Source of the DNA: Hoylesella pleuritidis JCM 14110 | Lineage (GTDB): Bacteria > Bacteroidota > Bacteroidia > Bacteroidales > Bacteroidaceae | NCBI RefSeq assembly: GCF_000613725.1 | Contig: NZ_BAJN01000004.1 | Span: 1 to 64,000, forward strand | Reading direction: 5' to 3' | DNA length: 64,000 bases | Part shown: piece after piece, positions 1 to 64,000 of the stretch | Layout: each line of letters begins with the position of its first letter | Numbering within the stretch: the first letter of the stretch is position 1 | Program-made: the position numbers and the translations under genes | Notes under the pieces: generated by a model | What the model was told of the DNA's origin: nothing | The model's database searches: none | What the model saw: the letters and a program-made list of their open reading frames with translations, nothing else

Positions 1-87
1 GGAGATACATTCTTTCTCCCGATAAGCCGCCGATTCGATGTATTGGATATGCACTTCCCGCACATTTCGTACGAGAAGTGCAGCTGT

Positions 88-1047
88 TTATTGGTGTAGC
101 AGTTTCTTGGAAAGTTTTTCCAGCATATCGCGTGTCATCGCATCAAGGTCGTATTGAGGCTTCCAGTCCCACTCATTACGGGCACACGAGTCGTCCATTT
201 GGTCGGGCCAGCTCTCTGCAATCTGCTCTTTCAACGGGTCTACGTCATAAACCATCTCAAAAGTCGGTTTGTATTTGCGAATCGCTTGATACAGTGTGTC
301 AGGATCAAAACTCATCGATGCGATATTGAATCCGTTGTGATGGATAAGTCGTTGCGGGTCGGCTTCCATCAGACTGATGGCTGCATTAAGGGCATCGGGC
401 ATATACATCATATCCATTTTAGTGCCTTTACGGATGGGGCAAGTAAACTTTTCGCCCCTCACGGCATAGTAATAGATGTCCACGGCATAATCGGTCGTGC
501 CGCCGCCCGGTGGTGTTAAGTAAGAGATAATGCCCGGAAAACGTACCGAGCGAGTGTCAACGCCGTACTTCTTTTGATAATAATCGCTCAGCAACTCTGT
601 CGTAACTTTCGATACGCCGTAGATTGTTGCAGGTCGCTGAATGGTGTCTTGCGGTGTCATCTGGTGCGGGGTGTCGGGGCCGAACGAGCCTATCGAACTC
701 GGTGTAAATACTGCACAGCCGTTCTCTCGGGCCACTTCAAGGATGTTCCACAGGCCGTCGATGCCGATTTTCCACGCCAAACGCGGCTTAGATTCAGCTA
801 CAACAGATAGCAGTGCAGCCAAGTTGTAGATAGTGTCGATATTATATTGCTTCACAATCTCGGTAATTCCCGCACCGTCTGTCACGTCAGCGATAGCCGA
901 CGGACCGCCTTCTTTCAACTCGCCTGTGGGCTCTGCACCTGTAATGTAACCTGCGATGACATTCTGATTGCCATAACGCGCCCTCAATTCTCTGGTCAGT
1001 TCCGAACCGATTTGTCCCGTAGAACCGATTACTAAGATTCTTTTCAT
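88..1047 (-). CDS. L-threonine 3-dehydrogenase, SDR (epimerase-like) type
   Basis: 319 residues of the NAD-dependent epimerase/dehydratase type. The Rossmann motif GSTGQIG is at residues 8-14, and the catalytic Tyr-x3-Lys is in IYGVSK (about Y143/K147), preceded by the Ser-rich TPSSIGSFG stretch. Family knowledge: SDR-type threonine dehydrogenases oxidise threonine to 2-amino-3-ketobutyrate in the cytosol. The assignment rests on the fold plus the divergent neighbour kbl, which uses that product. The start MKRILVIG puts the nucleotide motif at the N-terminus as expected. A TTACTTTG promoter-like box lies about 30 bp upstream. A generic UDP-sugar epimerase is possible but less likely in this context. 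Confidence 0.85.
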   Translation of the reverse strand: MKRILVIGSTGQIGSELTRELRARYGNQNVIAGYITGAEPTGELKEGGPSAIADVTDGAGITEIVKQYNIDTIYNLAALLSVVAESKPRLAWKIGIDGLWNILEVARENGCAVFTPSSIGSFGPDTPHQMTPQDTIQRPATIYGVSKVTTELLSDYYQKKYGVDTRSVRFPGIISYLTPPGGGTTDYAVDIYYYAVRGEKFTCPIRKGTKMDMMYMPDALNAAISLMEADPQRLIHHNGFNIASMSFDPDTLYQAIRKYKPTFEMVYDVDPLKEQIAESWPDQMDDSCARNEWDWKPQYDLDAMTRDMLEKLSKKLLHQ

Positions 1048-1078
1048 CTTATTTTAATATGTTTTTGTTTTTCACGTA

Positions 1079-1200
1079 CAAAGTAAATGCTTTCCCGATT
1101 AACTTGTGCACGAGAAGTGTTAAATATGTTAAAATATAACGATTTGACGGAAAAAAGATATTGACAGGCCGCAGATTGTCGGAAATATTGTCTTACTTTG
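1079..1200. promoter_or_regulatory. Divergent promoter region of tdh-like gene and kbl
   Basis: Two copies of TTACTTTG face outwards: on the minus strand at 1079-1086 and on the plus strand at 1193-1200. Each resembles the Bacteroidota -7 element TAnnTTTG, with one position off consensus. They lie about 30 bp upstream of the two threonine-degradation genes, so the pair may be co-regulated from this shared 180-bp spacer. Confidence 0.5.
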
Positions 1201-1228
1201 CGGTAACAAATCTAAAAAATCGAACCTT

Positions 1229-2416
1229 ATGTATGGGAAAATGAAAGACCATCTCAGCAAGATTTTGGCTGAGATTCGTGATGCCGGACTTTACAAAGAA
1301 GAACGAATCATCGAGAGTGCACAGCAAGCTGCCATCACTGTTAAAGGCGAAGAGGTGCTCAACTTCTGTGCAAACAATTATTTGGGACTGTCCAATCATC
1401 CGCGACTCATCGATGGTGCCAAGGCAATGATGGACAAACGAGGATTCGGAATGTCGTCGGTACGCTTCATTTGTGGTACGCAAGACGCCCATAAAGAGCT
1501 TGAAGCGGCTATCTCCGACTACTTCAAAACGGAAGATACCATTCTTTACGCAGCATGTTTCGATGCCAACGGCGGTGTGTTTGAACCCTTGTTCACCGAC
1601 GAAGACGCCATTATCAGCGACTCGCTCAATCACGCTTCTATCATCGACGGCGTGCGTTTGTGCAAAGCCAAACGCTATCGCTATCAGAATGCAGATATGA
1701 ACGATCTGGAGCGTTGCTTGAAAGAGGCTCAGGCTCAGCGGTTTCGTATTATTTGTACAGATGGTGTTTTCTCAATGGATGGCAACGTTGCGCCCATCGA
1801 TAAGATATGCGATTTGGCCGAAAAATACGATGCACTCGTGATGGTTGACGAGTCTCACTCGGCCGGAGTGGTAGGAAATACAGGTCACGGAGTAAGCGAA
1901 CTCTGCGGAACTTACGGTCGTGTGGACATCTATACGGGCACTTTGGGCAAAGCTTTTGGCGGTGCGCTGGGCGGATTCACCACAGGACGCAAGGAGATTA
2001 TCGATATGTTGCGCCAACGCAGCAGGCCTTATCTGTTCTCAAACTCGCTTGCTCCCTGTATCATCGGTGCCAGTTTAGAAGTCTTCAAGATGTTGAAGGA
2101 GAGCAACGAACTGCACGATCGCCTCGTGGAAAACGTCAATTATTTCCGTGATAAGATGCTTTCGGCAGGCTTCGACATCAAACCCACGCAGAGCGCGATA
2201 TGTGCCGTGATGCTTTATGATGCCAAACTATCGCAGGTTTATGCTTCGCGAATGCTCGACGAGGGTATTTACGTAACGGGATTCTACTATCCTGTGGTGC
2301 CGAAAGAGCAAGCGCGTATTCGCGTTCAGCTCTCTGCGGGACATACAAAAGACCAGCTTGATCGCTGTATTGATGCCTTTATCAAAGTAGGGAAAGAGCT
2401 CGGCGTATTGAAGTAA
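1229..2416 (+). CDS. kbl: 2-amino-3-ketobutyrate CoA ligase (glycine C-acetyltransferase)
   Basis: 395 residues, full length for the alpha-oxoamine synthase family (PLP-dependent, fold type I). The Asp-Glu-Ser-His motif DESHSAGVVG contacts PLP, and the Schiff-base lysine lies in TGTLGKAFGGALGG. Reaction: 2-amino-3-ketobutyrate plus CoA gives glycine plus acetyl-CoA, the second step of threonine breakdown. It stands divergently from the threonine dehydrogenase gene that makes its substrate. The start used is MYGKMKDHLSK; the Met at residue 4 is an alternative. Distinction from other family members (KAPA synthase, 5-ALA synthase) rests on the neighbour and on overall similarity to Kbl. Confidence 0.93.
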   Translation: MYGKMKDHLSKILAEIRDAGLYKEERIIESAQQAAITVKGEEVLNFCANNYLGLSNHPRLIDGAKAMMDKRGFGMSSVRFICGTQDAHKELEAAISDYFKTEDTILYAACFDANGGVFEPLFTDEDAIISDSLNHASIIDGVRLCKAKRYRYQNADMNDLERCLKEAQAQRFRIICTDGVFSMDGNVAPIDKICDLAEKYDALVMVDESHSAGVVGNTGHGVSELCGTYGRVDIYTGTLGKAFGGALGGFTTGRKEIIDMLRQRSRPYLFSNSLAPCIIGASLEVFKMLKESNELHDRLVENVNYFRDKMLSAGFDIKPTQSAICAVMLYDAKLSQVYASRMLDEGIYVTGFYYPVVPKEQARIRVQLSAGHTKDQLDRCIDAFIKVGKELGVLK

Positions 2417-2434
2417 ATTCAATCTCCATAACAT

Positions 2435-2533
2435 TTAACCGTTAATCGTGTTATGATTAACGGTTAAATAGTGTGCAACTAACCGTTGGTTGCAGTGCGA
2501 TTAACGGTTAGTTATAAGCCGATTAACGGCTAA
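2435..2533. repeat. Five-site 22-bp phased dyad array (array A)
   Basis: Five near-palindromic 11-bp cores matching TTAACSGTTAA, centred at 2440, 2462, 2484, 2506 and 2528, exactly 22 bp apart. Sites 1 and 2 match the consensus perfectly. It sits just after the kbl stop codon, between convergent genes. On the right, box TTGTATGT (2546-2553) and nonamer TGATTTTCA (2557-2565, 29 bp from the last centre) mark the module end. No left nonamer is seen; its place is taken by the end of kbl. Confidence 0.92.
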
Positions 2534-2653
2534 TTGTAATGTGTCTTGTATGTAATTGATTTTCAATTGTTTATAAACGCTATTCCTAAATATTGATTTT
2601 CATTCGGGAATGGTGTCCTTTTGACTTTCTGTTTTATTGCGGAGTTATACGCT

Positions 2654-2835
2654 GATCGCCCTACACACAGGTGTGAGACGTGGTAAAATTATCGGGATTA
2701 GTTGATGGAATAATGTACTGAATGTCCTCTGCACGGATGTGAGAGATGTCCGATTGAGCACTTATGAATGATATGTTGTATGTTAGTGAATTGTAAAACG
2801 GTTTCCCGTTTACAGCCCTCCGACCCCTAATTTAG
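2654..2835 (+). repeat. Dispersed ~180-bp intergenic repeat, copy 1
   Basis: Colinear with 27559-27739. Starting at GATCG, 66 of 91 positions match without gaps, and most differences are transitions. The last 48 positions (2788-2835) match at 38. The right end, with CCCCTAATTTAG, runs over the last codons of the sirtuin gene. Both copies start roughly 100-120 bp to the right of a 22-bp array. No open reading frame is shared. It could be a decayed element or an RNA; I do not recognise it. Confidence 0.75.
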
Positions 2836-3534
2836 GGAGTGTAAGCTCTTGGTTAGCGCCTGCATTCCTGCGCTTGCACCCTTGGCGATATGCACGATAC
2901 GGCTGTTTGTGTCGGCCGTTACAGGTTCGGGGTCGATGATGTAGATAGGAGTGCCGGAACGAACGTAGCGAACCAAGCCTGCGGCAGGATAGACATTGAG
3001 CGATGTTCCGATGATGACGAAGATGTCGGCCGTACTTACTTCTGTTGCTGCGGGCTCGATCATCGGTACCGACTCACCGAAAAATACGATGAAAGGACGC
3101 AACAACGACCCGTCGCCGGCCTGTGTTCCGGGGTTCACTTCGGGGTTATCGGCCGTGAGTTCTTGAATGAAATGCGGGTTGTAAGGGTCGCGCTCGGAGC
3201 ATACTTTGGTTAGTTCGCCGTGCAGGTGGACGACTTTTGATGAGCCGGCACGTTCGTGTAGATTGTCCACATTCTGTGTAACGACCGTCACGTTATAGTC
3301 TTTCTCCAAATCGGCGATAAGCTTATGCCCCTCGTTCGGTTGCGCATCGAAGAGTTTCCGACGCAGCATATTATAGAAATTCGTGACAAGTGTAGGATCG
3401 TTTTCCCATCCTTCGTGCGACGCAACCTGCTCAACGGGGTAGTTCTCCCATAACCCATCGGATCCGCGAAACGTCTTGAAGCCGCTCTCAACAGACATTC
3501 CCGCACCGGTTAAAAATACAATTTTCTTTTTCAT
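2827..3534 (-). CDS. Sir2-family NAD-dependent protein deacylase
   Basis: 235 residues from the start MKKKIVF. NAD-binding motifs are TGAGMSVESG near the N-terminus and TQNVDNLHERAG, and the catalytic histidine lies in HLHGEL. The protein would remove acyl groups from lysine, releasing nicotinamide and O-acyl-ADP-ribose. The region that normally holds four zinc cysteines has only one (in KVCSERDP); the CxxC pairs are missing, which I recall as usual for Bacteroidota homologues. An in-frame upstream Met at 3600 is rejected because a minus-strand promoter box (TATTTTTG, 3565-3572) lies between the two starts. The stop overlaps a dispersed repeat. Confidence 0.9.
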   Translation of the reverse strand: MKKKIVFLTGAGMSVESGFKTFRGSDGLWENYPVEQVASHEGWENDPTLVTNFYNMLRRKLFDAQPNEGHKLIADLEKDYNVTVVTQNVDNLHERAGSSKVVHLHGELTKVCSERDPYNPHFIQELTADNPEVNPGTQAGDGSLLRPFIVFFGESVPMIEPAATEVSTADIFVIIGTSLNVYPAAGLVRYVRSGTPIYIIDPEPVTADTNSRIVHIAKGASAGMQALTKSLHSLN

Positions 3535-3564
3535 CTCTATCCGGTTCAAGTCATTAATAATGTA

Positions 3565-3624
3565 CAAAAATAGCACTTTTTCGGCAAATTGCGCACGCAC
3601 TGTCGATAAAAAGTAGTATCTTTG
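3565..3624. promoter_or_regulatory. Divergent promoters, sirtuin and first FKBP gene
   Basis: TATTTTTG on the minus strand (3565-3572) and TATCTTTG on the plus strand (3617-3624) both fit TAnnTTTG exactly. They are 30-45 bp from the respective start codons. Confidence 0.65.
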
Positions 3625-3666
3625 TGCGTTTTTAAATAAATCATATTATACTAAGACAAATTCTTT

Positions 3667-4271
3667 ATGGACAAAGTGAGTTATGCTTTGGGGTTGGGCA
3701 TCGGCCGACAGTTGTGCGATATGGGTGCGAAAGCATTGAATATCGATGATTTCGCACAAGCAATTAAAGATGTAATTGCAGGTTCTGAGCCGCAGATCGG
3801 CGACCAGGAAGCACAGCAAATCGTGCAGAATTTCTTCCAAGAGCAAGAAAAGAAGCAGCGTGCAGTTGCCGAAGAGAAACACAAGGACAGCAAGGTTGCA
3901 GGCGAAAAATACCTCAGTGAAAATGCAAAAAAGGACGGCGTGGTGACGCTTTCGAGCGGTTTGCAATACCAAGTGTTGAAAGAAGGCAACGGCAAATGCC
4001 CCAAAGCAACTGATAAAGTGAAGTGCCATTATGAGGGAATGCTTATCGACGGCACAATATTCGACAGCAGTGTACAGCGCGGCGAACCTGCAACTTTTCC
4101 GCTGAATCAAGTGATTGCCGGTTGGACCGAGGGCTTGCAGCTGATGCAGGAGGGTGCTAAATATCGCTTCTTCATCCTTATCACCTTGGTTACGGCGAAC
4201 GCGGAGCAGGTCAGTCGATACCTCCTTTTGCCACACTCATCTTTGATGTAGAGCTGATTGCAGTAGTATAG
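3667..4271 (+). CDS. FKBP-type peptidyl-prolyl isomerase (frameshifted near 4176)
   Basis: As read, the frame closes at 4251 with a nonsense tail after KYRFFI. Restoring one C in the CC at 4176-4177 continues through the expected FKBP C-terminus ([12 protein letters not shown] then [10 protein letters not shown]) to a TAG at 4269-4271, giving 201 residues. The N-terminal part is the helical FKBP_N dimerisation domain (from [10 protein letters not shown]). The FKBP domain starts near residue 95 ([28 protein letters not shown]). It has no signal peptide, so it is probably cytoplasmic, unlike the next two genes. It catalyses cis-trans isomerisation of prolyl bonds during folding. It is first of a three-gene tandem set and has its own TATCTTTG promoter. 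Confidence 0.85.
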
Positions 4272-4334
4272 CCCGACCGTCGGTCTGAAAACGAAAGATA
4301 AATATAAACAAACAAATAATAGAGTAAAACTAAA

Positions 4335-5206
4335 ATGAAGAAACTTTCAATTGTAGCCGTTCTGGCTATCGCAGCTGCAACGATCACATCTTGCGGCAAT
4401 TCAACGCCCAAAGCGGACTTGAAGAATGACTTGGACTCAATGAGCTATGCAATGGGTTATTCTCAGACGCAGGGTCTGAAAGAGTTTATGGTGGGTCGGA
4501 TGAACGTGGATACCACGTATATGGACCAGTTTATCAAGGGCGTTAACGATGGAGCCGGCGCCGGAGATGATAAAGCTAAGGCTGCTTATTACGCCGGAAT
4601 ACAGATCGGTCAGCAGATAAGCAATATGATGGTTAAGGGTATTAACCACGAGGTTTTTGGTGAAGACTCTACCAAGAGTATATCAATGAAGAACTTTATG
4701 GCTGGTTTTGTGGCTGGAACGACAGGCAAAAAGGCCATTATGACGATGGAACAAGCACAGCAAATTGCCCAGACTAAGATGGCGGCTGTTAAAGCAAAGA
4801 ATATGGAAAAGCAGTATGGCCCGAACAAAACAGCCGGTGAAAAGTTCCTCGCTGCTAACAAAACGAAGGCCGGAGTGAAGACATTGCCTCGGGAGTGCAG
4901 TATAAAGTCATCAAGGAAGGCAATGGCCCGATGCCCAAAGATACATCAATGGTGAAGGTAAACTATGAAGGTCGCACGATAGAAGGTAAGGTTTTCGACA
5001 GCTCTTACAAGCGAGGCGAACCCTTGGAATTGCGTGCTAACCAAGTGATTAAAGGTTGGACGGATGCGCTTGTGCATATGCCCGTAGGCTCGGTATGGGA
5101 AGTTTATATCCCGCAAGAGCTCGCTTACGGTGAGCGTGAACAAGGAGACATCAAGCCGTTCTCGGCTTTGATCTTCAAGATTGAGTTGATTAGTGCCGGT
5201 AAGTAA
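4335..5206 (+). CDS. FKBP-type peptidyl-prolyl isomerase, lipoprotein (frameshifted near 4889)
   Basis: The N-terminus has a lipoprotein signal with lipobox Cys in ITSCGN (about residue 20), so the protein is likely anchored in a membrane facing the periplasm. FKBP_N-type helices follow (SMSYAMGYSQTQG), then an FKBP domain (QYKVIKEGNGPMPK, GKVFDSSYKRGEP, VIKGWTDAL). The reading frame breaks after KTLP: adding one T at 4889 gives LPSGVQYKV and a single 290-residue protein ending at 5206. The role is folding of envelope proteins. It is the second of three paralogues; the next gene starts 13 bp after its stop. Confidence 0.85.
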
Positions 5207-5219
5207 TCATCTACGCGTA

Positions 5220-6196
5220 ATGAAAAAGATTCTTTTATTGGCGTTGGTTTTCGTGGCCGGCGCATCGGTCAGCACTGCCTGGGCCGGCAAAAAGAAAGAG
5301 AAGAAAGGCCAGCAAGCGCAGACCGAGCAAACGGTCGTGACGCTTTCGTCGTCTATCGACTCATTGAGCTATGCCGCAGGAAAGGCTGCTACGCGTGGAC
5401 TTATCCCCTATGTGCAGCAGCAGTATCAAGTAGACACGGCCTATATGACCGACTTCGTACGGGGCTTTAAGGATGCTTTGGGTAAAGCAAACGACTTAAA
5501 CTATGCGGCATATCTGGCCGGTGCGCAGATTGCTCGAATGGTTCAGCAGCGCATTTTGCCCGGAACGCAGAAGGATTTTGAGGGTACACGCGATTCGATT
5601 GACAGCAAGTTGTTCATTGCCGGATTCGTTTCTGCACTTTCCAACGATACCGCTCATTTTACCGAAGATGCCGCCCAACAATTCTTCGAGCAGCGTCGTA
5701 AAGCCGATAAAGAAGCTGTACGCGAACTCTATAAGGCTGAAAACGAAAAGTGGTTGCTGAAAACGCCAAGAAAGAAGGTGTGAAAGTCACTGCGAACGGA
5801 CTGCAATACAAGGTCTTGACTGCAGGAACGGGTGCTGTTCCGAAGCCGACTGACGAGGTAGTAGTGAAATATGAAGGCAAGCTCATCGACGGAACAATCT
5901 TCGATAGTTCATATAAGCGCGATCCGCAGATTTCCGTTTTTCGTTGCGATGGCCTGATTAAAGGTTGGACAGAGGCGCTGACGATGATGCCGGCAGGCAG
6001 TAAATGGGAACTCTATGTCCCCCAGTCGCTGGCCTATGGAGCAAGTCAGGTTGATAAAATCAAGCCTTATTCTACGTTGATTTTCACCGTAGAATTGGTC
6101 GAAATCAAGCAACCTAAACCCGAAGTGAAACCTGCCGCAGAGCTGACTCCTGCCAAAAAGGCACCTGCAAAGAAAGCTCCGCGCAAGCGTAAATAA
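5220..6196 (+). CDS. FKBP-type peptidyl-prolyl isomerase, secreted (frameshifted near 5756)
   Basis: The start MKKILLLALVFVAG opens a signal peptide ending around AWA-GKK, so the protein is exported. FKBP_N helices (DSLSYAAGKAA) are followed by an FKBP domain (LQYKVLTAGTG, GTIFDSSYKR, LIKGWTEAL). The frame breaks after NEKW: one extra G at 5756 yields NEKWLAENAKKEG and a 325-residue protein ending at 6196. The C-terminal tail is rich in Lys, Pro and Ala (from KPEVKPAAE to KKAPRKRK) and may bind nucleic acid, cell wall or other anionic partners; that is inference. It is the third of a tandem set, and all three are frameshifted. Confidence 0.83.
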
Positions 6197-6388
6197 TTCG
6201 TTTAAAAGACAGAACAAACTCCTTTATATATAATAAGGTATATAGATTCTGTAAATTGGATACTTATTGTCAGTTCATAAGTTCGTAAGTTGATAAGTTC
6301 TTATCGGTCGATGATTTTGAGATCTATTCGATTTCACATTGACAAGAAAGCAACTTAAAGACTTATAGACTTATGAACTGATTTTCGT
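6197..6388. other. Intergenic, AT-rich with degenerate TAAGTT repeats
   Basis: No gene seen. 6270-6375 holds several variants of TTCATAAGTTCG / GTTGATAAGTTC and their complement-like forms (ACTTATAGACTTATGAACTG). The same low-complexity theme occurs before korB, nusA and sufC. Confidence 0.5.
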
Positions 6389-6487
6389 TTAATGGCTTTT
6401 CGCCTTACGTTTTACCGTTATTTGTATGCCGTTTAACTGTTAAACGCATGCTGATTAACAGTTAGTTGCAGACCATTTAACGGTTAA
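6389..6487. repeat. Five-site 22-bp phased dyad array (array B)
   Basis: Centres at 6394, 6416, 6438, 6460 and 6482, exactly 22 bp apart. Site 1 is the divergent TTAATGGCTTT form (reverse of AAAGCCATTAA), and site 5 is a perfect TTAACGGTTAA. It lies between the FKBP cluster and korA, co-directional genes. The right nonamer position (6511) reads TGACATTTG, a weak match to the module end. Confidence 0.9.
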
Positions 6488-6540
6488 TCGTAATGCTTCC
6501 CAATACTGCTTGACATTTGTCAAGCAACAACTATCATTTT

Positions 6541-6560
6541 CAATGACTTTAAATCATCAT
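6541..6560. promoter_or_regulatory. Possible operator upstream of korA
   Basis: The dyad ATGACTT-T-AAATCAT has one mismatch between arms. It is about 100 bp upstream of the korA promoter. It is suggestive only. Confidence 0.25.
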
Positions 6561-6657
6561 TTTAGAAAGATTTCGTTGTAATTCAACCCCTATTATATCA
6601 CAATGCAAGCAAACGATATGTTTATGAGCATTAATTTGAAAATAAACCGTATTTCGT

Positions 6658-6688
6658 TTTGTTGTGTCTTGAATTTAAGGTATATTTG
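6658..6688 (+). promoter_or_regulatory. korAB promoter
   Basis: TTTG at 6658-6661 and TATATTTG at 6681-6688 are separated by 19 bp, matching the Bacteroidota promoter pattern. This places transcription start downstream of the longer ORF start at 6659 and supports the ATG at 6725. Confidence 0.7.
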
Positions 6689-6724
6689 CCGGCAGAATAT
6701 ACAAAAATCTTATATTTACATATT

Positions 6725-8574
6725 ATGACAAATGAGTTAGAAGTAAAAGAGTTAGAGCGGGTTGTCGTGCGTTTTTCCGGCGATTCGGGCGATGGAATGC
6801 AATTGGCCGGTAACATTTTTTCTACCGTTTCGGCCACTATTGGCAACGGAATTTCCACGTTTCCGGACTATCCTGCTGACATTCGGGCCCCGCAAGGGTC
6901 GCTGAACGGTGTGTCGGGTTATCAAGTACACATCGGCGAAAGCGAAGTTTTGACGCCCGGTGACTATTGCGACGTGCTCGTTTCGATGAATGCAGCTGCA
7001 TTGAAAACACAGTACAAGTATGCCAAACCACAGGCAACGATTATCATTGACACCGATAGCTTCGGCCCGAAAGACTTAAAGAAGGCCGAGTTTAAAAGTG
7101 AAGACTATCTCGGCGAACTTGGAATCGATTCCGATCGGGTGGTGGCTTGTCCCGTCACTCAGATGGTGAAGGACTGTTTGAAAGACAGTGGAATGGACAA
7201 TAAAGCTGTTCTCAAATGCCGAAATATGTTTGCCGTAGGCATCGTTTGTTGGCTTTTCAACCGCGATGTGCAGTTAGCGGCAGACTTTTTAAGAAAGAAA
7301 TTTGCTAAGAAACCGCAGGTTGCGGAGAATAATATCAAGGTTGTGCAGGCCGGATATGATTACGGTCACAATACGCACGCATCTGTTCCGGCCACTTATC
7401 GCATTGAATCGAAGAACAAGGTAAAGGGTCGTTATATGGACATTACGGGTAATAAGGCCACCGCTTACGGACTGATTGCAGCGGCAGAACGTGCCGGATT
7501 GCGGCTGTTTCTCGGCTCTTATCCCATTACTCCGGCCACGGACATCCTCCACGAGTTGGCTAAACACAAGAGTTTAGGCGTTACCACCGTGCAATGTGAG
7601 GACGAAATCTCGGGCGCAGCGAGTGCAGTGGGCGCCTCGTTTGCAGGTGCTTTGGCTGCGACTTCTACTTCTGGGCCAGGTATTTGCTTGAAATCTGAGG
7701 TAATAAACCTGGCTGTTATCGATGAGCTTCCGTTGGTTATCATCGATGTTCAGCGCGGAGGCCCATCCACAGGATTGCCTACCAAGAGCGAGCAAACCGA
7801 TTTATTGCAGGCACTCTACGGTCGAAACGGCGAGTCGCCGATGCCTGTCATCGCGGCTACCAGCCTACTAACTGTTTCGATGCGGCATATATGGCCTGCA
7901 AAATTGCCCTCGAACATCTCACGCCCGTTATTCTTCTGACCGACGGATTCATTGCAAACGGGTCGGCAGCGTGGCGTTTACCCGACATCAATGCATTGCC
8001 TTCGATTCATCCCCACTATGCAACGCCTGAGATGAAAGGTGCTTACAGCCCTTATAAACGTGACCCGAAAACTGATACCCGTTACTGGGCCGTACCGGGA
8101 CAAGAGGGTTATGAGCATATCATCGGTGGCTTGGAGAAGGACAGCGAAACGGGAGTTATCTCTACGGAACCCGATAACCATAATCTGATGGTGCACTTGC
8201 GCGCTTCCAAAGTGGCTAAAATCGAAGTGCCGGATGTAGAAATTCTTGGTGATAAAGACGATGCCGAGCTACTCATTGTGGGCTTCGGCAGCACTTACGG
8301 ACACCTCTATTCGGCAATGGAAGAGATGCGTAAAGTCGGCAAGAAGGTGGCAATGGCACAGTTTGAATTTATCAATCCGCTGCCGAAAAACACCGAAGAA
8401 GTGCTCAAACGTTATCCGAAAGTGGTCGTGGCAGAGCAGAATCTGGGTCAGTTTGCTAAGTACCTACGGGGGCAAATCGATGATTTTGTACCTTATCAAT
8501 ACAATGAAGTGAAAGGCCAACCGTTTGTTGTCGCCCAGTTAGTCGAGGCTTTTGACAAGATATTGAGAGACTAA
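6725..8574 (+). CDS. korA: 2-oxoacid:ferredoxin oxidoreductase, fused gamma-alpha subunit (frameshifted near 7864)
   Basis: The start MTNELEVKELE at 6725 follows the promoter. The N-terminal third (to about residue 190) is the gamma-type domain (FSGDSGDGMQLAG, SMNAAALKTQY). The alpha pyrimidine-binding domain follows (GSYPITPATDILHEL, CEDEISGAASAVGASFAG, TSTSGPG). The frame breaks after AATS: one extra C at 7864-7865 gives SPTNCFDAAYMACKIALEH and a 616-residue protein. With KorB it forms a cytosolic, oxygen-sensitive enzyme interconverting 2-oxoglutarate plus CoA and succinyl-CoA plus CO2 with ferredoxin. The exact 2-oxoacid is inferred from family similarity. The gap to korB is about 40 bp. 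Confidence 0.88.
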
Positions 8575-8617
8575 ACAACTTAAAAACTAATCAACTAAAC
8601 AACTCAAAAACTAAGCT

Positions 8618-9622
8618 ATGACCTATACAGCACAAGATTATAAGAAGGGGCAACCACGTTGGTGCCCCGGCTGCGGAGACCATTTCTTTCTTGCATCACT
8701 GCATAAAGCAATGGCCGAATTAAGCATTCCGCCTTACGAAACGGCCGTTATCTCGGGCATTGGATGTTCAAGTCGATTGCCGTATTATATGAATACGTAT
8801 GCGATGCAGACCGTTCATGGTCGGGCGGCAGCCATTGCCACGGGGGCAAAAGTAACCAATCCCGATCTTACGATATGGCAAGTGAGTGGTGATGGAGATG
8901 GTCTTGCCATCGGCGGTAACCACTTTATACACGCACTTCGACGCAATGTCGATATCAATATTATTCTCTTGAACAACCGCATTTACGGTTTGACGAAAGG
9001 TCAGTATTCGCCAACCTCTCCGCGTGGATTCGTTTCCAAGTCGTCGCCTTACGGTACCGTGGAGGATCCTTTCAGGCCGGCTGAACTTACATTCGGTGCT
9101 CGCGGCAAGTTCTTTGCACGTGCCGTGGCCACCGACAGTGCCGGAGTTGTGGAGATAATGAAGGCTGGTTGCCAACACAAAGGTACTTCGGTGTGTGAGA
9201 TTTTGCAGCATTGCGTCATCTTTAATGATGGTGCTTACGATCCCGTTTACACCAGTCCGGGTCGCAAGACCAATGCCATCTATCTGAAACAAGGACAACC
9301 TATGCTCTTCGGAGAGCGCAATGAGTATGGTCTGATGCAAGAAGGCTTCGGCCTGAAAGTGGTGAAACTGGGTGAGAATGGCATTACGGAGCAAGACATT
9401 TTGGTGCACGATGCACACACGGAAGATGCTACGCTCCATATGAAATTGGCCTTGATGGACAACGATAGCGGCTTCCCTGTAGCCTTGGGAGTTATTCGCG
9501 ACGTAGCCGGTCCTACTTATGATCAAGCCGTTAACGAGCAAATCGAAGAAGTGAAAGGCAAGAAACGCTATCATAATTTTACAGAGTTGCTCGAGACTAA
9601 CGATATTTGGGAAGTGAAGTAA
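8618..9622 (+). CDS. korB: 2-oxoacid:ferredoxin oxidoreductase beta subunit
   Basis: 334 residues. The N-terminal CPGCGDH supplies iron-sulfur or metal-binding cysteines. The thiamine diphosphate motif is SGDGDGLAIGGNH, continued by NNRIYGLTKGQYSPTS. It is the catalytic partner of the fused gamma-alpha subunit just upstream and is translated from the same message. The short spacer before it is made of A/C-rich AACAACT repeats and shows no clear Shine-Dalgarno sequence. A hairpin terminator follows at 9655. The length and motif order are typical of KorB; a role as pyruvate or other 2-oxoacid oxidoreductase cannot be excluded from sequence alone. Confidence 0.92.
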   Translation: MTYTAQDYKKGQPRWCPGCGDHFFLASLHKAMAELSIPPYETAVISGIGCSSRLPYYMNTYAMQTVHGRAAAIATGAKVTNPDLTIWQVSGDGDGLAIGGNHFIHALRRNVDINIILLNNRIYGLTKGQYSPTSPRGFVSKSSPYGTVEDPFRPAELTFGARGKFFARAVATDSAGVVEIMKAGCQHKGTSVCEILQHCVIFNDGAYDPVYTSPGRKTNAIYLKQGQPMLFGERNEYGLMQEGFGLKVVKLGENGITEQDILVHDAHTEDATLHMKLALMDNDSGFPVALGVIRDVAGPTYDQAVNEQIEEVKGKKRYHNFTELLETNDIWEVK

Positions 9623-9654
9623 TCCATAATTTTTTGTTTTTATACTATTAGTCA

Positions 9655-9698
9655 GGCAGAGATTCAAGTCGAGAGACCGTGGATCTCTGCCGTTTTTT
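9655..9698 (+). terminator. Rho-independent terminator after korB
   Basis: A perfect 9-bp stem GGCAGAGAT (9655-9663) / ATCTCTGCC (9683-9691) is followed at once by G and six T. Confidence 0.8.
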
Positions 9699-9733
9699 AT
9701 GCGTAAAAGTCGCTTTCATCCGATAAAATTCAC

Positions 9734-9741
9734 TAACTTTG
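9734..9741 (+). promoter_or_regulatory. cysS promoter -7 element
   Basis: TAACTTTG fits TAnnTTTG and is 26 bp upstream of the cysS start codon. Confidence 0.65.
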
Positions 9742-9767
9742 CACACAGATAAACAAGCATTATACCA

Positions 9768-11258
9768 ATGGAACAGAAGTTTTTCGTATATAATACGTTG
9801 ACCCGTTGCAAAGAGTTATTTACCCCGTTGCACGCTCCGAACGTAGGAATGTACGTCTGCGGACCCACTGTTTACGGCGATCCTCACCTCGGACACGCCC
9901 GTCCTGGCATTACTTTCGACGTGCTTTTCCGTTATCTTCAACATCTCGGTTACAAGGTTCGGTATGTCCGGAACATCACCGATGTGGGGCATTTGGAGCA
10001 CGATGCCGATGAGGGCGATGATAAAATAGAGAAGAGGGCGCGCTTAGAGCAACTCGAACCGATGGAGATTGCCCAGCATTACAGCAATCGTTATCACGAC
10101 GCAATGGCTGCACTCAATGTGCTTCCACCCAGTATTGAGCCGCACGCAACGGGTCATATCATCGAGCAAGAGCAGTTAGTCAAGGAGATTTTGGCCAATG
10201 GTTATGCCTACGAAAGCAACGGATCGATTTACTTCGACATAGAAAAATACAACAAAGATCATCATTACGGCATCCTGTCTCACCGCAACTTAGATGACGT
10301 TGTCAATAATAGTCGCGAGCTGGACGGTGTCGGTGAGAAACGTAATCAGGCCGATTTCGCTCTTTGGAAGAAAGCTCAGCCCGAGCATATAATGCGTTGG
10401 CCCAGTCCGTGGAGCGACGGATTCCCCGGTTGGCATTGTGAATGCACGGCGATGGGACGTAAATATCTCGGTGCGCATTTTGATATACACGGGGGCGGAA
10501 TGGACTTAGTCTTCCCGCATCACGAATGCGAAATCGCACAGGCTGTGGCCAGTCAAGGCGACCAAATGGTGCATTACTGGATGCATAATAATATGATTAC
10601 CGTCAACGGACAGAAGATGGGAAAGAGCCTCGGGAACTTTATTACACTCGAAGAGTTCTTTACCGGCAATCATCCCGGCCTGAAACAGGCTTATACTCCG
10701 ATGACAATTCGCTTCTTCATTCTGTCTGCCCACTATCGCGGAACGGTCGACTTCTCCAACGATGCACTGTTGGCCAGCCAGAAAGGATTAGACCGTTTGA
10801 TGACGGGAATCGCCGATTTAGGGCGTATGCAGCCGTCGGAGATATCGGATGAAACCACCCATTTGTTTGTTTCTCGGTTGCGGCAGCGTTGCTATGATGC
10901 GATGAACGACGACTTGCAGACGCCTGTCGTCATCAGTTGTTTGTTTGAAGCGTGTCACGTTATCAACTCCGTCCTCGATCATAAGGCTGCTATCAGTACT
11001 GATGATCAGAAAGAGTTGGCCGACACGATGCGTCTCTTCACGTTCGATCTCTTGGGTTTGAAGAGCGAGAAAGGTACTGACAACAATGCCCGCGAAAAAG
11101 CTTTCGGCAAGGTGGTAGATATGGTTCTCGAACTCAGAGCTAAGGCCAAGGAGGCCAAAGACTGGGCAACGAGCGACCGAATTCGCGATACTCTCGCACA
11201 AGATGGCTTTGAAGTGAAAGACACCAAAGACGGTGTTACGTGGCGGTTGAATAAATAA
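9768..11258 (+). CDS. cysS: Cysteinyl-tRNA synthetase
   Basis: 496 residues, class I aminoacyl-tRNA synthetase. Visible motifs are the zinc cysteine in [10 protein letters not shown], the HIGH equivalent [17 protein letters not shown] with [15 protein letters not shown] (zinc/amino-acid pocket), and the KMSKS equivalent KMGKS. It charges tRNA-Cys with cysteine using ATP in the cytosol. The C-terminal DALR-type helical domain is present (to residue 496), so the protein is complete. It is flanked by its own promoter and a terminator, which suggests a single-gene unit. Confidence 0.97.
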
Positions 11259-11267
11259 TAATGGAAG

Positions 11268-11312
11268 CTCCGTCTCCGATTCTTCTCTGAAAGAACAGGA
11301 GATGGAGTTTTT
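11268..11312 (+). terminator. Rho-independent terminator after cysS
   Basis: CTCCGTCTCC (11268-11277) pairs with GGAGATGGAG (11298-11307) with one mismatch and is followed by five T. Confidence 0.75.
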
Positions 11313-11355
11313 CTTATATGTATTTGATAATCAGGTATATATAGAATAGGTGGCG

Positions 11356-11454
11356 ATTAGCGTTAATCGCATTGCGAAAAGCCGTTAAACGCAGGGCATT
11401 TAACCGTTAGTCAGCGTGCATTTAACTGTCAGTTGCAATACAAGTAATGGCTAT
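11356..11454. repeat. Five-site 22-bp phased dyad array (array C)
   Basis: Centres at about 11361, then 11383, 11405, 11427 and 11449. Site 1 (TTAGCGTTAA) lacks one base; site 2 is the AAAGCCGTTAA form. Both module ends are visible: TGATAATCA on the left at 11325-11333, and on the right TCGTATCT (11467-11474) then TGATATACA (11478-11486), 29 bp from the last centre. Confidence 0.9.
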
Positions 11455-11498
11455 TTGAAATGATAATCGTATCTCGTTGATATACAGAAAGATATAAA

Positions 11499-12587
11499 AT
11501 GAATTATCACCACTTATCGATTGCCGACCGACAATTGGCAAAACTCTTTTTCTTTCTCACTTCCCTGCTGCTTATTGGATGTTCTCGCCCAACGAAAAAG
11601 GTGGTAGAGCGCAACGAATTTATCACCGAACGGCTTGTCAAAACCACACCGGTGAAAGACCAAGGGCGCAGTCAACTGTGCTGGCTCTATGGTTTTTTAG
11701 CTACTGTCGAGAGTGAACATCTGATGTCAGGAGACTCTGTGAATCTTTCCGTCGACTATCTCGCGCGGCGTATTTTGGCTGAGGAAACACGGCGATATTA
11801 TCTTTCCGGCGGGCAGACTGACATTTCTCTGCGGGGTATGCCACTGATGGCGCAACACGCATTGACGCAATATGGGGCAGTGCCTTACGATGCTTACTGT
11901 AATCAAAAACCTGTGAACTATGATGTGTTGATGCGTAAACTGATGCGCATTGCAGGTACATATCCTACGTTGTCGACCTTTATTGAGCAGAGCAATGTAC
12001 TGATGGACAACGAAATCGGGGCTGAACCGCAGCACGTTTATATGTTGGGGATGGAGTATACACCGCTGCAATTCGGAGAGAGTGTGTGCAAACCCGACGA
12101 GTATGTGGGGTTGACCAGTTTCACGCACCATCCTTTCGGAAGAACGTTCGTATTTGAAGTGCCCGATAACCGTACACGCGATGCGTTCTTGAATGTGCCT
12201 ATCGGGCAGTTGACAAACCTTATTGAGGCGGCCCTCTCGGCCGGACACGCCGTGTGTTGGGAGGGAGATATGAGCGAGCCCGGCTTCTCTTTCGAGGACG
12301 GAAAGGCCGACATCGTTCCTCGATCGGTCTGCACGCAGGCGGCGAGACAGCGTCTTTTCGAGCGTCGTAAGACCACCGACGACCACGTGATGGAGCTCAT
12401 CGGTCTGGCCCGCGACCATCAAGGGCGTCGTTGGTTCATAGCTAAGAACTCGTGGGGAACGCACAACCGCTACGGCGGATGGATGTATCTGTCTCGCGAA
12501 TACGTTTATTTGAAGACTGTAGCCGTGTATTTGCGGCGTGAAGCAGTGAGTAAGTTACAGCCCCATCTCTTGAATTTAGCGGACTGA
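11499..12587 (+). CDS. Papain-like (C1 family) cysteine protease, lipoprotein
   Basis: 362 residues. A hydrophobic stretch ending in the lipobox LLIGC (Cys28) predicts a lipoprotein. The papain-like catalytic set is visible: Gln55 in DQGRSQ, nucleophile Cys61 in LCWLYGFLATVES, His near 296 in DDHVMEL and Asn near 317 in KNSWG. The arrangement resembles the bleomycin hydrolase/aminopeptidase C branch of C1 peptidases, but with membrane anchoring. The substrate is unknown; trimming of peptides at the cell surface or in the periplasm is plausible. It stands alone, between a 22-bp array and the convergent kinase-like gene. Confidence 0.8.
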   Translation: MNYHHLSIADRQLAKLFFFLTSLLLIGCSRPTKKVVERNEFITERLVKTTPVKDQGRSQLCWLYGFLATVESEHLMSGDSVNLSVDYLARRILAEETRRYYLSGGQTDISLRGMPLMAQHALTQYGAVPYDAYCNQKPVNYDVLMRKLMRIAGTYPTLSTFIEQSNVLMDNEIGAEPQHVYMLGMEYTPLQFGESVCKPDEYVGLTSFTHHPFGRTFVFEVPDNRTRDAFLNVPIGQLTNLIEAALSAGHAVCWEGDMSEPGFSFEDGKADIVPRSVCTQAARQRLFERRKTTDDHVMELIGLARDHQGRRWFIAKNSWGTHNRYGGWMYLSREYVYLKTVAVYLRREAVSKLQPHLLNLAD

Positions 12588-12661
12588 AAACTCATTCGAT
12601 ACTTGAGCGATGAGCTCGTTCACTTGTTTATTTGTCCACTCGTTTGCTCCTCTAAACTTGT

Positions 12662-14323
12662 TCAATACTTAAACGATGAACCTCCGAGGAACTCGCGGAG
12701 CAATGAAGTGGGCGGCAGACTACGATTCGGAATCTGAGAGAAATACTTCAAAAACTTGCGCAACCGATAGGCTTCGGCGTATTCTTCGCAATTCTCTGGC
12801 ACCATCTCCAACAACGGTTCGGCCTGTGCTTTGATAACCGCCAGCTCGAAAAGCATTGCTGTATTGAACATTACATCGGCATTTTCCTGGTACGGGAATA
12901 TCCACTTATTCTCCCCGGCACGTACACTCGGCCAACGATGGATCGTTTCCTGTGCTGTACAACCGCGGTATTTATTGTCTCGGATGATGCGACGCAGCAG
13001 TCGGTTGTCTGTTGTGGGAATGTAATTGTGGTCATCTAATAGGATGGTTGTCAGTGCCGAAGCATAGATTTTGAACTTCTGTGCAGCCGGAATGCGGTCG
13101 GTGAGCTGCGGGTTGAGTGCGTGAATGCCCTCGACTACCAACACATTATTGTCAGCAAGCTGCAAACGGCGGCCTCCCTTTTCGCTCTTCCCGGTCTGAA
13201 AATTATATTTTGGCAGTTCCACTTCTTCTCCCCGGAAGAGCGCTTGAAACTGTTCGTTGATGAGCGGAATGTCAAGTGCATAGATGCTTTCATAGTCGAG
13301 CTCTCCCTTTTCGTCCTTAGGTGTGAGTTCACGATTCACAAAATAATCGTCGAGTGATATCTGAACGGGTTTGATTCCGCTTGCCAAAAGCTGCACCGAG
13401 AGGCGTTTGCAGAAGGTAGTCTTGCCGCTTGACGACGGTCCTGCAATCAAAACCACTCGCGTTCCGCGGCGTTCAGCAATCTGATCGGCAATTTGCGAAA
13501 TACGTTTCTCCTGTAATGCTTCCGATACGTTGATAAGATCGGTGGTGTGTCCTTGCTTTACTGCCTCGTTAAAGTCGCCTACTGTCGTGATGCCTAAGAT
13601 GCTTTGCCAGCGTTGATGCTCCTTAAATACCTCGAACATCTTATCTTGCGGCACCATCTCTCCAAGTTTTCCGGGGTCTTGAAGAGATGGAATACGCAGC
13701 AAAACACCGTCGTAATATTTCTCAATTCCAAAGAGATAGATCTGCGAAGTATTGGTAAGCATCGACCCGTAATAGTAATCCTTATAATCGTCAATTGTAT
13801 AATAAGTGGTATAGAGCGATCCCGAGCTTTCGAGGAGCTTGACTTTGGCTCCGTCTCCCAAGCTGCGGAACATATTGATAGCATCTTCTGTGGTGGTTTC
13901 GTGCCGCAGAATGGGGAATCTTGCATCTATAATCTCCTGCATTCGGGTGCGGATTCGGTCGGCGTCTTGCTGCATAACGGGGTGTCCCAGTTGCAGATTG
14001 CAGAAGTAACCGTTAGAAACCGGCGTGTCGATTACTACTTCGCTGCCGGGGTAAAGGTCGTGAACGGCTTTGCAAAGAACGAAGAACAACGATCGCGTGT
14101 AAGCACGAGAACCCGACGCAGAATGCATATCCAAGAACTCCACATCTTTGTTATGGAACACCCGGAAGTGCATTCCCTCTACCTTATTGTTGACCTTTGC
14201 GCTGATAGGTCCATACGGCATAGCGAGCTGAAAATCACGAAAAATGTCAGAAAGTGTGCTTCCGATAGCAACGTTTTGAGTTTTTTTATTATTTTTGCAA
14301 CGGATTTGTATTGATTGTTTCAT
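12662..14323 (-). CDS. Uridine-kinase-like protein with N-terminal TGS/ThrRS-type domains
   Basis: 553 residues. The N-terminal 60 or so residues resemble a TGS domain and are followed by a region like the threonyl-tRNA synthetase second additional domain. The C-terminal half is a P-loop kinase of the phosphoribulokinase/uridine kinase family: Walker A GPSSSGKTTFCKR (near residue 290), DDYFVNRELTPKDEKGE, and VVEGIHALNPQLTD. It likely phosphorylates a nucleoside or related substrate; the attached TGS/SAD unit hints at RNA or ribosome-linked control, which is inference. The gene converges with the C1 protease across a 74-bp spacer of A/T-rich repeats. Confidence 0.8.
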   Translation of the reverse strand: MKQSIQIRCKNNKKTQNVAIGSTLSDIFRDFQLAMPYGPISAKVNNKVEGMHFRVFHNKDVEFLDMHSASGSRAYTRSLFFVLCKAVHDLYPGSEVVIDTPVSNGYFCNLQLGHPVMQQDADRIRTRMQEIIDARFPILRHETTTEDAINMFRSLGDGAKVKLLESSGSLYTTYYTIDDYKDYYYGSMLTNTSQIYLFGIEKYYDGVLLRIPSLQDPGKLGEMVPQDKMFEVFKEHQRWQSILGITTVGDFNEAVKQGHTTDLINVSEALQEKRISQIADQIAERRGTRVVLIAGPSSSGKTTFCKRLSVQLLASGIKPVQISLDDYFVNRELTPKDEKGELDYESIYALDIPLINEQFQALFRGEEVELPKYNFQTGKSEKGGRRLQLADNNVLVVEGIHALNPQLTDRIPAAQKFKIYASALTTILLDDHNYIPTTDNRLLRRIIRDNKYRGCTAQETIHRWPSVRAGENKWIFPYQENADVMFNTAMLFELAVIKAQAEPLLEMVPENCEEYAEAYRLRKFLKYFSQIPNRSLPPTSLLREFLGGSSFKY

Positions 14324-14406
14324 TTCCTTTTAAAGAATAATGTTGCGTAAAGGTAAGCAAAAAACGCGTAGAGTGACATTGCGACTCACATAAATTAGAT
14401 AAAAAT

Positions 14407-16116
14407 ATGTCGATTTGGATTTTCTTAAAACTTATCGGTTCGCTGGCCCTTTTGATGTATGGTATGAAATCGATGAGTGAAAGTTTGCAGAAGATGGCAG
14501 GTTCGCAGCTGCGCCACGTGCTGCAAGCGATGACTACAAACCGCTTTACAGGAATGATAACCGGTATGTTCGTGACAGCCGCCGTACAGTCTTCTACAGC
14601 CACGACTGTGATGACCGTTTCGTTCGTTAACGCCGGATTGCTCACGCTTGCACAGGCAATCTCGGTCATAATGGGTGCAAACATCGGAACGACTCTCACT
14701 GCCTGGATTATGAGTGCAGGCTTTTCATTCAACATCACCGACTTTGTCTATCCCGCATTCTTCATTGCCATTATCCTGATTTATAATAAACGGCGCAAGA
14801 ATATAGGCGATTTCCTCTTCGGCGTGGCGTTTATGTTCCTTGGATTGGGCACACTCCGCCAGACGGGTATCGATATGGACCTGGCCCATAATCAGCCAGT
14901 GCTCGACTTCTTTTCCTCCTTTGACTCCGACAGTTTTATCACAACGATCGTCTTCTTGCTGCTCGGCAGCGTGCTGACGATGTGTGTTCAGTCGTCAGCA
15001 GCCATTATGGCCATCACGATGATCCTGTGTTCGAGTGGCGTTCTGCCCATATATCAAGGCATTGCATTGGTCATGGGTGAGAACATCGGTACCACAGTGA
15101 CATCTAATATCGCTGCATTCACAGCCAATACACAGGCTCGACGGGCTGCATTCGCCCATATGTTCTTCAACGTTTTCGGCGTGATTTGGATGCTGTGTGT
15201 GTTCAGACCATTCGTGGATATGATCTGTTCGCTTGTCGGTTACGATGAAAACTTAGTGCCAGGAAACGCCGCTTTCATTGCAAATGCTGCCAAACTCTCG
15301 TTTGTTTTGGCTGCTTTCCATACGGTTTTCAACATCACCAATACGATGATTCTTATCTGGTTTATCCACCAAATTGAGAAAATCGTGTGCCGAGTCATCA
15401 AGCCTCGCCGTTCGGAAGACGAAGACGACTTCCGTCTTCGCTTCATCAGCAGCGGTATTTTGCAGACACCCGAACTCTCGGTGTTAGAAGCTCGCAAGGA
15501 GATTCAGTCGTTTGCAGAGCGTATTCAGCGAATGTTCGGTATGGTGCGCGAACTTCTCGGCACGTCCGAAGACAATGTTTTTGTCAAGCTCTTCACCCGA
15601 ATCGAGAAGTATGAAGGCATCAGCGACAATATGGAAATCGAAATAGCGAAGTATCTCGATCAAGTGAGCGATGCCCATTTAAGCGATGAAACCAAAGCGA
15701 ATATCCGTGCGATGCTGCGCGAAATCAGCGAACTTGAAAGCATCGGAGACAGTTGTTACAACATAGCTCGCACTATTAGCCGCAAAGTAAAGAGTAAAGA
15801 AGACTTCACCGAACGGCAATACGAACACATTCATCAGATGTTCGAACTGACCGACGATGCTCTCTCGCAGATGAATATTATGCTCAACGACCGCAAGGAG
15901 AATCTCGACGTCAACCGTTCGTTCAACATTGAGAACGAGATCAACAACTATCGCAACCAGTTGAAGAGTGAAAACATCAACGATGTAAACGATCATCTCT
16001 ATACCTATGCTATCGGAACGATGTATATGGACATTATTGCCGAATGTGAAAAGCTCGGCGATTACGTTGTCAATGTAGTCGAAGCGCGTATGGGTACGCG
16101 GCAACGCGAAGCGTGA
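14407..16116 (+). CDS. Na/phosphate cotransporter family protein with PhoU-like tail
   Basis: 569 residues. The N-terminal 330 residues are hydrophobic, with the duplicated Na/Pi signature: QSSTATTVMTVSFVNAGLL with GANIGTTLTAW, and QSSAAIMAITMIL with GENIGTTVTSN. The soluble C-terminal part (from about 355) is helical and PhoU-like (REISELESIGDSCYNIARTI, ECEKLGDYVVNVVEAR). It is predicted to sit in the inner membrane and move phosphate with sodium, or act in phosphate export as proposed for E. coli YjbB. It is a single gene with a strong terminator. Confidence 0.9.
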   Translation: MSIWIFLKLIGSLALLMYGMKSMSESLQKMAGSQLRHVLQAMTTNRFTGMITGMFVTAAVQSSTATTVMTVSFVNAGLLTLAQAISVIMGANIGTTLTAWIMSAGFSFNITDFVYPAFFIAIILIYNKRRKNIGDFLFGVAFMFLGLGTLRQTGIDMDLAHNQPVLDFFSSFDSDSFITTIVFLLLGSVLTMCVQSSAAIMAITMILCSSGVLPIYQGIALVMGENIGTTVTSNIAAFTANTQARRAAFAHMFFNVFGVIWMLCVFRPFVDMICSLVGYDENLVPGNAAFIANAAKLSFVLAAFHTVFNITNTMILIWFIHQIEKIVCRVIKPRRSEDEDDFRLRFISSGILQTPELSVLEARKEIQSFAERIQRMFGMVRELLGTSEDNVFVKLFTRIEKYEGISDNMEIEIAKYLDQVSDAHLSDETKANIRAMLREISELESIGDSCYNIARTISRKVKSKEDFTERQYEHIHQMFELTDDALSQMNIMLNDRKENLDVNRSFNIENEINNYRNQLKSENINDVNDHLYTYAIGTMYMDIIAECEKLGDYVVNVVEARMGTRQREA

Positions 16117-16143
16117 TTAGAGATTAGATACGAAAATATGAGC

Positions 16144-16196
16144 GGCTGAAAAGACGGTACAAAACATCTCTGTGCCATCTTTTCAGCCTTTTTTCT
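16144..16196 (+). terminator. Rho-independent terminator after Na/Pi transporter
   Basis: GGCTGAAAAGACGGTAC pairs with GTGCCATCTTTTCAGCC (ends at 16188) and is followed by a run of T. Confidence 0.9.
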
Positions 16197-16269
16197 TTTT
16201 ACGTTTTATTATCGCCAAAACATAACAGCATATACTTATTTGCAGAGAAGGATAGAGAGACCGTTCTGA

Positions 16270-16368
16270 TTAACAGTTAATCACGCTGCAACTAACCGTT
16301 AATCGGTGCGCAATTAACGGTTAAACGAAGGGTGACTAACGGTTAGTTGCGCGACATTTAACGGTTAA
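16270..16368. repeat. Five-site 22-bp phased dyad array (array D)
   Basis: Centres at 16275, 16297, 16319, 16341 and 16363. Sites 3 and 5 are perfect TTAACGGTTAA. The right nonamer reads TGTTTTTCG at 16392-16400, exactly 29 bp from the last centre (7 of 9 to TGATTTTCA). The left end is not evident. It lies between a terminator and the rimP promoter, so it is probably outside both transcripts. Confidence 0.92.
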
Positions 16369-16508
16369 TGAGAAGCAGGGTGTCTGTTTGTTGTTTTTCG
16401 ATTGAAATAAAACTTTTTTTGATCGGAATAAAAAACACAGGGAGTTTTATGTGAATCGGCCGATCGAAAATATCTCAGGAAATGCTTGGTTATGTGCGGA
16501 AATGTTCG

Positions 16509-16516
16509 TAACTTTG
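16509..16516 (+). promoter_or_regulatory. rimP-nusA-infB promoter -7 element
   Basis: TAACTTTG is followed by CACC. It lies 63 bp upstream of the rimP start and rules out the longer ORF start at 16451. Confidence 0.7.
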
Positions 16517-16579
16517 CACCGTTCAGTGGAATGGGGGGCTCTGATAAGAGCTCCTCATTCTGTTTTTAATAAATTATTT

Positions 16580-17047
16580 ATGATTGACAAGAAGATCGTA
16601 AAAACGTTAGTCGATGAGTGGCTTACAGGAAAAGACTACTTTTTAGTAGGTATTGAGATCAGCCAAGACGATAAAATCGTGGTGGAAATCGACCACGCCG
16701 AGGGCGTATGGATTGAAGACTGCGTAGAATTAAGCCGTTACATTGAGGATCATCTCAGCCGAGACGAAGAAGATTATGAGCTGGAAGTAGGTTCGGCAGG
16801 GCTTGGTCAGCCTTTCAAAGTGCCGCAACAGTACATCAATTTCATTGGGAAAGAGGTGGAAGTGATGGACTCCGAGGGCAAGAAAATCAAAGGAATTTTG
16901 ACCAATGTGGATGGGGACGACTTCACGGTCACGGTTCGTGAAAAGGTGAAAGTAGAAGGAAAGAAGCGCCCCGAACTGCAAGATGTGGTGCACGAGTATC
17001 AAATGGACAAAGTGAAATATACGAAATACATCATCGACTTTAAGTAA
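16580..17047 (+). CDS. rimP: Ribosome maturation factor RimP
   Basis: 155 residues. The start MIDKKIVKTLVDEWL is chosen because the promoter lies between it and an upstream Met. Family features are DYFLVGIEISQDDKIVVEID, the central VELSRYIEDHL, LEVGSAGLGQPF (the usual VSSPGLDRPL motif in diverged form), and a C-terminal SH3-like part (GKEVEVMDSEGKKIKGILTN). It helps assemble the 30S subunit in the cytosol. It opens the classic rimP-nusA-infB operon. Confidence 0.93.
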   Translation: MIDKKIVKTLVDEWLTGKDYFLVGIEISQDDKIVVEIDHAEGVWIEDCVELSRYIEDHLSRDEEDYELEVGSAGLGQPFKVPQQYINFIGKEVEVMDSEGKKIKGILTNVDGDDFTVTVREKVKVEGKKRPELQDVVHEYQMDKVKYTKYIIDFK

Positions 17048-17198
17048 GTCTTTTCGTTTTTTAACCTTGAAGTCGGCGGAGGTTGCAGTAAACGAACTTT
17101 CGAGTTACTATTGTTCTATACTCGACGAAAGCGAAACCTCACCTGCTCATCAACTTAAAAGCGAATGAACTCAGAAAAAATAAAATTCAAAAACTTAT

Positions 17199-18463
17199 AT
17201 GGCACTAAGAAAAAAGGATGAAGAGACAATCAGTATGATTGATACTTTCAGGGAGTTTAAAGACACAAAGAATATCGATCGCACTACTTTGGTGAGCGTA
17301 CTCGAAGAGAGTTTCCGCAACGTTTTGACCAAAATATTCGGCAGCGATGAGAATTTTGACGTCATTGTAAACCCTGATAAGGGCGACTTTGAAATCTATC
17401 GCAATCGTATTGTGGTAGCAGACGGAGATGTGGAAGACGAAAACAAGCAAATTGCTCTTGCTGAAGCGCAGAAGATCGAACCCGATTATGAGGTGGGCGA
17501 AGACGTTTCCGAACGCGTAGATTTTGCCAAATTCGGACGCCGCGCCATACTGACGCTTCGCCAAACACTGGCTTCCAAGATCCTCGAACTTGAACATGAC
17601 TCTTTATATAATAAGTATAAGGACCGCGTGGGACAGATTATTTCGGGTGAGGTTTATCAGATATGGAAACGCGAAGTCTGGTAGTTGACGACGAAAACAA
17701 TGAGTTAATTCTGCCGAAGTCTGAACAAATCCCCTCAGATCAGTATCACAAGGGCGAGACTTTGCGCGCCGTCATCCTGCGAGTGGATAATGAAAACAAC
17801 AATCCGAAGATCATTTTGAGTCGCACCAGTCCTGTGTTCCTCGAACGATTGTTGGAAGCTGAGGTGCCCGAAATCAATGACGGACTTATCTCTATCAAGC
17901 GAATCGCCCGGATGCCAGGTGAAAGAGCCAAGGTGGCTGTTGAGAGTTACGACGAGCGAATAGACCCCGTGGGAGCCTGTGTGGGCGTCAAGGGTAGTCG
18001 TGTTCACGGCATTGTGCGTGAGCTCTGCAATGAAAACATCGACGTAATCAATTACACTTCCAACACGAAACTCTTCATTCAGCGTGCCCTTAGTCCTGCA
18101 CGTGTGAGCAGCATTACGCTCGATGAGGAGAATCATAAGGCTGAAGTATTCCTCCAACCGGAAGAAGTTTCATTGGCAATCGGCCGTAGCGGGCTCAACA
18201 TTAAGCTTGCCTCGATGCTCACCGAATTTACAATCGATGTGTTCAGAGAAGTTGCCGGCGACGAGGGAGACGAAGATATCTATCTCGATGAGTTTGCAGA
18301 TGAAATTGATCAGTGGGTTATTGATGCCATCAAGGCCATTGGTCTTGATACGGCTAAGGCTGTACTCAATGCTCCTCGGGAGATGTTGATCGAGAAAGCC
18401 GACCTTGAAGAGGAGACTGTCGACAACATGCTGCGCGTGCTCCAAGCCGAATTTGAACGGTAA
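17199..18463 (+). CDS. nusA: Transcription termination/antitermination factor NusA (frameshifted near 17679)
   Basis: Read directly, the frame stops at 17684 (REVW then TAG). One extra T at 17679 gives REVLVVDDENNELILP and a continuous 421-residue NusA. Domains are the RNA-polymerase-binding N-terminal domain (residues 1 to about 135), S1 (ISGEVYQIWKREV onward), KH1 (PGERAKVAVES, DPVGACVGVKGSRV) and KH2 (EVSLAIGRSGLNIKLAS). An acidic C-terminal helical segment ends in VLQAEFER. It modulates pausing, termination and antitermination. NusA is generally essential, so the break is probably not real. The 150-bp spacer before it contains A/C-rich AACTCA-type repeats. Confidence 0.92.
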
Positions 18464-18584
18464 TGGGCACCCCGTTATAGGAGCGCACGGCGGCGTGTGC
18501 GTTCTTTCCAACCAGCAAACGATTACCAACGGAACGTAACGCCGATGCGTCCCAACACCTATCAACAGAAAAGAGAGATATTCA

Positions 18585-21539
18585 ATGAGCATCAGATTAA
18601 ATAAAGCATTACGTGAATTAAACATCGGACTTCAAACGGCCGTTGAGTTCTTGGAGAAACGAAACGAACTGGGAGAAGTGAAAAACGAACTGAGTTTCAA
18701 ACTCAGTGAGGCCCAATACCAAGCGCTGATCGAAGCTTTCAAGCAGGATGCAGAGGTCCGTAGCCAGGCCGAACGCCTTTTCTCGAAGAAGTCCAAAGAT
18801 AAGAAGCCTTCGCGAGAGGCCAAAGACAATCGGGCAGAGAGTCTGCTCAAATCGACCAAACAACAGCAGTTTAAACCGCTGGGTAAAATCGATCTCGACA
18901 ACGTCGGTAAGAAACCGGCTGCCGATATACCTGTCGAGTCTGCGCAGGAGATGGCTCCGAAGAAAGAATCTTCTGCCAAAAGCGCCGCTTCCGAAGCATC
19001 GGAAAAGACAGCTCCGTCAACAATCGAACCGACTGTTGTACAAGAAAAGCAAGACGCAAAAGCCGTTGTGTCGACTGAAAAAGAGACAAACGTGCAACCC
19101 GTTGATAATGAGATGGTTGTAAAGTTGGGTGAGCCTGCTGCGCAACTAACGGTAAATCGCGATGCAACTAACGGTAAATCGCAGCACGAAAAGCCGTTAA
19201 ACGCAGTGCAAGTAACGGTATCTGAGAAACCGACTGATGATATCCCTGTTTCCGAGGGAGTAAAATCCGTAGAACAAGGCGTATCTGAATCTGCCGAAGA
19301 CAAGTCTTCCGGCCCCGCTATTTTCCAGTTGAAGAGTGAGAAAGCGATGCTCAACGCGCCCAAGGTAAACGTACTCGGGAAAATCGATCTCGATGCAATC
19401 AACCAGAGTACACGGCCTAAGAAGAAGTCGAAAGAAGAACGACGGAAAGAGCGCGAAGAGAAAAACCGACAGGCAGGAGGCGAGCGTAAGAAGCGGGTTC
19501 GTATCAACAAGGAGCGCGTAGATATCAATGCTGCGGCCAATCAGCCTGCGAATACCGGTAATTCGGCCGCAAACAAAAATGCCTCCGGTAAGAAAAGCAA
19601 GAACCGCAAGCGCAATCGCAAGCCTTTGGAAGTGAACGAAGAGGATGTAGCACGCCAAGTAAAGGAGACGCTGGCACGGCTTACCAATAAACAGAATCAG
19701 AACAAGAAGGGTGCGAAGTACCGCAAAGAGAAGCGCGATGCCGTGCAGGAGAAGCTCAACGAAGAGGCTCGTGCCGAGCGCAAAGACAGCAAAACGCTGA
19801 AGCTCACGGAGTTTGTCACCGTCAGCGAACTTGCAACGATGATGGATGTATCGGTCAATCAGGTTATCGGTACGTTGATGAGTGTCGGCATTATGGTGTC
19901 GATCAACCAGCGCCTGGATGCCGAAACAATCAATCTTGTTGCCGAAGAGTTCGGCTTCAAGACTGAATATGTGAGTGCCGAAGTGTCTGAAGCCGTGACC
20001 GAAGAGGCCGACGACGAGTCGGAACTCGTATCGCGCGCGCCCATTGTAACGGTGATGGGACACGTGGATCACGGTAAGACATCGCTGCTCGACTACATTC
20101 GCAAGACCAATGTCATTGCGGGTGAGGCCGGCGGAATCACTCAACACATCGGTGCTTACAACGTGAAGCTCGAAGACGGACGCCGTATCACTTTCTTGGA
20201 TACCCCGGGACACGAAGCGTTTACGGCTATGCGTGCCCGCGGAACACAGGTTACCGACATCGCGATTATCATCATTGCGGCCGACGACAGTGTGATGCCG
20301 ACCACGCGCGAGGCTATTGCGCATGCTCAAGCAGCTAATGTGCCGATGGTGTTTGCCATCAACAAGATTGATAAACCGGGTGCCAACTCTGACAAAATAC
20401 GTGAAGATCTTTCGCAAATGAACCTTCTTGTGGAAGATTGGGGTGGTAAATACCAGTGTCAGGAGATTAGTGCCAAGCAGGGGTTGGGCGTGAAAGAGCT
20501 CTTGGAAAAGGTGCTTCTCGAAGCCGAAATGCTTGACTTGAAGGCTAATCCCAATCGAAAGGCTACGGGAAGTATCATTGAATCGTCATTAGATAAAGGT
20601 CGCGGATATGTCAGTACGCTGCTCGTGAGCAACGGAACACTGCGGGTGGGCGACAATGTAATCGCCGGAACCAGTTGGGGTCGAATCAAAGCGATGTTCA
20701 ACGAGCGCAATCAGCGCATCGAAGAAGCATGTCCTGCTGAGCCTGCTATTATCTTGGGACTCAATGGTGCACCGACAGCCGGCGACACATTCCACGTTTT
20801 AGAGATCGAGCAAGAGGCTCGCGACATCGCCAACAAACGATTGCAGCTGCAACGAGAGCAAGGTCTTCGCACGCAGAAACGATTAACGCTGAGCGACATC
20901 TCACATCGAATTGCCTTAGGATCATTCAAAGAACTGAACATCATTGTCAAAGGAGATACCGACGGTTCGATAGAAGCGCTGAGCGATTCGTTCATCAAAC
21001 TGTCTACCGAAAAGATCAAAGTAGACGTCATTTACAAGGCCGTTGGACAGATTTCAGAGAGTGATGTCACCCTGGCCGATGCTTCTGACGCCATCATAGT
21101 GGGCTTCCAAGTGCGCCCGTCGGCTGCTGCACGCAAGCTGGCTGAGCAAGAAGGTGTAGAGATCAATACCTATTCCGTGATCTACGACGCCATCGACGAC
21201 GTGAAGTCTGCAATGATCGGAATGCTCGATAAAGTGAAGAAAGAAGTGGTAACAGGTGAAGTTGAGGTGCGCGAAGTATTCAAAATATCGAAGGTCGGAA
21301 CTGTTGCCGGTGCCTTTGTAACCGAAGGCAAGGTGCACAGAAGCGACAAAGCGCGGCTTGTTCGCGACGGAATTGTAATCCATACAGGCGATCTCAACGC
21401 CTTGAAACGTTATAAAGACGATGTTAAAGAGGTGGCTTCCGGCTTCGAGTGCGGTATCAGTTTCGTCAACTTCAACGATATTCAGCAAGGCGATATCATT
21501 GAAACCTTCACCGAGATTGAGGTTCAACAGAAGTTGTAG
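18585..21539 (+). CDS. infB: Translation initiation factor IF-2
   Basis: 984 residues. The N-terminal IF2_N motif ([22 protein letters not shown]) is followed by a long charged linker to about residue 400 and a second IF2_N-like element ([20 protein letters not shown]). The G domain then has G1 GHVDHGKT, G3 DTPGH and G4 NKIDKP. EF-Tu-like and C-terminal fMet-tRNA-binding domains complete it. It places initiator tRNA on the 30S subunit using GTP. Codons about 186-213 of the linker are made of four 22-bp dyad repeats of the intergenic family; since 22 is not a multiple of three, successive repeats are read in different frames, and the reading frame stays open. Confidence 0.97.
19146..19222. repeat. 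Four-site 22-bp dyad array inside infB (array K)
   Basis: Cores centred at 19151, 19173, 19195 and 19217, exactly 22 bp apart: CTAACGGTAAA twice, AAAGCCGTTAA, GTAACGGTATC. The linkers also resemble those of the intergenic arrays (GCAACTAACGG, GCACGAAAAGCCG). No fifth site is found 22 bp further on either side. Confidence 0.85.
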
Positions 21540-21585
21540 GCACATTTGTTACCATCCCGAAGTGTGGTATGGATTTTGTATCTGA

Positions 21586-21624
21586 CGATTGTAGGGGCGT
21601 ACGTAGCGTATGTTCCTACAATCG
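21586..21624. repeat. GTAGGGGCGTAC-type palindrome between infB and sufB
   Basis: CGATTGTAGG (21586-21595) and CCTACAATCG (21615-21624) are perfect arms. The inner bases extend the stem through three G-U pairs to 18 bp around a TAG loop. There is no T run, so it is not a canonical terminator; it may be a REP-like element or a mRNA-stabilising hairpin at the infB end. Confidence 0.65.
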
Positions 21625-21640
21625 GTTAATCATTCAGTAA

Positions 21641-23089
21641 ATGATGGATAATAACAATAAGAATGCGTATGTGAAGCAAGTAGCCGAACAAAAATATGAG
21701 TTCGGCTTCACCACAGACGTGCATACGGATATCATTGAGAAAGGTTTGAGCGAAGATGTTGTGCGTTTGATCTCCGTAAAAAAAGGTGAACCGGAATGGC
21801 TTTTGGCGTTTCGCTTACAGGCATTTCGTTATTGGCAGAAGCTGAAACAGCCCTCGTGGGGACACGTCCGATTGCCTGAAATCGATTATCAAGCCATCTC
21901 TTATTATGCCGATCCATTGGCTAAGAAGCCCAAAAACAAAGAGATCGATCCCGAAATGGAGAAGACTTTCGAGAAGCTTGGCATCCCTTTGGAAGAGCGT
22001 TTGGCATTGAGTGGAACGGCAGTAGATGCCATTATGGACTCCGTTTCGGTGAAAACGACATTTAAGGAAAAGCTCGCCGAGAAAGGAATTATTTTTTGTT
22101 CAATCGGCGAAGCCGTTAAAACGCATCCCGACTTGGTACGCGAATACTTGGGAACAGTCGTTCCTTATAGTGACAATTTCTTCGCAGCGCTCAACAGTGC
22201 AGTATTTAGCGACGGTTCGTTTGTATATATTCCCAAGGGCGTTCGTTGCCCGATGGAACTCAGTTCATATTTCCGTATCAATGCAAGAAATACCGGTCAG
22301 TTCGAGCGTACACTCATTGTGGCCGAAGATAACGCGTATGTGAGCTATTTAGAAGGCTGTACTGCCCCAATGAGAGACGAGAATCAGCTGCACGCTGCGA
22401 TAGTAGAGATTATTGTAAAAGAGGCTGCTGAGGTGAAGTATTCAACTGTTCAGAACTGGTATCCGGGTGATGAGAGAGGCCGAGGAGGTGTCTTTAACCT
22501 CGTAACGAAGCGCGGTGACCTGCGCGGTAACGGCTCGAAGCTGTCGTGGACACAGGTAGAAACGGGCAGCGCCATTACTTGGAAGTATCCGTCTTGTATT
22601 CTTCGGGGCGACGATTCGCAAGCAGAATTCTATTCGGTAGCCGTTACCAACAATTATCAGGAGGCCGACACGGGTACCAAGATGATTCATATGGGCAAGA
22701 ATACAAAGTCTACCATCATCTCGAAAGGTATCAGTGCGGGTCATAGTCAGAACTCTTATCGAGGCTTGGTACGTGCTACTGCCAATGCGGATAATGCCCG
22801 AAATTACAGCTCTTGCGATAGTCTGCTGCTCGGAAGTGACTGTGGTGCGCATACGTTTCCATATATGGACATTCACAACGACACAGCAATCGTAGAACAC
22901 GAAGCCACAACCAGCAAGATCAGCGAGGAGCAATTGTTCTACTGCAATCAGCGAGGCATACCTACGGAGCAAGCTGTTGGCCTGATTGTTAACGGTTATG
23001 CCAAGGAAGTTTTGAATAAATTGCCGATGGAATTTGCCGTTGAAGCCCAAAAACTTTTGAGTGTTTCGCTCGAAGGAACAGTAGGGTAG
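21641..23089 (+). CDS. sufB: Fe-S cluster assembly scaffold SufB
   Basis: 482 residues with the SufB/SufD beta-helix core ([56 protein letters not shown] segment, [40 protein letters not shown]). As part of the cytosolic SufBC2D complex it receives sulfur from SufS and builds iron-sulfur clusters. It is first of sufB-C-D-S. The second Met (21644) is an equally possible start. It is downstream of infB by 100 bp and a hairpin, so it may have its own promoter, which I do not clearly see. Confidence 0.96.
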
Positions 23090-23178
23090 GAGTGACGGAT
23101 GAATGCTGATGGATGACGGATGAATGGTGAAAGATGAGCGTTTAAAACTTAAAACGCATCAATTTACAAACTCATTAC

Positions 23179-23224
23179 CTCATCAACTCACAAACTTATG
23201 AACTCATCAACTCATAAACTTATG
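23179..23224 (+). repeat. 24-bp tandem duplication spanning the sufC start
   Basis: CTCATCAACTCACAAACTTATG (23179-23200) recurs at 23203-23224 with one difference. Both copies end in ATG, so the sufC start codon is duplicated in frame. Confidence 0.85.
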
Positions 23225-23974
23225 TTGCAAGTAAAAGATTTACACGCCTCAATTGCAGGCAAAGAGATATTGCGGGGCATTGATCTCACCGTACGAGATG
23301 GCGAAACCCACGCTATAATGGGCCCCAACGGATCGGGTAAAAGTACACTGTCGGCCGTGTTGGTGGGCAATCCACTCTACGAGGTTACACGTGGAGAGGC
23401 TTACTTTAACGGTAAAAACCTACTCGAAATGAAGCCCGAAGACAGGGCCAACGAGGGCTTGTTTCTCTCGTTTCAATATCCGGTTGAGATTCCGGGTGTA
23501 TCTATGACCAACTTTATGCGTGCTGCCATCAACGAGAAACGCAAGTATTTGGGACTCCCGCCGATGTCTGCCGCCGACTTCATCAAGCTGATGAAAGAGA
23601 AGCGAAGCATTGTAGAACTCGACGCAAAATTGTCCAATCGCTCTGTGAATGAGGGTTTCAGCGGAGGCGAAAAGAAGCGAAACGAGATCTTCCAGATGGC
23701 TATGCTCGAGCCGAAATTGGCTATTTTGGATGAAACAGACTCCGGTTTAGATGTCGATGCACTGCGTATTGTGGCCGAGGGTGTCAATAAATTGAAGCGT
23801 GCTGATACGTCGACTATAGTCATAACACATTACGAACGTCTGCTTGATATCCTCAAACCTGACGTCATTCATGTGCTTTACAAGGGGCGAATTGTGAAGT
23901 CCGGCGGGCCAGAATTAGCCAAAGAGATCGAAGCCAAAGGCTATGACTGGATCAAAGCAGAGGTCGGTGAATAA
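23222..23974 (+). CDS. sufC: Fe-S cluster assembly ATPase SufC
   Basis: 250 residues from MLQVKDLHAS. ABC ATPase motifs are Walker A GPNGSGKST, Q-loop SFQYPVEIPG, signature FSGGEKKRNEI, Walker B LAILDETDSGLDVDAL and H-loop VITHYERLL. It powers the SufBCD scaffold in the cytosol. An upstream in-frame ATG at 23198 would add MNSSTHKL, but those codons are just the second copy of a 24-bp repeat, so the downstream ATG is preferred. SufD starts 17 bp after the stop. Confidence 0.96.
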   Translation: MLQVKDLHASIAGKEILRGIDLTVRDGETHAIMGPNGSGKSTLSAVLVGNPLYEVTRGEAYFNGKNLLEMKPEDRANEGLFLSFQYPVEIPGVSMTNFMRAAINEKRKYLGLPPMSAADFIKLMKEKRSIVELDAKLSNRSVNEGFSGGEKKRNEIFQMAMLEPKLAILDETDSGLDVDALRIVAEGVNKLKRADTSTIVITHYERLLDILKPDVIHVLYKGRIVKSGGPELAKEIEAKGYDWIKAEVGE

Positions 23975-23991
23975 GCAAGAAGACTGAATTT

Positions 23992-25344
23992 ATGCAAAGC
24001 GAAAAACAATATATCGACCTGTATGAGGCCAATCGGCAGGTGATTTTCGACCATTCTGCTGCACCGCTCAATGCCGTTCGCGACCGCGCTTTTGATGACT
24101 TCCGTCGCCAAGGGTTCCCTTCGCGTAAACAAGAACGATATAAATATACCGACATACAGCAACTTTTCGAGCCCGATTACGGGTTGAATCTCAAACGAAT
24201 CGACATTCCCGTCAACCCATACGACGTCTTCAGCTGTGACGTTCCCAATCTGAGTACATCACTGTATTTCGTTGTCAACGACAGTTTTTACACCCGAACG
24301 CAACCCAAAGTACAGCTGCCCGAGGGCGTTTTGGTTGATTCGCTCAACCGAGTGGCCACTGATCGGCCCGAGCTTATTGCCCGTTATTATGCAAAGTTGG
24401 CCCAAACGGCCGACGATGCGATAACGGCGCTCAACACGATGCTGGCCGAAGACGGACTCGTTGTGTATGTTCCGCGGGGCGTAAAGATAGATCGCACCAT
24501 TCAAGTGGTGAATATTCTCCGCTCGGATGTCGATTTGATGGTTAACCGTCGGGTGTTGATCGTACTCGAAGAAGGTGCAGAAGCAAAGTTTCTTTTCTGC
24601 GATCACACGATGGACGACCGCAATTTCCTGGCCACACAGGTGATAGAGGCGTACGTGGAAGCCAACGCTCAGCTCGATCTTTACTGTTTGGAGGAAACCC
24701 ATTACAAGAATGTCAGGGTGAGCAATGTGTATATCGAGCAGCAGGCCGACAGTCGGGTGAATCACAATGTCATCACACTTCACAACGGAATTACACGCAA
24801 TCGTGCCGACCTTATATTCAAAGGCGAGGGTGCTGAATGTAATCTCTGCGGCTGTGTCGTGGCCGACGGGCAACAGCACGTAGACAACAATACGATGATA
24901 GACCATCAGGTGCCGCGCTGTACCAGTCGGGAACTCTATAAATATGTACTCGACGACCGATCAACCGGAGCTTTTGCGGGCCGCGTATTGGTACGTCATG
25001 GAGCACAGAAGACCAGTTCCGAGGAGCGCAATCAGAACATCTGCGTCACCAAGGAGGCTCGAATGTTTACGCAACCGATGCTCGAAATCTATGCCGACGA
25101 CGTGAAATGCGCCCACGGTTCGACCATAGGCCAGCTCAATGATGCCGCTCTTTTCTATATGCGTCAGCGTGGAATCAGTCTTGAAGAAGCCAAGCTCTTG
25201 CTCGAATTTGCCTTTATCAATGAGGTGATCGACCAAATGCAGCTCACACCTTTGCGCGATCGCCTGCACCATTTAGTGGAAAAACGCTTCCGTGGTGAAC
25301 TCGATCGATGTGAGGGATGCAGGCAATTAAGAGTGGAAAAGTGA
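23992..25344 (+). CDS. sufD: Fe-S cluster assembly protein SufD
   Basis: 450 residues. The N-terminal helical region (RQGFPSRKQERYKYTDIQQLF) is typical of SufD. It is followed by the beta-helix domain (VVYVPRGVKIDRTIQVVN, AEANAQL-like repeats, GEGAECNLCGCVVADGQQHVDNNTMIDHQVPRCTSRELYKYVLDD) and the conserved end FINEVIDQM. It pairs with SufB in the SufBC2D complex and is needed for iron acquisition and cluster assembly. It is followed by a 135-bp purine-rich repeat tract before sufS. Confidence 0.93.
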   Translation: MQSEKQYIDLYEANRQVIFDHSAAPLNAVRDRAFDDFRRQGFPSRKQERYKYTDIQQLFEPDYGLNLKRIDIPVNPYDVFSCDVPNLSTSLYFVVNDSFYTRTQPKVQLPEGVLVDSLNRVATDRPELIARYYAKLAQTADDAITALNTMLAEDGLVVYVPRGVKIDRTIQVVNILRSDVDLMVNRRVLIVLEEGAEAKFLFCDHTMDDRNFLATQVIEAYVEANAQLDLYCLEETHYKNVRVSNVYIEQQADSRVNHNVITLHNGITRNRADLIFKGEGAECNLCGCVVADGQQHVDNNTMIDHQVPRCTSRELYKYVLDDRSTGAFAGRVLVRHGAQKTSSEERNQNICVTKEARMFTQPMLEIYADDVKCAHGSTIGQLNDAALFYMRQRGISLEEAKLLLEFAFINEVIDQMQLTPLRDRLHHLVEKRFRGELDRCEGCRQLRVEK

Positions 25345-25479
25345 AAAGGTGAAAGGGTGAAAAGGGATGAATGATGATTGATGAAAGATGAAAAGAGGAT
25401 TAAAAGAGTAAGAAAGTAAGAGATTAAGATAATGAAAGGGGATACGTCTACTATCGAAGGTGCCAATTATGAATTGTGA
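25345..25479 (+). repeat. Purine-rich GGTGAAA / GATGAA tract between sufD and sufS
   Basis: Degenerate tandem units such as GTGAAAAGGTGAAAGGGTGA, then GATGAATGATGATTGATGAA, then GAATGATGAATGAT run into the sufS start. There is no gene. Similar units occur at 23090-23130 and in the inverted repeat near 51000. Confidence 0.6.
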
Positions 25480-26694
25480 ATGATGAATGATAAATTAATC
25501 CGTGCTTCTTTTCCGATACTCTCTCGCGAGGTGTATGGGCATCCGTTGGTTTATCTCGACAATGCAGCTACCACGCAAAAGCCGCTTTGCGTGCTTGATG
25601 CTATGCGTGAAGAGTATCTCAATGTCAATGCAAATGTGCATCGAGGCGTTCACTATCTCTCTCAGCAAGCTACCGACTTGCACGAGCAAGCACGCGAAAC
25701 CGTGCGCCGGTTTATCAACGCTCGTTCGGCGAATGAGATTGTTTTCACCCGCGGAACCACCGAAAGTCTGAACCTTGTAGCCACTTCTTTCTGCGACGGC
25801 GAGATGCAACCGGGCGATGAAGTGATTGTCTCGGTGATGGAACACCATTCTAATATCGTTCCGTGGCAGTTACAAGCAGCTCGTAAAGGCATTGCCATCC
25901 GCGTGATTCCAATGACCGATCGCGGTGAACTCGACATACAGGCGTATGCCAATCTGTTTACACCACGCACGCGATTGGTAAGCGTTGCCCACGTAAGTAA
26001 CGTGCTCGGGACGGTGAATTCCGTGCAAGACATCATCCGAATAGCTCACGAACACGATGTCCCCGTGGTGCTGGATGGGGCTCAAAGTGCTCCTCATTTT
26101 AAGGTGGATATGCAGGAGTTAGACTGTGATTTCTTTGCTTTCAGCGGACATAAGATGTATGGTCCCACAGGTATTGGTGTGCTTTACGGCAAGGAGTCGT
26201 GGTTAGACCGCCTGCCGCCGTATCAAGGCGGCGGCGAGATGATTGCCAATGTAGACTTTGAAAGGACAACATTCGCCGAGCTCCCGTTCAAATTCGAGGC
26301 CGGCACACCTGATTATATTGCCACTCACGGACTTGCAACGGCCATCCGATTTATGACCGATCTCGGTCTCGATAATATTCAACGGTATGAGCAGGAGCTT
26401 ACCCGTTATGCCGTGCAGGAGCTGAAAACAATTGAGGGGATACGACTGTTCGGTGAGGCAGAGCATCAGGATGCCGTGGTAAGTTTTCTTGTTCGCGACA
26501 TCCATCACTTAGATATGGGCACGCTATTAGACCGCCTCGGCATTGCTGTTCGCACCGGGCACCACTGTGCTCAGCCGCTAATGACGCACTTGGGCATTGC
26601 CGGAACGGTGCGGGCTTCATTTGCTTTGTACAACACAAAAGCAGAGATCAATGCACTCGTAGCAGGCATTCGGCGTGTAAGCAATATGTTTTAA
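25480..26694 (+). CDS. sufS: Cysteine desulfurase SufS
   Basis: 404 residues, group II cysteine desulfurase. Motifs are YLDNAATTQKP near the N-terminus, HHSNIVPWQ, DGAQSAPHFKVDMQELDCDFFAFSGHKMYGPTG with the PLP lysine in SGHKMYGP, and the active-site cysteine in RTGHHCAQPLM. It takes sulfur from cysteine for SufBCD. No sufE or sufU is seen beside it. Two consecutive ATG codons (25480, 25483) are possible starts. rnhB follows by 11 bp. Confidence 0.95.
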   Translation: MMNDKLIRASFPILSREVYGHPLVYLDNAATTQKPLCVLDAMREEYLNVNANVHRGVHYLSQQATDLHEQARETVRRFINARSANEIVFTRGTTESLNLVATSFCDGEMQPGDEVIVSVMEHHSNIVPWQLQAARKGIAIRVIPMTDRGELDIQAYANLFTPRTRLVSVAHVSNVLGTVNSVQDIIRIAHEHDVPVVLDGAQSAPHFKVDMQELDCDFFAFSGHKMYGPTGIGVLYGKESWLDRLPPYQGGGEMIANVDFERTTFAELPFKFEAGTPDYIATHGLATAIRFMTDLGLDNIQRYEQELTRYAVQELKTIEGIRLFGEAEHQDAVVSFLVRDIHHLDMGTLLDRLGIAVRTGHHCAQPLMTHLGIAGTVRASFALYNTKAEINALVAGIRRVSNMF

Positions 26695-26705
26695 GTGCGA
26701 GTCGA

Positions 26706-27314
26706 ATGCTTACCCCACATTACTATAACGGTCTGATCGAGGCCGGATGCGATGAAGCGGGACGCGGATGTTTGGCCGGAAGCGTCTTCGCAGCAGCTGT
26801 TATCCTACCCGATGATTATGATAATCCGGCGCTGAACGATTCTAAGAAGTTGTCGTCTAAGTGTCGGTCGCAGCTCCGCCAGGCGATAGAGCGCGACGCA
26901 TTGGCGTGGGCCGTGGGAGTGGTTACGCCCGAAGAGATTGACCGAATCAATATTCTCCGTGCCAGCTTTTTGGCTATGCATCGTGCGTTAGACCAGCTTC
27001 GGGTGCGCCCACAGGCCATTATCGTTGACGGAAATCGGTTTGTTCCTTATCAGAATTTGCCTTTCACCACCATCGTTAAAGGCGATGGAAAATATCAGTC
27101 GATAGCTGCTGCGAGCATTCTGGCCAAAACCCATCGCGACGAATATATGCAGCAGCTGGCGCGCGAATATCCCGTGTACGATTGGGCGAGCAATAAAGGC
27201 TATCCCACTCGTCGTCATCGCGAGGCCATCCGGTCGTTCGGCATCACGTCTTACCACCGCCGTAGTTTCCAGCTTTTAGGTGAAGCAGAACTCGATTTTG
27301 CAATTGAGGATTGA
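26706..27314 (+). CDS. rnhB: Ribonuclease HII
   Basis: 202 residues. The signature AGCDEAGRGCLAGSVFAAAVIL carries the first acidic metal ligands (DE). NDSKKLSSKCR, the IIVDGNRF Asp, VKGDGKYQSIAAASILAKTHRDEYM and the tail NKGYPTRRHREAIRSFGITSYHRRSF follow. It cuts RNA in RNA-DNA hybrids, including single ribonucleotides in DNA. It is translated just after sufS and probably cotranscribed. Complete. Confidence 0.96.
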   Translation: MLTPHYYNGLIEAGCDEAGRGCLAGSVFAAAVILPDDYDNPALNDSKKLSSKCRSQLRQAIERDALAWAVGVVTPEEIDRINILRASFLAMHRALDQLRVRPQAIIVDGNRFVPYQNLPFTTIVKGDGKYQSIAAASILAKTHRDEYMQQLAREYPVYDWASNKGYPTRRHREAIRSFGITSYHRRSFQLLGEAELDFAIED

Positions 27315-27361
27315 GCGAATGTAATCAATTGTAAATCAATAAGATAAAAAGCGTATTTTGA

Positions 27362-27460
27362 TTAGCTGTCAATTGTATGACGATTAACGGTTAACCGCGT
27401 GCCGTTTAATGGCTTTTCGCACGCCAACTAACGGTTATTTGTAATGCGTTTAACCGTTAT
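27362..27460. repeat. Five-site 22-bp phased dyad array (array E)
   Basis: Centres at 27367, 27389, 27411, 27433 and 27455. Site 2 is perfect; site 3 is the TTAATGGCTTT form. Both module ends are seen at exactly 29 bp: TGTAAATCA (27330-27338) and TGATAATCA (27484-27492). The inner box TTATATGT is at 27473-27480, 3 bp inside the right nonamer. Confidence 0.93.
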
Positions 27461-27558
27461 TCGTGATGTAGTTTATATGTCGCTGATAATCAATGCTATA
27501 TGAGTATTGCTCAGTTTCTGTTCTTTCGCCTTCTTATTCAGCTGCGGGGCGATGCGCC

Positions 27559-27739
27559 GATCGGCCCTTACACGGGTGTAGAGCGTGGTAAAATAGGCAG
27601 GATTGGTTAATGGGATAATATGCCGATTGTTCTCTATATGGATGTGAAAGGTACGTTATTTATCAATTACGAATGGTACATTGCATACGATGAATTATAA
27701 AACGTGTTTCCGTTCACAGTCTCCCAACCCCTAACTTAG
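27559..27739 (+). repeat. Dispersed ~180-bp intergenic repeat, copy 2
   Basis: Same orientation and order as 2654-2835, with a one-base length difference across 134 bp. A short ACAC/GTGT hairpin core is kept in both copies, and its closing pair changes from C-G (copy 1) to T-A (here). It begins about 100 bp after array E and ends 50 bp before the promoter of the PASTA gene. Confidence 0.75.
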
Positions 27740-27788
27740 AGGATTAAGAATTATCAATTATCTACTCTTGATTCTCACTTTTATTTTT

Positions 27789-27796
27789 TAACTTTG
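27789..27796 (+). promoter_or_regulatory. Promoter -7 element of PASTA-rluD-ddl unit
   Basis: TAACTTTG followed by CAGC, 23 bp before the start codon. Confidence 0.65.
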
Positions 27797-27819
27797 CAGC
27801 TGACAACGAAACGAAAGGA

Positions 27820-28524
27820 ATGAAGTCTTCGGATTTTGTACAGAAACTGATGAGTAAATACCTCTGGGGCAACATTTTGGCAATGGTTGCGGTAGTTGTC
27901 GTATTGGGATTAGGCGTCAAGTTTGGGCTTGAAAGCTATACCCATCACGGCGAATCGATATCAATCCCTAACGTGTTGCATAAGTCTTTCAACGACGCCA
28001 AGTACATTCTTAATGACGCCGGACTGCAAGTCGAGGTCATCGATACGGGTTATGTCAAGACACTTCCGGCCGGATGTGTCCTCGCCCAATCGCCGGGTGC
28101 AAGAGAACGAGTGAAGACCGGGCATATCGTTTACCTCACGATCAACTCGCTGAACACGCCGACTATTACCCTGCCGGATGTTATCGACAACAGTTCTCTG
28201 CGTGAAGCGATGGTCAAACTCAGAGCAATGGGCTTCAAGTTGGGGTCACCCGAGTTTATTCCGGGTGAAAAAGACTGGGTGTACGGTGTCTTGGTACGGG
28301 GCCACCACGTGTCGACTGGCGATAGAATATCCATAGATGATGTACTGACAATACAAGTCGGCAACGGAATGCGTAGTGAATCAGACTCCATCAATTATGT
28401 AGAACCCATCGAATTGAATGCGGAAGGCGATGTCGATGAGTTTGAAGAGGTGACAGGTCCGCCTGCGAACGAGTCGCCGACTGCACCGAAACCCGCACCG
28501 GCCAACGGTCAGGAAAAGAAGTGA
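27820..28524 (+). CDS. PASTA-domain membrane protein
   Basis: 234 residues. A short cytoplasmic start is followed by one membrane helix (about residues 18-38, NILAMVAVVVVLGLG). Two to three PASTA-like units come next (ISIPNVLHKSFNDAKYILNDAGLQVE; ITLPDVIDNSSLREAMVKLRAMGFKLG), and the tail is acidic and Pro-rich. PASTA domains bind peptidoglycan-type ligands or act as spacers in penicillin-binding proteins and kinases; no kinase or transpeptidase domain is attached. The next gene starts 3 bp after its stop. Its position before ddl suggests a cell-wall role, which is inference. Confidence 0.85.
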   Translation: MKSSDFVQKLMSKYLWGNILAMVAVVVVLGLGVKFGLESYTHHGESISIPNVLHKSFNDAKYILNDAGLQVEVIDTGYVKTLPAGCVLAQSPGARERVKTGHIVYLTINSLNTPTITLPDVIDNSSLREAMVKLRAMGFKLGSPEFIPGEKDWVYGVLVRGHHVSTGDRISIDDVLTIQVGNGMRSESDSINYVEPIELNAEGDVDEFEEVTGPPANESPTAPKPAPANGQEKK

Positions 28525-28526
28525 TA

Positions 28527-29591
28527 ATGACTGAATATACAGAAGAAATCGATGAATTGGAAGATGAGCAACAGCCGCTCTATGAACATTTCCGCATCGT
28601 TGTAGACGAGGGGCAAAGCCCGTTGCGCATCGATAAATATATGTTCGAGAAGTTGCAGCATTCCAGTCGCAACCGCATTCAGCAGGCTGCGGATGCCGGT
28701 TTCGTACACGTGAACGATCGTCCGGTGAAAAGTAATTATAAAGTTAGGCCCAACGATGTAATCACTTTAATGCTTGACCGCCCGCGACACGATAGCACTA
28801 TCGAGGCCGAAGACATCCCGTTGAACATCATTTACGAAGATGCTGAGTTGCTGGTAATCGATAAACCCGCTGGACTTGTTGTCCATCCGGGTGCCGGAAA
28901 CTTCCATGGCACGTTGGTGAATGCCGTTGCCTGGCATCTGAAAGACTTGCCTTCGTATGATCCCAACGACCCCGAGGTTGGCTTGGTACATCGTATCGAT
29001 AAAGACACCAGCGGTCTGTTGCTTGTTGCCAAGACGCCCGATGCTAAGCGTAAGTTGGGTGTTCAGTTCTTCAACAAGACCACTCGGCGCAGCTATAATG
29101 CCTTGGTGTGGGGCCATTTCGCCGAAGATGAAGGTCGCATCGAGGGCAATATTGGGCGCGATCCGCGTGATCGGCTGCGGATGAAAGTATTCGATCCCGT
29201 TTCGGGTATCGGCAAACCGGCCGTCACTCACTATCGCGTGCTCGAGCGTTTCGGCTATGTTACGTTGATAGAATGTATGCTCGAGACAGGCCGGACACAT
29301 CAGATTCGAGCTCACTTGCGGCATATCGGTCACCCGTTGTTTGCCGATGAGCGTTATGGAGGTACCGAAATTCTGCGCGGTAACCGTAGTTCGACGTACA
29401 AGTCGTTCATTCAAAACTGCTTTAAATTATGCAATCGTCAGGCACTTCACGCCCGAACGCTGGGCTTCCGGCACCCGACTACTGGCCGAGAGATGGATTT
29501 CTGTGCACCGCTTCCGCGTGATATGGAGCAGCTGATAGATAAATGGAGAGCCTTTATAACGGGTACCACCATCGACACTTACGATAATTAA
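28527..29591 (+). CDS. rluD: 23S rRNA pseudouridine synthase, RluD type
   Basis: 354 residues. The N-terminal S4 RNA-binding domain (RIDKYMFEKLQHSSRNRIQQAADAG) precedes a RluA-family catalytic domain, with the catalytic Asp in HRIDKDTSGLLLVAK and the downstream RTHQIRAHLRHIGHPLFAD. It makes pseudouridines in helix 69 of 23S rRNA in the cytosol. A GTG at 28521 overlapping the previous stop is possible; ATG 28527 is chosen. It is part of the PASTA-rluD-ddl operon. RluC-like specificity cannot be excluded. Confidence 0.92.
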   Translation: MTEYTEEIDELEDEQQPLYEHFRIVVDEGQSPLRIDKYMFEKLQHSSRNRIQQAADAGFVHVNDRPVKSNYKVRPNDVITLMLDRPRHDSTIEAEDIPLNIIYEDAELLVIDKPAGLVVHPGAGNFHGTLVNAVAWHLKDLPSYDPNDPEVGLVHRIDKDTSGLLLVAKTPDAKRKLGVQFFNKTTRRSYNALVWGHFAEDEGRIEGNIGRDPRDRLRMKVFDPVSGIGKPAVTHYRVLERFGYVTLIECMLETGRTHQIRAHLRHIGHPLFADERYGGTEILRGNRSSTYKSFIQNCFKLCNRQALHARTLGFRHPTTGREMDFCAPLPRDMEQLIDKWRAFITGTTIDTYDN

Positions 29592-29604
29592 GGACACAAA
29601 AGAT

Positions 29605-30609
29605 ATGGAAAATCCCAAAAGAAACATAGCCATCGTGTGCGGTGGAGATTCTTCCGAGCATGACGTCTCAATGCGTTCGGCTCAAGGTTTGTACTCTTTC
29701 TTTGATAAAGAGCGCTATAATGTCTACATTGTCGACGTGAAAGGACTCGATTGGAACGTGCATTTTGAAGACGGAACCACGGCTCCCATTGATAAAAACG
29801 ACTTTTCTTTTCTGGTGAATGGCAAGCTCGTGGTGTTCGATTACGCGTATATTACAATTCACGGAACGCCCGGTGAGAACGGAATAATGCAAGGTTACTT
29901 CGAGCTTCTGCATATTCCGTACAGCACAAGTGGCGTTTTGGTGGAGGCAATGACGTTTGATAAATTCGTGCTTAACAATTATCTGCGCGGCTTCGGTGTG
30001 AATGTGGCCGATAGTTTGCTGCTTCGTCGCGGTGAAGAAGATAAGTATTCCGAGGCTGAAATAGCGTCGCGCATTGGGTGGCCGTGCTTTGTCAAGCCTG
30101 CGGCCGACGGTTCGAGCTTCGGTATTTCAAAGGTAAAGAACGCCGATCAGTTAGCTCCTGCCTTGCGCGTTGCATTTATGGAGAGCGACGAAGTGATGAT
30201 AGAACGCTACCTGAAAGGTACGGAAATCTCTGTCGGTTGCTACAAAACGAAAACCAAGTCGGTCGTATTTCCCGCCACGGAAGTCGTTACCAGCAACGAG
30301 TTTTTTGATTACGACGCCAAGTATAACGGACAAGTCGAAGAGATAACACCTGCTCGTCTCAATCCCGAAACGGCCGAACGGGTGGCCGAAGAGACGTCGA
30401 AGATCTATGACATATTGCATTGCAACGGCATCATTCGCATCGATTACATCATTTCCCAAGATCAAAACGGTCGCGATGTCATCAATATGCTCGAGATCAA
30501 TAGTACTCCGGGAATGACCGCCACGAGCTTTATTCCGCAGCAAGTGAAAGCTGCTGGCTTAGACATTAAGGATGTCTTGACCGATATTATTGAAAATCAG
30601 ATGTCGTGA
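29605..30609 (+). CDS. ddl: D-alanine--D-alanine ligase
   Basis: 334 residues, ATP-grasp. Motifs are AIVCGGDSSEHDVSMRSA at the N-terminus, HGTPGENGIMQGYFELLHIPY, WPCFVKPAADGSSFGISKV, EISVGCY and IRIDYIISQ with the metal-binding LEINSTPGMTATSFIPQQ at the end. It joins two D-alanines for peptidoglycan precursors in the cytosol. A tyrosine is present in the omega-loop region (FDYDAKY), as in D-Ala-D-Ala rather than D-Ala-D-Lac enzymes. The stop codon abuts the first core of array F. Confidence 0.96.
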   Translation: MENPKRNIAIVCGGDSSEHDVSMRSAQGLYSFFDKERYNVYIVDVKGLDWNVHFEDGTTAPIDKNDFSFLVNGKLVVFDYAYITIHGTPGENGIMQGYFELLHIPYSTSGVLVEAMTFDKFVLNNYLRGFGVNVADSLLLRRGEEDKYSEAEIASRIGWPCFVKPAADGSSFGISKVKNADQLAPALRVAFMESDEVMIERYLKGTEISVGCYKTKTKSVVFPATEVVTSNEFFDYDAKYNGQVEEITPARLNPETAERVAEETSKIYDILHCNGIIRIDYIISQDQNGRDVINMLEINSTPGMTATSFIPQQVKAAGLDIKDVLTDIIENQMS

Positions 30610-30708
30610 AAAGACGTTAGTCGAGTTGCATTTAACCGTTAAACGCAACCTGACTAACGGTTAAATGCAATCCAACTAATGATTAAACGCACACGATTTA
30701 ACGTCTAA
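30610..30708. repeat. Five-site 22-bp phased dyad array (array F)
   Basis: Centres at 30615, 30637, 30659, 30681 and 30703. The first core (AAAGACGTTAG) begins at the base right after the ddl stop codon. Site 2 is perfect TTAACCGTTAA. TGAAAATCA occurs in the last ddl codons (30591-30599), but 16 rather than 29 bp from the first centre. It occupies most of the 130-bp spacer between co-directional genes. Confidence 0.9.
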
Positions 30709-30739
30709 ACGCACAATCCCCAAAAATCAACAAGAATCT

Positions 30740-31888
30740 ATGTCCACGCTATCTGAATTCGATCCGATACGTCCTTTCGAGCCCGAAGAGCTGCCCGAAG
30801 TGTTTGAAAGACTGCTGAATAACGAGCAGTTTCGTAAAGTTATCGCTTTCATTATGCCCGAAATGTCTTTCGATATGTTTGCAACAAGGATGCGGGAATG
30901 TAAGACCGGCTTGGAGTTTCAGCACACTTTCTGTTACGGTTTTCTTGAAAAGCTCCTGTCAAAAGCCAGCAAAAGCTGCGATATCGATATCTCGGCGATT
31001 GGTAATCAGGGCCGATTTACCTTTATAAGTAACCACCGTGACATCGTGCTCGACTCTGCTTTCCTCGACAAATTACTCATAGATGTGGGCTTCACGACGA
31101 CCTGTGAGATAGCCATCGGCGACAACCTGCTGTCGCTTCCGTGGATAAAAGACCTCGTGAGAGTCAACAAATCGTTTATTGTCGAGCGCAATCTGCCGAT
31201 GCGACAGATGCTGGCGGCCAGCCGAAGACTGTCCGAATATATGCACTATGCAGTAAATGTGAAGCACGAAAACGTGTGGATTGCACAGCGCGAAGGCCGT
31301 GCTAAGGACTCGGATGACCGTACACAGGAGGCCGTTCTTAAAATGATGGCGATGGGAGGAACGGGGTCTGCGGTCGAGCGACTCATCCAATTGCATATCG
31401 TTCCGCTGACAATTTCGTATGAATTCGACCCCTGCGACTATCTCAAAGCACAGGAGTTTCAGCTCAAACGCGATGTGCAGGGATGGAAGAAGAGCCCGCA
31501 AGACGACCTTGTCAGTATGCAAACGGGCATTTTCGGATACAAAGGGCGTATCCATTATCAATGTGCACCGTGTCTCGACAACTATCTCACGCAACTCGAT
31601 CCGGCGCTGCCGAAAACCGAACTGTATGCTTCTGTTGCTGCGTTTATCGACCGACAGATTCACCGAAACTATCGACTCTACCCCTGCAATTATGTTGCAC
31701 TCGATCTGCTTCGGGGGTCGACGGCCTACCGTTCGGCGTATACGGATGTCGACCAAACCGCTTTTGAACAATACATCAGTGGTCAGTTGGCCAAGATTGA
31801 GCTTGAAAACAAAGACGAATCCTATCTGCGTGAACGTCTGTTGACAATGTATGCCAATCCAGCTATCAATTATCTTGCCGCCCAATAA
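30740..31888 (+). CDS. Acyltransferase, PlsC/DHAP-acyltransferase-like
   Basis: 382 residues. The acyltransferase signature appears as FISNHRDIVLD (about residue 96), with His and Asp one residue further apart than in the common HX4D. A second block, IAQREGRAKD, corresponds to the EGTR motif. It is likely membrane-associated and acylates a glycerol phosphate, lipid A-like or other lipid acceptor; the substrate is not deducible. It is followed 3 bp later by a lipoprotein gene, so the two are probably cotranscribed. No obvious transmembrane helix. Confidence 0.75.
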   Translation: MSTLSEFDPIRPFEPEELPEVFERLLNNEQFRKVIAFIMPEMSFDMFATRMRECKTGLEFQHTFCYGFLEKLLSKASKSCDIDISAIGNQGRFTFISNHRDIVLDSAFLDKLLIDVGFTTTCEIAIGDNLLSLPWIKDLVRVNKSFIVERNLPMRQMLAASRRLSEYMHYAVNVKHENVWIAQREGRAKDSDDRTQEAVLKMMAMGGTGSAVERLIQLHIVPLTISYEFDPCDYLKAQEFQLKRDVQGWKKSPQDDLVSMQTGIFGYKGRIHYQCAPCLDNYLTQLDPALPKTELYASVAAFIDRQIHRNYRLYPCNYVALDLLRGSTAYRSAYTDVDQTAFEQYISGQLAKIELENKDESYLRERLLTMYANPAINYLAAQ

Positions 31889-31891
31889 CCT

Positions 31892-32548
31892 ATGAAGAAA
31901 TTCCTTGCAGTAGTCGGTCTGCTTGTCATCGTGATGAGTTGCCAACGTGAAAACTACCGGACAGGCGACGGAAAATATTCTTATCTGCGTGCCGATTTTG
32001 CCGAGTTGCACACCACTTCGCCCCGAGTGGTCGATTATCTTATCACCGACGACGGTGATTCCGTTGCTTTTTCGCCGCGCATTACGGTTGATTGGGCCGT
32101 ACGGGGCGATTCCGTTTATCGTGTGTTAGCCTATTACAACCTTAGCGAAGAGGGACCGGAAGCGGTGCGAATGAAGCAAATTCCTGTGATGAAATGGCGT
32201 AAAATGGCTGAGGGTGAGCCACGGTTCACCGATCCGCTCATCTTTGAGAGTGCGTGGATCAGTCGCAACCGGAAGTATCTCAATGTCGGTTTCGCTGTTA
32301 AAACAGGTAAGACTGACACTCCCGACACTCGTCAGACGCTCGGCATTTCGTGCGATTCCGTCAAGCAATCGGCCAACAACGTGTCGCACATTTATCTCAC
32401 CTTGTTGCATCATCAAAACGGAGTGCCCCAGTATTACAGCGTCCGCGGCCATCTCAGTGTGCCACTGCGAGATGTTGCCAAGGGGTCAGTCATTCATCTG
32501 AATGTCTATACTTATAAAGGGAAAAAGAGTAAAATACTGATCAAATAA
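31892..32548 (+). CDS. Lipoprotein, NigD-like
   Basis: 218 residues. Signal peptide with lipobox VIVMSC (Cys at about 17). The rest is predicted beta-rich (DYLITDDGDSVAFSPRI, GDSVYRVLAYYNL, IYLTLLHHQNGVPQYYSV), in the style of NigD-like Bacteroidota lipoproteins. The assignment is by general resemblance only. It lies directly behind the acyltransferase gene. The function is unknown. The tail YKGKKSKILIK is basic. Confidence 0.55.
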   Translation: MKKFLAVVGLLVIVMSCQRENYRTGDGKYSYLRADFAELHTTSPRVVDYLITDDGDSVAFSPRITVDWAVRGDSVYRVLAYYNLSEEGPEAVRMKQIPVMKWRKMAEGEPRFTDPLIFESAWISRNRKYLNVGFAVKTGKTDTPDTRQTLGISCDSVKQSANNVSHIYLTLLHHQNGVPQYYSVRGHLSVPLRDVAKGSVIHLNVYTYKGKKSKILIK

Positions 32549-32670
32549 GAGCCGGCCGCTCCCTTTTTCTCCAACGGAAAGGAGCCGGATTATTGCCCAC
32601 GGAGACATCATTTATAGGTATTTTGTGTGTCTTTCACACCGTTTCGTTACGCATTTTCAGCAAGAATCCT

Positions 32671-32678
32671 TATTTTTG
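32671..32678 (+). promoter_or_regulatory. Promoter -7 element of RidA-like gene
   Basis: TATTTTTG followed by CATT, only about 10 bp before ATG 32688, which suggests a very short leader or use of the next ATG at 32700. Confidence 0.55.
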
Positions 32679-32687
32679 CATTATAAA

Positions 32688-33734
32688 ATGCAAGACGAAA
32701 TGGAACAATATTTTATCTTATCGGCCAAAGGACGGGGCACCGTTGCAGAACGATTGATCGAGCTATATATGTCGGTGGGCAATCGTCTGGATATGGAGGG
32801 CCTTGCAGGCAGGCGCTTGCAATACAGTAAAATATTCTTGAGCGACGCCCAAAATCAGTATGACACACTGCTGAAATCGGCTCTTTACAAAGAGATTTTA
32901 AGTCAATTGCCCCATACCATTGTTGAACAGATACCGCTGAACGGCTCTAAGGTCTCGGTATTAATCAAGACTTCGGACGCTCCGCAAGACTTTCTCTTCC
33001 ACAGTATGCGGCTCAATGAGGAGGAGACGCGCGGCAACAACGCTTACACCCAGACTATTCTGCTCTTTGAAAAGTATCTCGAAGAACTTGGGAAACATCG
33101 TCTTTCGCTCAAAGAACATTGTGTACGCACGTGGATATATATGGCTGATATCGATGTGAATTACGAAGGAATGGTGCGTGCTCGCAATGATGTGTTCCGC
33201 CGTTACGGCCTGACTGCCGACTCGCATTTTATTGCCAGCACAGGCATCGGTGGTTATTCGCAGGTGCGCAATGCGTTGGTGGGTATTGACTTTCTCACTT
33301 ATCCCGGCCTCACCGAGGCTGACAAGACCTATCTCAAAGCACCGGATCACCTCAATCCGGCGCACGAATACGGTGTGGCTTTCGAACGGGGAACAAGCAT
33401 CAGAACGTCTTTCGGTCATAAAATCTTTATTTCGGGTACGGCCAGTATCGACAACCGCGGAGACGTTCTTTATCAAGGCGACATCCTGCGGCAGACCGGT
33501 CGGCTGCTTGAAAACATTGGGGCACTGCTCAAAAACGGCCGAGCTACGATGAAAGACGTAGCCTATCTGCTGGTCTATCTGCGCGATCCGTCGGACTATC
33601 AGGCCGTAGAAGCCTTTATGAATGCCGCTTATCCTGATACGCCCCGCATTCTTTTGGGAGCGAAAGTGTGCCGTCCGGAGTGGTTGATCGAAATGGAATG
33701 TGTAGCGAATTTACGATACCCCGCATATTTATAG
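32688..33734 (+). CDS. Two-domain RidA (YjgF)-like protein
   Basis: 348 residues from MQDEMEQYFIL; Met at 32700 is an alternative, and the upstream Met at 32625 precedes the promoter. The C-terminal 130 residues resemble a RidA fold (FERGTSIRTSFGHKIFISGTASID, GDILRQTGRLLENIGALL, MKDVAYLLVYLRDPSDY, RPEWLIEMECVA). The N-terminal 200 residues resemble the first half of chorismatase (FkbO/Hyg5)-type proteins. It may hydrolyse an enamine/imine or an enolpyruvyl compound; this is inference from the fold. It stands alone, with an array downstream. Confidence 0.65.
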   Translation: MQDEMEQYFILSAKGRGTVAERLIELYMSVGNRLDMEGLAGRRLQYSKIFLSDAQNQYDTLLKSALYKEILSQLPHTIVEQIPLNGSKVSVLIKTSDAPQDFLFHSMRLNEEETRGNNAYTQTILLFEKYLEELGKHRLSLKEHCVRTWIYMADIDVNYEGMVRARNDVFRRYGLTADSHFIASTGIGGYSQVRNALVGIDFLTYPGLTEADKTYLKAPDHLNPAHEYGVAFERGTSIRTSFGHKIFISGTASIDNRGDVLYQGDILRQTGRLLENIGALLKNGRATMKDVAYLLVYLRDPSDYQAVEAFMNAAYPDTPRILLGAKVCRPEWLIEMECVANLRYPAYL

Positions 33735-33830
33735 GTGGCAATTGGTGTATCGCTCCGCAATTGAATAGAAAACAAAAGAACATCATTCCCAAACGAAAAT
33801 CAACAAGTAGAGAGCGTCTTTATAAATGAT

Positions 33831-33993
33831 TGAAAATCAATTATATATAAAATGTCTCGCAATTAGCCGTCAATCGGTTTGCAACTAACGGTTAAATGCA
33901 TTGCGAAAAGCCATTAAACGACGTGTGTTTAACCGTTAGTTGCAAACCGATTGACGGCTAATTGCTTCTGGAATTGTATGCTGCTGATTTTCA
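33831..33993. repeat. Complete 22-bp array module with both ends (array G)
   Basis: Best-preserved module. The left nonamer TGAAAATCA is at 33831-33839. Five sites are centred at 33868, 33890, 33912, 33934 and 33956. The inner box TTGTATGC is at 33974-33981, and the right nonamer TGATTTTCA at 33985-33993. Each nonamer is 29 bp from the nearest centre. 33859-33896 and 33928-33965 are a 38-bp perfect inverted repeat around the middle site, which is of the AAAGCCATTAA form. Confidence 0.95.
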
Positions 33994-34200
33994 GTAAGAT
34001 ATTGAATAGAAGAGATCTAATTGCCTGTGGAATTTCCTTTTGGGTAAAATTCGCAATATAGAAGATATACATCTATTTTAAAATAAGGTAAAGAGTGGCA
34101 TCAGAAACAATCGTCGGCTGTGCTGATGGGCTACGGGTACAGTTCGAAAGGTAGAAGTTTTTACTTTGACGAGCAATAAATTGTCAATTCAGTCTCGTAA
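33994..34200. other. Intergenic, nothing recognised
   Basis: AT-rich sequence between array G and the palindrome at 34201. No reading frame, hairpin or known repeat that I can support. A stray TTACTTTG-like string at 34171 is not followed by a gene. Confidence 0.5.
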
Positions 34201-34220
34201 AATTTGATTTAAATCAAATT
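34201..34220. promoter_or_regulatory. FNR/CRP-type operator, perfect 20-bp palindrome
   Basis: AATTTGATTTAAATCAAATT is a perfect palindrome containing TTGAT-N4-ATCAA, the FNR/Anr-type consensus. Its centre is about 80 bp upstream of the predicted start of transcription for the small ORF at 34368, an allowed helical position for CRP/FNR activators. Confidence 0.65.
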
Positions 34221-34253
34221 CTTTCGGATAGAAGAAAAATAATGAAGAAAATG

Positions 34254-34285
34254 TTTGTTGGTTTGAAAACAATGTCGTATCTTTG
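34254..34285 (+). promoter_or_regulatory. Promoter of the 31-residue ORF
   Basis: TTTG at 34254-34257 and TATCTTTG at 34278-34285 are spaced by 20 bp, a textbook Bacteroidota promoter. It implies a 5' leader of about 75-80 nt. Confidence 0.75.
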
Positions 34286-34367
34286 CACCGTGTTCGTGAG
34301 AATGCATTTACATTTTAATAAGTTTTCATTAGGTTAGTAGTTTGATAGATTTTTTAAGGTAAAGATT

Positions 34368-34463
34368 ATGTTATTAGATTATGGAACAATCGAGATGTTG
34401 TTGTGGGTCACTTTGTTGACTATCCTCAGCATTATCGCTTTGGTTAATACACACATCCGATAA
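34368..34463 (+). CDS. Small membrane peptide, 31 residues
   Basis: The ATG at 34368 opens 31 codons ending at TAA 34461-34463. The product starts MLLDYGTIEMLLWV and continues as a hydrophobic stretch (residues about 9-27) ending NTHIR, which reads as one membrane helix with a short polar tail. A strong promoter lies about 80 bp upstream, a purine-rich TTAAGGTAAAG stretch precedes the start, and an intrinsic terminator begins 13 bp after the stop, so it forms a complete monocistronic unit. An FNR-type palindrome is upstream. I do not recognise the family. The transcript could also act as a small RNA. Confidence 0.6.
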   Translation: MLLDYGTIEMLLWVTLLTILSIIALVNTHIR

Positions 34464-34475
34464 CATTATTCTTTC

Positions 34476-34516
34476 AAGAGGCCAATACGAGTGATTCGTG
34501 TTGTCCTCTTTTTTTT
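34476..34516 (+). terminator. Rho-independent terminator of the small ORF unit
   Basis: AAGAGG-C-CAA-T-ACGA pairs with TCGT-G-TTG-T-CCTCTT across a GTGAT loop, with two symmetric non-Watson-Crick positions, and is followed by eight or more T. Confidence 0.85.
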
Positions 34517-34670
34517 ATCCATATGCGTAAATATGCACCAGGGCCGTTGCTTTCCGATATGTTCGTTCGGTATAACTCGTCTTTACCTAAACAAACTTAA
34601 AAAATGCGATATCGGGTACTTTTTTGCATAATAAACCATTAAAAGCGAGTTGTATTTGCAGATTTCTGAT

Positions 34671-34678
34671 TAAATTTG
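34671..34678 (+). promoter_or_regulatory. Promoter -7 element of DUF6242 gene
   Basis: TAAATTTG followed by CAGC, with TTG 18 bp upstream (34650-34652), 26 bp before the start codon. Confidence 0.65.
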
Positions 34679-34704
34679 CAGCTAAATTCATAATTTAGGG
34701 TGTA

Positions 34705-36135
34705 ATGAAGAAGAAGCTTTTAACTTCTATGTTGCTGCTGACAGCAATGTTTTTAATGACGGCTTGTCTGAAAGGTGAAGACCGAGATGTGGCTTATTAC
34801 GAAGACACAGCTATCACTTCGTTTGCAGTAGGGACACTCAAAAGGACGGTTCATACCAAGACTAAGGCCGGCAAAGACAGTACTTATAAGGCAAAATTCA
34901 ATGCAAGCAAATACGCATTCTATATCGACCAGACCAAGCGTGAAATCTATAATCCTGACTCTTTGCCTGTCGGTGTAGACGCATCTAAGGTTATTGCCAC
35001 AATCGTTGGTAAGAGCGGCGGTGCCATTGCGCTGAATTTGAAGAAAGCGGGAGCAACGAAAGACAGTCTGGTTCGTTATGTGGCAACTGACTCGTTAGAC
35101 TTCAGCAGTCCGCGTGAGGTGCGTGTTTACAGTAATTCGGGCAATAATTATCGGGCTTATACCGTGCGGGTGAATGTACATAAAGAGGTGCCTAACGTGT
35201 TTAATTGGACGGAATTGAAGGCTAACTCATCGTTGGGTAGTTTGCTGGGAATGAAAGCTGTGAGTCTTAACGGCAAGATTTTCGTCTTCGGCGATAATGG
35301 AACGAATACCGTAACGTATGCTACCGCTACCTCCGATGGTAACAATTGGGCTCTGACCGGAATGCAAGCATTTGGTCGTGAGGCATATAAGAATGTATGC
35401 GTAATGGCCGCTCAACTTTATATCTTGGATAACGGAGCGCTTTGGAAGTCGTCAAACGGAACTGATTGGACGCAAGTGGCCGTGACAAATATCCATCGAT
35501 TGATGGGTGCAAGCGGTAATAAGCTCTATGCACTCAATGCTTCGAAGATGTTAGAAGTATCTGCCGATGGTGGAATAACGTGGCGTGAGGAATCGCTTGA
35601 TGATAAGTCGGCTTTGCTACCGGTTCAAGATATCAGCCTTTGCACGCTTCCTTTGAAAACAAACAGCAACACATCACGTCTCATTCTTGTCGGAAATCGC
35701 AGTGCAACAGATTATGCTGGCGATACGGCAGCAGCAATTTGGGGAAAGATTGAAGAAACATCGGCGGGTGCACAAGTACAACCGTGGGCCTATTATGGTA
35801 CGGTGAAAGGCGGGAAATATCGTTTGCCGCGTCTTCAAGGCTTGTGTGTCGCAGGATATAACGGTGGTTTATTAGCAGTTGGAGGACACGGAATCGGAGC
35901 TGACAAGACAAAGGGCTTTGCCGCGGTGTATATGAGTTATGATGCCGGAATTGTCTGGCGGGCCGACACGGCAATAACGATTCCTAAGGGATTCACCGCT
36001 ACTGCCACTGTGTTTGCACTCACTGTGGATGCCAATAACCATGTATGGATGGTATGCGGAGGCAGCGGACGGATATGGAAAGGTCGTCTTACACAGCTCG
36101 GTTGGCGTAAGGAACAGAATGTGTTTAAGGAATAA
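34705..36135 (+). CDS. DUF6242-type lipoprotein with Asp-box-like repeats
   Basis: 476 residues. Lipoprotein signal with lipobox FLMTAC (Cys at about 21). The N-terminal domain (AYYEDTAITSFAVGTLKRTVHTK, FYIDQTKREIYNPDSLPVG) matches the DUF6242 style of Bacteroidota. The rest has repeats reminiscent of sialidase Asp boxes (SSNGTDWTQ, SADGGITWRE, SYDAGIVWRA), suggesting a beta-propeller. It is likely displayed on the envelope, and its ligand is unknown. It stands directly upstream of the porG-like gene, in the envelope-biogenesis cluster. Confidence 0.75.
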   Translation: MKKKLLTSMLLLTAMFLMTACLKGEDRDVAYYEDTAITSFAVGTLKRTVHTKTKAGKDSTYKAKFNASKYAFYIDQTKREIYNPDSLPVGVDASKVIATIVGKSGGAIALNLKKAGATKDSLVRYVATDSLDFSSPREVRVYSNSGNNYRAYTVRVNVHKEVPNVFNWTELKANSSLGSLLGMKAVSLNGKIFVFGDNGTNTVTYATATSDGNNWALTGMQAFGREAYKNVCVMAAQLYILDNGALWKSSNGTDWTQVAVTNIHRLMGASGNKLYALNASKMLEVSADGGITWREESLDDKSALLPVQDISLCTLPLKTNSNTSRLILVGNRSATDYAGDTAAAIWGKIEETSAGAQVQPWAYYGTVKGGKYRLPRLQGLCVAGYNGGLLAVGGHGIGADKTKGFAAVYMSYDAGIVWRADTAITIPKGFTATATVFALTVDANNHVWMVCGGSGRIWKGRLTQLGWRKEQNVFKE

Positions 36136-36141
36136 CGCGGG

Positions 36142-36831
36142 GTGAAAGCAATGCACCGGCTGCTCTTTCTCATCCTGTTTCTTGCCACGGCAATCGCTGT
36201 CGATGCGCAAGAAGATATGGAGTATCGATGGGAAGCGGGTGCAGCCATCGGGGCAGTAGCCTATGAAGGCGATTTCAATGGCAGTATCTTACGGGATATG
36301 CAACCTGCGGGCGCGCTTGTATTAAGGCGTATTCTCAATCCTTATATGGCTTTACGGTTATGTGCGAGTTATGGAAAGTTGAAAGGTTCTTCGGCAGATG
36401 TCAAGACCGTTTATCCCGCGTATCGGCGCCAAGTTTATCGATTCGATAATACATTGACCGATATCGGTCTCGTATATGAATATAACTTTTGGCCTTACGG
36501 AACCGGTCGCGACTACCGAGGAGCGCAGAGATTGACGCCATTTGTGCTGGCAGGACTCGGCGGAACATATGTAACGGGCGGCGGAAAGGATGTTTTTACT
36601 GCTCATATCCCATTGGGATTGGGTGTCAAATACAAGTTAGGCAAGCGCCTGAACATTGGCATTGAGTGGGCGATGCACTTTTCGTTGAGCGACGAACTCG
36701 ATGGAGTGAAAGACCCTTATGGTGTGAAAAGCAGTGGTATTTTTAAGAATACCGACTGTTATAGCACGATGATAGTTGGATTGACGTATAGTTTCGCGCC
36801 TAAGTGTAGAACCTGTAACAAAGACTTCTGA
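36142..36831 (+). CDS. DUF6089 outer membrane protein, PorG-like
   Basis: 229 residues, with a GTG start at 36142; ATG 36151 (MHRLLFLILFLAT) is an alternative. A signal peptide ends near VDAQ. It is beta-barrel-like, with aromatic alternating strands and the motif EAGAAIGAVAYEGDFN at the mature N-terminus. In Porphyromonas gingivalis the equivalent position, just before uppS and omp85, holds porG of the type IX secretion system. The same gene order here supports the PorG-like call; whether this organism has a working T9SS cannot be seen in this window. The uppS start codon follows the stop directly. Confidence 0.75.
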   Translation: MKAMHRLLFLILFLATAIAVDAQEDMEYRWEAGAAIGAVAYEGDFNGSILRDMQPAGALVLRRILNPYMALRLCASYGKLKGSSADVKTVYPAYRRQVYRFDNTLTDIGLVYEYNFWPYGTGRDYRGAQRLTPFVLAGLGGTYVTGGGKDVFTAHIPLGLGVKYKLGKRLNIGIEWAMHFSLSDELDGVKDPYGVKSSGIFKNTDCYSTMIVGLTYSFAPKCRTCNKDF

Positions 36832-37586
36832 ATGACAGAACAGATAGATTTAAATCGTATTCCTCGACATATTGCCATCATAATGGATGGCAACGGGCGT
36901 TGGGCCGCAGAGCGGGGAAAACCTCGCAGCTTCGGACATCAGGCCGGAGTGGATGCTGTCAGACGTATTACCGCAGCGTGTACGAGGCTCGGTGTGAAGT
37001 TCCTTACACTCTATACGTTTTCCACAGAGAACTGGAACAGGCCTGCCGATGAGGTTTCGGCCTTGATGGGACTCGTTTTGTCGTCACTCGAAGAGAGATA
37101 TTTATGAAGAATAATGTGCGCTTTCGTGTGATCGGCGACATCAAACGATTGCCCGAAGACGTACAGAAAAAGTTGCAGGAGACGATGGAACACACTGCGC
37201 AGAATACCGCGATGACGATGGTTGTGGCTTTGAGCTACTCTGCAAGATGGGAGATCGTCGAGGCAATGCGTGTTACTGTGCGTGAAGCAATAACTTTGTC
37301 GGAAGACGGAAATTGTGAAGATGTCGTGCAGAAGCTCACCGAAGAGGCGTTCTGTAACCATCTTGAAACACGCTTTATGCCTGATCCTGACTTGCTAATT
37401 CGTACTGGTGGAGAGTTGCGTATATCCAATTTCCTGCTTTGGCAGATTGCTTATGCAGAGCTATATTTCTGTGATATCTATTGGCCTGACTTTAAAGAGC
37501 AGGATTTGCAACGTGCTATTGTGAGCTATCAACGCCGTCAACGCCGGTTTGGTAAGACCGAAGCACAGGTGGAACAGAGTGAATAG
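36832..37586 (+). CDS. uppS: Isoprenyl transferase, undecaprenyl diphosphate synthase (frameshifted near 37095)
   Basis: The first frame runs to 37107 and stops after LEERYL. Adding one G at 37095 gives [18 protein letters not shown] and a 251-residue cis-prenyltransferase. Motifs are [17 protein letters not shown] with the catalytic Asp, [25 protein letters not shown], then [27 protein letters not shown]. It makes the C55 lipid carrier for peptidoglycan and O-antigen at the membrane. It is normally essential. It sits between the porG-like gene and bamA. Confidence 0.92.
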
Positions 37587-37644
37587 ACATAGAGAGAAAT
37601 GCCTGTTTGTGGGCAAGTCTCGGTATCTTGAAAATATTTTAGAT

Positions 37645-40262
37645 ATGAATCATATAAATAAGGTATTGCTTTTGTTGGCCGTGACATTGTGTTTCGGCTT
37701 GCAAATAAAGGCACAGGATAAGGTCGATTATCCTGAAATCTCTTACGCTGGCATCCCGCGCACGGTGACGATAGGCGGTATCAACGTGTCGGGAGTTGAT
37801 GGTTACGAAGACTATGTGCTGACAGGTATCTCGGGATTGAGTGTGGGACAAGAGATCACTATCCCCGGAAACGCGGTGACTGATGCTGTAAAACGCTATT
37901 GGAAGCACGGACTTTTCTCGAAAGTGGCCGTCTCCGTCGATTCGATTATCGGCAGTAAGGCTTATCTTCATATTGAACTGCAAGTGCGTCCGCGTGTTTC
38001 CACGATTAATTATATTGGTTTGAAGAAATCGGAAAAGGATGATATGGAGGCCAAGTTGGGCTTGCTCAAAGGGTCGCAAGTTACGCCTAATATGATTGAT
38101 CGTGCCAAAATTCTGGCCAAGAAATATTTTGATGACAAAGGATTTAAGAATGCCGACATCGAGATTAACCAGCGAAACGATGTCGCTAATAAGAATCAGG
38201 TAATCTTGGATGTAGTCATCGATAAGAAAGAAAAGATGCGTGTGCACGAGATTCAACTTGTAGGAAATGAGCAAGTTTCGGCTAAACGGATTAAAGGTAG
38301 CTTCTTCTCAAAGGGCGCTTTTGCTAAAACGCACGAGGCCGGTAAATTTGCCAACCTGTTGAAATCAAAGAAATACACGCCAGAAAGATGGGAAAAAGAC
38401 AAGAAAAGCCTAATAGACAAGTACAATGAGCTTGGTTTCCGCGATGCAGCCATTGTCAAAGACAGCGTGTGGAACTATGACGGCAAGCACGTTGATATTT
38501 ATTTGAAGGTGAACGAAGGTAAGAAATATTATCTGCGTAACATTACTTGGGTGGGCAATACGGTGTACTCGACGGACGATCTGAGTCGTATTCTCGGAAT
38601 GAAGAGAGGTGATGTATATAACCAAAAACTGTTGGGTAAACGCCTTTCAGAAGACGAAGACGCTGTGGGTAATGCTTATTGGAATAATGGTTACATCTTC
38701 TACAATTTGCAACCGACAGAAGTCAACATCGTGGGTGACTCCATTGACTTGGAGATGCGGATAACAGAAGGACAACAAGCACACCTCAGCCATGTTCGTA
38801 TTAACGGTAATGACCGTCTTTATGAGAATGTAGTGAGACGCGAACTACGTACTAAACCGGGTGATTTATTCTCCAAAGAAGCTCTCCAAAGGTCTGTTCG
38901 CGAGTTGGCATCGATGGGTCATTTTGATCCCGAAAAGGTTAATCCGGATGTCAGACCGAACTATGAAGACGGTACGGTAGACGTGAATTGGAATCTGACT
39001 CAGAAGTCTAACGACCAGGTTGAGTTCTCGTTAGGTTGGGGGCAGGCTGGACTGATTGCGCGAGTTGGTCTCAAACTCAATAATTTCTCTATCGCCAACC
39101 TTTTCAATAAGAATAAAGAGCACCGCGGAATACTGCCTGTCGGCGACGGTGAAGTACTCTCGATAGGAGCCCAAACCAATGCGAAATACTATCAATCTTA
39201 TAACGTTAACTATTCGACTAACTGGTTTGGAGGCAAGCGTCCGATACAATTTAGCGTGGGAGCTTATTTCTCTAAATACTCAGATGTATCCAGTAACTAT
39301 TATAATTCGGCGTGGAGGAACAACTATCTGAATTCTCTTTACGGTTACGGACGCAGTTATTATAATAACTATGAGAACTATTACGATCCCGATACGTATA
39401 TCAAACTCTTCGGTGCCTCATTCGGATGGGGTAAGCGCTTACGGTGGCCGGATGACTATTTCACGCTCTCTGTGCAGCTCGCTTATACCCGTTATATGCT
39501 CAAGAATTGGAAATACTTCCTGATGATGAACGGTAATTCCAATAACTTAAACCTTGGAATATCCCTCAGCCGTACATCAACGGATAACCAACTCTTTCCC
39601 CGTCGTGGCTCAGATTTCCTCGCTTCGGTGACGGTTACGCCCCCTTGGTCAGCTTGGGATCATAAAGATTATGCTCATTTAGCAACCAATCCCAGGTCGC
39701 CTAACTATTCGGCAGAGCAGCAAGAGAAGTTCCGTTGGGTGGAATATCATAAATGGAAGTTCAAAGCCAAGACCTACACGGCGCTATCCGGCGGTCAGAA
39801 GTGTTTCGTTTTGATGACGCGCGTGAGTTAGGACTGCTCGGATCGTATAATAAAGACAAGAAGAGCCCCTTTGAAACCTATTATATGGGAGGTGACGGAA
39901 TGAGCGGTTACTCCACAGGTTATGCCGAAGAGACCATCGGTTTGCGTGGTTATGAAAACGGATCGTTGACTCCTCGGGGTGCAGAAGCCTACGCTTACGA
40001 TCGCTTTTCACTCGAACTCCGCTATCCGTTTATGCTCGGCAATACCACGATTTACGGTTTGACGTTCCTCGAAGCAGGTAATGCGTGGACGCAAACATCT
40101 AAGTTCAATCCCTTCGATATGAAGAGAAGTGCCGGTGTCGGTGTACGAATCTTCCTGCCGATGGTAGGTTTGATGGGTATTGATTGGGCTTACGGATTCG
40201 ATAAAGTATATGGAAAGAAAGGCGGAGGACAGTTCCATTTCATCCTCGGTCAGGAATTCTGA
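37645..40262 (+). CDS. bamA: Outer membrane assembly factor BamA (frameshifted near 39825)
   Basis: The start MNHINKVLLLLAVTL opens a signal peptide ending near IKAQ. An in-frame Met at 37549 lies inside uppS and is not used. Five POTRA-type repeats (e.g. LQVRPRVSTINYIGLKKSEKDD; RNITWVGNTVYSTDDLSRILGMKRGD; SHVRINGNDRLYENVVRRELRTKPGD) precede the C-terminal barrel. The first frame stops at 39831. One G after 39825 gives MTRVELGLLGSYNKD and a single 872-residue protein ending in FHFILGQEF, with an aromatic C-terminus. It inserts beta-barrel proteins into the outer membrane. It is essential in other bacteria, so the frameshift is suspect. Confidence 0.93.
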
Positions 40263-40303
40263 CAAGACCAATAACGACAAGATAATTATTAAATAAGGAG
40301 AGA

Positions 40304-40816
40304 ATGAAAAAGTTAATGATATTAGCCGTATTCGCTTTAACGGCGATCGGTGCGAGCGCACAGAAGTTTGCGCTGTTGGATATGGAGTATATCTTGAAGA
40401 ATATACCTGCTTACGAGCGTGCCAATGAGCAGCTCAACCGAGTCTCCAAGAAGTGGCAGGCAGAAGTGGAAGCACTCAACACGGCTGCCGCAACGATGTA
40501 CAAGAACTATCAGAACGAGTCTGTCTTCCTCTCGCAAGAGCAAAAGAAGGCTAAGCAAGACGATATAATGAAAAAGGAAAAAGCTGCTGCCGATTTGAAA
40601 AAGAAATACTTCGGACCCGAGGGGGAGCTTTTCAAGAAGCGCGCGAGCTTGATAACGCCTATCCAGGAAGAGGTTTACAACATCGTGAAAGAGATTTCCG
40701 AGCAACGCGGTTATTCGCTCGTCATCGACCGAAGCAGCGATAACGGCATCATTTTCGGTTCTCCCAGGATAGACATCAGCAATGAAGTGTTGCAAAAGTT
40801 AGGCTATTCAAACTAA
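40304..40816 (+). CDS. OmpH/Skp-family periplasmic chaperone 1
   Basis: 170 residues. A signal peptide ends at SAQ-KF. A helical, Lys/Glu-rich arm (ANEQLNRVSKKWQAEVEAL to DLKKKYF) between two short beta strands is the Skp jellyfish architecture. It holds unfolded outer-membrane proteins on their way to BamA. First of three paralogues in a row after bamA; the mature N-terminus KFALLDMEYIL is typical. Confidence 0.9.
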   Translation: MKKLMILAVFALTAIGASAQKFALLDMEYILKNIPAYERANEQLNRVSKKWQAEVEALNTAAATMYKNYQNESVFLSQEQKKAKQDDIMKKEKAAADLKKKYFGPEGELFKKRASLITPIQEEVYNIVKEISEQRGYSLVIDRSSDNGIIFGSPRIDISNEVLQKLGYSN

Positions 40817-40822
40817 AAGTTG

Positions 40823-40830
40823 TATATTTG
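40823..40830 (+). promoter_or_regulatory. Internal promoter before second ompH
   Basis: TATATTTG followed by CAGC just after the first ompH stop, giving a 45-nt leader to the next gene. Confidence 0.55.
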
Positions 40831-40880
40831 CAGCCGTATAACGAACAAGAAGATAAACAAACAAAAAATAGAAAACAGAA

Positions 40881-41381
40881 ATGAAAAAGTTTATTTTAAC
40901 GTTGCTGTTGTTCGCTCCTCTGTCGCTCTTCGCACAGAAATTCGGACACTTAAATGCCCAACAGGTAATGTCGGATATGCCCGAATTTGTGAAAGCCCGT
41001 GGTGAAATCGAAGCTAAGGCCAAGCAGTTTGAGAACGACTTGAAAGCTATGCAGGACGAACTTCAGCGCAAGAGCTCGGAGTATGAGAAAGCAAAGAGCA
41101 CGATGAATGCCACCAAGCAGAAAGAGACTGAGCAGAGTTTGCAAGAGATGTACACGAAGATTCAGCAGACTTATCAGGACAATCAGCAGGCGCTTCAAAA
41201 GCTCCAGCAAGAGAAAATGACGCCGATTACGAGTAAGTTGGTTGATGCCATCAAGGCAGTAGGCAAGAGCGGCGGCTATGTCTATATTATGGACCTGTCG
41301 GCCGGCATCCCTTACATCAGCGATACGCTAAGCAAGGATGTCACTTCTGATGTGAAGGCTCAGCTCAACAAGCTCAAATAA
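40881..41381 (+). CDS. OmpH/Skp-family periplasmic chaperone 2
   Basis: 166 residues. A signal peptide ends at LFAQ-KF; the mature start is KFGHLNAQQVMSDMPEF. Long amphipathic coiled-coil arms (KQFENDLKAMQDELQRKSSEYEKAKS, then IQQTYQDNQQALQKLQQEK) and a C-terminal strand (GGYVYIMDLSAGIPYIS) follow. Same role as its neighbours; multiple Skp-like proteins after bamA are usual in Bacteroidota. It has its own promoter-like box, and a GC hairpin follows the gene. Confidence 0.9.
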   Translation: MKKFILTLLLFAPLSLFAQKFGHLNAQQVMSDMPEFVKARGEIEAKAKQFENDLKAMQDELQRKSSEYEKAKSTMNATKQKETEQSLQEMYTKIQQTYQDNQQALQKLQQEKMTPITSKLVDAIKAVGKSGGYVYIMDLSAGIPYISDTLSKDVTSDVKAQLNKLK

Positions 41382-41398
41382 TATCACCGAATGAATGG

Positions 41399-41424
41399 GG
41401 CGGGCCGTCGGGTCCGCCTTTATT
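41399..41424 (+). terminator. GC-rich hairpin between ompH genes 2 and 3
   Basis: GGCGGGCC / GGTCCGCC, with one G-U pair around a GTCG loop, is followed by TTTATTGTTT. It is probably a partial terminator or attenuator. Confidence 0.6.
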
Positions 41425-41447
41425 GTTTATCCCAAACGTGTCATACA

Positions 41448-41959
41448 ATGAAAAAGTTTTTGCTTTTCCTGCTTCTCGTAACGCTTTCCCTCGCGGCCGG
41501 TGCACAGTCACAGCAGTTACGTTTCGGCTATTTCAGCTATCGAGAGGCCTTTGAAACCATGCCCGGCTATGCTGTAATGCAGCGCAATCTCAATGATTTG
41601 AAGAACAAATACGATGCTGAAACCAAGCGTGCAGAGGACGAATTTAACAAGAAATACGAAGAGTTTCTCGACGGACAACGCGACTTTGCCCCTTCGATCC
41701 GCAACAAGCGGCAGGCCGAATTAATGGATTTAATGAATCGTAATGTGGCTTTCAAGCTGAGGCCGAGCGCCTGATGGGCAAAGCCAAGGCTGAGGCCGAG
41801 GCCCCGTTGAAAGCTAAACTCACTGCCGTCGTGCAGAAAATAGGGCGCGATAAAGGGTATGCCTTTATCCTGAATACCGACAATGATGCAACGCCTTACA
41901 TTAATCCGGCATCGGGCGAAGATATTTCGGCTGTTGTCAGAGAAGCTGTTGTCCGCTGA
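41448..41959 (+). CDS. OmpH/Skp-family periplasmic chaperone 3 (frameshifted near 41755)
   Basis: A signal peptide (MKKFLLFLLLVTLSLAAGAQ) is followed by RFGYFSYREAFETMPGY and a coiled-coil arm. The frame ends prematurely after VAFKLRPSA; one A in the AA at 41754-41755 restores VAFKAEAERLMGKAKAEAEAP and a 170-residue protein ending at 41959. The third Skp-like paralogue and the most diverged of the three in the arm. The murI start is 30 bp further. Confidence 0.85.
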
Positions 41960-41988
41960 TTGGCCCTTCTCGATAAGGCAATGACACA

Positions 41989-42837
41989 ATGAACGGCAAG
42001 GAATCTTTCCCTATGCAGCCCGGCCCCATCGGTGTTTTCGACTCCGGTTACGGCGGACTCACCATTCTGCACAGCATCCGTCAGTTGCTGCCCGATTATG
42101 ATTATCTCTATCTCGGAGACAATGCGCGGGCCCCGTATGGTGCTCGTTCGTTCGAGATTGTGTATCAATTTACGCGCCAAGCCGTGCTGAAGCTGTTCTC
42201 AATGGGATGCCATCTCGTTATTTTGGGGTGTAATACGGCGTCGGCCAAGGCATTACGCACTATCCAACAGAATGATCTTCCACAGCTCGATGAGCATCGG
42301 CGGGTACTCGGAATCATCCGACCTACGGCCGAATCAATCGGTCATCTCACGACGAGTCGGCACATCGGAATCCTCGCCACAGAAGGAACCATTCGCAGCG
42401 AAAGCTATAATCTTGAAATAAGAAAGCTCTTTCCCGATATCGAAGTGAGCGGAGTGGCCTGCCCGTTGTGGGCTGCCATCGTCGAGGCTGACGAATCGGG
42501 AACACCCGGAGCAGACTATTTCGTGAAGAAACGAATCGACACCCTGATGCAGAAAGATCCGCAAATAGACGCCATTATACTGGGTTGTACGCATTATCCG
42601 TTGTTGATAAGCAGTATCAAGAGGTATGTTCCGCAGGGCGTTCGGGTAGTTCCGCAGGGCCGATATGTGGCTGAGAGTCTGCGCGATTACTTGCATCGGC
42701 ATCCCGAAATGGATGCACGCTGCACCCGACAAGGTCTTTGCCGCTATCTTACAACCGAGAATGCAGCTCGCTTCAAGGCCAGTGCACGCATCTTTCTTAA
42801 TGAGGATGTAGACGTGAAACACGTTGATTTAGAATGA
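41989..42837 (+). CDS. murI: Glutamate racemase
   Basis: 282 residues. It has GVFDSGYGGLTILHSIRQLLP at the N-terminus and the two catalytic cysteines in ILGCNTASAKALR and ILGCTHYPLL. It converts L- to D-glutamate for peptidoglycan in the cytosol. The position after the ompH genes is conserved in Bacteroidota. The internal EDVDVKH tail is short. A Met at residue 6 could also start. rbfA begins 10 bp after the stop. Confidence 0.95.
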   Translation: MNGKESFPMQPGPIGVFDSGYGGLTILHSIRQLLPDYDYLYLGDNARAPYGARSFEIVYQFTRQAVLKLFSMGCHLVILGCNTASAKALRTIQQNDLPQLDEHRRVLGIIRPTAESIGHLTTSRHIGILATEGTIRSESYNLEIRKLFPDIEVSGVACPLWAAIVEADESGTPGADYFVKKRIDTLMQKDPQIDAIILGCTHYPLLISSIKRYVPQGVRVVPQGRYVAESLRDYLHRHPEMDARCTRQGLCRYLTTENAARFKASARIFLNEDVDVKHVDLE

Positions 42838-42846
42838 TTTAAACGT

Positions 42847-43233
42847 ATGCAAGAAACAAGACAAAACCGAATTGCGCGACTGTTACAGAAAGAACTCAGT
42901 TTGATTTTTCAGTCGCAGACTCGTGCTATGCACGGAGTGATGGTTAGTGTGACGCGTTGTCGCATCTCGCCCGATCTCAGTATCTGCACGGCTTACCTCA
43001 GTATATTTCCCTCGGAACGCGGAGACGAGATGCTGCAAAATGTCAATCGCAACGAGAAAACCATCCGTTACGAATTGGGCAAACGCGTGCGTAACCAGCT
43101 CCGAATCATCCCCGAGCTCCGTTTCTTCATCGATGACAGCCTCGATTACTTAGAGCGAATCGACGAACTGTTGAATAACGACAAAGGACTTAGCTCAACC
43201 CCTGCTCTCACAGAAGGGGAGAGTGATAGGTAA
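42847..43233 (+). CDS. rbfA: Ribosome-binding factor A
   Basis: 128 residues with the KH-like RbfA fold: RQNRIARLLQKELSLIFQ, VMVSVTRCRISPDLSICTAYLSIFP, LGKRVRNQLRIIPELRFFIDDSLDYLERIDELL. It assists 30S maturation, 16S 5' end processing and cold adaptation. It is probably cotranscribed with murI. The C-terminal tail after LLNNDKG is short and not conserved-looking. Confidence 0.94.
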   Translation: MQETRQNRIARLLQKELSLIFQSQTRAMHGVMVSVTRCRISPDLSICTAYLSIFPSERGDEMLQNVNRNEKTIRYELGKRVRNQLRIIPELRFFIDDSLDYLERIDELLNNDKGLSSTPALTEGESDR

Positions 43234-43342
43234 AAGGATATAAAGAGGAAATAAGCTGCAGTTATTTTGTAGAGGCGGATCGGCATATCTGTCCACAAGT
43301 AAAAACTTATTCGCTCGCGCCTTACCGAACGTCTGTCGCTCA

Positions 43343-43441
43343 TTAACGGTTAATTGCTCGCTAATTAATCGTTAATCGGCTGCTAACTAACGGTTAATCG
43401 CACTGCAAGTAACGCTTAATTGAAGTGTAACTAACGGTTAG
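43343..43441. repeat. Five-site 22-bp phased dyad array (array H)
   Basis: Centres at 43348, 43370, 43392, 43414 and 43436; site 1 is perfect TTAACGGTTAA. The right nonamer TGTTTTTCA at 43465-43473 is exactly 29 bp from the last centre (8 of 9). The left end is not seen. It lies between rbfA and the permease gene, both on the plus strand. Confidence 0.92.
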
Positions 43442-43488
43442 TTGCAAGGTAAAAAGCCATCTCTTGTTTTTCAAGTCACAAAAACGCA

Positions 43489-44832
43489 ATGGAAAATAAC
43501 AACTCAACTGAGCAATATATTACTCCCCTCTCCCAAGAAAGAGGGGCCGAAGGTGAACCTTTTTCCTCATCGTTCAGCTCTCGAAAAAGGGTCCGAACCG
43601 GGGCTTTCTCTTTCTTTATTGCTCGCCGTTATCTCTTTTCCAAGAAGAGTACGCACGTTATCAACATCATCAGTATCATCTCGGTAGTCGGCGTTTCGGT
43701 GGCAACGATGGCTTTGGTGATAGTCCTCAGCGTCTTCAACGGCTTTCACGACCTTGTCGCTTCATTCTTTACCGATTTCGATCCGCAGTTAAAGGTGGTG
43801 CCGGTGATGGGTAAAACGGCACCGGCTGACGACCCGATTCTCACCCAAATACGCCGACTCTCGCAAGTAGATGTGGCCACCGAGTGTATAGAAGACAATG
43901 CTTTGGCCGTTTATCAAGATAAACAAGCGATGGTAGTCATCAAAGGTGTGGATGACAACTTTGCCGAACTTACCCACATCAAGGACATACTTTACGGCGA
44001 AGGAGCTTTTGACTTGCGGGCCGGCAACCTGCAATACGGTACCATCGGTATTCGACTTGCACAGGATTTAGGCACGGGAACGCGGTGGAAAGGTGGTTTG
44101 AAGGTCTATGCTCCGCTTAAAGATGGGCAGCCGGATCTGTCTGATCCCGCCTCATCATTCGTTGTCGACTCGCTTGATTCGCCCGGAGTGGTCTTCTCTG
44201 TCAAGCAATCTAAGTACGACAAGAGCTATATTATTGCTCCGATAGCCTTTGCGCGCAATCTGTTTGGTGAACAGGGATTCCTCTCTTCGCTTGAATTGAG
44301 GCTCAAGGCGGGTAGCGATCTCGAGTCTGTCAAACGTGAGATGCAGCAGATTGCAGGTGATAAATATCGCGTTCTCGACCGATTCGAGCAGCAGGATGAC
44401 ACGTTTCAGATTATGGCTATCGAAAAAATCATCGCCTATATCTTCCTGACCTTTATCTTAGTGGTAGCTTGTTTCAATATCATCGGTTCGCTTTCGATGC
44501 TGATTATCGATAAAAAAGACGATGTGGTGACGCTTCGCAATCTCGGCGCCGACGACCGACAGATCACGCGGATATTTCTTTTCGAAGGACGAATGATTTC
44601 GTTTATCGGTGCTGTAATCGGAATTTTGCTGGGCCTTTTGCTGTGTTGGCTGCAACAGGAATACGGTTTTGTGCATCTCGGCGACAGCGATGGGTCGTTC
44701 GTTGTCAATGCTTATCCAGTGAGTGTGCATTACATCGATGTCACGATTATCTTCTTTACGGTTATCACTGTGGGATGGGTGGCAGTATGGTATCCCGTTA
44801 GATACTTCAGCCGTCGCCTCTTGAATGTGTGA
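43489..44832 (+). CDS. LolC/E-like ABC transporter permease
   Basis: 447 residues. The first membrane helix is at about residues 55-80 (INIISIISVVGVSVATMALVIVLSVFNGF). A large periplasmic domain follows, then three C-terminal helices of the FtsX domain (KIIAYIFLTFILVVACFNIIGSL; ISFIGAVIGILLGLLLCW; DVTIIFFTVITVGWVAVWYPVR). The motif FIARRYLFSKK is typical of Bacteroidota lipoprotein-releasing permeases. It is likely part of a Lol-type system moving lipoproteins from the inner membrane; no ATPase gene is adjacent. The first 40 residues are low-complexity and unlike the family, but no later start codon exists before FFIARRYLF. Confidence 0.88.
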   Translation: MENNNSTEQYITPLSQERGAEGEPFSSSFSSRKRVRTGAFSFFIARRYLFSKKSTHVINIISIISVVGVSVATMALVIVLSVFNGFHDLVASFFTDFDPQLKVVPVMGKTAPADDPILTQIRRLSQVDVATECIEDNALAVYQDKQAMVVIKGVDDNFAELTHIKDILYGEGAFDLRAGNLQYGTIGIRLAQDLGTGTRWKGGLKVYAPLKDGQPDLSDPASSFVVDSLDSPGVVFSVKQSKYDKSYIIAPIAFARNLFGEQGFLSSLELRLKAGSDLESVKREMQQIAGDKYRVLDRFEQQDDTFQIMAIEKIIAYIFLTFILVVACFNIIGSLSMLIIDKKDDVVTLRNLGADDRQITRIFLFEGRMISFIGAVIGILLGLLLCWLQQEYGFVHLGDSDGSFVVNAYPVSVHYIDVTIIFFTVITVGWVAVWYPVRYFSRRLLNV

Positions 44833-44908
44833 GGTTTCTCGTCTTTCATCCAATTGATAATTGGGAATAGCTCATTGACAATTGTTCTTTCGTCCTCTAT
44901 AAACACAA

Positions 44909-44939
44909 AAACGGCGGTTCCGTTAAAGAACCGCCGTTT
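44909..44939. terminator. Bidirectional terminator between permease and HU genes
   Basis: A perfect 12-bp stem AAACGGCGGTTC / GAACCGCCGTTT with a 7-nt loop, with A and T flanks on both sides, serves two convergent genes. Confidence 0.88.
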
Positions 44940-44956
44940 CTCGTATGCAGTGTATC

Positions 44957-45232
44957 CTACTTCTGGATTGCGTCAGAAAGCTCTGCGCCGGCTTTGAATT
45001 TAGCCACCTTCTTAGCGGCAATCTTAATCTTTTGTTTGGTTGCCGGGTTGATACCTTCACGTGCGGGGCGCTCGGTTACGCTGAATGTGCCGAAGCCGAT
45101 CAGTTGTACTTTGTCACCAGCCACAAGTGCTTTCTTCAATGTGTCAACACAAGCCTCTAAGGCTTTCTTTGCATCAGCCTTGCTCAAACCGGCTCCTGCT
45201 GCAATCTTCTCGATTAATTCTGATTTGTTCAT
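44957..45232 (-). CDS. HU-family DNA-binding protein
   Basis: 91 residues, standard HU length. MNKSELIEKIAAGAGLSKADAKKALEA, the GFGTFSVTERPAREGINPATKQ arm with the intercalating proline region, and KAGAELSDAIQK at the end are all typical. It forms dimers that bend DNA and compact the nucleoid. Expressed from a minus-strand TATATTTG promoter. A single-gene unit with a shared bidirectional terminator. Confidence 0.95.
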   Translation of the reverse strand: MNKSELIEKIAAGAGLSKADAKKALEACVDTLKKALVAGDKVQLIGFGTFSVTERPAREGINPATKQKIKIAAKKVAKFKAGAELSDAIQK

Positions 45233-45285
45233 AACTTTGTTTATTAAATTGGATGATACTTAACTCTTTTGTTGTTATTCGCTGA

Positions 45286-45293
45286 CAAATATA
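45286..45293 (-). promoter_or_regulatory. HU gene promoter -7 element
   Basis: TATATTTG read on the minus strand, about 55 bp upstream of the HU start codon. Confidence 0.6.
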
Positions 45294-45398
45294 GAACTTT
45301 CATCTTGAAAATCAAACAAAAAACACAAAAAAGTGCGCAATTTAGCGTAAAATAGTGCTTCGAGGACTGTTTTTGTGCTTTATAACGGATATTTTTCG

Positions 45399-45406
45399 TA
45401 TTTTTG
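45399..45406 (+). promoter_or_regulatory. Rhomboid gene promoter -7 element
   Basis: TATTTTTG followed by CGGG, 38 bp before ATG 45445. Confidence 0.6.
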
Positions 45407-45444
45407 CGGGCATAAAACGATAACGTAACTTGATTGATTTTCGA

Positions 45445-46374
45445 ATGCGAACGATTCCTGTTGTGACCAAGAATCTGCTTATCTGCAACGTCTTGGCGTT
45501 TCTTTTGATGTATGTGTTGAGGTCTGTTTCGGGCGTCGACTTAAACGACTTGTTGGGTCTGCATTTCTTAATGGCTTCCGATTTCCATATTTATCAACTC
45601 GTGACTTATATGTTTATGCACGCCGGTTTCGAGCATATCCTTTTCAATATGTTTGCACTTTGGATGTTCGGTTGTGTCGTGGAACGAGTGTGGGGACCGC
45701 AGAAATTTCTCTTTTATTATATTTCCTGTGGTGTCGGCGCAGGTCTTTTGCAAGAGGCAGCACAGTTCGGATCTATCTATTTCGAACTTTATTCGCAGAC
45801 ACCCATTGGCTTTTCACAGGCTATTGAAGTGATGAGAGCTAACGCATCGGGCCTCAATGGATTGACCACGGTGGGTGCATCGGGTGCTATTTATGCGATA
45901 TTGCTGGCCTTCGGAATGATTTTTCCGGAGGAAAGAATCTTCATTTTCCCGCTTCCGGTACCTATTAAAGCCAAGTGGTTTGTGTGCGGTTATGCCGCAA
46001 TCGAATTGTTTTCGGCTCTTGCAACACCCGGAGATAACGTGGCACATTTGGCCCATCTCGGTGGAATGTTATTCGGTTTCCTGATGATTCGTTACTGGCA
46101 GCGTCATCCGGTAGCCGCAAATGGCTATGGAAAGTCACGCGGAGAACAGTTCTTTCAGAATCTGCGCAGTCGGTGGGAACAGCGTACCGGTAAGTCGACC
46201 GATCAGCATCGGCCTGACGACAATACGCCGAATGAGTCCGATTGGGACTACAATGCGCGTAAAAAAGACGAACAGGAAGAGATTGATCGTATCTTGGACA
46301 AGATTCGGAAAAGTGGTTACGACAGTTTGACCAAGGCTGAAAAGCAGCGGCTTTTCGAGCAAAGTAACAAGTGA
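45445..46374 (+). CDS. Rhomboid-family intramembrane serine protease
   Basis: 309 residues from MRTIPVV; a TTG at 45430 is possible but less likely. Six or so membrane helices. The catalytic Ser is in VGASGAIYAIL and the catalytic His in VAHLAHLGGMLFGF. HAGFEHILFNMFALWMFG carries the conserved histidine and asparagine of helix 2. It cleaves transmembrane segments of other proteins. The cytoplasmic tail (from about 240) is charged, with DEQEEIDRILDKIRKSGYDSLTKAEKQRLFEQS, a motif shared by Bacteroidota rhomboids. The next gene starts 1 bp after the stop. Confidence 0.92.
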   Translation: MRTIPVVTKNLLICNVLAFLLMYVLRSVSGVDLNDLLGLHFLMASDFHIYQLVTYMFMHAGFEHILFNMFALWMFGCVVERVWGPQKFLFYYISCGVGAGLLQEAAQFGSIYFELYSQTPIGFSQAIEVMRANASGLNGLTTVGASGAIYAILLAFGMIFPEERIFIFPLPVPIKAKWFVCGYAAIELFSALATPGDNVAHLAHLGGMLFGFLMIRYWQRHPVAANGYGKSRGEQFFQNLRSRWEQRTGKSTDQHRPDDNTPNESDWDYNARKKDEQEEIDRILDKIRKSGYDSLTKAEKQRLFEQSNK

Positions 46375-46375
46375 G

Positions 46376-47458
46376 ATGATCAGACAATTGAAGCGATTGA
46401 CGGTTCAATTGGTGGCAGGCGCTAATGTCGCCACCGTTATTCTGATGTTTTTGGTGGGCTATTCAGACCGTATCAACCCTGTCAGTCATCCTATTTTGGC
46501 CACTGTGGGACTCATTTTCCCGGTCTTTTTGGTATTGAATCTCGGCTTTTTGGTGTTTTGGCTGATCTTTAAATGGCGTTATGCACTGATTTCTTTCATT
46601 GGCTATATCATCTGTTATGGGCCTGTTCGGACATATTTCCCGGTGAATGTGAGTCGTGAAGCACCCCAAGGCTGTATCAAAGTGATGTCTTTTAATGTAT
46701 GGTTGTTCGCCTGTTGGACCGTAGAAGAAGGTAAACCGAATCCTATTGTGGATTATCTTGCGCAGCAAGATGCCGATATCCTGTGTCTGCAAGAATCTCA
46801 AATGGCTACTACTGATGGGCAGAGATACCTTGATTCTGTGATGTCCAAGCATTATCTTTATGCCGATACAGTGCAGAAAAACCGTGGAGATGTCATCGCA
46901 TTGTATAGTAAATATCCTATCCTCAGGCACGAACAGATCCGTTATGAGTCGCGAGGCAATGTTAGCGCAGCGTTTCACGTTAAATTAGGAAATGATACCG
47001 TGATTGTGATTAACAATCATTTGGAAAGCGTCGGCTTATCTCCCGAAGATAAATCGCAGTTTAAGGAGATGATGAAAGGTCAGCTCAAAGGAGAGACTTC
47101 TAAGCAAGAGTCGCGCCGATTGATTGACAAACTCGCCGAGGCTGCGCGCAAACGGGCTCCACAGGCAGATGCCGTGGCCCGCTATATAAGGGCCCATCGC
47201 GGCCGGAGCATCATCTGTTGCGGCGATTTTAACGATAGTCCGATTTCTTATGCACGTCGAGTTGTGGCCCGCGAGCTCACGGATTGCTATGTGGCAACGG
47301 CCAACGGAGCGGGCATTTCATATCATCACAACGGTTTCTACGTGCGAATCGACAATCTGATGTGCTCTGATGACTGGGTGCCTTACAATTGTGAAGTGGA
47401 TGATAAGTTCGGTTTCTCGGATCATTATCCCATCTCTTGCTGGCTAAAAAAACGCTAA
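46376..47458 (+). CDS. Membrane-anchored endonuclease/exonuclease/phosphatase-family protein
   Basis: 360 residues. Three N-terminal membrane helices (about residues 12-85) precede an EEP-fold domain: KVMSFNVWLF, DILCLQESQ with the metal-binding Glu, VIVINNHLES, ICCGDFNDSP, and FSDHYPISCWL with the catalytic Asp-His. The active site probably faces outward. The substrate could be a nucleic acid, sphingolipid or phosphoinositide-type compound; sequence alone does not say. It is transcriptionally coupled to the rhomboid gene. Confidence 0.88.
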   Translation: MIRQLKRLTVQLVAGANVATVILMFLVGYSDRINPVSHPILATVGLIFPVFLVLNLGFLVFWLIFKWRYALISFIGYIICYGPVRTYFPVNVSREAPQGCIKVMSFNVWLFACWTVEEGKPNPIVDYLAQQDADILCLQESQMATTDGQRYLDSVMSKHYLYADTVQKNRGDVIALYSKYPILRHEQIRYESRGNVSAAFHVKLGNDTVIVINNHLESVGLSPEDKSQFKEMMKGQLKGETSKQESRRLIDKLAEAARKRAPQADAVARYIRAHRGRSIICCGDFNDSPISYARRVVARELTDCYVATANGAGISYHHNGFYVRIDNLMCSDDWVPYNCEVDDKFGFSDHYPISCWLKKR

Positions 47459-47515
47459 ATGCCTGATTTTTGAATAATAAAGAGGTATAAATTTTCTGTT
47501 ATCTGAAAATTTGTT

Positions 47516-47523
47516 TACCTTTG
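47516..47523 (+). promoter_or_regulatory. secDF promoter -7 element
   Basis: TACCTTTG followed by CACG, 53 bp before the secDF start at 47576. Confidence 0.6.
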
Positions 47524-47575
47524 CACGGCTTATATTCTGTTATTGAATGAACAATTAAATATAATAAAATACAAA

Positions 47576-50500
47576 ATGCAAAACAAAGGAATTGTAATTG
47601 TAACGGCCGTATTGCTGACACTTGCAAGCATCTTTTATCTGTCGTTCTCAGTCGCAACAAACTATTATGACAGCCAAGCGGCAAAGCTGAAAGACCCTAT
47701 TGCACAGCAGGATTATAAGGATTCGGTGAAGTATTTGGGTATTTACTCTTACCAAAAATGCTTGGAGACACAGATAGGACTGGGTCTTGACCTCAAAGGA
47801 GGTATGAATGTGATCCTCGAAGTGTCTGTTCCTGATGTGATTGAAATGCTGGCCGACCATAAGACCGACCCCGCTTTCGTGAAGTCAATGAAGCAAGCCA
47901 AGGCAGAAGAAGAGACCAGTCAGGCTGACTTTATCTCGCTTTTCACCAAGTATTATCATCAAAACGCACCAGGACATCACCTTGCTGAGATCTTTGCTAC
48001 ACAACAGTTGCAGGGTAAGGTGTCGCCGCAGAGTTCCGATTCAGAGGTAGAGAAAGTGTTGAGAAGCGAAGTTCAGGCTGCTATCGACAACTCTTTCAAT
48101 GTTGTTCGCACACGTATCGATAAATTCGGAGTGGTTCAACCCAACATCCAAAAGCTCGAAGGACAAGAAGGACGCATAATGGTTGAGATGCCGGGTGTAC
48201 GTGAACCCGAGCGGATGCGTAAACTTTTGCAGGGCAGTGCGAACTTAGAGTTCTGGGAAACATACAATTCCGACGAAATCATTCCTTACTTGCAGCAGAT
48301 CGATCAGCGCTTAGCTAACGGCGAAAGCGAGCAGAACGATACGGCGAATCTAAAAAAATCAACTGCTGATACAACTCAGACAACACAGGCTAAGGCCCCG
48401 ACAGCTGAGCCGAAGTTCCGACTCAAAGGCGTAAATGCAGCCAATGCAAATGCGGTTAAGGAGAGTTCGGATGCACAAATGGCACAAGCCAAGAAACTTC
48501 ATCCGCTTCTTGCAATGTTGCAACCTACAAACGGGCAGCTCTCTATGGTGGGATTGGCCAATGTTCGAGATACGGCAGCCATCAATCAAGTTATCCATTC
48601 GGCTGTAGCCAAGCAGATTTTGCCTTCCGATGTGAAGCTGCTGTGGAGCGCCAAGCCCACGGATATGTATCAAGGAGCTAAGAATATTTATGAGCTTCAC
48701 GCCTTGAAGATGACCTCTTCCAATGGACGTGCACCTTTGGAAGGTGATGTTGTGACCGACGCTAAGGATCAATTCAATCCCACAACAGGCCAACCTGAGG
48801 TCAGTATGTCGATGAATTCCGAGGGTGCTCGCCGTTGGGCGGCTCTCACCAAGGCCAATGTGGGCAAGGCCATAGCCATTGTTCTTGATGGTGTAGTATA
48901 TACTTCGCCTCGTATTTTGGGTGAAATCGATGGCGGACAGTCATCTATTACCGGGCATTTCACCATTGAAGACACCAAGGATTTGGCTAATACACTCAAA
49001 TCCGGACGTATGCCAGCTCCCGCCCGCATTGTTCAAGAGGAGGTGGTAGGGCCTACGCTCGGTGCACAATCTATTCAACAAGGTGTCGTCTCATTTGTAA
49101 TCGCTTTCATCGTACTGATGCTTTATATGGTCATTATGTACGACTTCATTCCCGGAATGATGGCTAACTGTGCCCTGCTTGTCAATTTATTCTTCACGTT
49201 AGGTATCTTAACGTCTTTCCAAGCAGCATTGACAATGTCCGGAATTGCAGGTATGGTGCTCTCGTTAGGTACTGCCGTCGATGCCAACGTGCTTATTTAC
49301 GAACGAACCAAAGAAGAACTCAAAGCCGGAAAAGGCATCAAACAGGCCATTGCTGCGGGTTACAGCAACGCGTTCTCAGCTATTTTTGACTCCAACTTGA
49401 CGAGTATCATCACCGGTATTATCCTTTATGTCTTCGGTACCGGCCCCATCCGAGGCTTTGCTACGACGTGGATCATCGGTATTTTGTGTTCATTCTTCAC
49501 AGCAGTTTACCTTACCCGACTGGTTTATGAGAACCGTTTGAAACACGACAAGTGGCTCAAACTCGATTTTACTACACGTTTTTCGCGCAATCTGATGCAG
49601 AATGTGCACTTCCCGTTTATGAGTATTTACAAACGCACATTTGCTCTTGTGAGTGTTGCTTTGGTTGTGTTCGCTATTAGTTTTGTTGTTCGCGGACTCA
49701 GTAAGAGCATCGATTTCACTGGCGGACGTAATTATGTGATCGCTTTCGAACGTCCGGTTGAACCCGAGCAGGTGCGAGGTATTCTCTCAAATGCATTCCC
49801 CAGCTGCAACACCAGCGCTTTGGCACTCGGTACGGATCATAAAACCATCCGCGTGTCGACCAACTATAAGATCGAAAGTAATAGCCCTACGGTGGACGAC
49901 GAGGCTGAAGACATTCTCTACAATGCTTTGAAGAAGGGCGGACTCGTATCTCAAAAGAATGTCGATTCGTTTAAGAATCCCGACATAAGACAAGGCGGTT
50001 CCATCATCAGCAGCACCAAGGTAGGTCCCTCTGTGGCCAAAGATATCACTTATGGCGCCATCATCAGCGTGCTGTTTGCATTGGTTGCGATCTTTATTTA
50101 CATTCTCGTTCGGTTCCGTAATGTGGCTTTCTCCGTCGGTTCTACCATCGCTTTGGCTATCGATACGTTTGTAGTTATCGGTTTCTATTCGTTACTTTGG
50201 GGCGTGATGCCGTTCTCACTGGAAATCGACCAGACGTTTATCGGTGCTATTCTGACCGTGATCGGTTACTCCATTAATGATAAAGTGGTGGTGTTTGACC
50301 GTATTCGCGAGAATATGAGACTGCATCCCAAGCGGAGTCTTCAAGCTCTTTTCAATGACAGTATCAATCAGACGCTGGCCCGTACGGTCAATACATCGTT
50401 CTCAACGTTGATAGTTCTCCTCTGTATTTTGTTCCTCGGAGGTGAGAGTATACAGAGTTTTGCATTCGCGATGAGCCTTGGTGTTGTCTTCGGTACATTG

Positions 50501-50587
50501 TCTTCTATCTTCATTGCGTCTCCGATTGCTTACTTGGTTTTAGGTTATCGCATTAAGGAAGAGGCCGTAGCGGTTGCCCAAGCATAG
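47576..50587 (+). CDS. secDF: Fused protein translocase subunits SecD and SecF
   Basis: 1003 residues; MQNKGIVIVTAV is chosen as start because the first helix then begins directly (an upstream Met at 47543 is less likely). The SecD part has GLGLDLKGGMNVILEV, a large periplasmic domain with a Gln/Thr-rich insert (about 265-300), and the helix block with AGMVLSLGTAVDANVLIYERTKEEL. The SecF part begins near residue 665, with GLSKSIDFTGGRNYVIAF and FIGAILTVIGYSINDKVVVFDRIREN. It uses the proton gradient to pull exported proteins through SecYEG. The single-chain fusion is typical of Bacteroidota. Confidence 0.96.
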   Translation: MQNKGIVIVTAVLLTLASIFYLSFSVATNYYDSQAAKLKDPIAQQDYKDSVKYLGIYSYQKCLETQIGLGLDLKGGMNVILEVSVPDVIEMLADHKTDPAFVKSMKQAKAEEETSQADFISLFTKYYHQNAPGHHLAEIFATQQLQGKVSPQSSDSEVEKVLRSEVQAAIDNSFNVVRTRIDKFGVVQPNIQKLEGQEGRIMVEMPGVREPERMRKLLQGSANLEFWETYNSDEIIPYLQQIDQRLANGESEQNDTANLKKSTADTTQTTQAKAPTAEPKFRLKGVNAANANAVKESSDAQMAQAKKLHPLLAMLQPTNGQLSMVGLANVRDTAAINQVIHSAVAKQILPSDVKLLWSAKPTDMYQGAKNIYELHALKMTSSNGRAPLEGDVVTDAKDQFNPTTGQPEVSMSMNSEGARRWAALTKANVGKAIAIVLDGVVYTSPRILGEIDGGQSSITGHFTIEDTKDLANTLKSGRMPAPARIVQEEVVGPTLGAQSIQQGVVSFVIAFIVLMLYMVIMYDFIPGMMANCALLVNLFFTLGILTSFQAALTMSGIAGMVLSLGTAVDANVLIYERTKEELKAGKGIKQAIAAGYSNAFSAIFDSNLTSIITGIILYVFGTGPIRGFATTWIIGILCSFFTAVYLTRLVYENRLKHDKWLKLDFTTRFSRNLMQNVHFPFMSIYKRTFALVSVALVVFAISFVVRGLSKSIDFTGGRNYVIAFERPVEPEQVRGILSNAFPSCNTSALALGTDHKTIRVSTNYKIESNSPTVDDEAEDILYNALKKGGLVSQKNVDSFKNPDIRQGGSIISSTKVGPSVAKDITYGAIISVLFALVAIFIYILVRFRNVAFSVGSTIALAIDTFVVIGFYSLLWGVMPFSLEIDQTFIGAILTVIGYSINDKVVVFDRIRENMRLHPKRSLQALFNDSINQTLARTVNTSFSTLIVLLCILFLGGESIQSFAFAMSLGVVFGTLSSIFIASPIAYLVLGYRIKEEAVAVAQA

Positions 50588-50638
50588 GCAGTTGTCTATC
50601 TGCTTATAAATGACGATTTTGTCATTAATAGTCCTTTT

Positions 50639-50669
50639 CCCCCGCCGATATGTTCGGTGGGGGCTTTTT
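50639..50669 (+). terminator. Rho-independent terminator after secDF
   Basis: CCCCCGCCGA / TCGGTGGGGG (one G-U pair) is followed by C and five T. Confidence 0.85.
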
Positions 50670-50788
50670 GTTTATGAGTTAGCCATCGTTTCATCTCCGT
50701 TCTTTCTGCGAAAGAAGAGAGAACGGAGATGTTTCTGTATATGATTGAGTCTGATGTTCGTATGTTTTGAGTTGATAGGCTTATATAT

Positions 50789-50951
50789 TGAATATCAATT
50801 AGATACAAAGCCTATTGCAAGTAACGGCTAATGACACACTAATTAACCGTTAGATGCGTAGCGAATAACGGTTAAACACGATGCAATTAGCCGTTACTTG
50901 TAAGGTAACTGACGGTTAATTGTAAAGCTATTTGTATCTATTTGATTTTCA
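50789..50951. repeat. Complete 22-bp array module with both ends (array I)
   Basis: Left nonamer TGAATATCA (50789-50797) and box AGATACAA (50801-50808). Sites are centred at 50826, 50848, 50870, 50892 and 50914. Right box TTGTATCT (50932-50939) and nonamer TGATTTTCA (50943-50951). Both nonamers are 29 bp from the outer centres, and both boxes are 3 bp inside the nonamers, so the ends are a matched inverted pair. It lies between convergent secDF and hutI. Confidence 0.95.
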
Positions 50952-50986
50952 GTAATATACTTAACAAATGCCGATGGCGAAAGTTT

Positions 50987-51081
50987 AAAGGTGAAAATGT
51001 GGAGAAATGAAAAGGTGAAAAAGATGATTTATCTCTCTAATCACCTCTTTCACCTTTTCATTTCTCCACATGTTCACCTTT
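50987..51081. terminator. Long inverted repeat at the 3' end of hutI
   Basis: Arms 50987-51028 and 51040-51081 are 42 bp each with three mismatches around an 11-bp loop. The arms are built of GGTGAAA-type units. The right arm ends on the last base of the hutI stop codon. It could act as a bidirectional terminator or mRNA 3' protector for the convergent hut operon; there is no strong T run. Confidence 0.7.
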
Positions 51082-52328
51082 CAAATATACCTTTTCCCAC
51101 GTAAATAAACCTTTTCGATGATAGGAGTTGTATAAGCGTAAGGAATGAAATCGATGCCGGGAATGGGATGGGTGATGATGAAACTGGCAGTATAACCGAT
51201 GTCTAACGAGCCGAATGTGCTGCTTTCGCCCATTGCATAAGCCGAGTTGATGGTGGCAGCATTGATGGCTTCGGCTGGCATTAGCCGCATTTTGATGCAC
51301 GAAAGCGATATGATGAACTTCATATCTCCCGATGGTGTGGAGCCCGGATTATAGTCGCTGGCCACTGCTATGCCTAAACCCGCATCGAGCATAGCACGTG
51401 CCGGGGCAAAGGGTAGGTTCAAAAAAAACGACGTTCCGGGCAGACACGTGGGCATCGTGGAGCTTCCTTGTAGCGTTGCAATACCTCGTTTGTCCATACT
51501 TTCGAGGTGATCTACCGAGAGTGCGGCGTGTTCTACGCCCACCGCTACGCCTCCCGAAGGAGCCAATTCTTCTGCGTGAATCTTGGGAAGAAGCCCCCAT
51601 TGGGCGCCCGCTTCTAATATTCGGGCTGTCTCTTCGACGGTGAAGAACCCCTCATCGCAGAACACATCAATGTACTTTGCAAGCTGTTGGCGCCCCACTT
51701 CGGGAATCATCTCTTCGATCAACATATCTACATACGCACTCTGTCGGCCCGAATAGGCACGGCTCACGGCGTGAGCACCAAGGAAAGTAGGCACAACCTG
51801 AATGGCTGACGACTGGCCGATGCGGCGTATGACACGTAACATTTTCAGCTCATCGGCCGTGTTCAGTCCGTAGCCCGACTTGATTTCGATGCATCCGGTA
51901 CCCTTGCTGATCACTTCGTTTACACGTACCATCGCCTGCTCGAACAGTTCGTCTTCGTCCATCTCGTGCAGTCGGTCGGCCGAATTGAGGATTCCGCCAC
52001 CGCGACGGGCAATTTCTGCATAGCTCAATCCGCGTATTTTGTCGACAAATTCGCCCTCGCGACTGCCTGCATAAACGATGTGTGTGTGAGAGTCGCACCA
52101 CGTAGGGAGCACTGTTCCGCCCTTGGCGTCTTCAACTGTGATGCTCTCCGGCAAGTCGATTTTCGACAACTCGTCCATCAAGCCGTAGCCTTTCACCTTA
52201 TCGTCGTCCACAAGGAGGTAAGCGTTTTGCAAGGTTTCGAGCTCTTGCATTTCTTTTCCTTGCAGGCGCAGACGACCTTTTCGTCTGATGCCTGCAAGGA
52301 TTCCGATGTTAGTTATTAATAAATTCAT
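51081..52328 (-). CDS. hutI: Imidazolonepropionase
   Basis: 415 residues, amidohydrolase family. The metal motif WCDSHTHIVYAGSREGEF, the EIKSGYGLNTADELKMLRVI block, a His-Ala-Glu (KIHAEELAPSGG) and SDYNPGSTPSGDMKF are all typical of HutI. It opens imidazolone-5-propionate to N-formimino-glutamate in the cytosol. It is the third catabolic step and the last gene of the minus-strand hut operon; its start overlaps the end of hutH by 20 bp. Confidence 0.96.
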   Translation of the reverse strand: MNLLITNIGILAGIRRKGRLRLQGKEMQELETLQNAYLLVDDDKVKGYGLMDELSKIDLPESITVEDAKGGTVLPTWCDSHTHIVYAGSREGEFVDKIRGLSYAEIARRGGGILNSADRLHEMDEDELFEQAMVRVNEVISKGTGCIEIKSGYGLNTADELKMLRVIRRIGQSSAIQVVPTFLGAHAVSRAYSGRQSAYVDMLIEEMIPEVGRQQLAKYIDVFCDEGFFTVEETARILEAGAQWGLLPKIHAEELAPSGGVAVGVEHAALSVDHLESMDKRGIATLQGSSTMPTCLPGTSFFLNLPFAPARAMLDAGLGIAVASDYNPGSTPSGDMKFIISLSCIKMRLMPAEAINAATINSAYAMGESSTFGSLDIGYTASFIITHPIPGIDFIPYAYTTPIIEKVYLRGKRYI

Positions 52329-53802
52329 TTTCCAAGAATTGAACAGAGGTAGCGATTAAGGGGTACATCACGGTGTCGTCTGCAACGAAAGGAACTACCC
52401 GTCGATAGTCGGCGAAGATCTTTTCGATGGCCGGCGACGATTTCATCGGGCGTCGGAATTCTAATGCTTGAGCTGCATTGAAAAGCTCGATGGCTAATAC
52501 CCGCTCAGTGTTTTGTACCACTTTCCACAGCTTGGTGGCCGCATTTGCCCCCATACTCACGTGATCTTCTTGCCCCTGACTTGATGGAATGCTGTCTACG
52601 GAAGCCGGTGTACTGAGCTGTTTACTAAGACTTACCAGCGAGGCTGCCGTGTATTGGGGAATCATAAAGCCGCTATTCACGCCGGGATTGGCCACGAGGA
52701 AGCTCGGCAAACCGCGTGTTCCCGATACTAATTTATATATTCTGCGCTCGGAGATATTGCTGAGTTCGGTTAGTGCAATGGCTAAGAAGTCCATCGGTTG
52801 AGCGATAGGCTCGCCGTGGAAGTTGCCCGATGAGATGATAATGTCTTCTTCGGGAACCACCGTCGGATTATCGGTTGCTGCATTGATTTCTACTTCCAAG
52901 ACCGATTTTACATACTGATAGGTGTCTTTGCTGGCTCCGTGTACTTGCGGAATGCAACGGAACGAATAGGGATCTTGCACATAAGGTTTGGCGAGTTGGC
53001 CTATTTCGCTGCCTTCCAAAAGCGTTCTCATCCGCTCGGCCGTATCCATTTGGCCGCGATGGGGCCTTACCCGATGGACAGCTGGCGTGAAAGGCTCTAC
53101 CAATCCTTGGTAAGCGTCGAGCGACATAGCTGCTATGCGGTCGGCCCAATCAAGCATTTTACCTGCCCGAATCAATGCCCATATGCCGAAAGCGGCCATA
53201 TTCTGCGTGCCGTTGAGCAGTGCTAAACCTTCTTTCGAGCCCAATTCAATGGGCTTCCAATTGAATTTCTGACAGAGTTCGGCACCTGTTATCACTTTGC
53301 CTTGGTATTCTACCTCGCCCAATCCGAGTAAAGGCAAACTGAGATGGGCCAGCGGAACGAGGTCGCCCGACGCTCCGAGCGACCCTTGGCGATAGATAAT
53401 GGGGTAGACATCGTTATTGAAAAAGTCGACGAGTCGCTGCACGGTGTCGAGCTTTGAGCCTGAATACCCATAGCTGATTGACTGTATTTTGAGCAGCATC
53501 ATTATCTTGACGATCTCGTTGGGCATACGTTCGCCCGTGCCGCAAGCGTGCGACATTACCAAGTTTTTCTGTAACTGAGACAGCTGGTCGGCATCGATCG
53601 AGATGTGGCAAAGCGATCCGAAGCCCGTGGTTACACCGTAAATGGGGCGGTTGCTTACGTTCATCTTGCTGTCTAAATATTCCCGACACTTCACGATTCG
53701 TGCTTTAGCGTCATCGCTCAGTTCGATTTTGTAACCGCGGGTAATGATTTCATCGATCTTCTCTATCGTGAGGTGATCGGCACTGATTTGATGAATCTTC
53801 AT
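52309..53802 (-). CDS. hutH: Histidine ammonia-lyase
   Basis: 497 residues from MKIHQISADHLT; the in-frame Met 13 codons upstream is less family-like. The MIO prosthetic group forms from Ala-Ser-Gly in GSLGASGDLVPLAH. Other conserved blocks are YGVTTGFGSL, NGTQNMAAFG, RPHRGQMDTAERMR, QDPYSFRCIPQVHGASKD and DNPTVVPEEDIIISSGNFHGEP. It removes ammonia from histidine to give urocanate. The order ftcD-hutU-hutH-hutI contains the entire route to glutamate plus 5-formimino/methenyl-THF. A 113-bp A/C-rich spacer separates it from hutU. Confidence 0.96.
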   Translation of the reverse strand: MKIHQISADHLTIEKIDEIITRGYKIELSDDAKARIVKCREYLDSKMNVSNRPIYGVTTGFGSLCHISIDADQLSQLQKNLVMSHACGTGERMPNEIVKIMMLLKIQSISYGYSGSKLDTVQRLVDFFNNDVYPIIYRQGSLGASGDLVPLAHLSLPLLGLGEVEYQGKVITGAELCQKFNWKPIELGSKEGLALLNGTQNMAAFGIWALIRAGKMLDWADRIAAMSLDAYQGLVEPFTPAVHRVRPHRGQMDTAERMRTLLEGSEIGQLAKPYVQDPYSFRCIPQVHGASKDTYQYVKSVLEVEINAATDNPTVVPEEDIIISSGNFHGEPIAQPMDFLAIALTELSNISERRIYKLVSGTRGLPSFLVANPGVNSGFMIPQYTAASLVSLSKQLSTPASVDSIPSSQGQEDHVSMGANAATKLWKVVQNTERVLAIELFNAAQALEFRRPMKSSPAIEKIFADYRRVVPFVADDTVMYPLIATSVQFLENEFINN

Positions 53803-53954
53803 TCGAAAGTTTGTTTGATAAGTTCTGTCGGTAGTTGACAAGAAATCAGATTGACAAATAGTTGGGGCCTTATAATGACTTAGATAATCCCTTTTTCCCC
53901 TTGTTCACCGGTCTACTCGTTCACTTGTCAACTACTCAACTCTTAAAAATTGGG

Positions 53955-55964
53955 TTAAAATAAATTGTTAATGAGATTATCGTCTACCAAGTTCGGCAGG
54001 GTAACTTGCAGCTCGGGCGTGCGTGCCATTTCACGTTTGATGGCGTCGATCGACCCCGAATTGCGTGCCCATGACCGTCGGCTGATGCCGTTGTTGACGT
54101 CCCAGAAGAGCATACTCTTGATGTGTCGGGCTGCATCGGGGCTTCCGTCGACCACCATTCCGAATCCGCCGTTGATCACTTCGCCCCAACCTACGCCGCC
54201 GCCATTATGTATTGACACCCACGTTGCACCTCGGAAAGCATCTCCGATGACGTTTTGGATGGCCATATCTGCGCAGAATTGCGAGCCGTCATAGATGTTG
54301 GAGGTCTCCCGGAAAGGTGAATCCGTACCCGAAACATCGTGATGATCGCGACCGAGAACTACCGGACCGCGAAGCTCTCCACGCTTAACGGCGTCGTTGA
54401 AAGCCAATGCTATCCGGGTGCGTCCTACTGAATCGGCATACAAAATGCGTGCCTGCGAACCCACGACGAGATGATTTCGCCCGGCTTCTTTAATCCAATG
54501 GATATTGTCTTCGAGCTGACCGGCGATGTCGGGTGTGGCATTGCGCAGTTCGTCTTCGAGCACTTCGGTGGCCAAACGGTCGGTAATTTCCAAATCGTGA
54601 GGGTCTTCCGAGGCACAGACCCATCTGAAAGGACCGAACCCATAATCAAAAAACAGCGGTCCCATAATGTCTTGCACGTAAGAGGGATAGCGGAATTTGC
54701 CGTCCGAAAGCATAATATCCGCACCCGCTCTGCTGGCTTGAAGCAGGAATGCATTGCCGTAATCGAAGAAATACATACCGTCGGCTGCAAGTCGGTTGAT
54801 TGCTTTCACCTGCCGACGAAGCGATTCTTGCACTCGATTTTTAAACCCTTCGGGATCGTCGGCCATCATTTTGTTGGCCGATTCAAGTGTCATCCCGACG
54901 GGATAATATCCTCCCGCCCATGGGTTATGCAGTGAAGTCTGATCACTTCCGAGGTCGACGTGGATGCCTTCTGCTGCCAAACGCTCCCAAAGATCGACTA
55001 CATTGCCAACGTAAGCCATAGAAACGGCTTTGCGTTCGGCTACATATCGGCGGATGGCCGGTATCAGTTCGTCGAGGTTTTCGTGCAGTTCGTCTACCCA
55101 ACCTTGGTCGAAGCGCTTGCGCGCAGCCATCGGATTGATCTCTGCCGTGACGCTAACCACGCCGGCAATGTTACCTGCTTTGGGTTGTGCTCCTGACATT
55201 CCGCCGAGTCCCGAAGATACAAACAGCATCCCGTGAATATCCTTTTGACCTGGTTTTAACTGTTTGCGGGCTGCATTGAGCACCGTAATTGTTGTGCCGT
55301 GAACGATTCCCTGCGGACCGATATACATATAAGAGCCCGCTGTCATTTGTCCGTACTGGCTCACTCCGAGTGCATTGTCACGCTCCCAATCATCCGGTCG
55401 TGAGTAGTTTGGTATCACCATACCGTTTGTTACGACAACTCTCGGCGCGTCTTTATGTGATGGAAAGAGTCCCAAAGGATGTCCGGAGTACATTACCAGG
55501 GTCTGTTCGTCGGTCATTTTACTAAGGTATTGCATCGTAAGTCGATACTGTGCCCAGTTCTGAAACACAGCTCCGTTGCCACCGTAAGTGATAAGTTCGT
55601 GCGGGTGTTGGGCCACCCGGGGATCCAAATTGTTCTGAATCATCATCATAATGGCCGCTGCCTGCGCAGAATGATGAGGATATTCGTTCACCGGACGGGC
55701 ATACATCGCATAAGTCGGACGGTACCGATACATATAGATTCGGCCGTAACGACGAAGCTCTTCGGCAAATTCGGGGGCCAGTTCGGCGTGCAGTTGCTTG
55801 GGGAAATACCGTAAAGCGTTGCGTAGGGCGAGCCGTTTTTCCTCCTCATTTAATATGTCTTTGCGTTTCGGTGCGTGACTGACCGAGGTGTCATACGGTT
55901 GCAATGGGGGCAGTTCTACGGGTATTCCACCCGTGATATCGTTGATAAATTCTTGTTGTGTCAT
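53955..55964 (-). CDS. hutU: Urocanate hydratase
   Basis: 669 residues, the longer type of urocanase also seen in animals. Conserved blocks are ITYGGNGAVFQNWAQYRLTMQYLSKM, MYSGHPLGLFPSH, GLGGMSGAQPKAGNIAGVV (NAD site), GSDQTSLHNPWAGGYYPVGM, FDYGNAFLLQASRAGAD, GRDHHDVSGTDSPFRET and NGGGVGWGEVINGGFGMV. It hydrates urocanate to imidazolone-propionate with tightly bound NAD. Second gene of the operon, 16 bp after ftcD. Confidence 0.96.
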   Translation of the reverse strand: MTQQEFINDITGGIPVELPPLQPYDTSVSHAPKRKDILNEEEKRLALRNALRYFPKQLHAELAPEFAEELRRYGRIYMYRYRPTYAMYARPVNEYPHHSAQAAAIMMMIQNNLDPRVAQHPHELITYGGNGAVFQNWAQYRLTMQYLSKMTDEQTLVMYSGHPLGLFPSHKDAPRVVVTNGMVIPNYSRPDDWERDNALGVSQYGQMTAGSYMYIGPQGIVHGTTITVLNAARKQLKPGQKDIHGMLFVSSGLGGMSGAQPKAGNIAGVVSVTAEINPMAARKRFDQGWVDELHENLDELIPAIRRYVAERKAVSMAYVGNVVDLWERLAAEGIHVDLGSDQTSLHNPWAGGYYPVGMTLESANKMMADDPEGFKNRVQESLRRQVKAINRLAADGMYFFDYGNAFLLQASRAGADIMLSDGKFRYPSYVQDIMGPLFFDYGFGPFRWVCASEDPHDLEITDRLATEVLEDELRNATPDIAGQLEDNIHWIKEAGRNHLVVGSQARILYADSVGRTRIALAFNDAVKRGELRGPVVLGRDHHDVSGTDSPFRETSNIYDGSQFCADMAIQNVIGDAFRGATWVSIHNGGGVGWGEVINGGFGMVVDGSPDAARHIKSMLFWDVNNGISRRSWARNSGSIDAIKREMARTPELQVTLPNLVDDNLINNLF

Positions 55965-55980
55965 AGTGGTTCGTGATGTA

Positions 55981-57684
55981 TTATAGTTTGCTTTCCACGA
56001 TATTCATAATCTCTTTCTCTGCCTCGTTGGCTTTAGCAATCAGTTGGTTAGCCTCTGCTATGAGTCTGTCTGCTGTCTCGCGGTCTTTCAATCCGCCTGC
56101 GTTGATCTTGACATTAAGGCCCGCCCCGAGTACGGCAGCACGTGCGGCAAGAGCGCCGACACCGGCATCCGACACGCTGTTGGGGTTTCCTTCCTCGGCC
56201 ATTGCACGACAGATGTCGAATGTGCAATAAGCAGCCTGCATTGTATGCAGTGGTACTTGTGTGGCGTAAAGCGTGGCTTCCTGAATAGCTTTGCTGCGAG
56301 CCGCCTTGTCTTCGGCCGTTTGTTTGGGTAGGGCGAACGCCGACATAATGCGGTTGAAAGCCTCGGTGTCTTCGTCGACAAGTTCTAATAGCTCTGCGAT
56401 TTGTTCCTGGCCGCGGTCTGCCCAACGGCTGAATTTCTCCCATTGCGCATCCCATCCGCGTTTGTGAGACGACAGATTGGCCACCATCGTACCCAAAGCG
56501 GCAGCCAAAGCGCCCATATATGCGGCGATGGTTCCGCCTCCCGGAGCCGGCGATTCACGTGAAGTCTCCTCGGCAAAGTGTTTTACGGTGAGGTCGATCA
56601 GGCGCGATTGCTTGTCGATATCCTCCAAAAGGAACTCTATTACCTTCTCTCTCGGGTTGAAAGGTTTAAGATCCGACAGGCCCATCGAGCGTATAGCGAT
56701 GTCTATGATATCTGTTTCGGGGATGCCGGTAGAGCGTTGTTGTTTTTCAAGAAAATACTTGCCGGCCTCGATCAGTGTGCGTTTCGGGATGAGTCCCACG
56801 ATTTCGGTGCCCGTGATTCGCACGCCTCGGTTTTGCGCACAACGGCAAACTTCGTCGAATGCCACGTGCAACGGTGTGGCGTTTATATCGGTGATATTCA
56901 TCGAAACCTGTGCAATCTTATATTCATCGATATACCAACCGATAGCCTTCGTGCCTTTGAGCGTGCCCGGTTGCATTACGGGCTGTCCCTGTTCGTCGGT
57001 TTTTATCTTGCCCGTCAATGCGTCTCCCTCACGCAAAGGACGGCCTTTTTCGCGTACGTCGAAGGCTATGGCGTTGGCGCGACGCGTGGAAGTGGAATTG
57101 AGATTGAAGTTGGTGGCGATGAGAAAGTTGCGTGCTCCGACGGCCGTACAGCCCGTTCGGGCCAGCTTCTCATCATAAGGGCGCGCCCCGAAGTCGGGTT
57201 CTTTACCCGGCGTATTGACCTTTTCGGGCAGTGCTTCGTATTCGCCTTTTCGGCAAACGGCCAAATTCCGGCGTTCGGGTGTGCGTGCAGCGGCTTCGTA
57301 ACAGTAGGTGGGTACACCGAGATTGTCGGCAATGCGTTGTGCCAAACGGCGTGCCAGGTCGGCACATTCGTCCAGAGTGATATTTGAAACGGGTATCAGC
57401 GGCAGCACGTCTGTGGCTCCCATACGCGGATGAGCACCGTGATGCAGGCGCATATCGATGATCTGCGAGGCTTTCTCTACGGCCAGATAAGCCGCCTCTA
57501 TTACGTCTTCGGGACTCCCGACAAAGGTTACCACGGTACGGTTGGTGGCCTCGCCCGGGTCGACATCTAACAACTTGATGCCCTTTGAACGCTCGATGAT
57601 GTCGGTAATCTGCTTGATTACTTCCGGATTTCGACCTTCGCTGAAATTCGGAACGCACTCGACGATTTGTTTTTCTTTTTTCAT
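55981..57684 (-). CDS. ftcD: Bifunctional glutamate formimidoyltransferase / formimido-THF cyclodeaminase
   Basis: 567 residues with both domains. The transferase (about 1-325: IVECVPNFSEGRNPEVI, DPGEATNRTVVTFVG, HHGAHPRMGATDVLPLIPV) is joined to the cyclodeaminase (about 350-560: FAEETSRESPAPGGGTIAAYMGALAAALG, EDTEAFNRIMSAFALPK). It moves the formimino group from formiminoglutamate to tetrahydrofolate, then releases ammonia, giving glutamate and methenyl-THF. It takes the place of HutG/HutF routes. It is the first gene of the hut operon and has its own promoter. Confidence 0.96.
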   Translation of the reverse strand: MKKEKQIVECVPNFSEGRNPEVIKQITDIIERSKGIKLLDVDPGEATNRTVVTFVGSPEDVIEAAYLAVEKASQIIDMRLHHGAHPRMGATDVLPLIPVSNITLDECADLARRLAQRIADNLGVPTYCYEAAARTPERRNLAVCRKGEYEALPEKVNTPGKEPDFGARPYDEKLARTGCTAVGARNFLIATNFNLNSTSTRRANAIAFDVREKGRPLREGDALTGKIKTDEQGQPVMQPGTLKGTKAIGWYIDEYKIAQVSMNITDINATPLHVAFDEVCRCAQNRGVRITGTEIVGLIPKRTLIEAGKYFLEKQQRSTGIPETDIIDIAIRSMGLSDLKPFNPREKVIEFLLEDIDKQSRLIDLTVKHFAEETSRESPAPGGGTIAAYMGALAAALGTMVANLSSHKRGWDAQWEKFSRWADRGQEQIAELLELVDEDTEAFNRIMSAFALPKQTAEDKAARSKAIQEATLYATQVPLHTMQAAYCTFDICRAMAEEGNPNSVSDAGVGALAARAAVLGAGLNVKINAGGLKDRETADRLIAEANQLIAKANEAEKEIMNIVESKL

Positions 57685-57727
57685 ATTATGATTGTTTAGT
57701 TTGTAGTTAACGTTTGATATACGGTCA

Positions 57728-57735
57728 CAAATTTA
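57728..57735 (-). promoter_or_regulatory. hut operon promoter -7 element
   Basis: TAAATTTG on the minus strand, about 45 bp before the ftcD start, with a TTG 20 bp upstream of it. Confidence 0.65.
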
Positions 57736-57871
57736 GTAAGGTTTATCTGATTCGACAATCTTTAATATGAAAATCATCCGAGGTTTTAACTCTTTTAACT
57801 TTTAATGCAATGCAATGTGTTTTGCGGTGAGTTGTTGGTTGTGAAATAGGAGTAGATTGATCGCGTGATGA

Positions 57872-57970
57872 TTAACTGTTAATCGTCACGCGAAAAGCCG
57901 TTAATCAGCGCGCATTTAACGGTTAAACGGCGGGTAATTAACGATTAATCGTCGGGTGTTTAATGGTTAA
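57872..57970. repeat. Five-site 22-bp phased dyad array (array J)
   Basis: Centres at 57877, 57899, 57921, 57943 and 57965; site 3 is perfect and site 2 is AAAGCCGTTAA. This is the only array between divergent genes (ftcD and rpsU), about 140-150 bp from each promoter box. A possible end nonamer TGAAAGTCA (58005-58013) is in the opposite orientation and 40 bp from the last centre. Confidence 0.9.
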
Positions 57971-58121
57971 TTGCAAGGCGTTTAGGTTTCTCTGTGTAAA
58001 CGATTGAAAGTCATATGTATAGCAAGGGGTAATGAAAGGTGTTTTGTGCGATGATCGTACGATTTGCAAGAGTAAGTAACAAAAAGTCAGTTAAAAACTT
58101 GTTTTATTGGCAAATAAGCTG

Positions 58122-58129
58122 TAATTTTG
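58122..58129 (+). promoter_or_regulatory. rpsU promoter -7 element
   Basis: TAATTTTG followed by CACC, with TTG at 58099-58101 20 bp upstream. Confidence 0.7.
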
Positions 58130-58195
58130 CACCCGCTAATCGTGGCCACGTGTCACAAAAACAGTTGTACTAACAAGATTTTAAAATAAACAAGA

Positions 58196-58387
58196 ATGAT
58201 TATTGTACCAGTAAAAGATGGCGAAAACATCGAAAGAGCTTTGAAAAAGTTCAAGAGGAAATTTGAAAAAACAGGTGTTGTAAGAGAATTACGCGCACGT
58301 CAGCAGTATGATAAGCCATCTGTTTTGAAAAGACTCAAGATGGAACACGCTGTCTACGTTCAGAAGTTGCGCTCGGTGGAGGAGTAA
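58196..58387 (+). CDS. rpsU: 30S ribosomal protein S21
   Basis: 63 residues: MIIVPVKDGENIERALKKFKRKFEKTGVVRELRARQQYDKPS, basic and typical of Bacteroidota bS21. It binds near the anti-Shine-Dalgarno region of the 30S platform, where in this phylum S21 together with S6 and S18 is reported to mask that sequence. It starts the rpsU-xer-hpf-tRNA-tuf cluster. Confidence 0.95.
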   Translation: MIIVPVKDGENIERALKKFKRKFEKTGVVRELRARQQYDKPSVLKRLKMEHAVYVQKLRSVEE

Positions 58388-58524
58388 AATTCTTCGCAGG
58401 AAATTTGGTAGTTTGAATTAATTTTCGTACATTCGTTGCCGAGAAGTTGTGGTTTGCTCATATGGCCGATGGTTTGGGGCATTCGCAACGAGTCGAAACA
58501 TCGTGATGATTGGAGCAGCGTTGT

Positions 58525-59409
58525 ATGATGACAGAAGAATTTTTGAACTACCTGCGATATGAGCTCAACCGCTCGGAACTGACGGTCAAGAGTTACGGCG
58601 AGGATCTGCAAGGCTTCGAGTCGTATTTCAAAAGTTTGGAAACTCATCTCTCTTGGGAGTCGATAGACGCCGATGTCATCCGTGATTGGATGGAGAGTAT
58701 GATGGATAAAGGAAACACCGCAACCTCAATCAATCGGAGATTGAGTGCTGTGCGTTCCTTTTATCGTTTTGCATTGTCGCGTCGCTTGGTTCAGGAAGAC
58801 CCTGCTCGTTGTGTCGTCGGTCCAAAGAAGAATAAGCCGTTGCCGCAATTCGTGCGCGAAGAGGAGATGGATCGCCTTTTAGATGTGCTTCCTTGGGATG
58901 TGAACGATTATAAAGAGGTCCGTGCGCGTACAATAATTATATTGTTTTATGAAACTGGAATCCGGCTCGCCGAGTTGATTGGATTGGATGATTCGGCTGT
59001 AGACTTTGTCGGTCGGCAGCTGAAAGTGACAGGGAAACGAAACAAACAGCGCATTATTCCATTCGGAGCAGAGTTACATCAAGTACTTATCAGCTATTTG
59101 AGTCTGCGTGATTCGCAGGTAGAAAAGCATTCCGATGCACTGTTTTTGACAGAAGATGGAGATAGAATGAGTCATCAGCAGGTGCGTAATGAGGTGAAAA
59201 AACACTTGTCGCGGGTGTCTACTTTGAAGAAGCGAACGCCCCACGTGCTGCGCCATTCGTTTGCAACGGCAATGCTGAACAACGAAGCCGGGTTGGAAAG
59301 TGTGCAGAAGTTGTTGGGACACGAGAGCCTTTCGACCACCGAAATCTATACACATACCACTTTTGAACAGTTGAAACGAGTTTATACAAATGCCCATCCC
59401 AGGGCTTAA
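58525..59409 (+). CDS. Tyrosine recombinase, XerC-like
   Basis: 294 residues from MMTEEFLNYLRYELNRS; a TTG 15 bp upstream is also open. The N-terminal SAM-like core-binding domain precedes the catalytic domain with Arg in ETGIRLAELIGL, Lys in the beta-hairpin (VTGKRNKQR), HVLRHSFAT (His-x2-Arg), LLGHESL (His) and the nucleophile Tyr in TTEIYTHT. The fixed chromosomal position after rpsU fits a housekeeping XerC that resolves chromosome dimers rather than a phage integrase. No dif-like site is evident nearby. Confidence 0.9.
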   Translation: MMTEEFLNYLRYELNRSELTVKSYGEDLQGFESYFKSLETHLSWESIDADVIRDWMESMMDKGNTATSINRRLSAVRSFYRFALSRRLVQEDPARCVVGPKKNKPLPQFVREEEMDRLLDVLPWDVNDYKEVRARTIIILFYETGIRLAELIGLDDSAVDFVGRQLKVTGKRNKQRIIPFGAELHQVLISYLSLRDSQVEKHSDALFLTEDGDRMSHQQVRNEVKKHLSRVSTLKKRTPHVLRHSFATAMLNNEAGLESVQKLLGHESLSTTEIYTHTTFEQLKRVYTNAHPRA

Positions 59410-59431
59410 ACTTTAAAAATAGGAGATCACT

Positions 59432-59731
59432 ATGGAAGTAAAAATTCAGTCGATTCACTTCGATGCAACCGAGAAATTACAGGCGTTTGTTGAAAAAAAA
59501 GTCGCCAAGTTGGAGAAGTCTTACGAGGATATTCAGAAAGTAGAGGTACAATTGAAAGTTGTCAAACCTGCAACGGCCTTGAATAAAGAGGCAAGTCTCA
59601 CCGTGACAGTGCCCGGAACGACTCTGTTCGTGGAGAAAACGTGCGACTCATTCGAGGAGAGTGTGGATCAGTGTGTGGATTCGATGAAAGTCCAATTGAC
59701 GAAATTCAAGGAAAAAATGAGAAATCATTGA
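59432..59731 (+). CDS. hpf: Ribosome hibernation promoting factor, short HPF/RaiA type
   Basis: 99 residues: MEVKIQSIHFDATEKLQAFVEKKVAKLEK, VQLKVVKPATALNKEASLTV and an amphipathic tail DQCVDSMKVQLTKFKEKM. It has the beta-alpha-beta fold that binds the 30S decoding region to inactivate ribosomes at rest. It lacks the C-terminal dimerisation domain of long HPF. Preceded by an AATAGGAGATCAC stretch that looks like a real Shine-Dalgarno sequence, unusual in this window. Confidence 0.92.
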   Translation: MEVKIQSIHFDATEKLQAFVEKKVAKLEKSYEDIQKVEVQLKVVKPATALNKEASLTVTVPGTTLFVEKTCDSFEESVDQCVDSMKVQLTKFKEKMRNH

Positions 59732-59771
59732 AAAAAGTTTAGAAAAGTTTTGGCGGTTAAAAAATAATCCG

Positions 59772-59779
59772 TATCTTTG
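59772..59779 (+). promoter_or_regulatory. Promoter -7 element of tRNA-tuf unit
   Basis: TATCTTTG followed by CAGCC, 51 bp before the first tRNA. Confidence 0.65.
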
Positions 59780-59830
59780 CAGCCGTTTTACAACACGTCC
59801 TAATGCGATGCCAGACGGCTGCAAGGATTT

Positions 59831-59904
59831 GCCTCTTTAGCTCAGTTGGCCAGAGCACGTGATTTGTAATCTCGGGGTCGTTGGTTCGAATCCGACAAGA
59901 GGCT
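59831..59904 (+). tRNA. tRNA-Thr (anticodon TGT)
   Basis: 74 nt. Acceptor GCCTCTT / AAGAGGC, anticodon loop TTTGTAA, T-arm GTTCGAATC. CCA is not encoded. The anticodon stem CGTGA / TCTCG has a U-U at its middle pair. Confidence 0.95.
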
Positions 59905-59970
59905 CGAAGCTCGATGAATGCGAAAATGTCTCGTAGATTCACAAAACGCAAAGACGGGTTAGTTGTATAA

Positions 59971-60053
59971 GGGTGGTTACCAGAGTGGCCAAATGGGGCA
60001 GACTGTAAATCTGCTGTCTTTCGACTTCGGTGGTTCGAATCCATCACCACCCA
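59971..60053 (+). tRNA. tRNA-Tyr (anticodon GTA)
   Basis: 83 nt, class II with a long variable arm (GCTGTCTTTCGACTTC region). Acceptor GGGTGGT / ACCACCC, anticodon stem CAGAC... with loop TGTAAAT. CCA is not encoded. Confidence 0.95.
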
Positions 60054-60068
60054 CTTCAGTACGGTTTT

Positions 60069-60141
60069 GCGGAAATAGCTCAGTTGATAGAGCACTAGCC
60101 TTCCAAGCTGGGGGTCGCGGGTTTGAGCCCCGTTTTCCGCT
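60069..60141 (+). tRNA. tRNA-Gly (anticodon TCC)
   Basis: 73 nt. Acceptor GCGGAAA / TTTCCGC, loop CTTCCAA, T-loop GTTTGAGCC. CCA is not encoded. Confidence 0.95.
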
Positions 60142-60150
60142 CTAACTAAT

Positions 60151-60222
<72 letters not shown>

Positions 60223-60288
60223 CTACTTCCGCTTAGTGAGCAGAAGAAAAACAGGATTTTTATAATTAATAATTAAATAAGTAAAGCT

Positions 60289-61482
60289 ATGGCTAAAGAG
60301 ACATTCGTGCGCACCAAACCGCACGTTAATATCGGTACTATTGGTCACGTTGACCACGGTAAGACTACTTTGACGGCTGCTATCTCCAAGGTTCTTCACG
60401 AGAAGGGTTTCGGTTCGGAAGAAATCAAATCCTTCGATCAGATCGACAACGCTCCCGAGGAGAAAGAACGTGGTATCACCATCAACACCGCACACATCGA
60501 GTATGAAACGGCTAACCGTCACTATGCGCACGTTGACTGTCCGGGACACGCCGACTATGTGAAGAATATGGTTACGGGTGCTGCCCAGATGGATGGTGCC
60601 ATTATTGTGGTTGCTGCAACGGATGGTCCTATGCCTCAGACACGTGAACACGTGTTGCTCGCTCGTCAGGTGAACGTTCCTCGTTTGGTTGTTTTCCTGA
60701 ACAAGTGCGATATGGTTGAGGATGAGGAAATGCTCGAACTCGTTGAAATGGAAATGCGTGAGCTCCTCGATCAGTATGAGTATGACGGTGAGAATACTCC
60801 GATTATCCGCGGTTCTGCACTCGGTGCATTGAACGGTGTAGAGAAATGGGTTGACTCTGTTATGCAGTTGATGGATGCTGTCGATACTTGGATTCCTCTG
60901 CCTCCGCGTGAAGTAGACAAGCCTTTCTTGATGCCTGTTGAGGATGTCTTCTCTATCACGGGTCGTGGTACTGTTGCTACGGGCCGTATCGAGACTGGTA
61001 AGATTAAAGTCGGTGATGAAGTTGAACTTCTCGGTTTGGGCGAAGACAAGAAGTCTGTCGTTACTGGTGTCGAGATGTTCCGTAAACTCCTTGATGAGGG
61101 CGAGGCTGGTGACAATGTGGGCCTGTTACTTCGCGGTATCGATAAAGCTGAGATCAAGCGTGGTATGGTGCTTTGCCATCCGGGTCAGATCAAGCCGTTC
61201 AAGAAGTTCAAGGCTTCTATCTATGTGTTGAAGAAAGAAGAAGGCGGTCGCCATACTCCGTTCGGAAACAAATATCGTCCACAGTTCTATCTCCGTACGA
61301 TGGATTGTACGGGTGAGATCTCTCTGCCCGAAGGTGTAGAAATGGTTATGCCGGGTGATAACGTAGAGATTACTGTTGATCTGATTTATGCAGTTGCACT
61401 GAATGTTGGTCTGCGCTTCGCTATCCGTGAAGGTGGTCGTACCGTTGGTGCTGGTCAGATTACTGAGATTATCGACGAATAA
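60289..61482 (+). CDS. tuf: Elongation factor Tu
   Basis: 397 residues. G1 [10 protein letters not shown], switch [15 protein letters not shown]3 DCPGHADY, G4 NKCDM, then domains 2 and 3 ([49 protein letters not shown]). It brings aminoacyl-tRNA to the ribosome with GTP. It lies in the same transcript as four upstream tRNAs. Codon use is noticeably biased (CGT, GGT), as expected for high expression. Confidence 0.98.
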
Positions 61483-61513
61483 TTCGCAGAAAATCTGCAA
61501 CAATACAGATAAC

Positions 61514-61542
61514 AAGTTCCCGCAACTTAGTTGCGGGAACTT
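61514..61542 (+). terminator. Hairpin between tuf and tRNA-Trp
   Basis: A perfect 13-bp stem AAGTTCCCGCAAC / GTTGCGGGAACTT with a TTA loop, then TCTA. It may terminate tuf or serve as an RNA-processing signal before tRNA-Trp, 4 nt away. Confidence 0.75.
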
Positions 61543-61545
61543 TCT

Positions 61546-61618
61546 ACGGGAATAGCTCAGTTGGTAGAGCATCGGTCTCCAAAACCGAGGGTCGTGGGTT
61601 CGAGTCCTCCTTCCCGTG
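61546..61618 (+). tRNA. tRNA-Trp (anticodon CCA)
   Basis: 73 nt. Acceptor ACGGGAA / TTCCCGT, anticodon stem TCGGT / ACCGA with loop CTCCAAA, T-loop GTTCGAGTC. CCA is not encoded. 16 bp before secE. Confidence 0.95.
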
Positions 61619-61634
61619 CAATTAAGAAGATAGT

Positions 61635-61826
61635 ATGTTTAAGAAGATAGTAAATTATTGCAAGGCTTGTTACGATGAACTTGCGCATAAGACTACTTGG
61701 CCAACGCGTGCCGAACTTACACATAGTGCGATGGTTGTATTATCTGCTTCCCTTGTCATTGCGCTTGTGGTGTTCGCGATGGATTCTGTATTCAAGTTTG
61801 TGATGAGCACGATCTATCCCAACTAA
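61635..61826 (+). CDS. secE: Preprotein translocase subunit SecE
   Basis: 63 residues with one membrane helix (MVVLSASLVIALVVFAMDSVFKFVM) and the preceding amphipathic motif ELAHKTTWPTRAELTHSA with the conserved TWP. It stabilises SecY in the inner membrane. The position tRNA-Trp-secE-nusG-rplK is universal. The product has only the single essential helix. Confidence 0.95.
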   Translation: MFKKIVNYCKACYDELAHKTTWPTRAELTHSAMVVLSASLVIALVVFAMDSVFKFVMSTIYPN

Positions 61827-61840
61827 TTATACAAAGGAAG

Positions 61841-62383
61841 ATGTCTGAAACTGGAAAAAACTGGTATGTGCTTCGTGCTGTCAGTGGAAAGGAAGCTAAG
61901 GTGAAAGAATACATCGAAGCTGAGATGAAACACAACACGTTGCTTCAATCGTATGTGTCACAGGTGCTGATTCCGCTAGAAAAACATGCGTCTTTGCGTA
62001 ATGGTAAGCGTGTGGTGAAAGAAAAGATCAGTCTCCCGGGATATGTATTCATTGAGGCTGACCTTGTAGGTGATGTTGCACATACGTTAAGGTTTATGCC
62101 GAATGTTTTGGGGTTCCTTGGTGGGTTGGATAATCCGTCGCCTGTTCCGCAAGCTGATATTAATCGTATGCTGGGTAATGCCGAAGAAGCTGAATTGATG
62201 GATGATTCTAATATCCCATATTCAGTCGATGAGACAGTCAAAGTTACGGACGGACCGTTCAGTGGTTTCAGTGGTGTGATTGAAGAGGTCAACACTGAGA
62301 AGCATAAGTTAAAAGTAATGGTCAAGATCTTCGGACGTAAAACTCCGTTGGAGTTAGGTTTTATGCAAGTAGAAAAAGAATGA
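61841..62383 (+). CDS. nusG: Transcription termination/antitermination protein NusG
   Basis: 180 residues. The NGN domain (KNWYVLRAVSGKEAKVKEYIEAEMK, VLIPLEKHASLRNGKRV, LPGYVFIEADL, RFMPNVLGFLGG) and C-terminal KOW domain (DETVKVTDGPFSGFSGVIEEVNTEKHKLKVMVKIFGRKTPLEL) are both present. It increases RNA polymerase processivity and links it to Rho or ribosomes. It is 14 bp after secE. Confidence 0.96.
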   Translation: MSETGKNWYVLRAVSGKEAKVKEYIEAEMKHNTLLQSYVSQVLIPLEKHASLRNGKRVVKEKISLPGYVFIEADLVGDVAHTLRFMPNVLGFLGGLDNPSPVPQADINRMLGNAEEAELMDDSNIPYSVDETVKVTDGPFSGFSGVIEEVNTEKHKLKVMVKIFGRKTPLELGFMQVEKE

Positions 62384-62439
62384 CCATTGTTACGGATGGA
62401 GTTATTCTTTATATTTTCTAAATTTTAATATGAACGAAA

Positions 62440-62876
62440 ATGGCTAAAGAAGTTGCTGGATTAATCAAATTACAGATTAAAGGTGGCGCTGCGAATCCTT
62501 CACCGCCAGTAGGACCTGCACTGGGTTCTAAGGGTATCAATATTATGGGATTCTGCAAGGAGTTCAACGCCAGAACCAGGATAAAGCGGGGAAAATTATT
62601 CCTGTTGTTATCACTTACTATACAGATAAGTCATTCAGCTTTGTTCTCAAAACTCCTCCCGCGGCTGTTCAGTTGAAGGAGGCGGCAAAAGTAAAGACTG
62701 GTTCTGCTCAGCCCAACCGCCAGAAAGTAGCATCTGTTACTTGGGATCAGGTTAGGGCCATTGCGGAGGACAAGATGTCCGATCTCAACTGCTTTACTGT
62801 CGAGAGTGCTATGAAACTTGTTGCCGGTACGGCGAGAAGTATGGGTATTACTGTAAAAGGGGACTTCCCGGGTTAA
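62440..62876 (+). CDS. rplK: 50S ribosomal protein L11 (frameshifted near 62576)
   Basis: The first frame diverges after FNART. One C in the CC at 62576-62577 restores [22 protein letters not shown] and runs on to the family C-terminus ([21 protein letters not shown]), 145 residues. The N-terminal [32 protein letters not shown] binds release factors and the GTPase centre RNA. L11 disruption would be very costly to growth, so error is likely. It precedes rplA by 88 bp. Confidence 0.93.
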
Positions 62877-62964
62877 TAATGAATGATTAGGGATGACTGA
62901 TAGTGAATGAGAGTTATCTTCAATATTCAAGAATCACTAATCCAATTAAACTTCAATTAAGAAA

Positions 62965-63657
62965 ATGAGTAAACTGACAAAAAATCAAAAATCAGTAGCT
63001 GAAAAGGTTGAAGCAGGGAAGACTTACACATTGAAAGAAGCGGCAGCATTGGTGAAGGAGATTACCACCACCAAGTTTGATGCGTCGCTGGATATTGATG
63101 TGCGTTTAGGTGTAGACCCGCGAAAAGCAAACCAGATGGTGCGTGGTGTCGTATCGCTTCCGAACGGAACCGGTAAGGTGATGCGTGTTCTCTGTCTTTG
63201 CACTCCTGATCAGGAAGCTGCTGCTAAGGAAGCAGGTGCTGATTATGTTGGTCTCGACGAGTATATCGAGAAGATCAAAGGTGGTTGGACGGATATTGAT
63301 GTCATCATTACGATGCCGTCTTGTATGGGTAAAATCGGTCCTTTGGGCCGTGTGCTCGGTCCTCGCGGCTTGATGCCGAATCCTAAGAGCGGAACTGTGA
63401 CGATGGATGTTGCGAAAGCTGTAAAAGAAGTGAAGCAAGGTAAGATAGACTTTAAGGTCGATAAGGCGGGTATTATCCATACTTCGATCGGTAAGGTTTC
63501 TTTCACCTCCGAACAGATTTATCAGAACGCGAAAGAATTTATCGCTACAGTAATTAAGCTGAAACCTGCTGCTGCGAAAGGTACGTATTTGAAGAGTATC
63601 TTTATTTCAAGCACGATGAGTAAGGGTGTCAAGATTGATCCTAAATCAGTTGAATAA
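62965..63657 (+). CDS. rplA: 50S ribosomal protein L1
   Basis: 230 residues with the two-domain L1 signature: [100 protein letters not shown]. It forms the mobile stalk that ejects tRNA. In many bacteria L1 also represses its own operon by binding the L11 leader. rplJ begins 18 bp after the stop. Confidence 0.97.
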
Positions 63658-63675
63658 CTCTAAAAGTTTTGTACA

Positions 63676-64000
63676 ATGAAGAAAGAAGTAAAAGATACGA
63701 TAATCGTTGACCTTGGTGAGAAGCTGAAAGAGTATCCTCACTTTTACTTGGTAGATGTTGCTGGGTTAAATGCGGAGGCTACAAGTGCACTTCGCCGCAA
63801 GTGTTTCAAGAGCGAAGTTAAAATGATCGTTGTGAAGAATACACTTCTTCACAAAGCATTTGAGGCTTCGGATGTAGATTTCGAACCTTTATACAGCACG
63901 TTGAAGGGTAGTACGGCCGTCTTGCTTTCGCATACTGCTAATCTCCCCGCAAAGCTGTTGAAGGATTATGTCAAGGAAGGTACTCCTACTTTGAAAGCCG
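63676..64000 (+). CDS. rplJ: 50S ribosomal protein L10, 5' part
   Basis: Starts at ATG 63676 and stays open to the window edge (108 codons). It begins MKKEVKDTIIVDLGEKLKEY, followed by FYLVDVAGLNAEATSALRRKCF and KMIVVKNTLLHKAFEAS, which match the N-terminal rRNA-binding domain of L10. The C-terminal helix that carries L7/L12 dimers lies outside the window. Confidence 0.93.
   Translation, partial: MKKEVKDTIIVDLGEKLKEYPHFYLVDVAGLNAEATSALRRKCFKSEVKMIVVKNTLLHKAFEASDVDFEPLYSTLKGSTAVLLSHTANLPAKLLKDYVKEGTPTLKA

What the first reader, a model, noticed from the sequence alone, without database searches (positions are those of the whole stretch)
2435..57970. Ten intergenic arrays of exactly five dyad sites at exactly 22-bp spacing
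Ten intergenic regions (centres from 2440, 6394, 11361, 16275, 27367, 30615, 33868, 43348, 50826 and 57877) each contain five 11-bp near-palindromes of the form TTAACSGTTAA. I placed the centre of all 50 sites by hand. Consecutive centres are 22 bp apart in every array, although the cores and linkers themselves vary. At least nine sites match the consensus perfectly. The strict count and period under sequence drift imply selection on spacing: sites about two helical turns apart, AT-rich dyads separated by GC-richer linkers, as expected for cooperative dimer binding on one DNA face. They occur between co-directional, convergent and divergent genes, about every 5-6 kb, so they are not simply terminators. 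A chromosome-organising or partition-type protein, or a mobile repeat family, would fit. I know of no described element with this structure.
Basis: seen in the sequence. Interest (0 to 1): 0.93.

Follow-up and report, generated by a model that had tools for sequence, protein, structure and literature searches.

The report
22-bp ladders of palindromic DNA sites
This Prevotella-group bacterium carries, mostly between its genes, dozens of short rows of palindromic DNA sites set exactly 22 bases apart, and relatives carry rows with the same spacing but unrelated letters; the rows are likely docking strips for a still unidentified DNA-binding protein, which would make the spacing, not the sequence, the inherited feature.

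Summary
In the 862 kb of this genome that I read (window included) there are 89 arrays of three or more sites. The 22-bp step is strict (297 of 314 intervals, 8 more are 44); "exactly five" is not (42 of 89, range 3-7). 44 of 89 arrays have a second palindrome centred exactly 33 bp (1.5 periods) outside the last site. On the dense contigs arrays are more evenly spaced than random intergenic placement. They recur in 8 of 12 syntenic places of Hoylesella enoeca and coincide with gene-order breakpoints (15/26 against 2/31 array-free gaps).

The main surprise: other Prevotella-group genomes carry 22-bp arrays with unrelated cores, several families in one genome. One is very probably PINSR, the unexplained 188-bp repeat of P. 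intermedia, whose core is such a ladder. Arms do not covary, which argues against RNA hairpins.

Best reading: mobile-repeat-like elements carrying a cooperative protein-docking ladder, kept afterwards by selection on register. No binding protein was identified.

The parts
2435..2533 (.). array, 5 dyads, centres 2440-2528; 18 bp after the stop of a glycine C-acetyltransferase gene
2545..2577 (.). right cap palindrome of array 2440, centred 33 bp outside the last dyad
6389..6487 (.). array, 5 dyads, centres 6394-6482
11356..11454 (.). array, 5 dyads (first one weak), centres 11361-11449; at a gene-order breakpoint relative to H. enoeca
11313..11345 (.). left cap palindrome of array 11361 (centre 32 bp outside)
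16270..16368 (.). array, 5 dyads, centres 16275-16363; orthologous five-site array in H. enoeca (L093, L169)
19146..19222 (.). eleventh array (3 strong sites plus 1 weak), inside the IF-2 coding sequence 18585-21539; also present, weaker, in H. enoeca
27362..27460 (.). array, 5 dyads, centres 27367-27455
27472..27504 (.). right cap palindrome of array 27367 (33 bp)
30610..30708 (.). array, 5 dyads (first one weak), taking up 99 of the 130 bp between two co-directional ORFs; H. enoeca has 6 units, i.e. exactly 22 bp more
33863..33961 (.). array, 5 dyads, centres 33868-33956; at a gene-order breakpoint
33819..33851 (.). left cap palindrome of array 33868 (33 bp)
33973..34005 (.). right cap palindrome of array 33868 (33 bp)
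43343..43441 (.). array, 5 dyads, centres 43348-43436; array also in the orthologous gap of H. enoeca
50821..50919 (.). array, 5 dyads, centres 50826-50914, downstream of the SecDF gene
50777..50809 (.). left cap palindrome of array 50826 (33 bp)
50931..50963 (.). right cap palindrome of array 50826 (33 bp)
57872..57970 (.). array, 5 dyads, centres 57877-57965, between divergent ORFs

Best explanation
These are dispersed, mostly intergenic elements built as a ladder of palindromic sites at exactly 22-bp steps, and they likely serve as docking rows for a sequence-specific DNA-binding dimer that would load side by side along the helix. Inferred: each family first spread as a mobile-like repeat (as PINSR seems to have done in the P. 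intermedia group) with its own cognate DNA-binding protein. Its sites are then kept because the nucleoprotein strip does something useful at gene borders, most likely local chromosome organisation or insulation. Untested: the identity of the protein, that it binds, and what the strip does.
For: Register: 297 of 314 intervals are exactly 22 and 8 exactly 44, although linkers are barely more alike within an array (5.29 of 11) than between arrays (5.15) and the linker centre carries 0.04 bits. Palindromic cores carry up to 1.46 bits per position. Arms do not covary positively, in 50 window sites or 385 sites, as expected for two half-sites read by protein and not for a hairpin. Caps: TGAN3TCA centred at exactly 33 bp in 53 of 178 flanks, 4 more at 32, at most 4 at any other distance. 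Little sign of recent copying: the most alike pair of 89 arrays (79% over 77 bp) is barely above arrays made by shuffling units (tops 75-78% in three shuffles; means 62.8% and 61%). Of 12 syntenic places with an H. enoeca array, 8 have one here. One array differs by exactly one 22-bp unit between 99%-identical flanks. Spacing on C48: CV 0.46 against 0.71+-0.10 for random gaps, 2 of 2000. Period without sequence: near tnaA, lag 22 in 11 of 29 genus loci, at most 4 at any other lag from 13 to 40; in G111, 71 lag-22 clusters in 480 kb with many unrelated cores, against 23 at six control lags together.
Against: No binding protein was found and no regulator recurs beside the low-copy families looked at. 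Caps are rare in H. enoeca (3 of 108 flanks at 33 bp); a strict palindrome test (7 of 8 arm pairs) finds only 5 of 178 own flanks and 1 of 108 there. Four of 12 syntenic places lack the array in own. Nine of 91 arrays lie inside predicted ORFs, odd for architectural or regulatory sites. IF-2 loci of 19 genus genomes show no lag-22 array and G190 shows none in 40 kb. Even spacing fails on C49 (561 of 2000) and in the pooled CV (564 of 2000), and could also come from selection against close repeats. 22 bp is not an exact multiple of 10.5.
Confidence: 0.5

Rival explanations
1. Purely selfish non-autonomous mobile repeats (PINSR- or MITE-like), in which the 22-bp ladder is the set of sites read by a transposase or recombinase supplied elsewhere. 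The host gains nothing.
For: Dispersed, species-specific families; PINSR-type copies in G111 are 81% alike at the median and 90% at most over 189 bp, i.e. a burst of copying. Arrays lie inside ORFs and at gene-order breakpoints. Caps on both sides of 9 of 89 own arrays could act as inverted ends, and one H. enoeca array (L170:7443) lies between 47-nt inverted repeats.
Against: No clean empty site or target duplication in the 4 presence/absence places aligned. Little sign of recent copying among 89 own arrays. Register is kept although linkers are near random. The single Y1 transposase of this genome has its own, different hairpins. One array with flanks (16275) has no match in plasmid or phage records.
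Confidence: 0.28
2. Passive minisatellites: a 22-bp unit is duplicated by slippage or unequal exchange, so the period is a by-product of copying and has no binding function.
For: Whole-unit change of exactly 22 bp at array 30615; PINSR-type core modules occur in swapped order in register; near-identical tandem units in Prevotella RUG136 (L092).
Against: Units within an array are hardly more alike than between arrays. Unrelated families in several genomes share one period, 22, which slippage does not predict. Caps sit at half-period positions.
Confidence: 0.1
3. An RNA element: the array is transcribed as a 3' untranslated structure (terminator or stabiliser).
For: Arrays lie in gaps, somewhat more often in convergent (25 of 67 gaps of 120 bp or more) than in divergent ones (15 of 69), Fisher p 0.06. 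Cap palindromes could form hairpins (inference).
Against: No arm covariation in 50 sites and lower than shuffled in 385 (the latter is affected by selection on score). No Rfam family matches in the window except tRNAs. 15 of 82 arrays are in divergent gaps.
Confidence: 0.06
4. Operators of an ordinary transcription factor with a large regulon.
For: Palindromic half-sites with clear information content; low-copy families in G111 lie beside TonB receptors and a hybrid two-component regulator.
Against: 25 of 82 arrays lie in convergent gaps, where no predicted gene starts, and 9 more inside ORFs. On dense contigs they are evenly spaced, and neighbours in the window include unrelated housekeeping genes. 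No regulator recurs next to the low-copy families looked at.
Confidence: 0.06

Closest known systems
PINSR, P. intermedia/nigrescens group-specific repeat (Naito et al. 2015, PMC4755523; abstract, passages and section 3.4 read)
   Same: Paper: 188 bp, intergenic, 177 and 184 copies in two strains, no terminal inverted repeats, said to have played a role in rearrangement. Genome G111 (two contigs of 1.97 and 0.71 Mb, tnaA present) holds a repeat of about 189 bp with one copy about 240 bp downstream of tnaA and 36 copies in 480 kb; eight of its ten best dyad centres are the multiples of 11 from 0 to 77.
   Different: Its cores are AAAA-N7-TTTT, not TTAACSGTTAA, and its copies are far more alike than ours. 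The paper gives the consensus only as a figure, so identity with the G111 repeat is inferred from size, place and copy number; its main text has no '22 bp'.
BrickBuilt MITE of Porphyromonas gingivalis (Klein et al. 2015, PMC4596501; abstract, one section and passages read)
   Same: Dispersed intergenic elements in the Bacteroidales with a tandem array of about the same period, leader and tail flanks, and whole-unit expansion between strains.
   Different: 23 nt, up to 22.8 units, direct repeats with 0-11% mismatches whose printed consensus AGAYCATARTATCCTCTCRTRTG is not a dyad, 19 copies, IS5-type terminal inverted repeats.
REP/BIME elements with RAYT transposases (recalled)
   Same: Many dispersed intergenic palindromic units, species-specific.
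   Different: REPs are hairpins with no fixed 22-bp ladder; the only Y1 transposase found here is flanked by other hairpins.
Iterons and plasmid centromere arrays such as parC (recalled)
   Same: Works like: rows of protein sites one or two helical turns apart that nucleate a filament.
   Different: Those are single loci beside their own gene; these are dozens of dispersed arrays.

Membership tests
PINSR | 188-bp consensus sequence | tested here: not met
   Tested only against a proxy: the G111 repeat taken as PINSR has AAAA-N7-TTTT cores, window arrays TTAACSGTTAA. The printed consensus was not available as text.
PINSR | dispersed, intergenic, many copies | tested here: met
   89 arrays in 862 kb of 2.56 Mb; 82 of 91 in gaps between predicted ORFs. 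The genome-wide number of arrays was not counted.
PINSR | no terminal inverted repeats | tested here: inconclusive
   Cap palindromes on both sides in 9 of 89 own arrays; one H. enoeca array lies between 47-nt inverted repeats.
22-bp dyad ladder (defined here) | exact 22-bp register of dyads | tested here: met
   297+8 of 314 intervals; G111 repeat: eight of the ten best dyad centres at multiples of 11.
MITE / BrickBuilt | terminal inverted repeats and target duplications | tested here: inconclusive
   Caps on both sides in 9 of 89 arrays; no clean empty site or duplication in the 4 places aligned.
MITE / BrickBuilt | near-identical direct repeat units | tested here: not met
   Units within an array 5.29 of 11 linker bases alike, between arrays 5.15.
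REP/RAYT | cognate Y1 transposase flanked by the same element | tested here: not met
   One Y1_Tnp gene, flanked by other hairpins; an array lies about 370 bp downstream on one side only.
structured RNA | compensatory changes in paired arms | tested here: not met
   Arm matches not above shuffled.
plasmid/phage-borne element | relatives in plasmid or phage records | tested here: not met
   One array with flanks (16275, 210 bp), blastn words of 11, E<=0.01: no match in 72,556 plasmid and 50,697 phage records.
iteron / centromere array | cognate initiator or partition gene beside the array | not tested
   Neighbours were examined only for low-copy G111 families and nine window genes.

The most novel reading that the evidence does not exclude
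A whole bacterial lineage (Prevotella and probably its sister genera) inherits a geometry, not a sequence: chromosome-wide strips of dimer sites at 22 bp, capped at half-period, whose DNA letters and cognate proteins turn over like centromeres. Each strip would be a small nucleoprotein filament that marks gene borders about every 6 kb, thins out towards the terminus, and channels genome rearrangement.
Probability: 0.3. Interest if true: 0.95.

Novelty: new variant of a known kind. Interest (0 to 1): 0.84.

Why it matters
It gives an anatomy to an unexplained repeat class (PINSR, if the match made here is right) in common oral bacteria and shows that the conserved feature is a 22-bp rhythm under turnover of the letters. 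If a protein family reads it, this is a chromosome-wide DNA-protein system with centromere-like evolution in a major gut and oral lineage. It would make testable the open question of how Bacteroidota chromosomes, including the two-chromosome Prevotella described in PMC4755523, are organised and rearranged.

Tried and rejected
RNA hairpin: arms of one site, and cores of different sites in one array, were tested for covariation. Same-site arms show no gain (in 385 sites below all 1000 shuffles, which may be a selection effect of the score cut). Cores within an array are slightly more complementary than shuffled (7.77 against 7.68+-0.05 of 11; 13 of 500 shuffles reach it), too little to be a structure.

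RAYT/REP: one Y1 transposase found, with other hairpins. Plasmid or phage origin: no match for the one array tried. Rfam: only tRNAs in the window.

Simple hybrid crossover at breakpoints: in nine cases looked at, the aligned blocks generally stop before the array (mostly by tens to a few hundred bp) and the arrays there are not clean joins of two own arrays, so the mechanism of exchange is open. Of 30 breakpoint ends, 21 have an own array within 900 bp (chance 12%).

Insertion sites: 4 places with an array in H. enoeca only gave no target duplication; one is a coding region aligned without a gap, where own has no recognisable array.

Cognate regulator: ten genes beside low-copy G111 families share no regulator. 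A first tnaA search used too strict a limit and found nothing; repeated with another model.

Samples and negatives: the tnaA loci are the 30 best-scoring matches (65 of 398 genus genomes matched; 29 loci used, one dropped for runs of N), the 30 best among 144 of 198 matching genomes of the order, and all 26 matching genomes among 101 of the family. Other families of the order: lag 22 in 2 of 30; other genera of the family: 6 of 26, not significant against that (p 0.13); genus against other families p 0.005. IF-2 loci: 0 of 19 genus genomes, 1 of 10 others. G190: 0 in 40 kb. G378: 4 at lag 22 against up to 3 at other lags, so weak. Of 77 H. enoeca arrays 45 were unmapped and 6 at edges, because only part of each genome was fetched. 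ORFs were called by a greedy longest-ORF script, not a gene finder, so gap types are approximate.

Papers: searches. Only PMC4755523 and PMC4596501 were opened (outline with abstract, one section each, passages); all others were seen as listings.
Full report
WHAT IS IN THE WINDOW. Each has five 11-bp near-dyads with centres exactly 22 bp apart. Nine of the 50 sites are perfect TTAACSGTTAA, and there is no other perfect one in the 64 kb. An eleventh array of three strong sites and one weak one (19146-19222) lies inside the IF-2 coding sequence. The window is contig 46, bases 1-64000, of an unnamed 2.56-Mb genome in 49 contigs. Its close relative by name is Hoylesella enoeca, found by a pattern scan.

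NOT CHANCE. A paired-dyad pattern with up to three mismatches occurs 185 times on the forward strand of the genome and never in the reversed control. I read 862 kb of this genome, window included. At lag 22 it has 95 periodic places, at most 12 at any other lag from 14 to 40, and none after dinucleotide shuffling (shuffled at lags 20-24 only).

ANATOMY. In 102 clusters of two or more strong sites, 297 of 314 intervals are exactly 22 and 8 are exactly 44. 89 arrays have three or more sites; after extension to weak outer sites they have 3 (7), 4 (32), 5 (42), 6 (7) or 7 (1). So the period is strict and the number is not. Over 385 sites the core positions carry up to 1.46 bits and the linker centre 0.04 bits. 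The linker ends tend to a second dyad (TYGCA-N-TGCRA), so dyads alternate every 11 bp. Units within an array are hardly more alike in the linker than units of different arrays (5.29 against 5.15 of 11; 19 of 500 permutations reach it), and unit number hardly matters. The two arms of a site do not covary positively.

CAPS. TGAN3TCA, the heart of a palindrome TTTGTAT-TTGATWWTCAA-ATACAAA, is centred at exactly 33 bp outside the outermost dyad in 53 of 178 flanks, at 32 bp in 4, and at any other distance in at most 4. 33 is one and a half periods. 44 of 89 arrays have it on at least one side and 9 on both. A five-site array with both caps is about 190 bp. By a strict palindrome test only 5 of 178 flanks pass, and in H. 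enoeca the cap is rare (3 of 108 flanks by motif, 1 by the strict test).

WHERE THEY LIE. By simple ORF calling, 82 of 91 arrays lie in gaps (42 tandem, 25 convergent, 15 divergent) and 9 inside predicted ORFs. On contig C48, 37 arrays are 6.0 kb apart with CV 0.46, against 0.71+-0.10 for random placement in gaps (2 of 2000 reach it). C44 and C46 show the same trend (53 and 70 of 2000) and C49 does not (561 of 2000). Over all long contigs, pairs closer than 2.5 kb number 4 against 12.3 expected (0 of 2000), while the pooled CV is not unusual (564 of 2000), as densities differ between contigs: C49 is three times sparser. C49 has lower GC and a positive-to-negative skew switch, which suggests it spans the terminus (inference).

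EVOLUTION. Against H. enoeca, aligned blocks fall mostly into about 84-88% or 96-99% identity. Of 12 syntenic places that hold an H. enoeca array, 8 hold one here. Array 30615 has five units here and six there, with 99% identical flanks, a difference of exactly 22 bp. The IF-2 array is in both. Arrays coincide with gene-order breakpoints: 15 of 26 mapped H. enoeca arrays have flanks that map apart, against 2 of 31 array-free gaps and 15 of 147 random points; in the other direction 16 of 22 against 4 of 35 and 19 of 158 (Fisher p 3e-5 and 6e-6). At breakpoints 21 of 30 ends have an own array within 900 bp (chance 12%), but the arrays are not clean hybrids in nine cases looked at. The most alike pair of 89 own arrays (79% over 77 bp) is barely above arrays made by shuffling units (tops 75-78% in three shuffles), so there is little sign of recent copying here.

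THE RHYTHM WITHOUT THE SEQUENCE. The TTAAC-type model finds 22 of 398 genus genomes at E 1e-6, own included; below 1e-15 only this genome and one whose hits have the same contig coordinates as H. enoeca. Yet around tnaA, 11 of 29 genus loci have a lag-22 array, those printed having other letters, against at most 4 at any other lag from 13 to 40; other families of the order have 2 of 30 (p 0.005); other genera of the family have 6 of 26, not significant. IF-2 loci showed none in 19. In genome G111, 480 kb hold 71 lag-22 clusters, against 23 at six control lags together. Many are one repeat of about 189 bp with AAAA-N7-TTTT cores; others have unrelated cores such as TACACGTA, AAATATGACGTCATATTT, TTATCTAAGCTTAGATAA and TTGGACTAACGTGTCCAA, all at 22 bp. 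In the 36 aligned copies of the 189-bp repeat, eight of the ten best dyad centres are the multiples of 11 from 0 to 77. By length, copy density and position downstream of tnaA it matches PINSR (PMC4755523, section 3.4). G111 is unnamed and the PINSR consensus is printed only as a figure, so this identity is inferred. The 37 copies compared are 81% alike at the median and up to 90% (41% at the lowest), with core modules in swapped order, so that family has spread more recently.

HOW IT LIKELY WORKS. Exact spacing with near-random linkers, palindromic half-sites without covariation, half-period caps, and one spacing shared by unrelated cores point to proteins that bind as dimers and touch their neighbours, with specificity that differs between families. 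This is inference: no protein was found. Spread by a mobile-like process and later retention for a chromosomal role would reconcile the recent PINSR-type burst, the old register-keeping arrays here, the even spacing and the breakpoint link. The rivals in order are a purely selfish element, a passive minisatellite, an RNA element and an ordinary regulon.

KNOWN OR NEW. PINSR is described without this anatomy in the section I read, and the words '22 bp' and '22-bp' are absent from that paper's main text. BrickBuilt of P. gingivalis is a 23-nt direct-repeat MITE with terminal repeats, like this in being a minisatellite inside a dispersed element but failing the unit-likeness test and, by its printed consensus, the dyad. 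My paper searches listed no title or abstract describing a 22-bp ladder in Prevotella; most subscription papers are not in that library. I therefore rate it a new variant of a known kind (dispersed species-specific repeats), with a bolder reading open.

Noticed in passing
own genome, 770 half-sites of 385 sites: Half-sites come in discrete alleles: after GTTA, a G or C at +5 is followed by TT in 62 of 70 and 30 of 32 cases, while A at +5 is followed by TC, AC, TT or AT; a separate GCTTTT type occurs 61 times.
   Followed up: partly
window and C48 against Hoylesella enoeca (L168-L172): Identity falls mostly into 84-88% or 96-99% in long blocks, as if large segments had been exchanged between the two lineages.
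   Followed up: partly
window 18585-21539 (IF-2): The IF-2 array corresponds to about 22 extra residues (66 bp, three units) in a variable linker relative to the IF-2 of one relative (L271); H. enoeca IF-2 has the same insert.
   Followed up: partly
L269:1423-1944: The only Y1 (HUH) transposase gene found in this genome, flanked by its own hairpins GGCACTGTTG..CAACAGTGCC, a candidate REP/RAYT pair unrelated to the arrays; an array with a cap-like sequence lies about 370 bp downstream.
   Followed up: partly
contig C49 of the own genome: Arrays are three times sparser and often weaker on C49, which has lower GC and a skew switch typical of a replication terminus.
   Followed up: partly
L170:7381-7571 (H. 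enoeca): One H. enoeca array lies between 47-nt inverted repeats, 91% complementary and 97 nt apart.
   Followed up: partly
L166, L146 and L139: G190 shows 18-bp-period places and none at 22; two tnaA loci (G190 and G006) also peak at 18.
   Followed up: no
L263:19059 and L252:13936 (G111): Low-copy 22-bp families, the first with about ten units, unrelated in sequence to the PINSR-type repeat.
   Followed up: no
window 59831-61618: Five tRNA genes.
   Followed up: no
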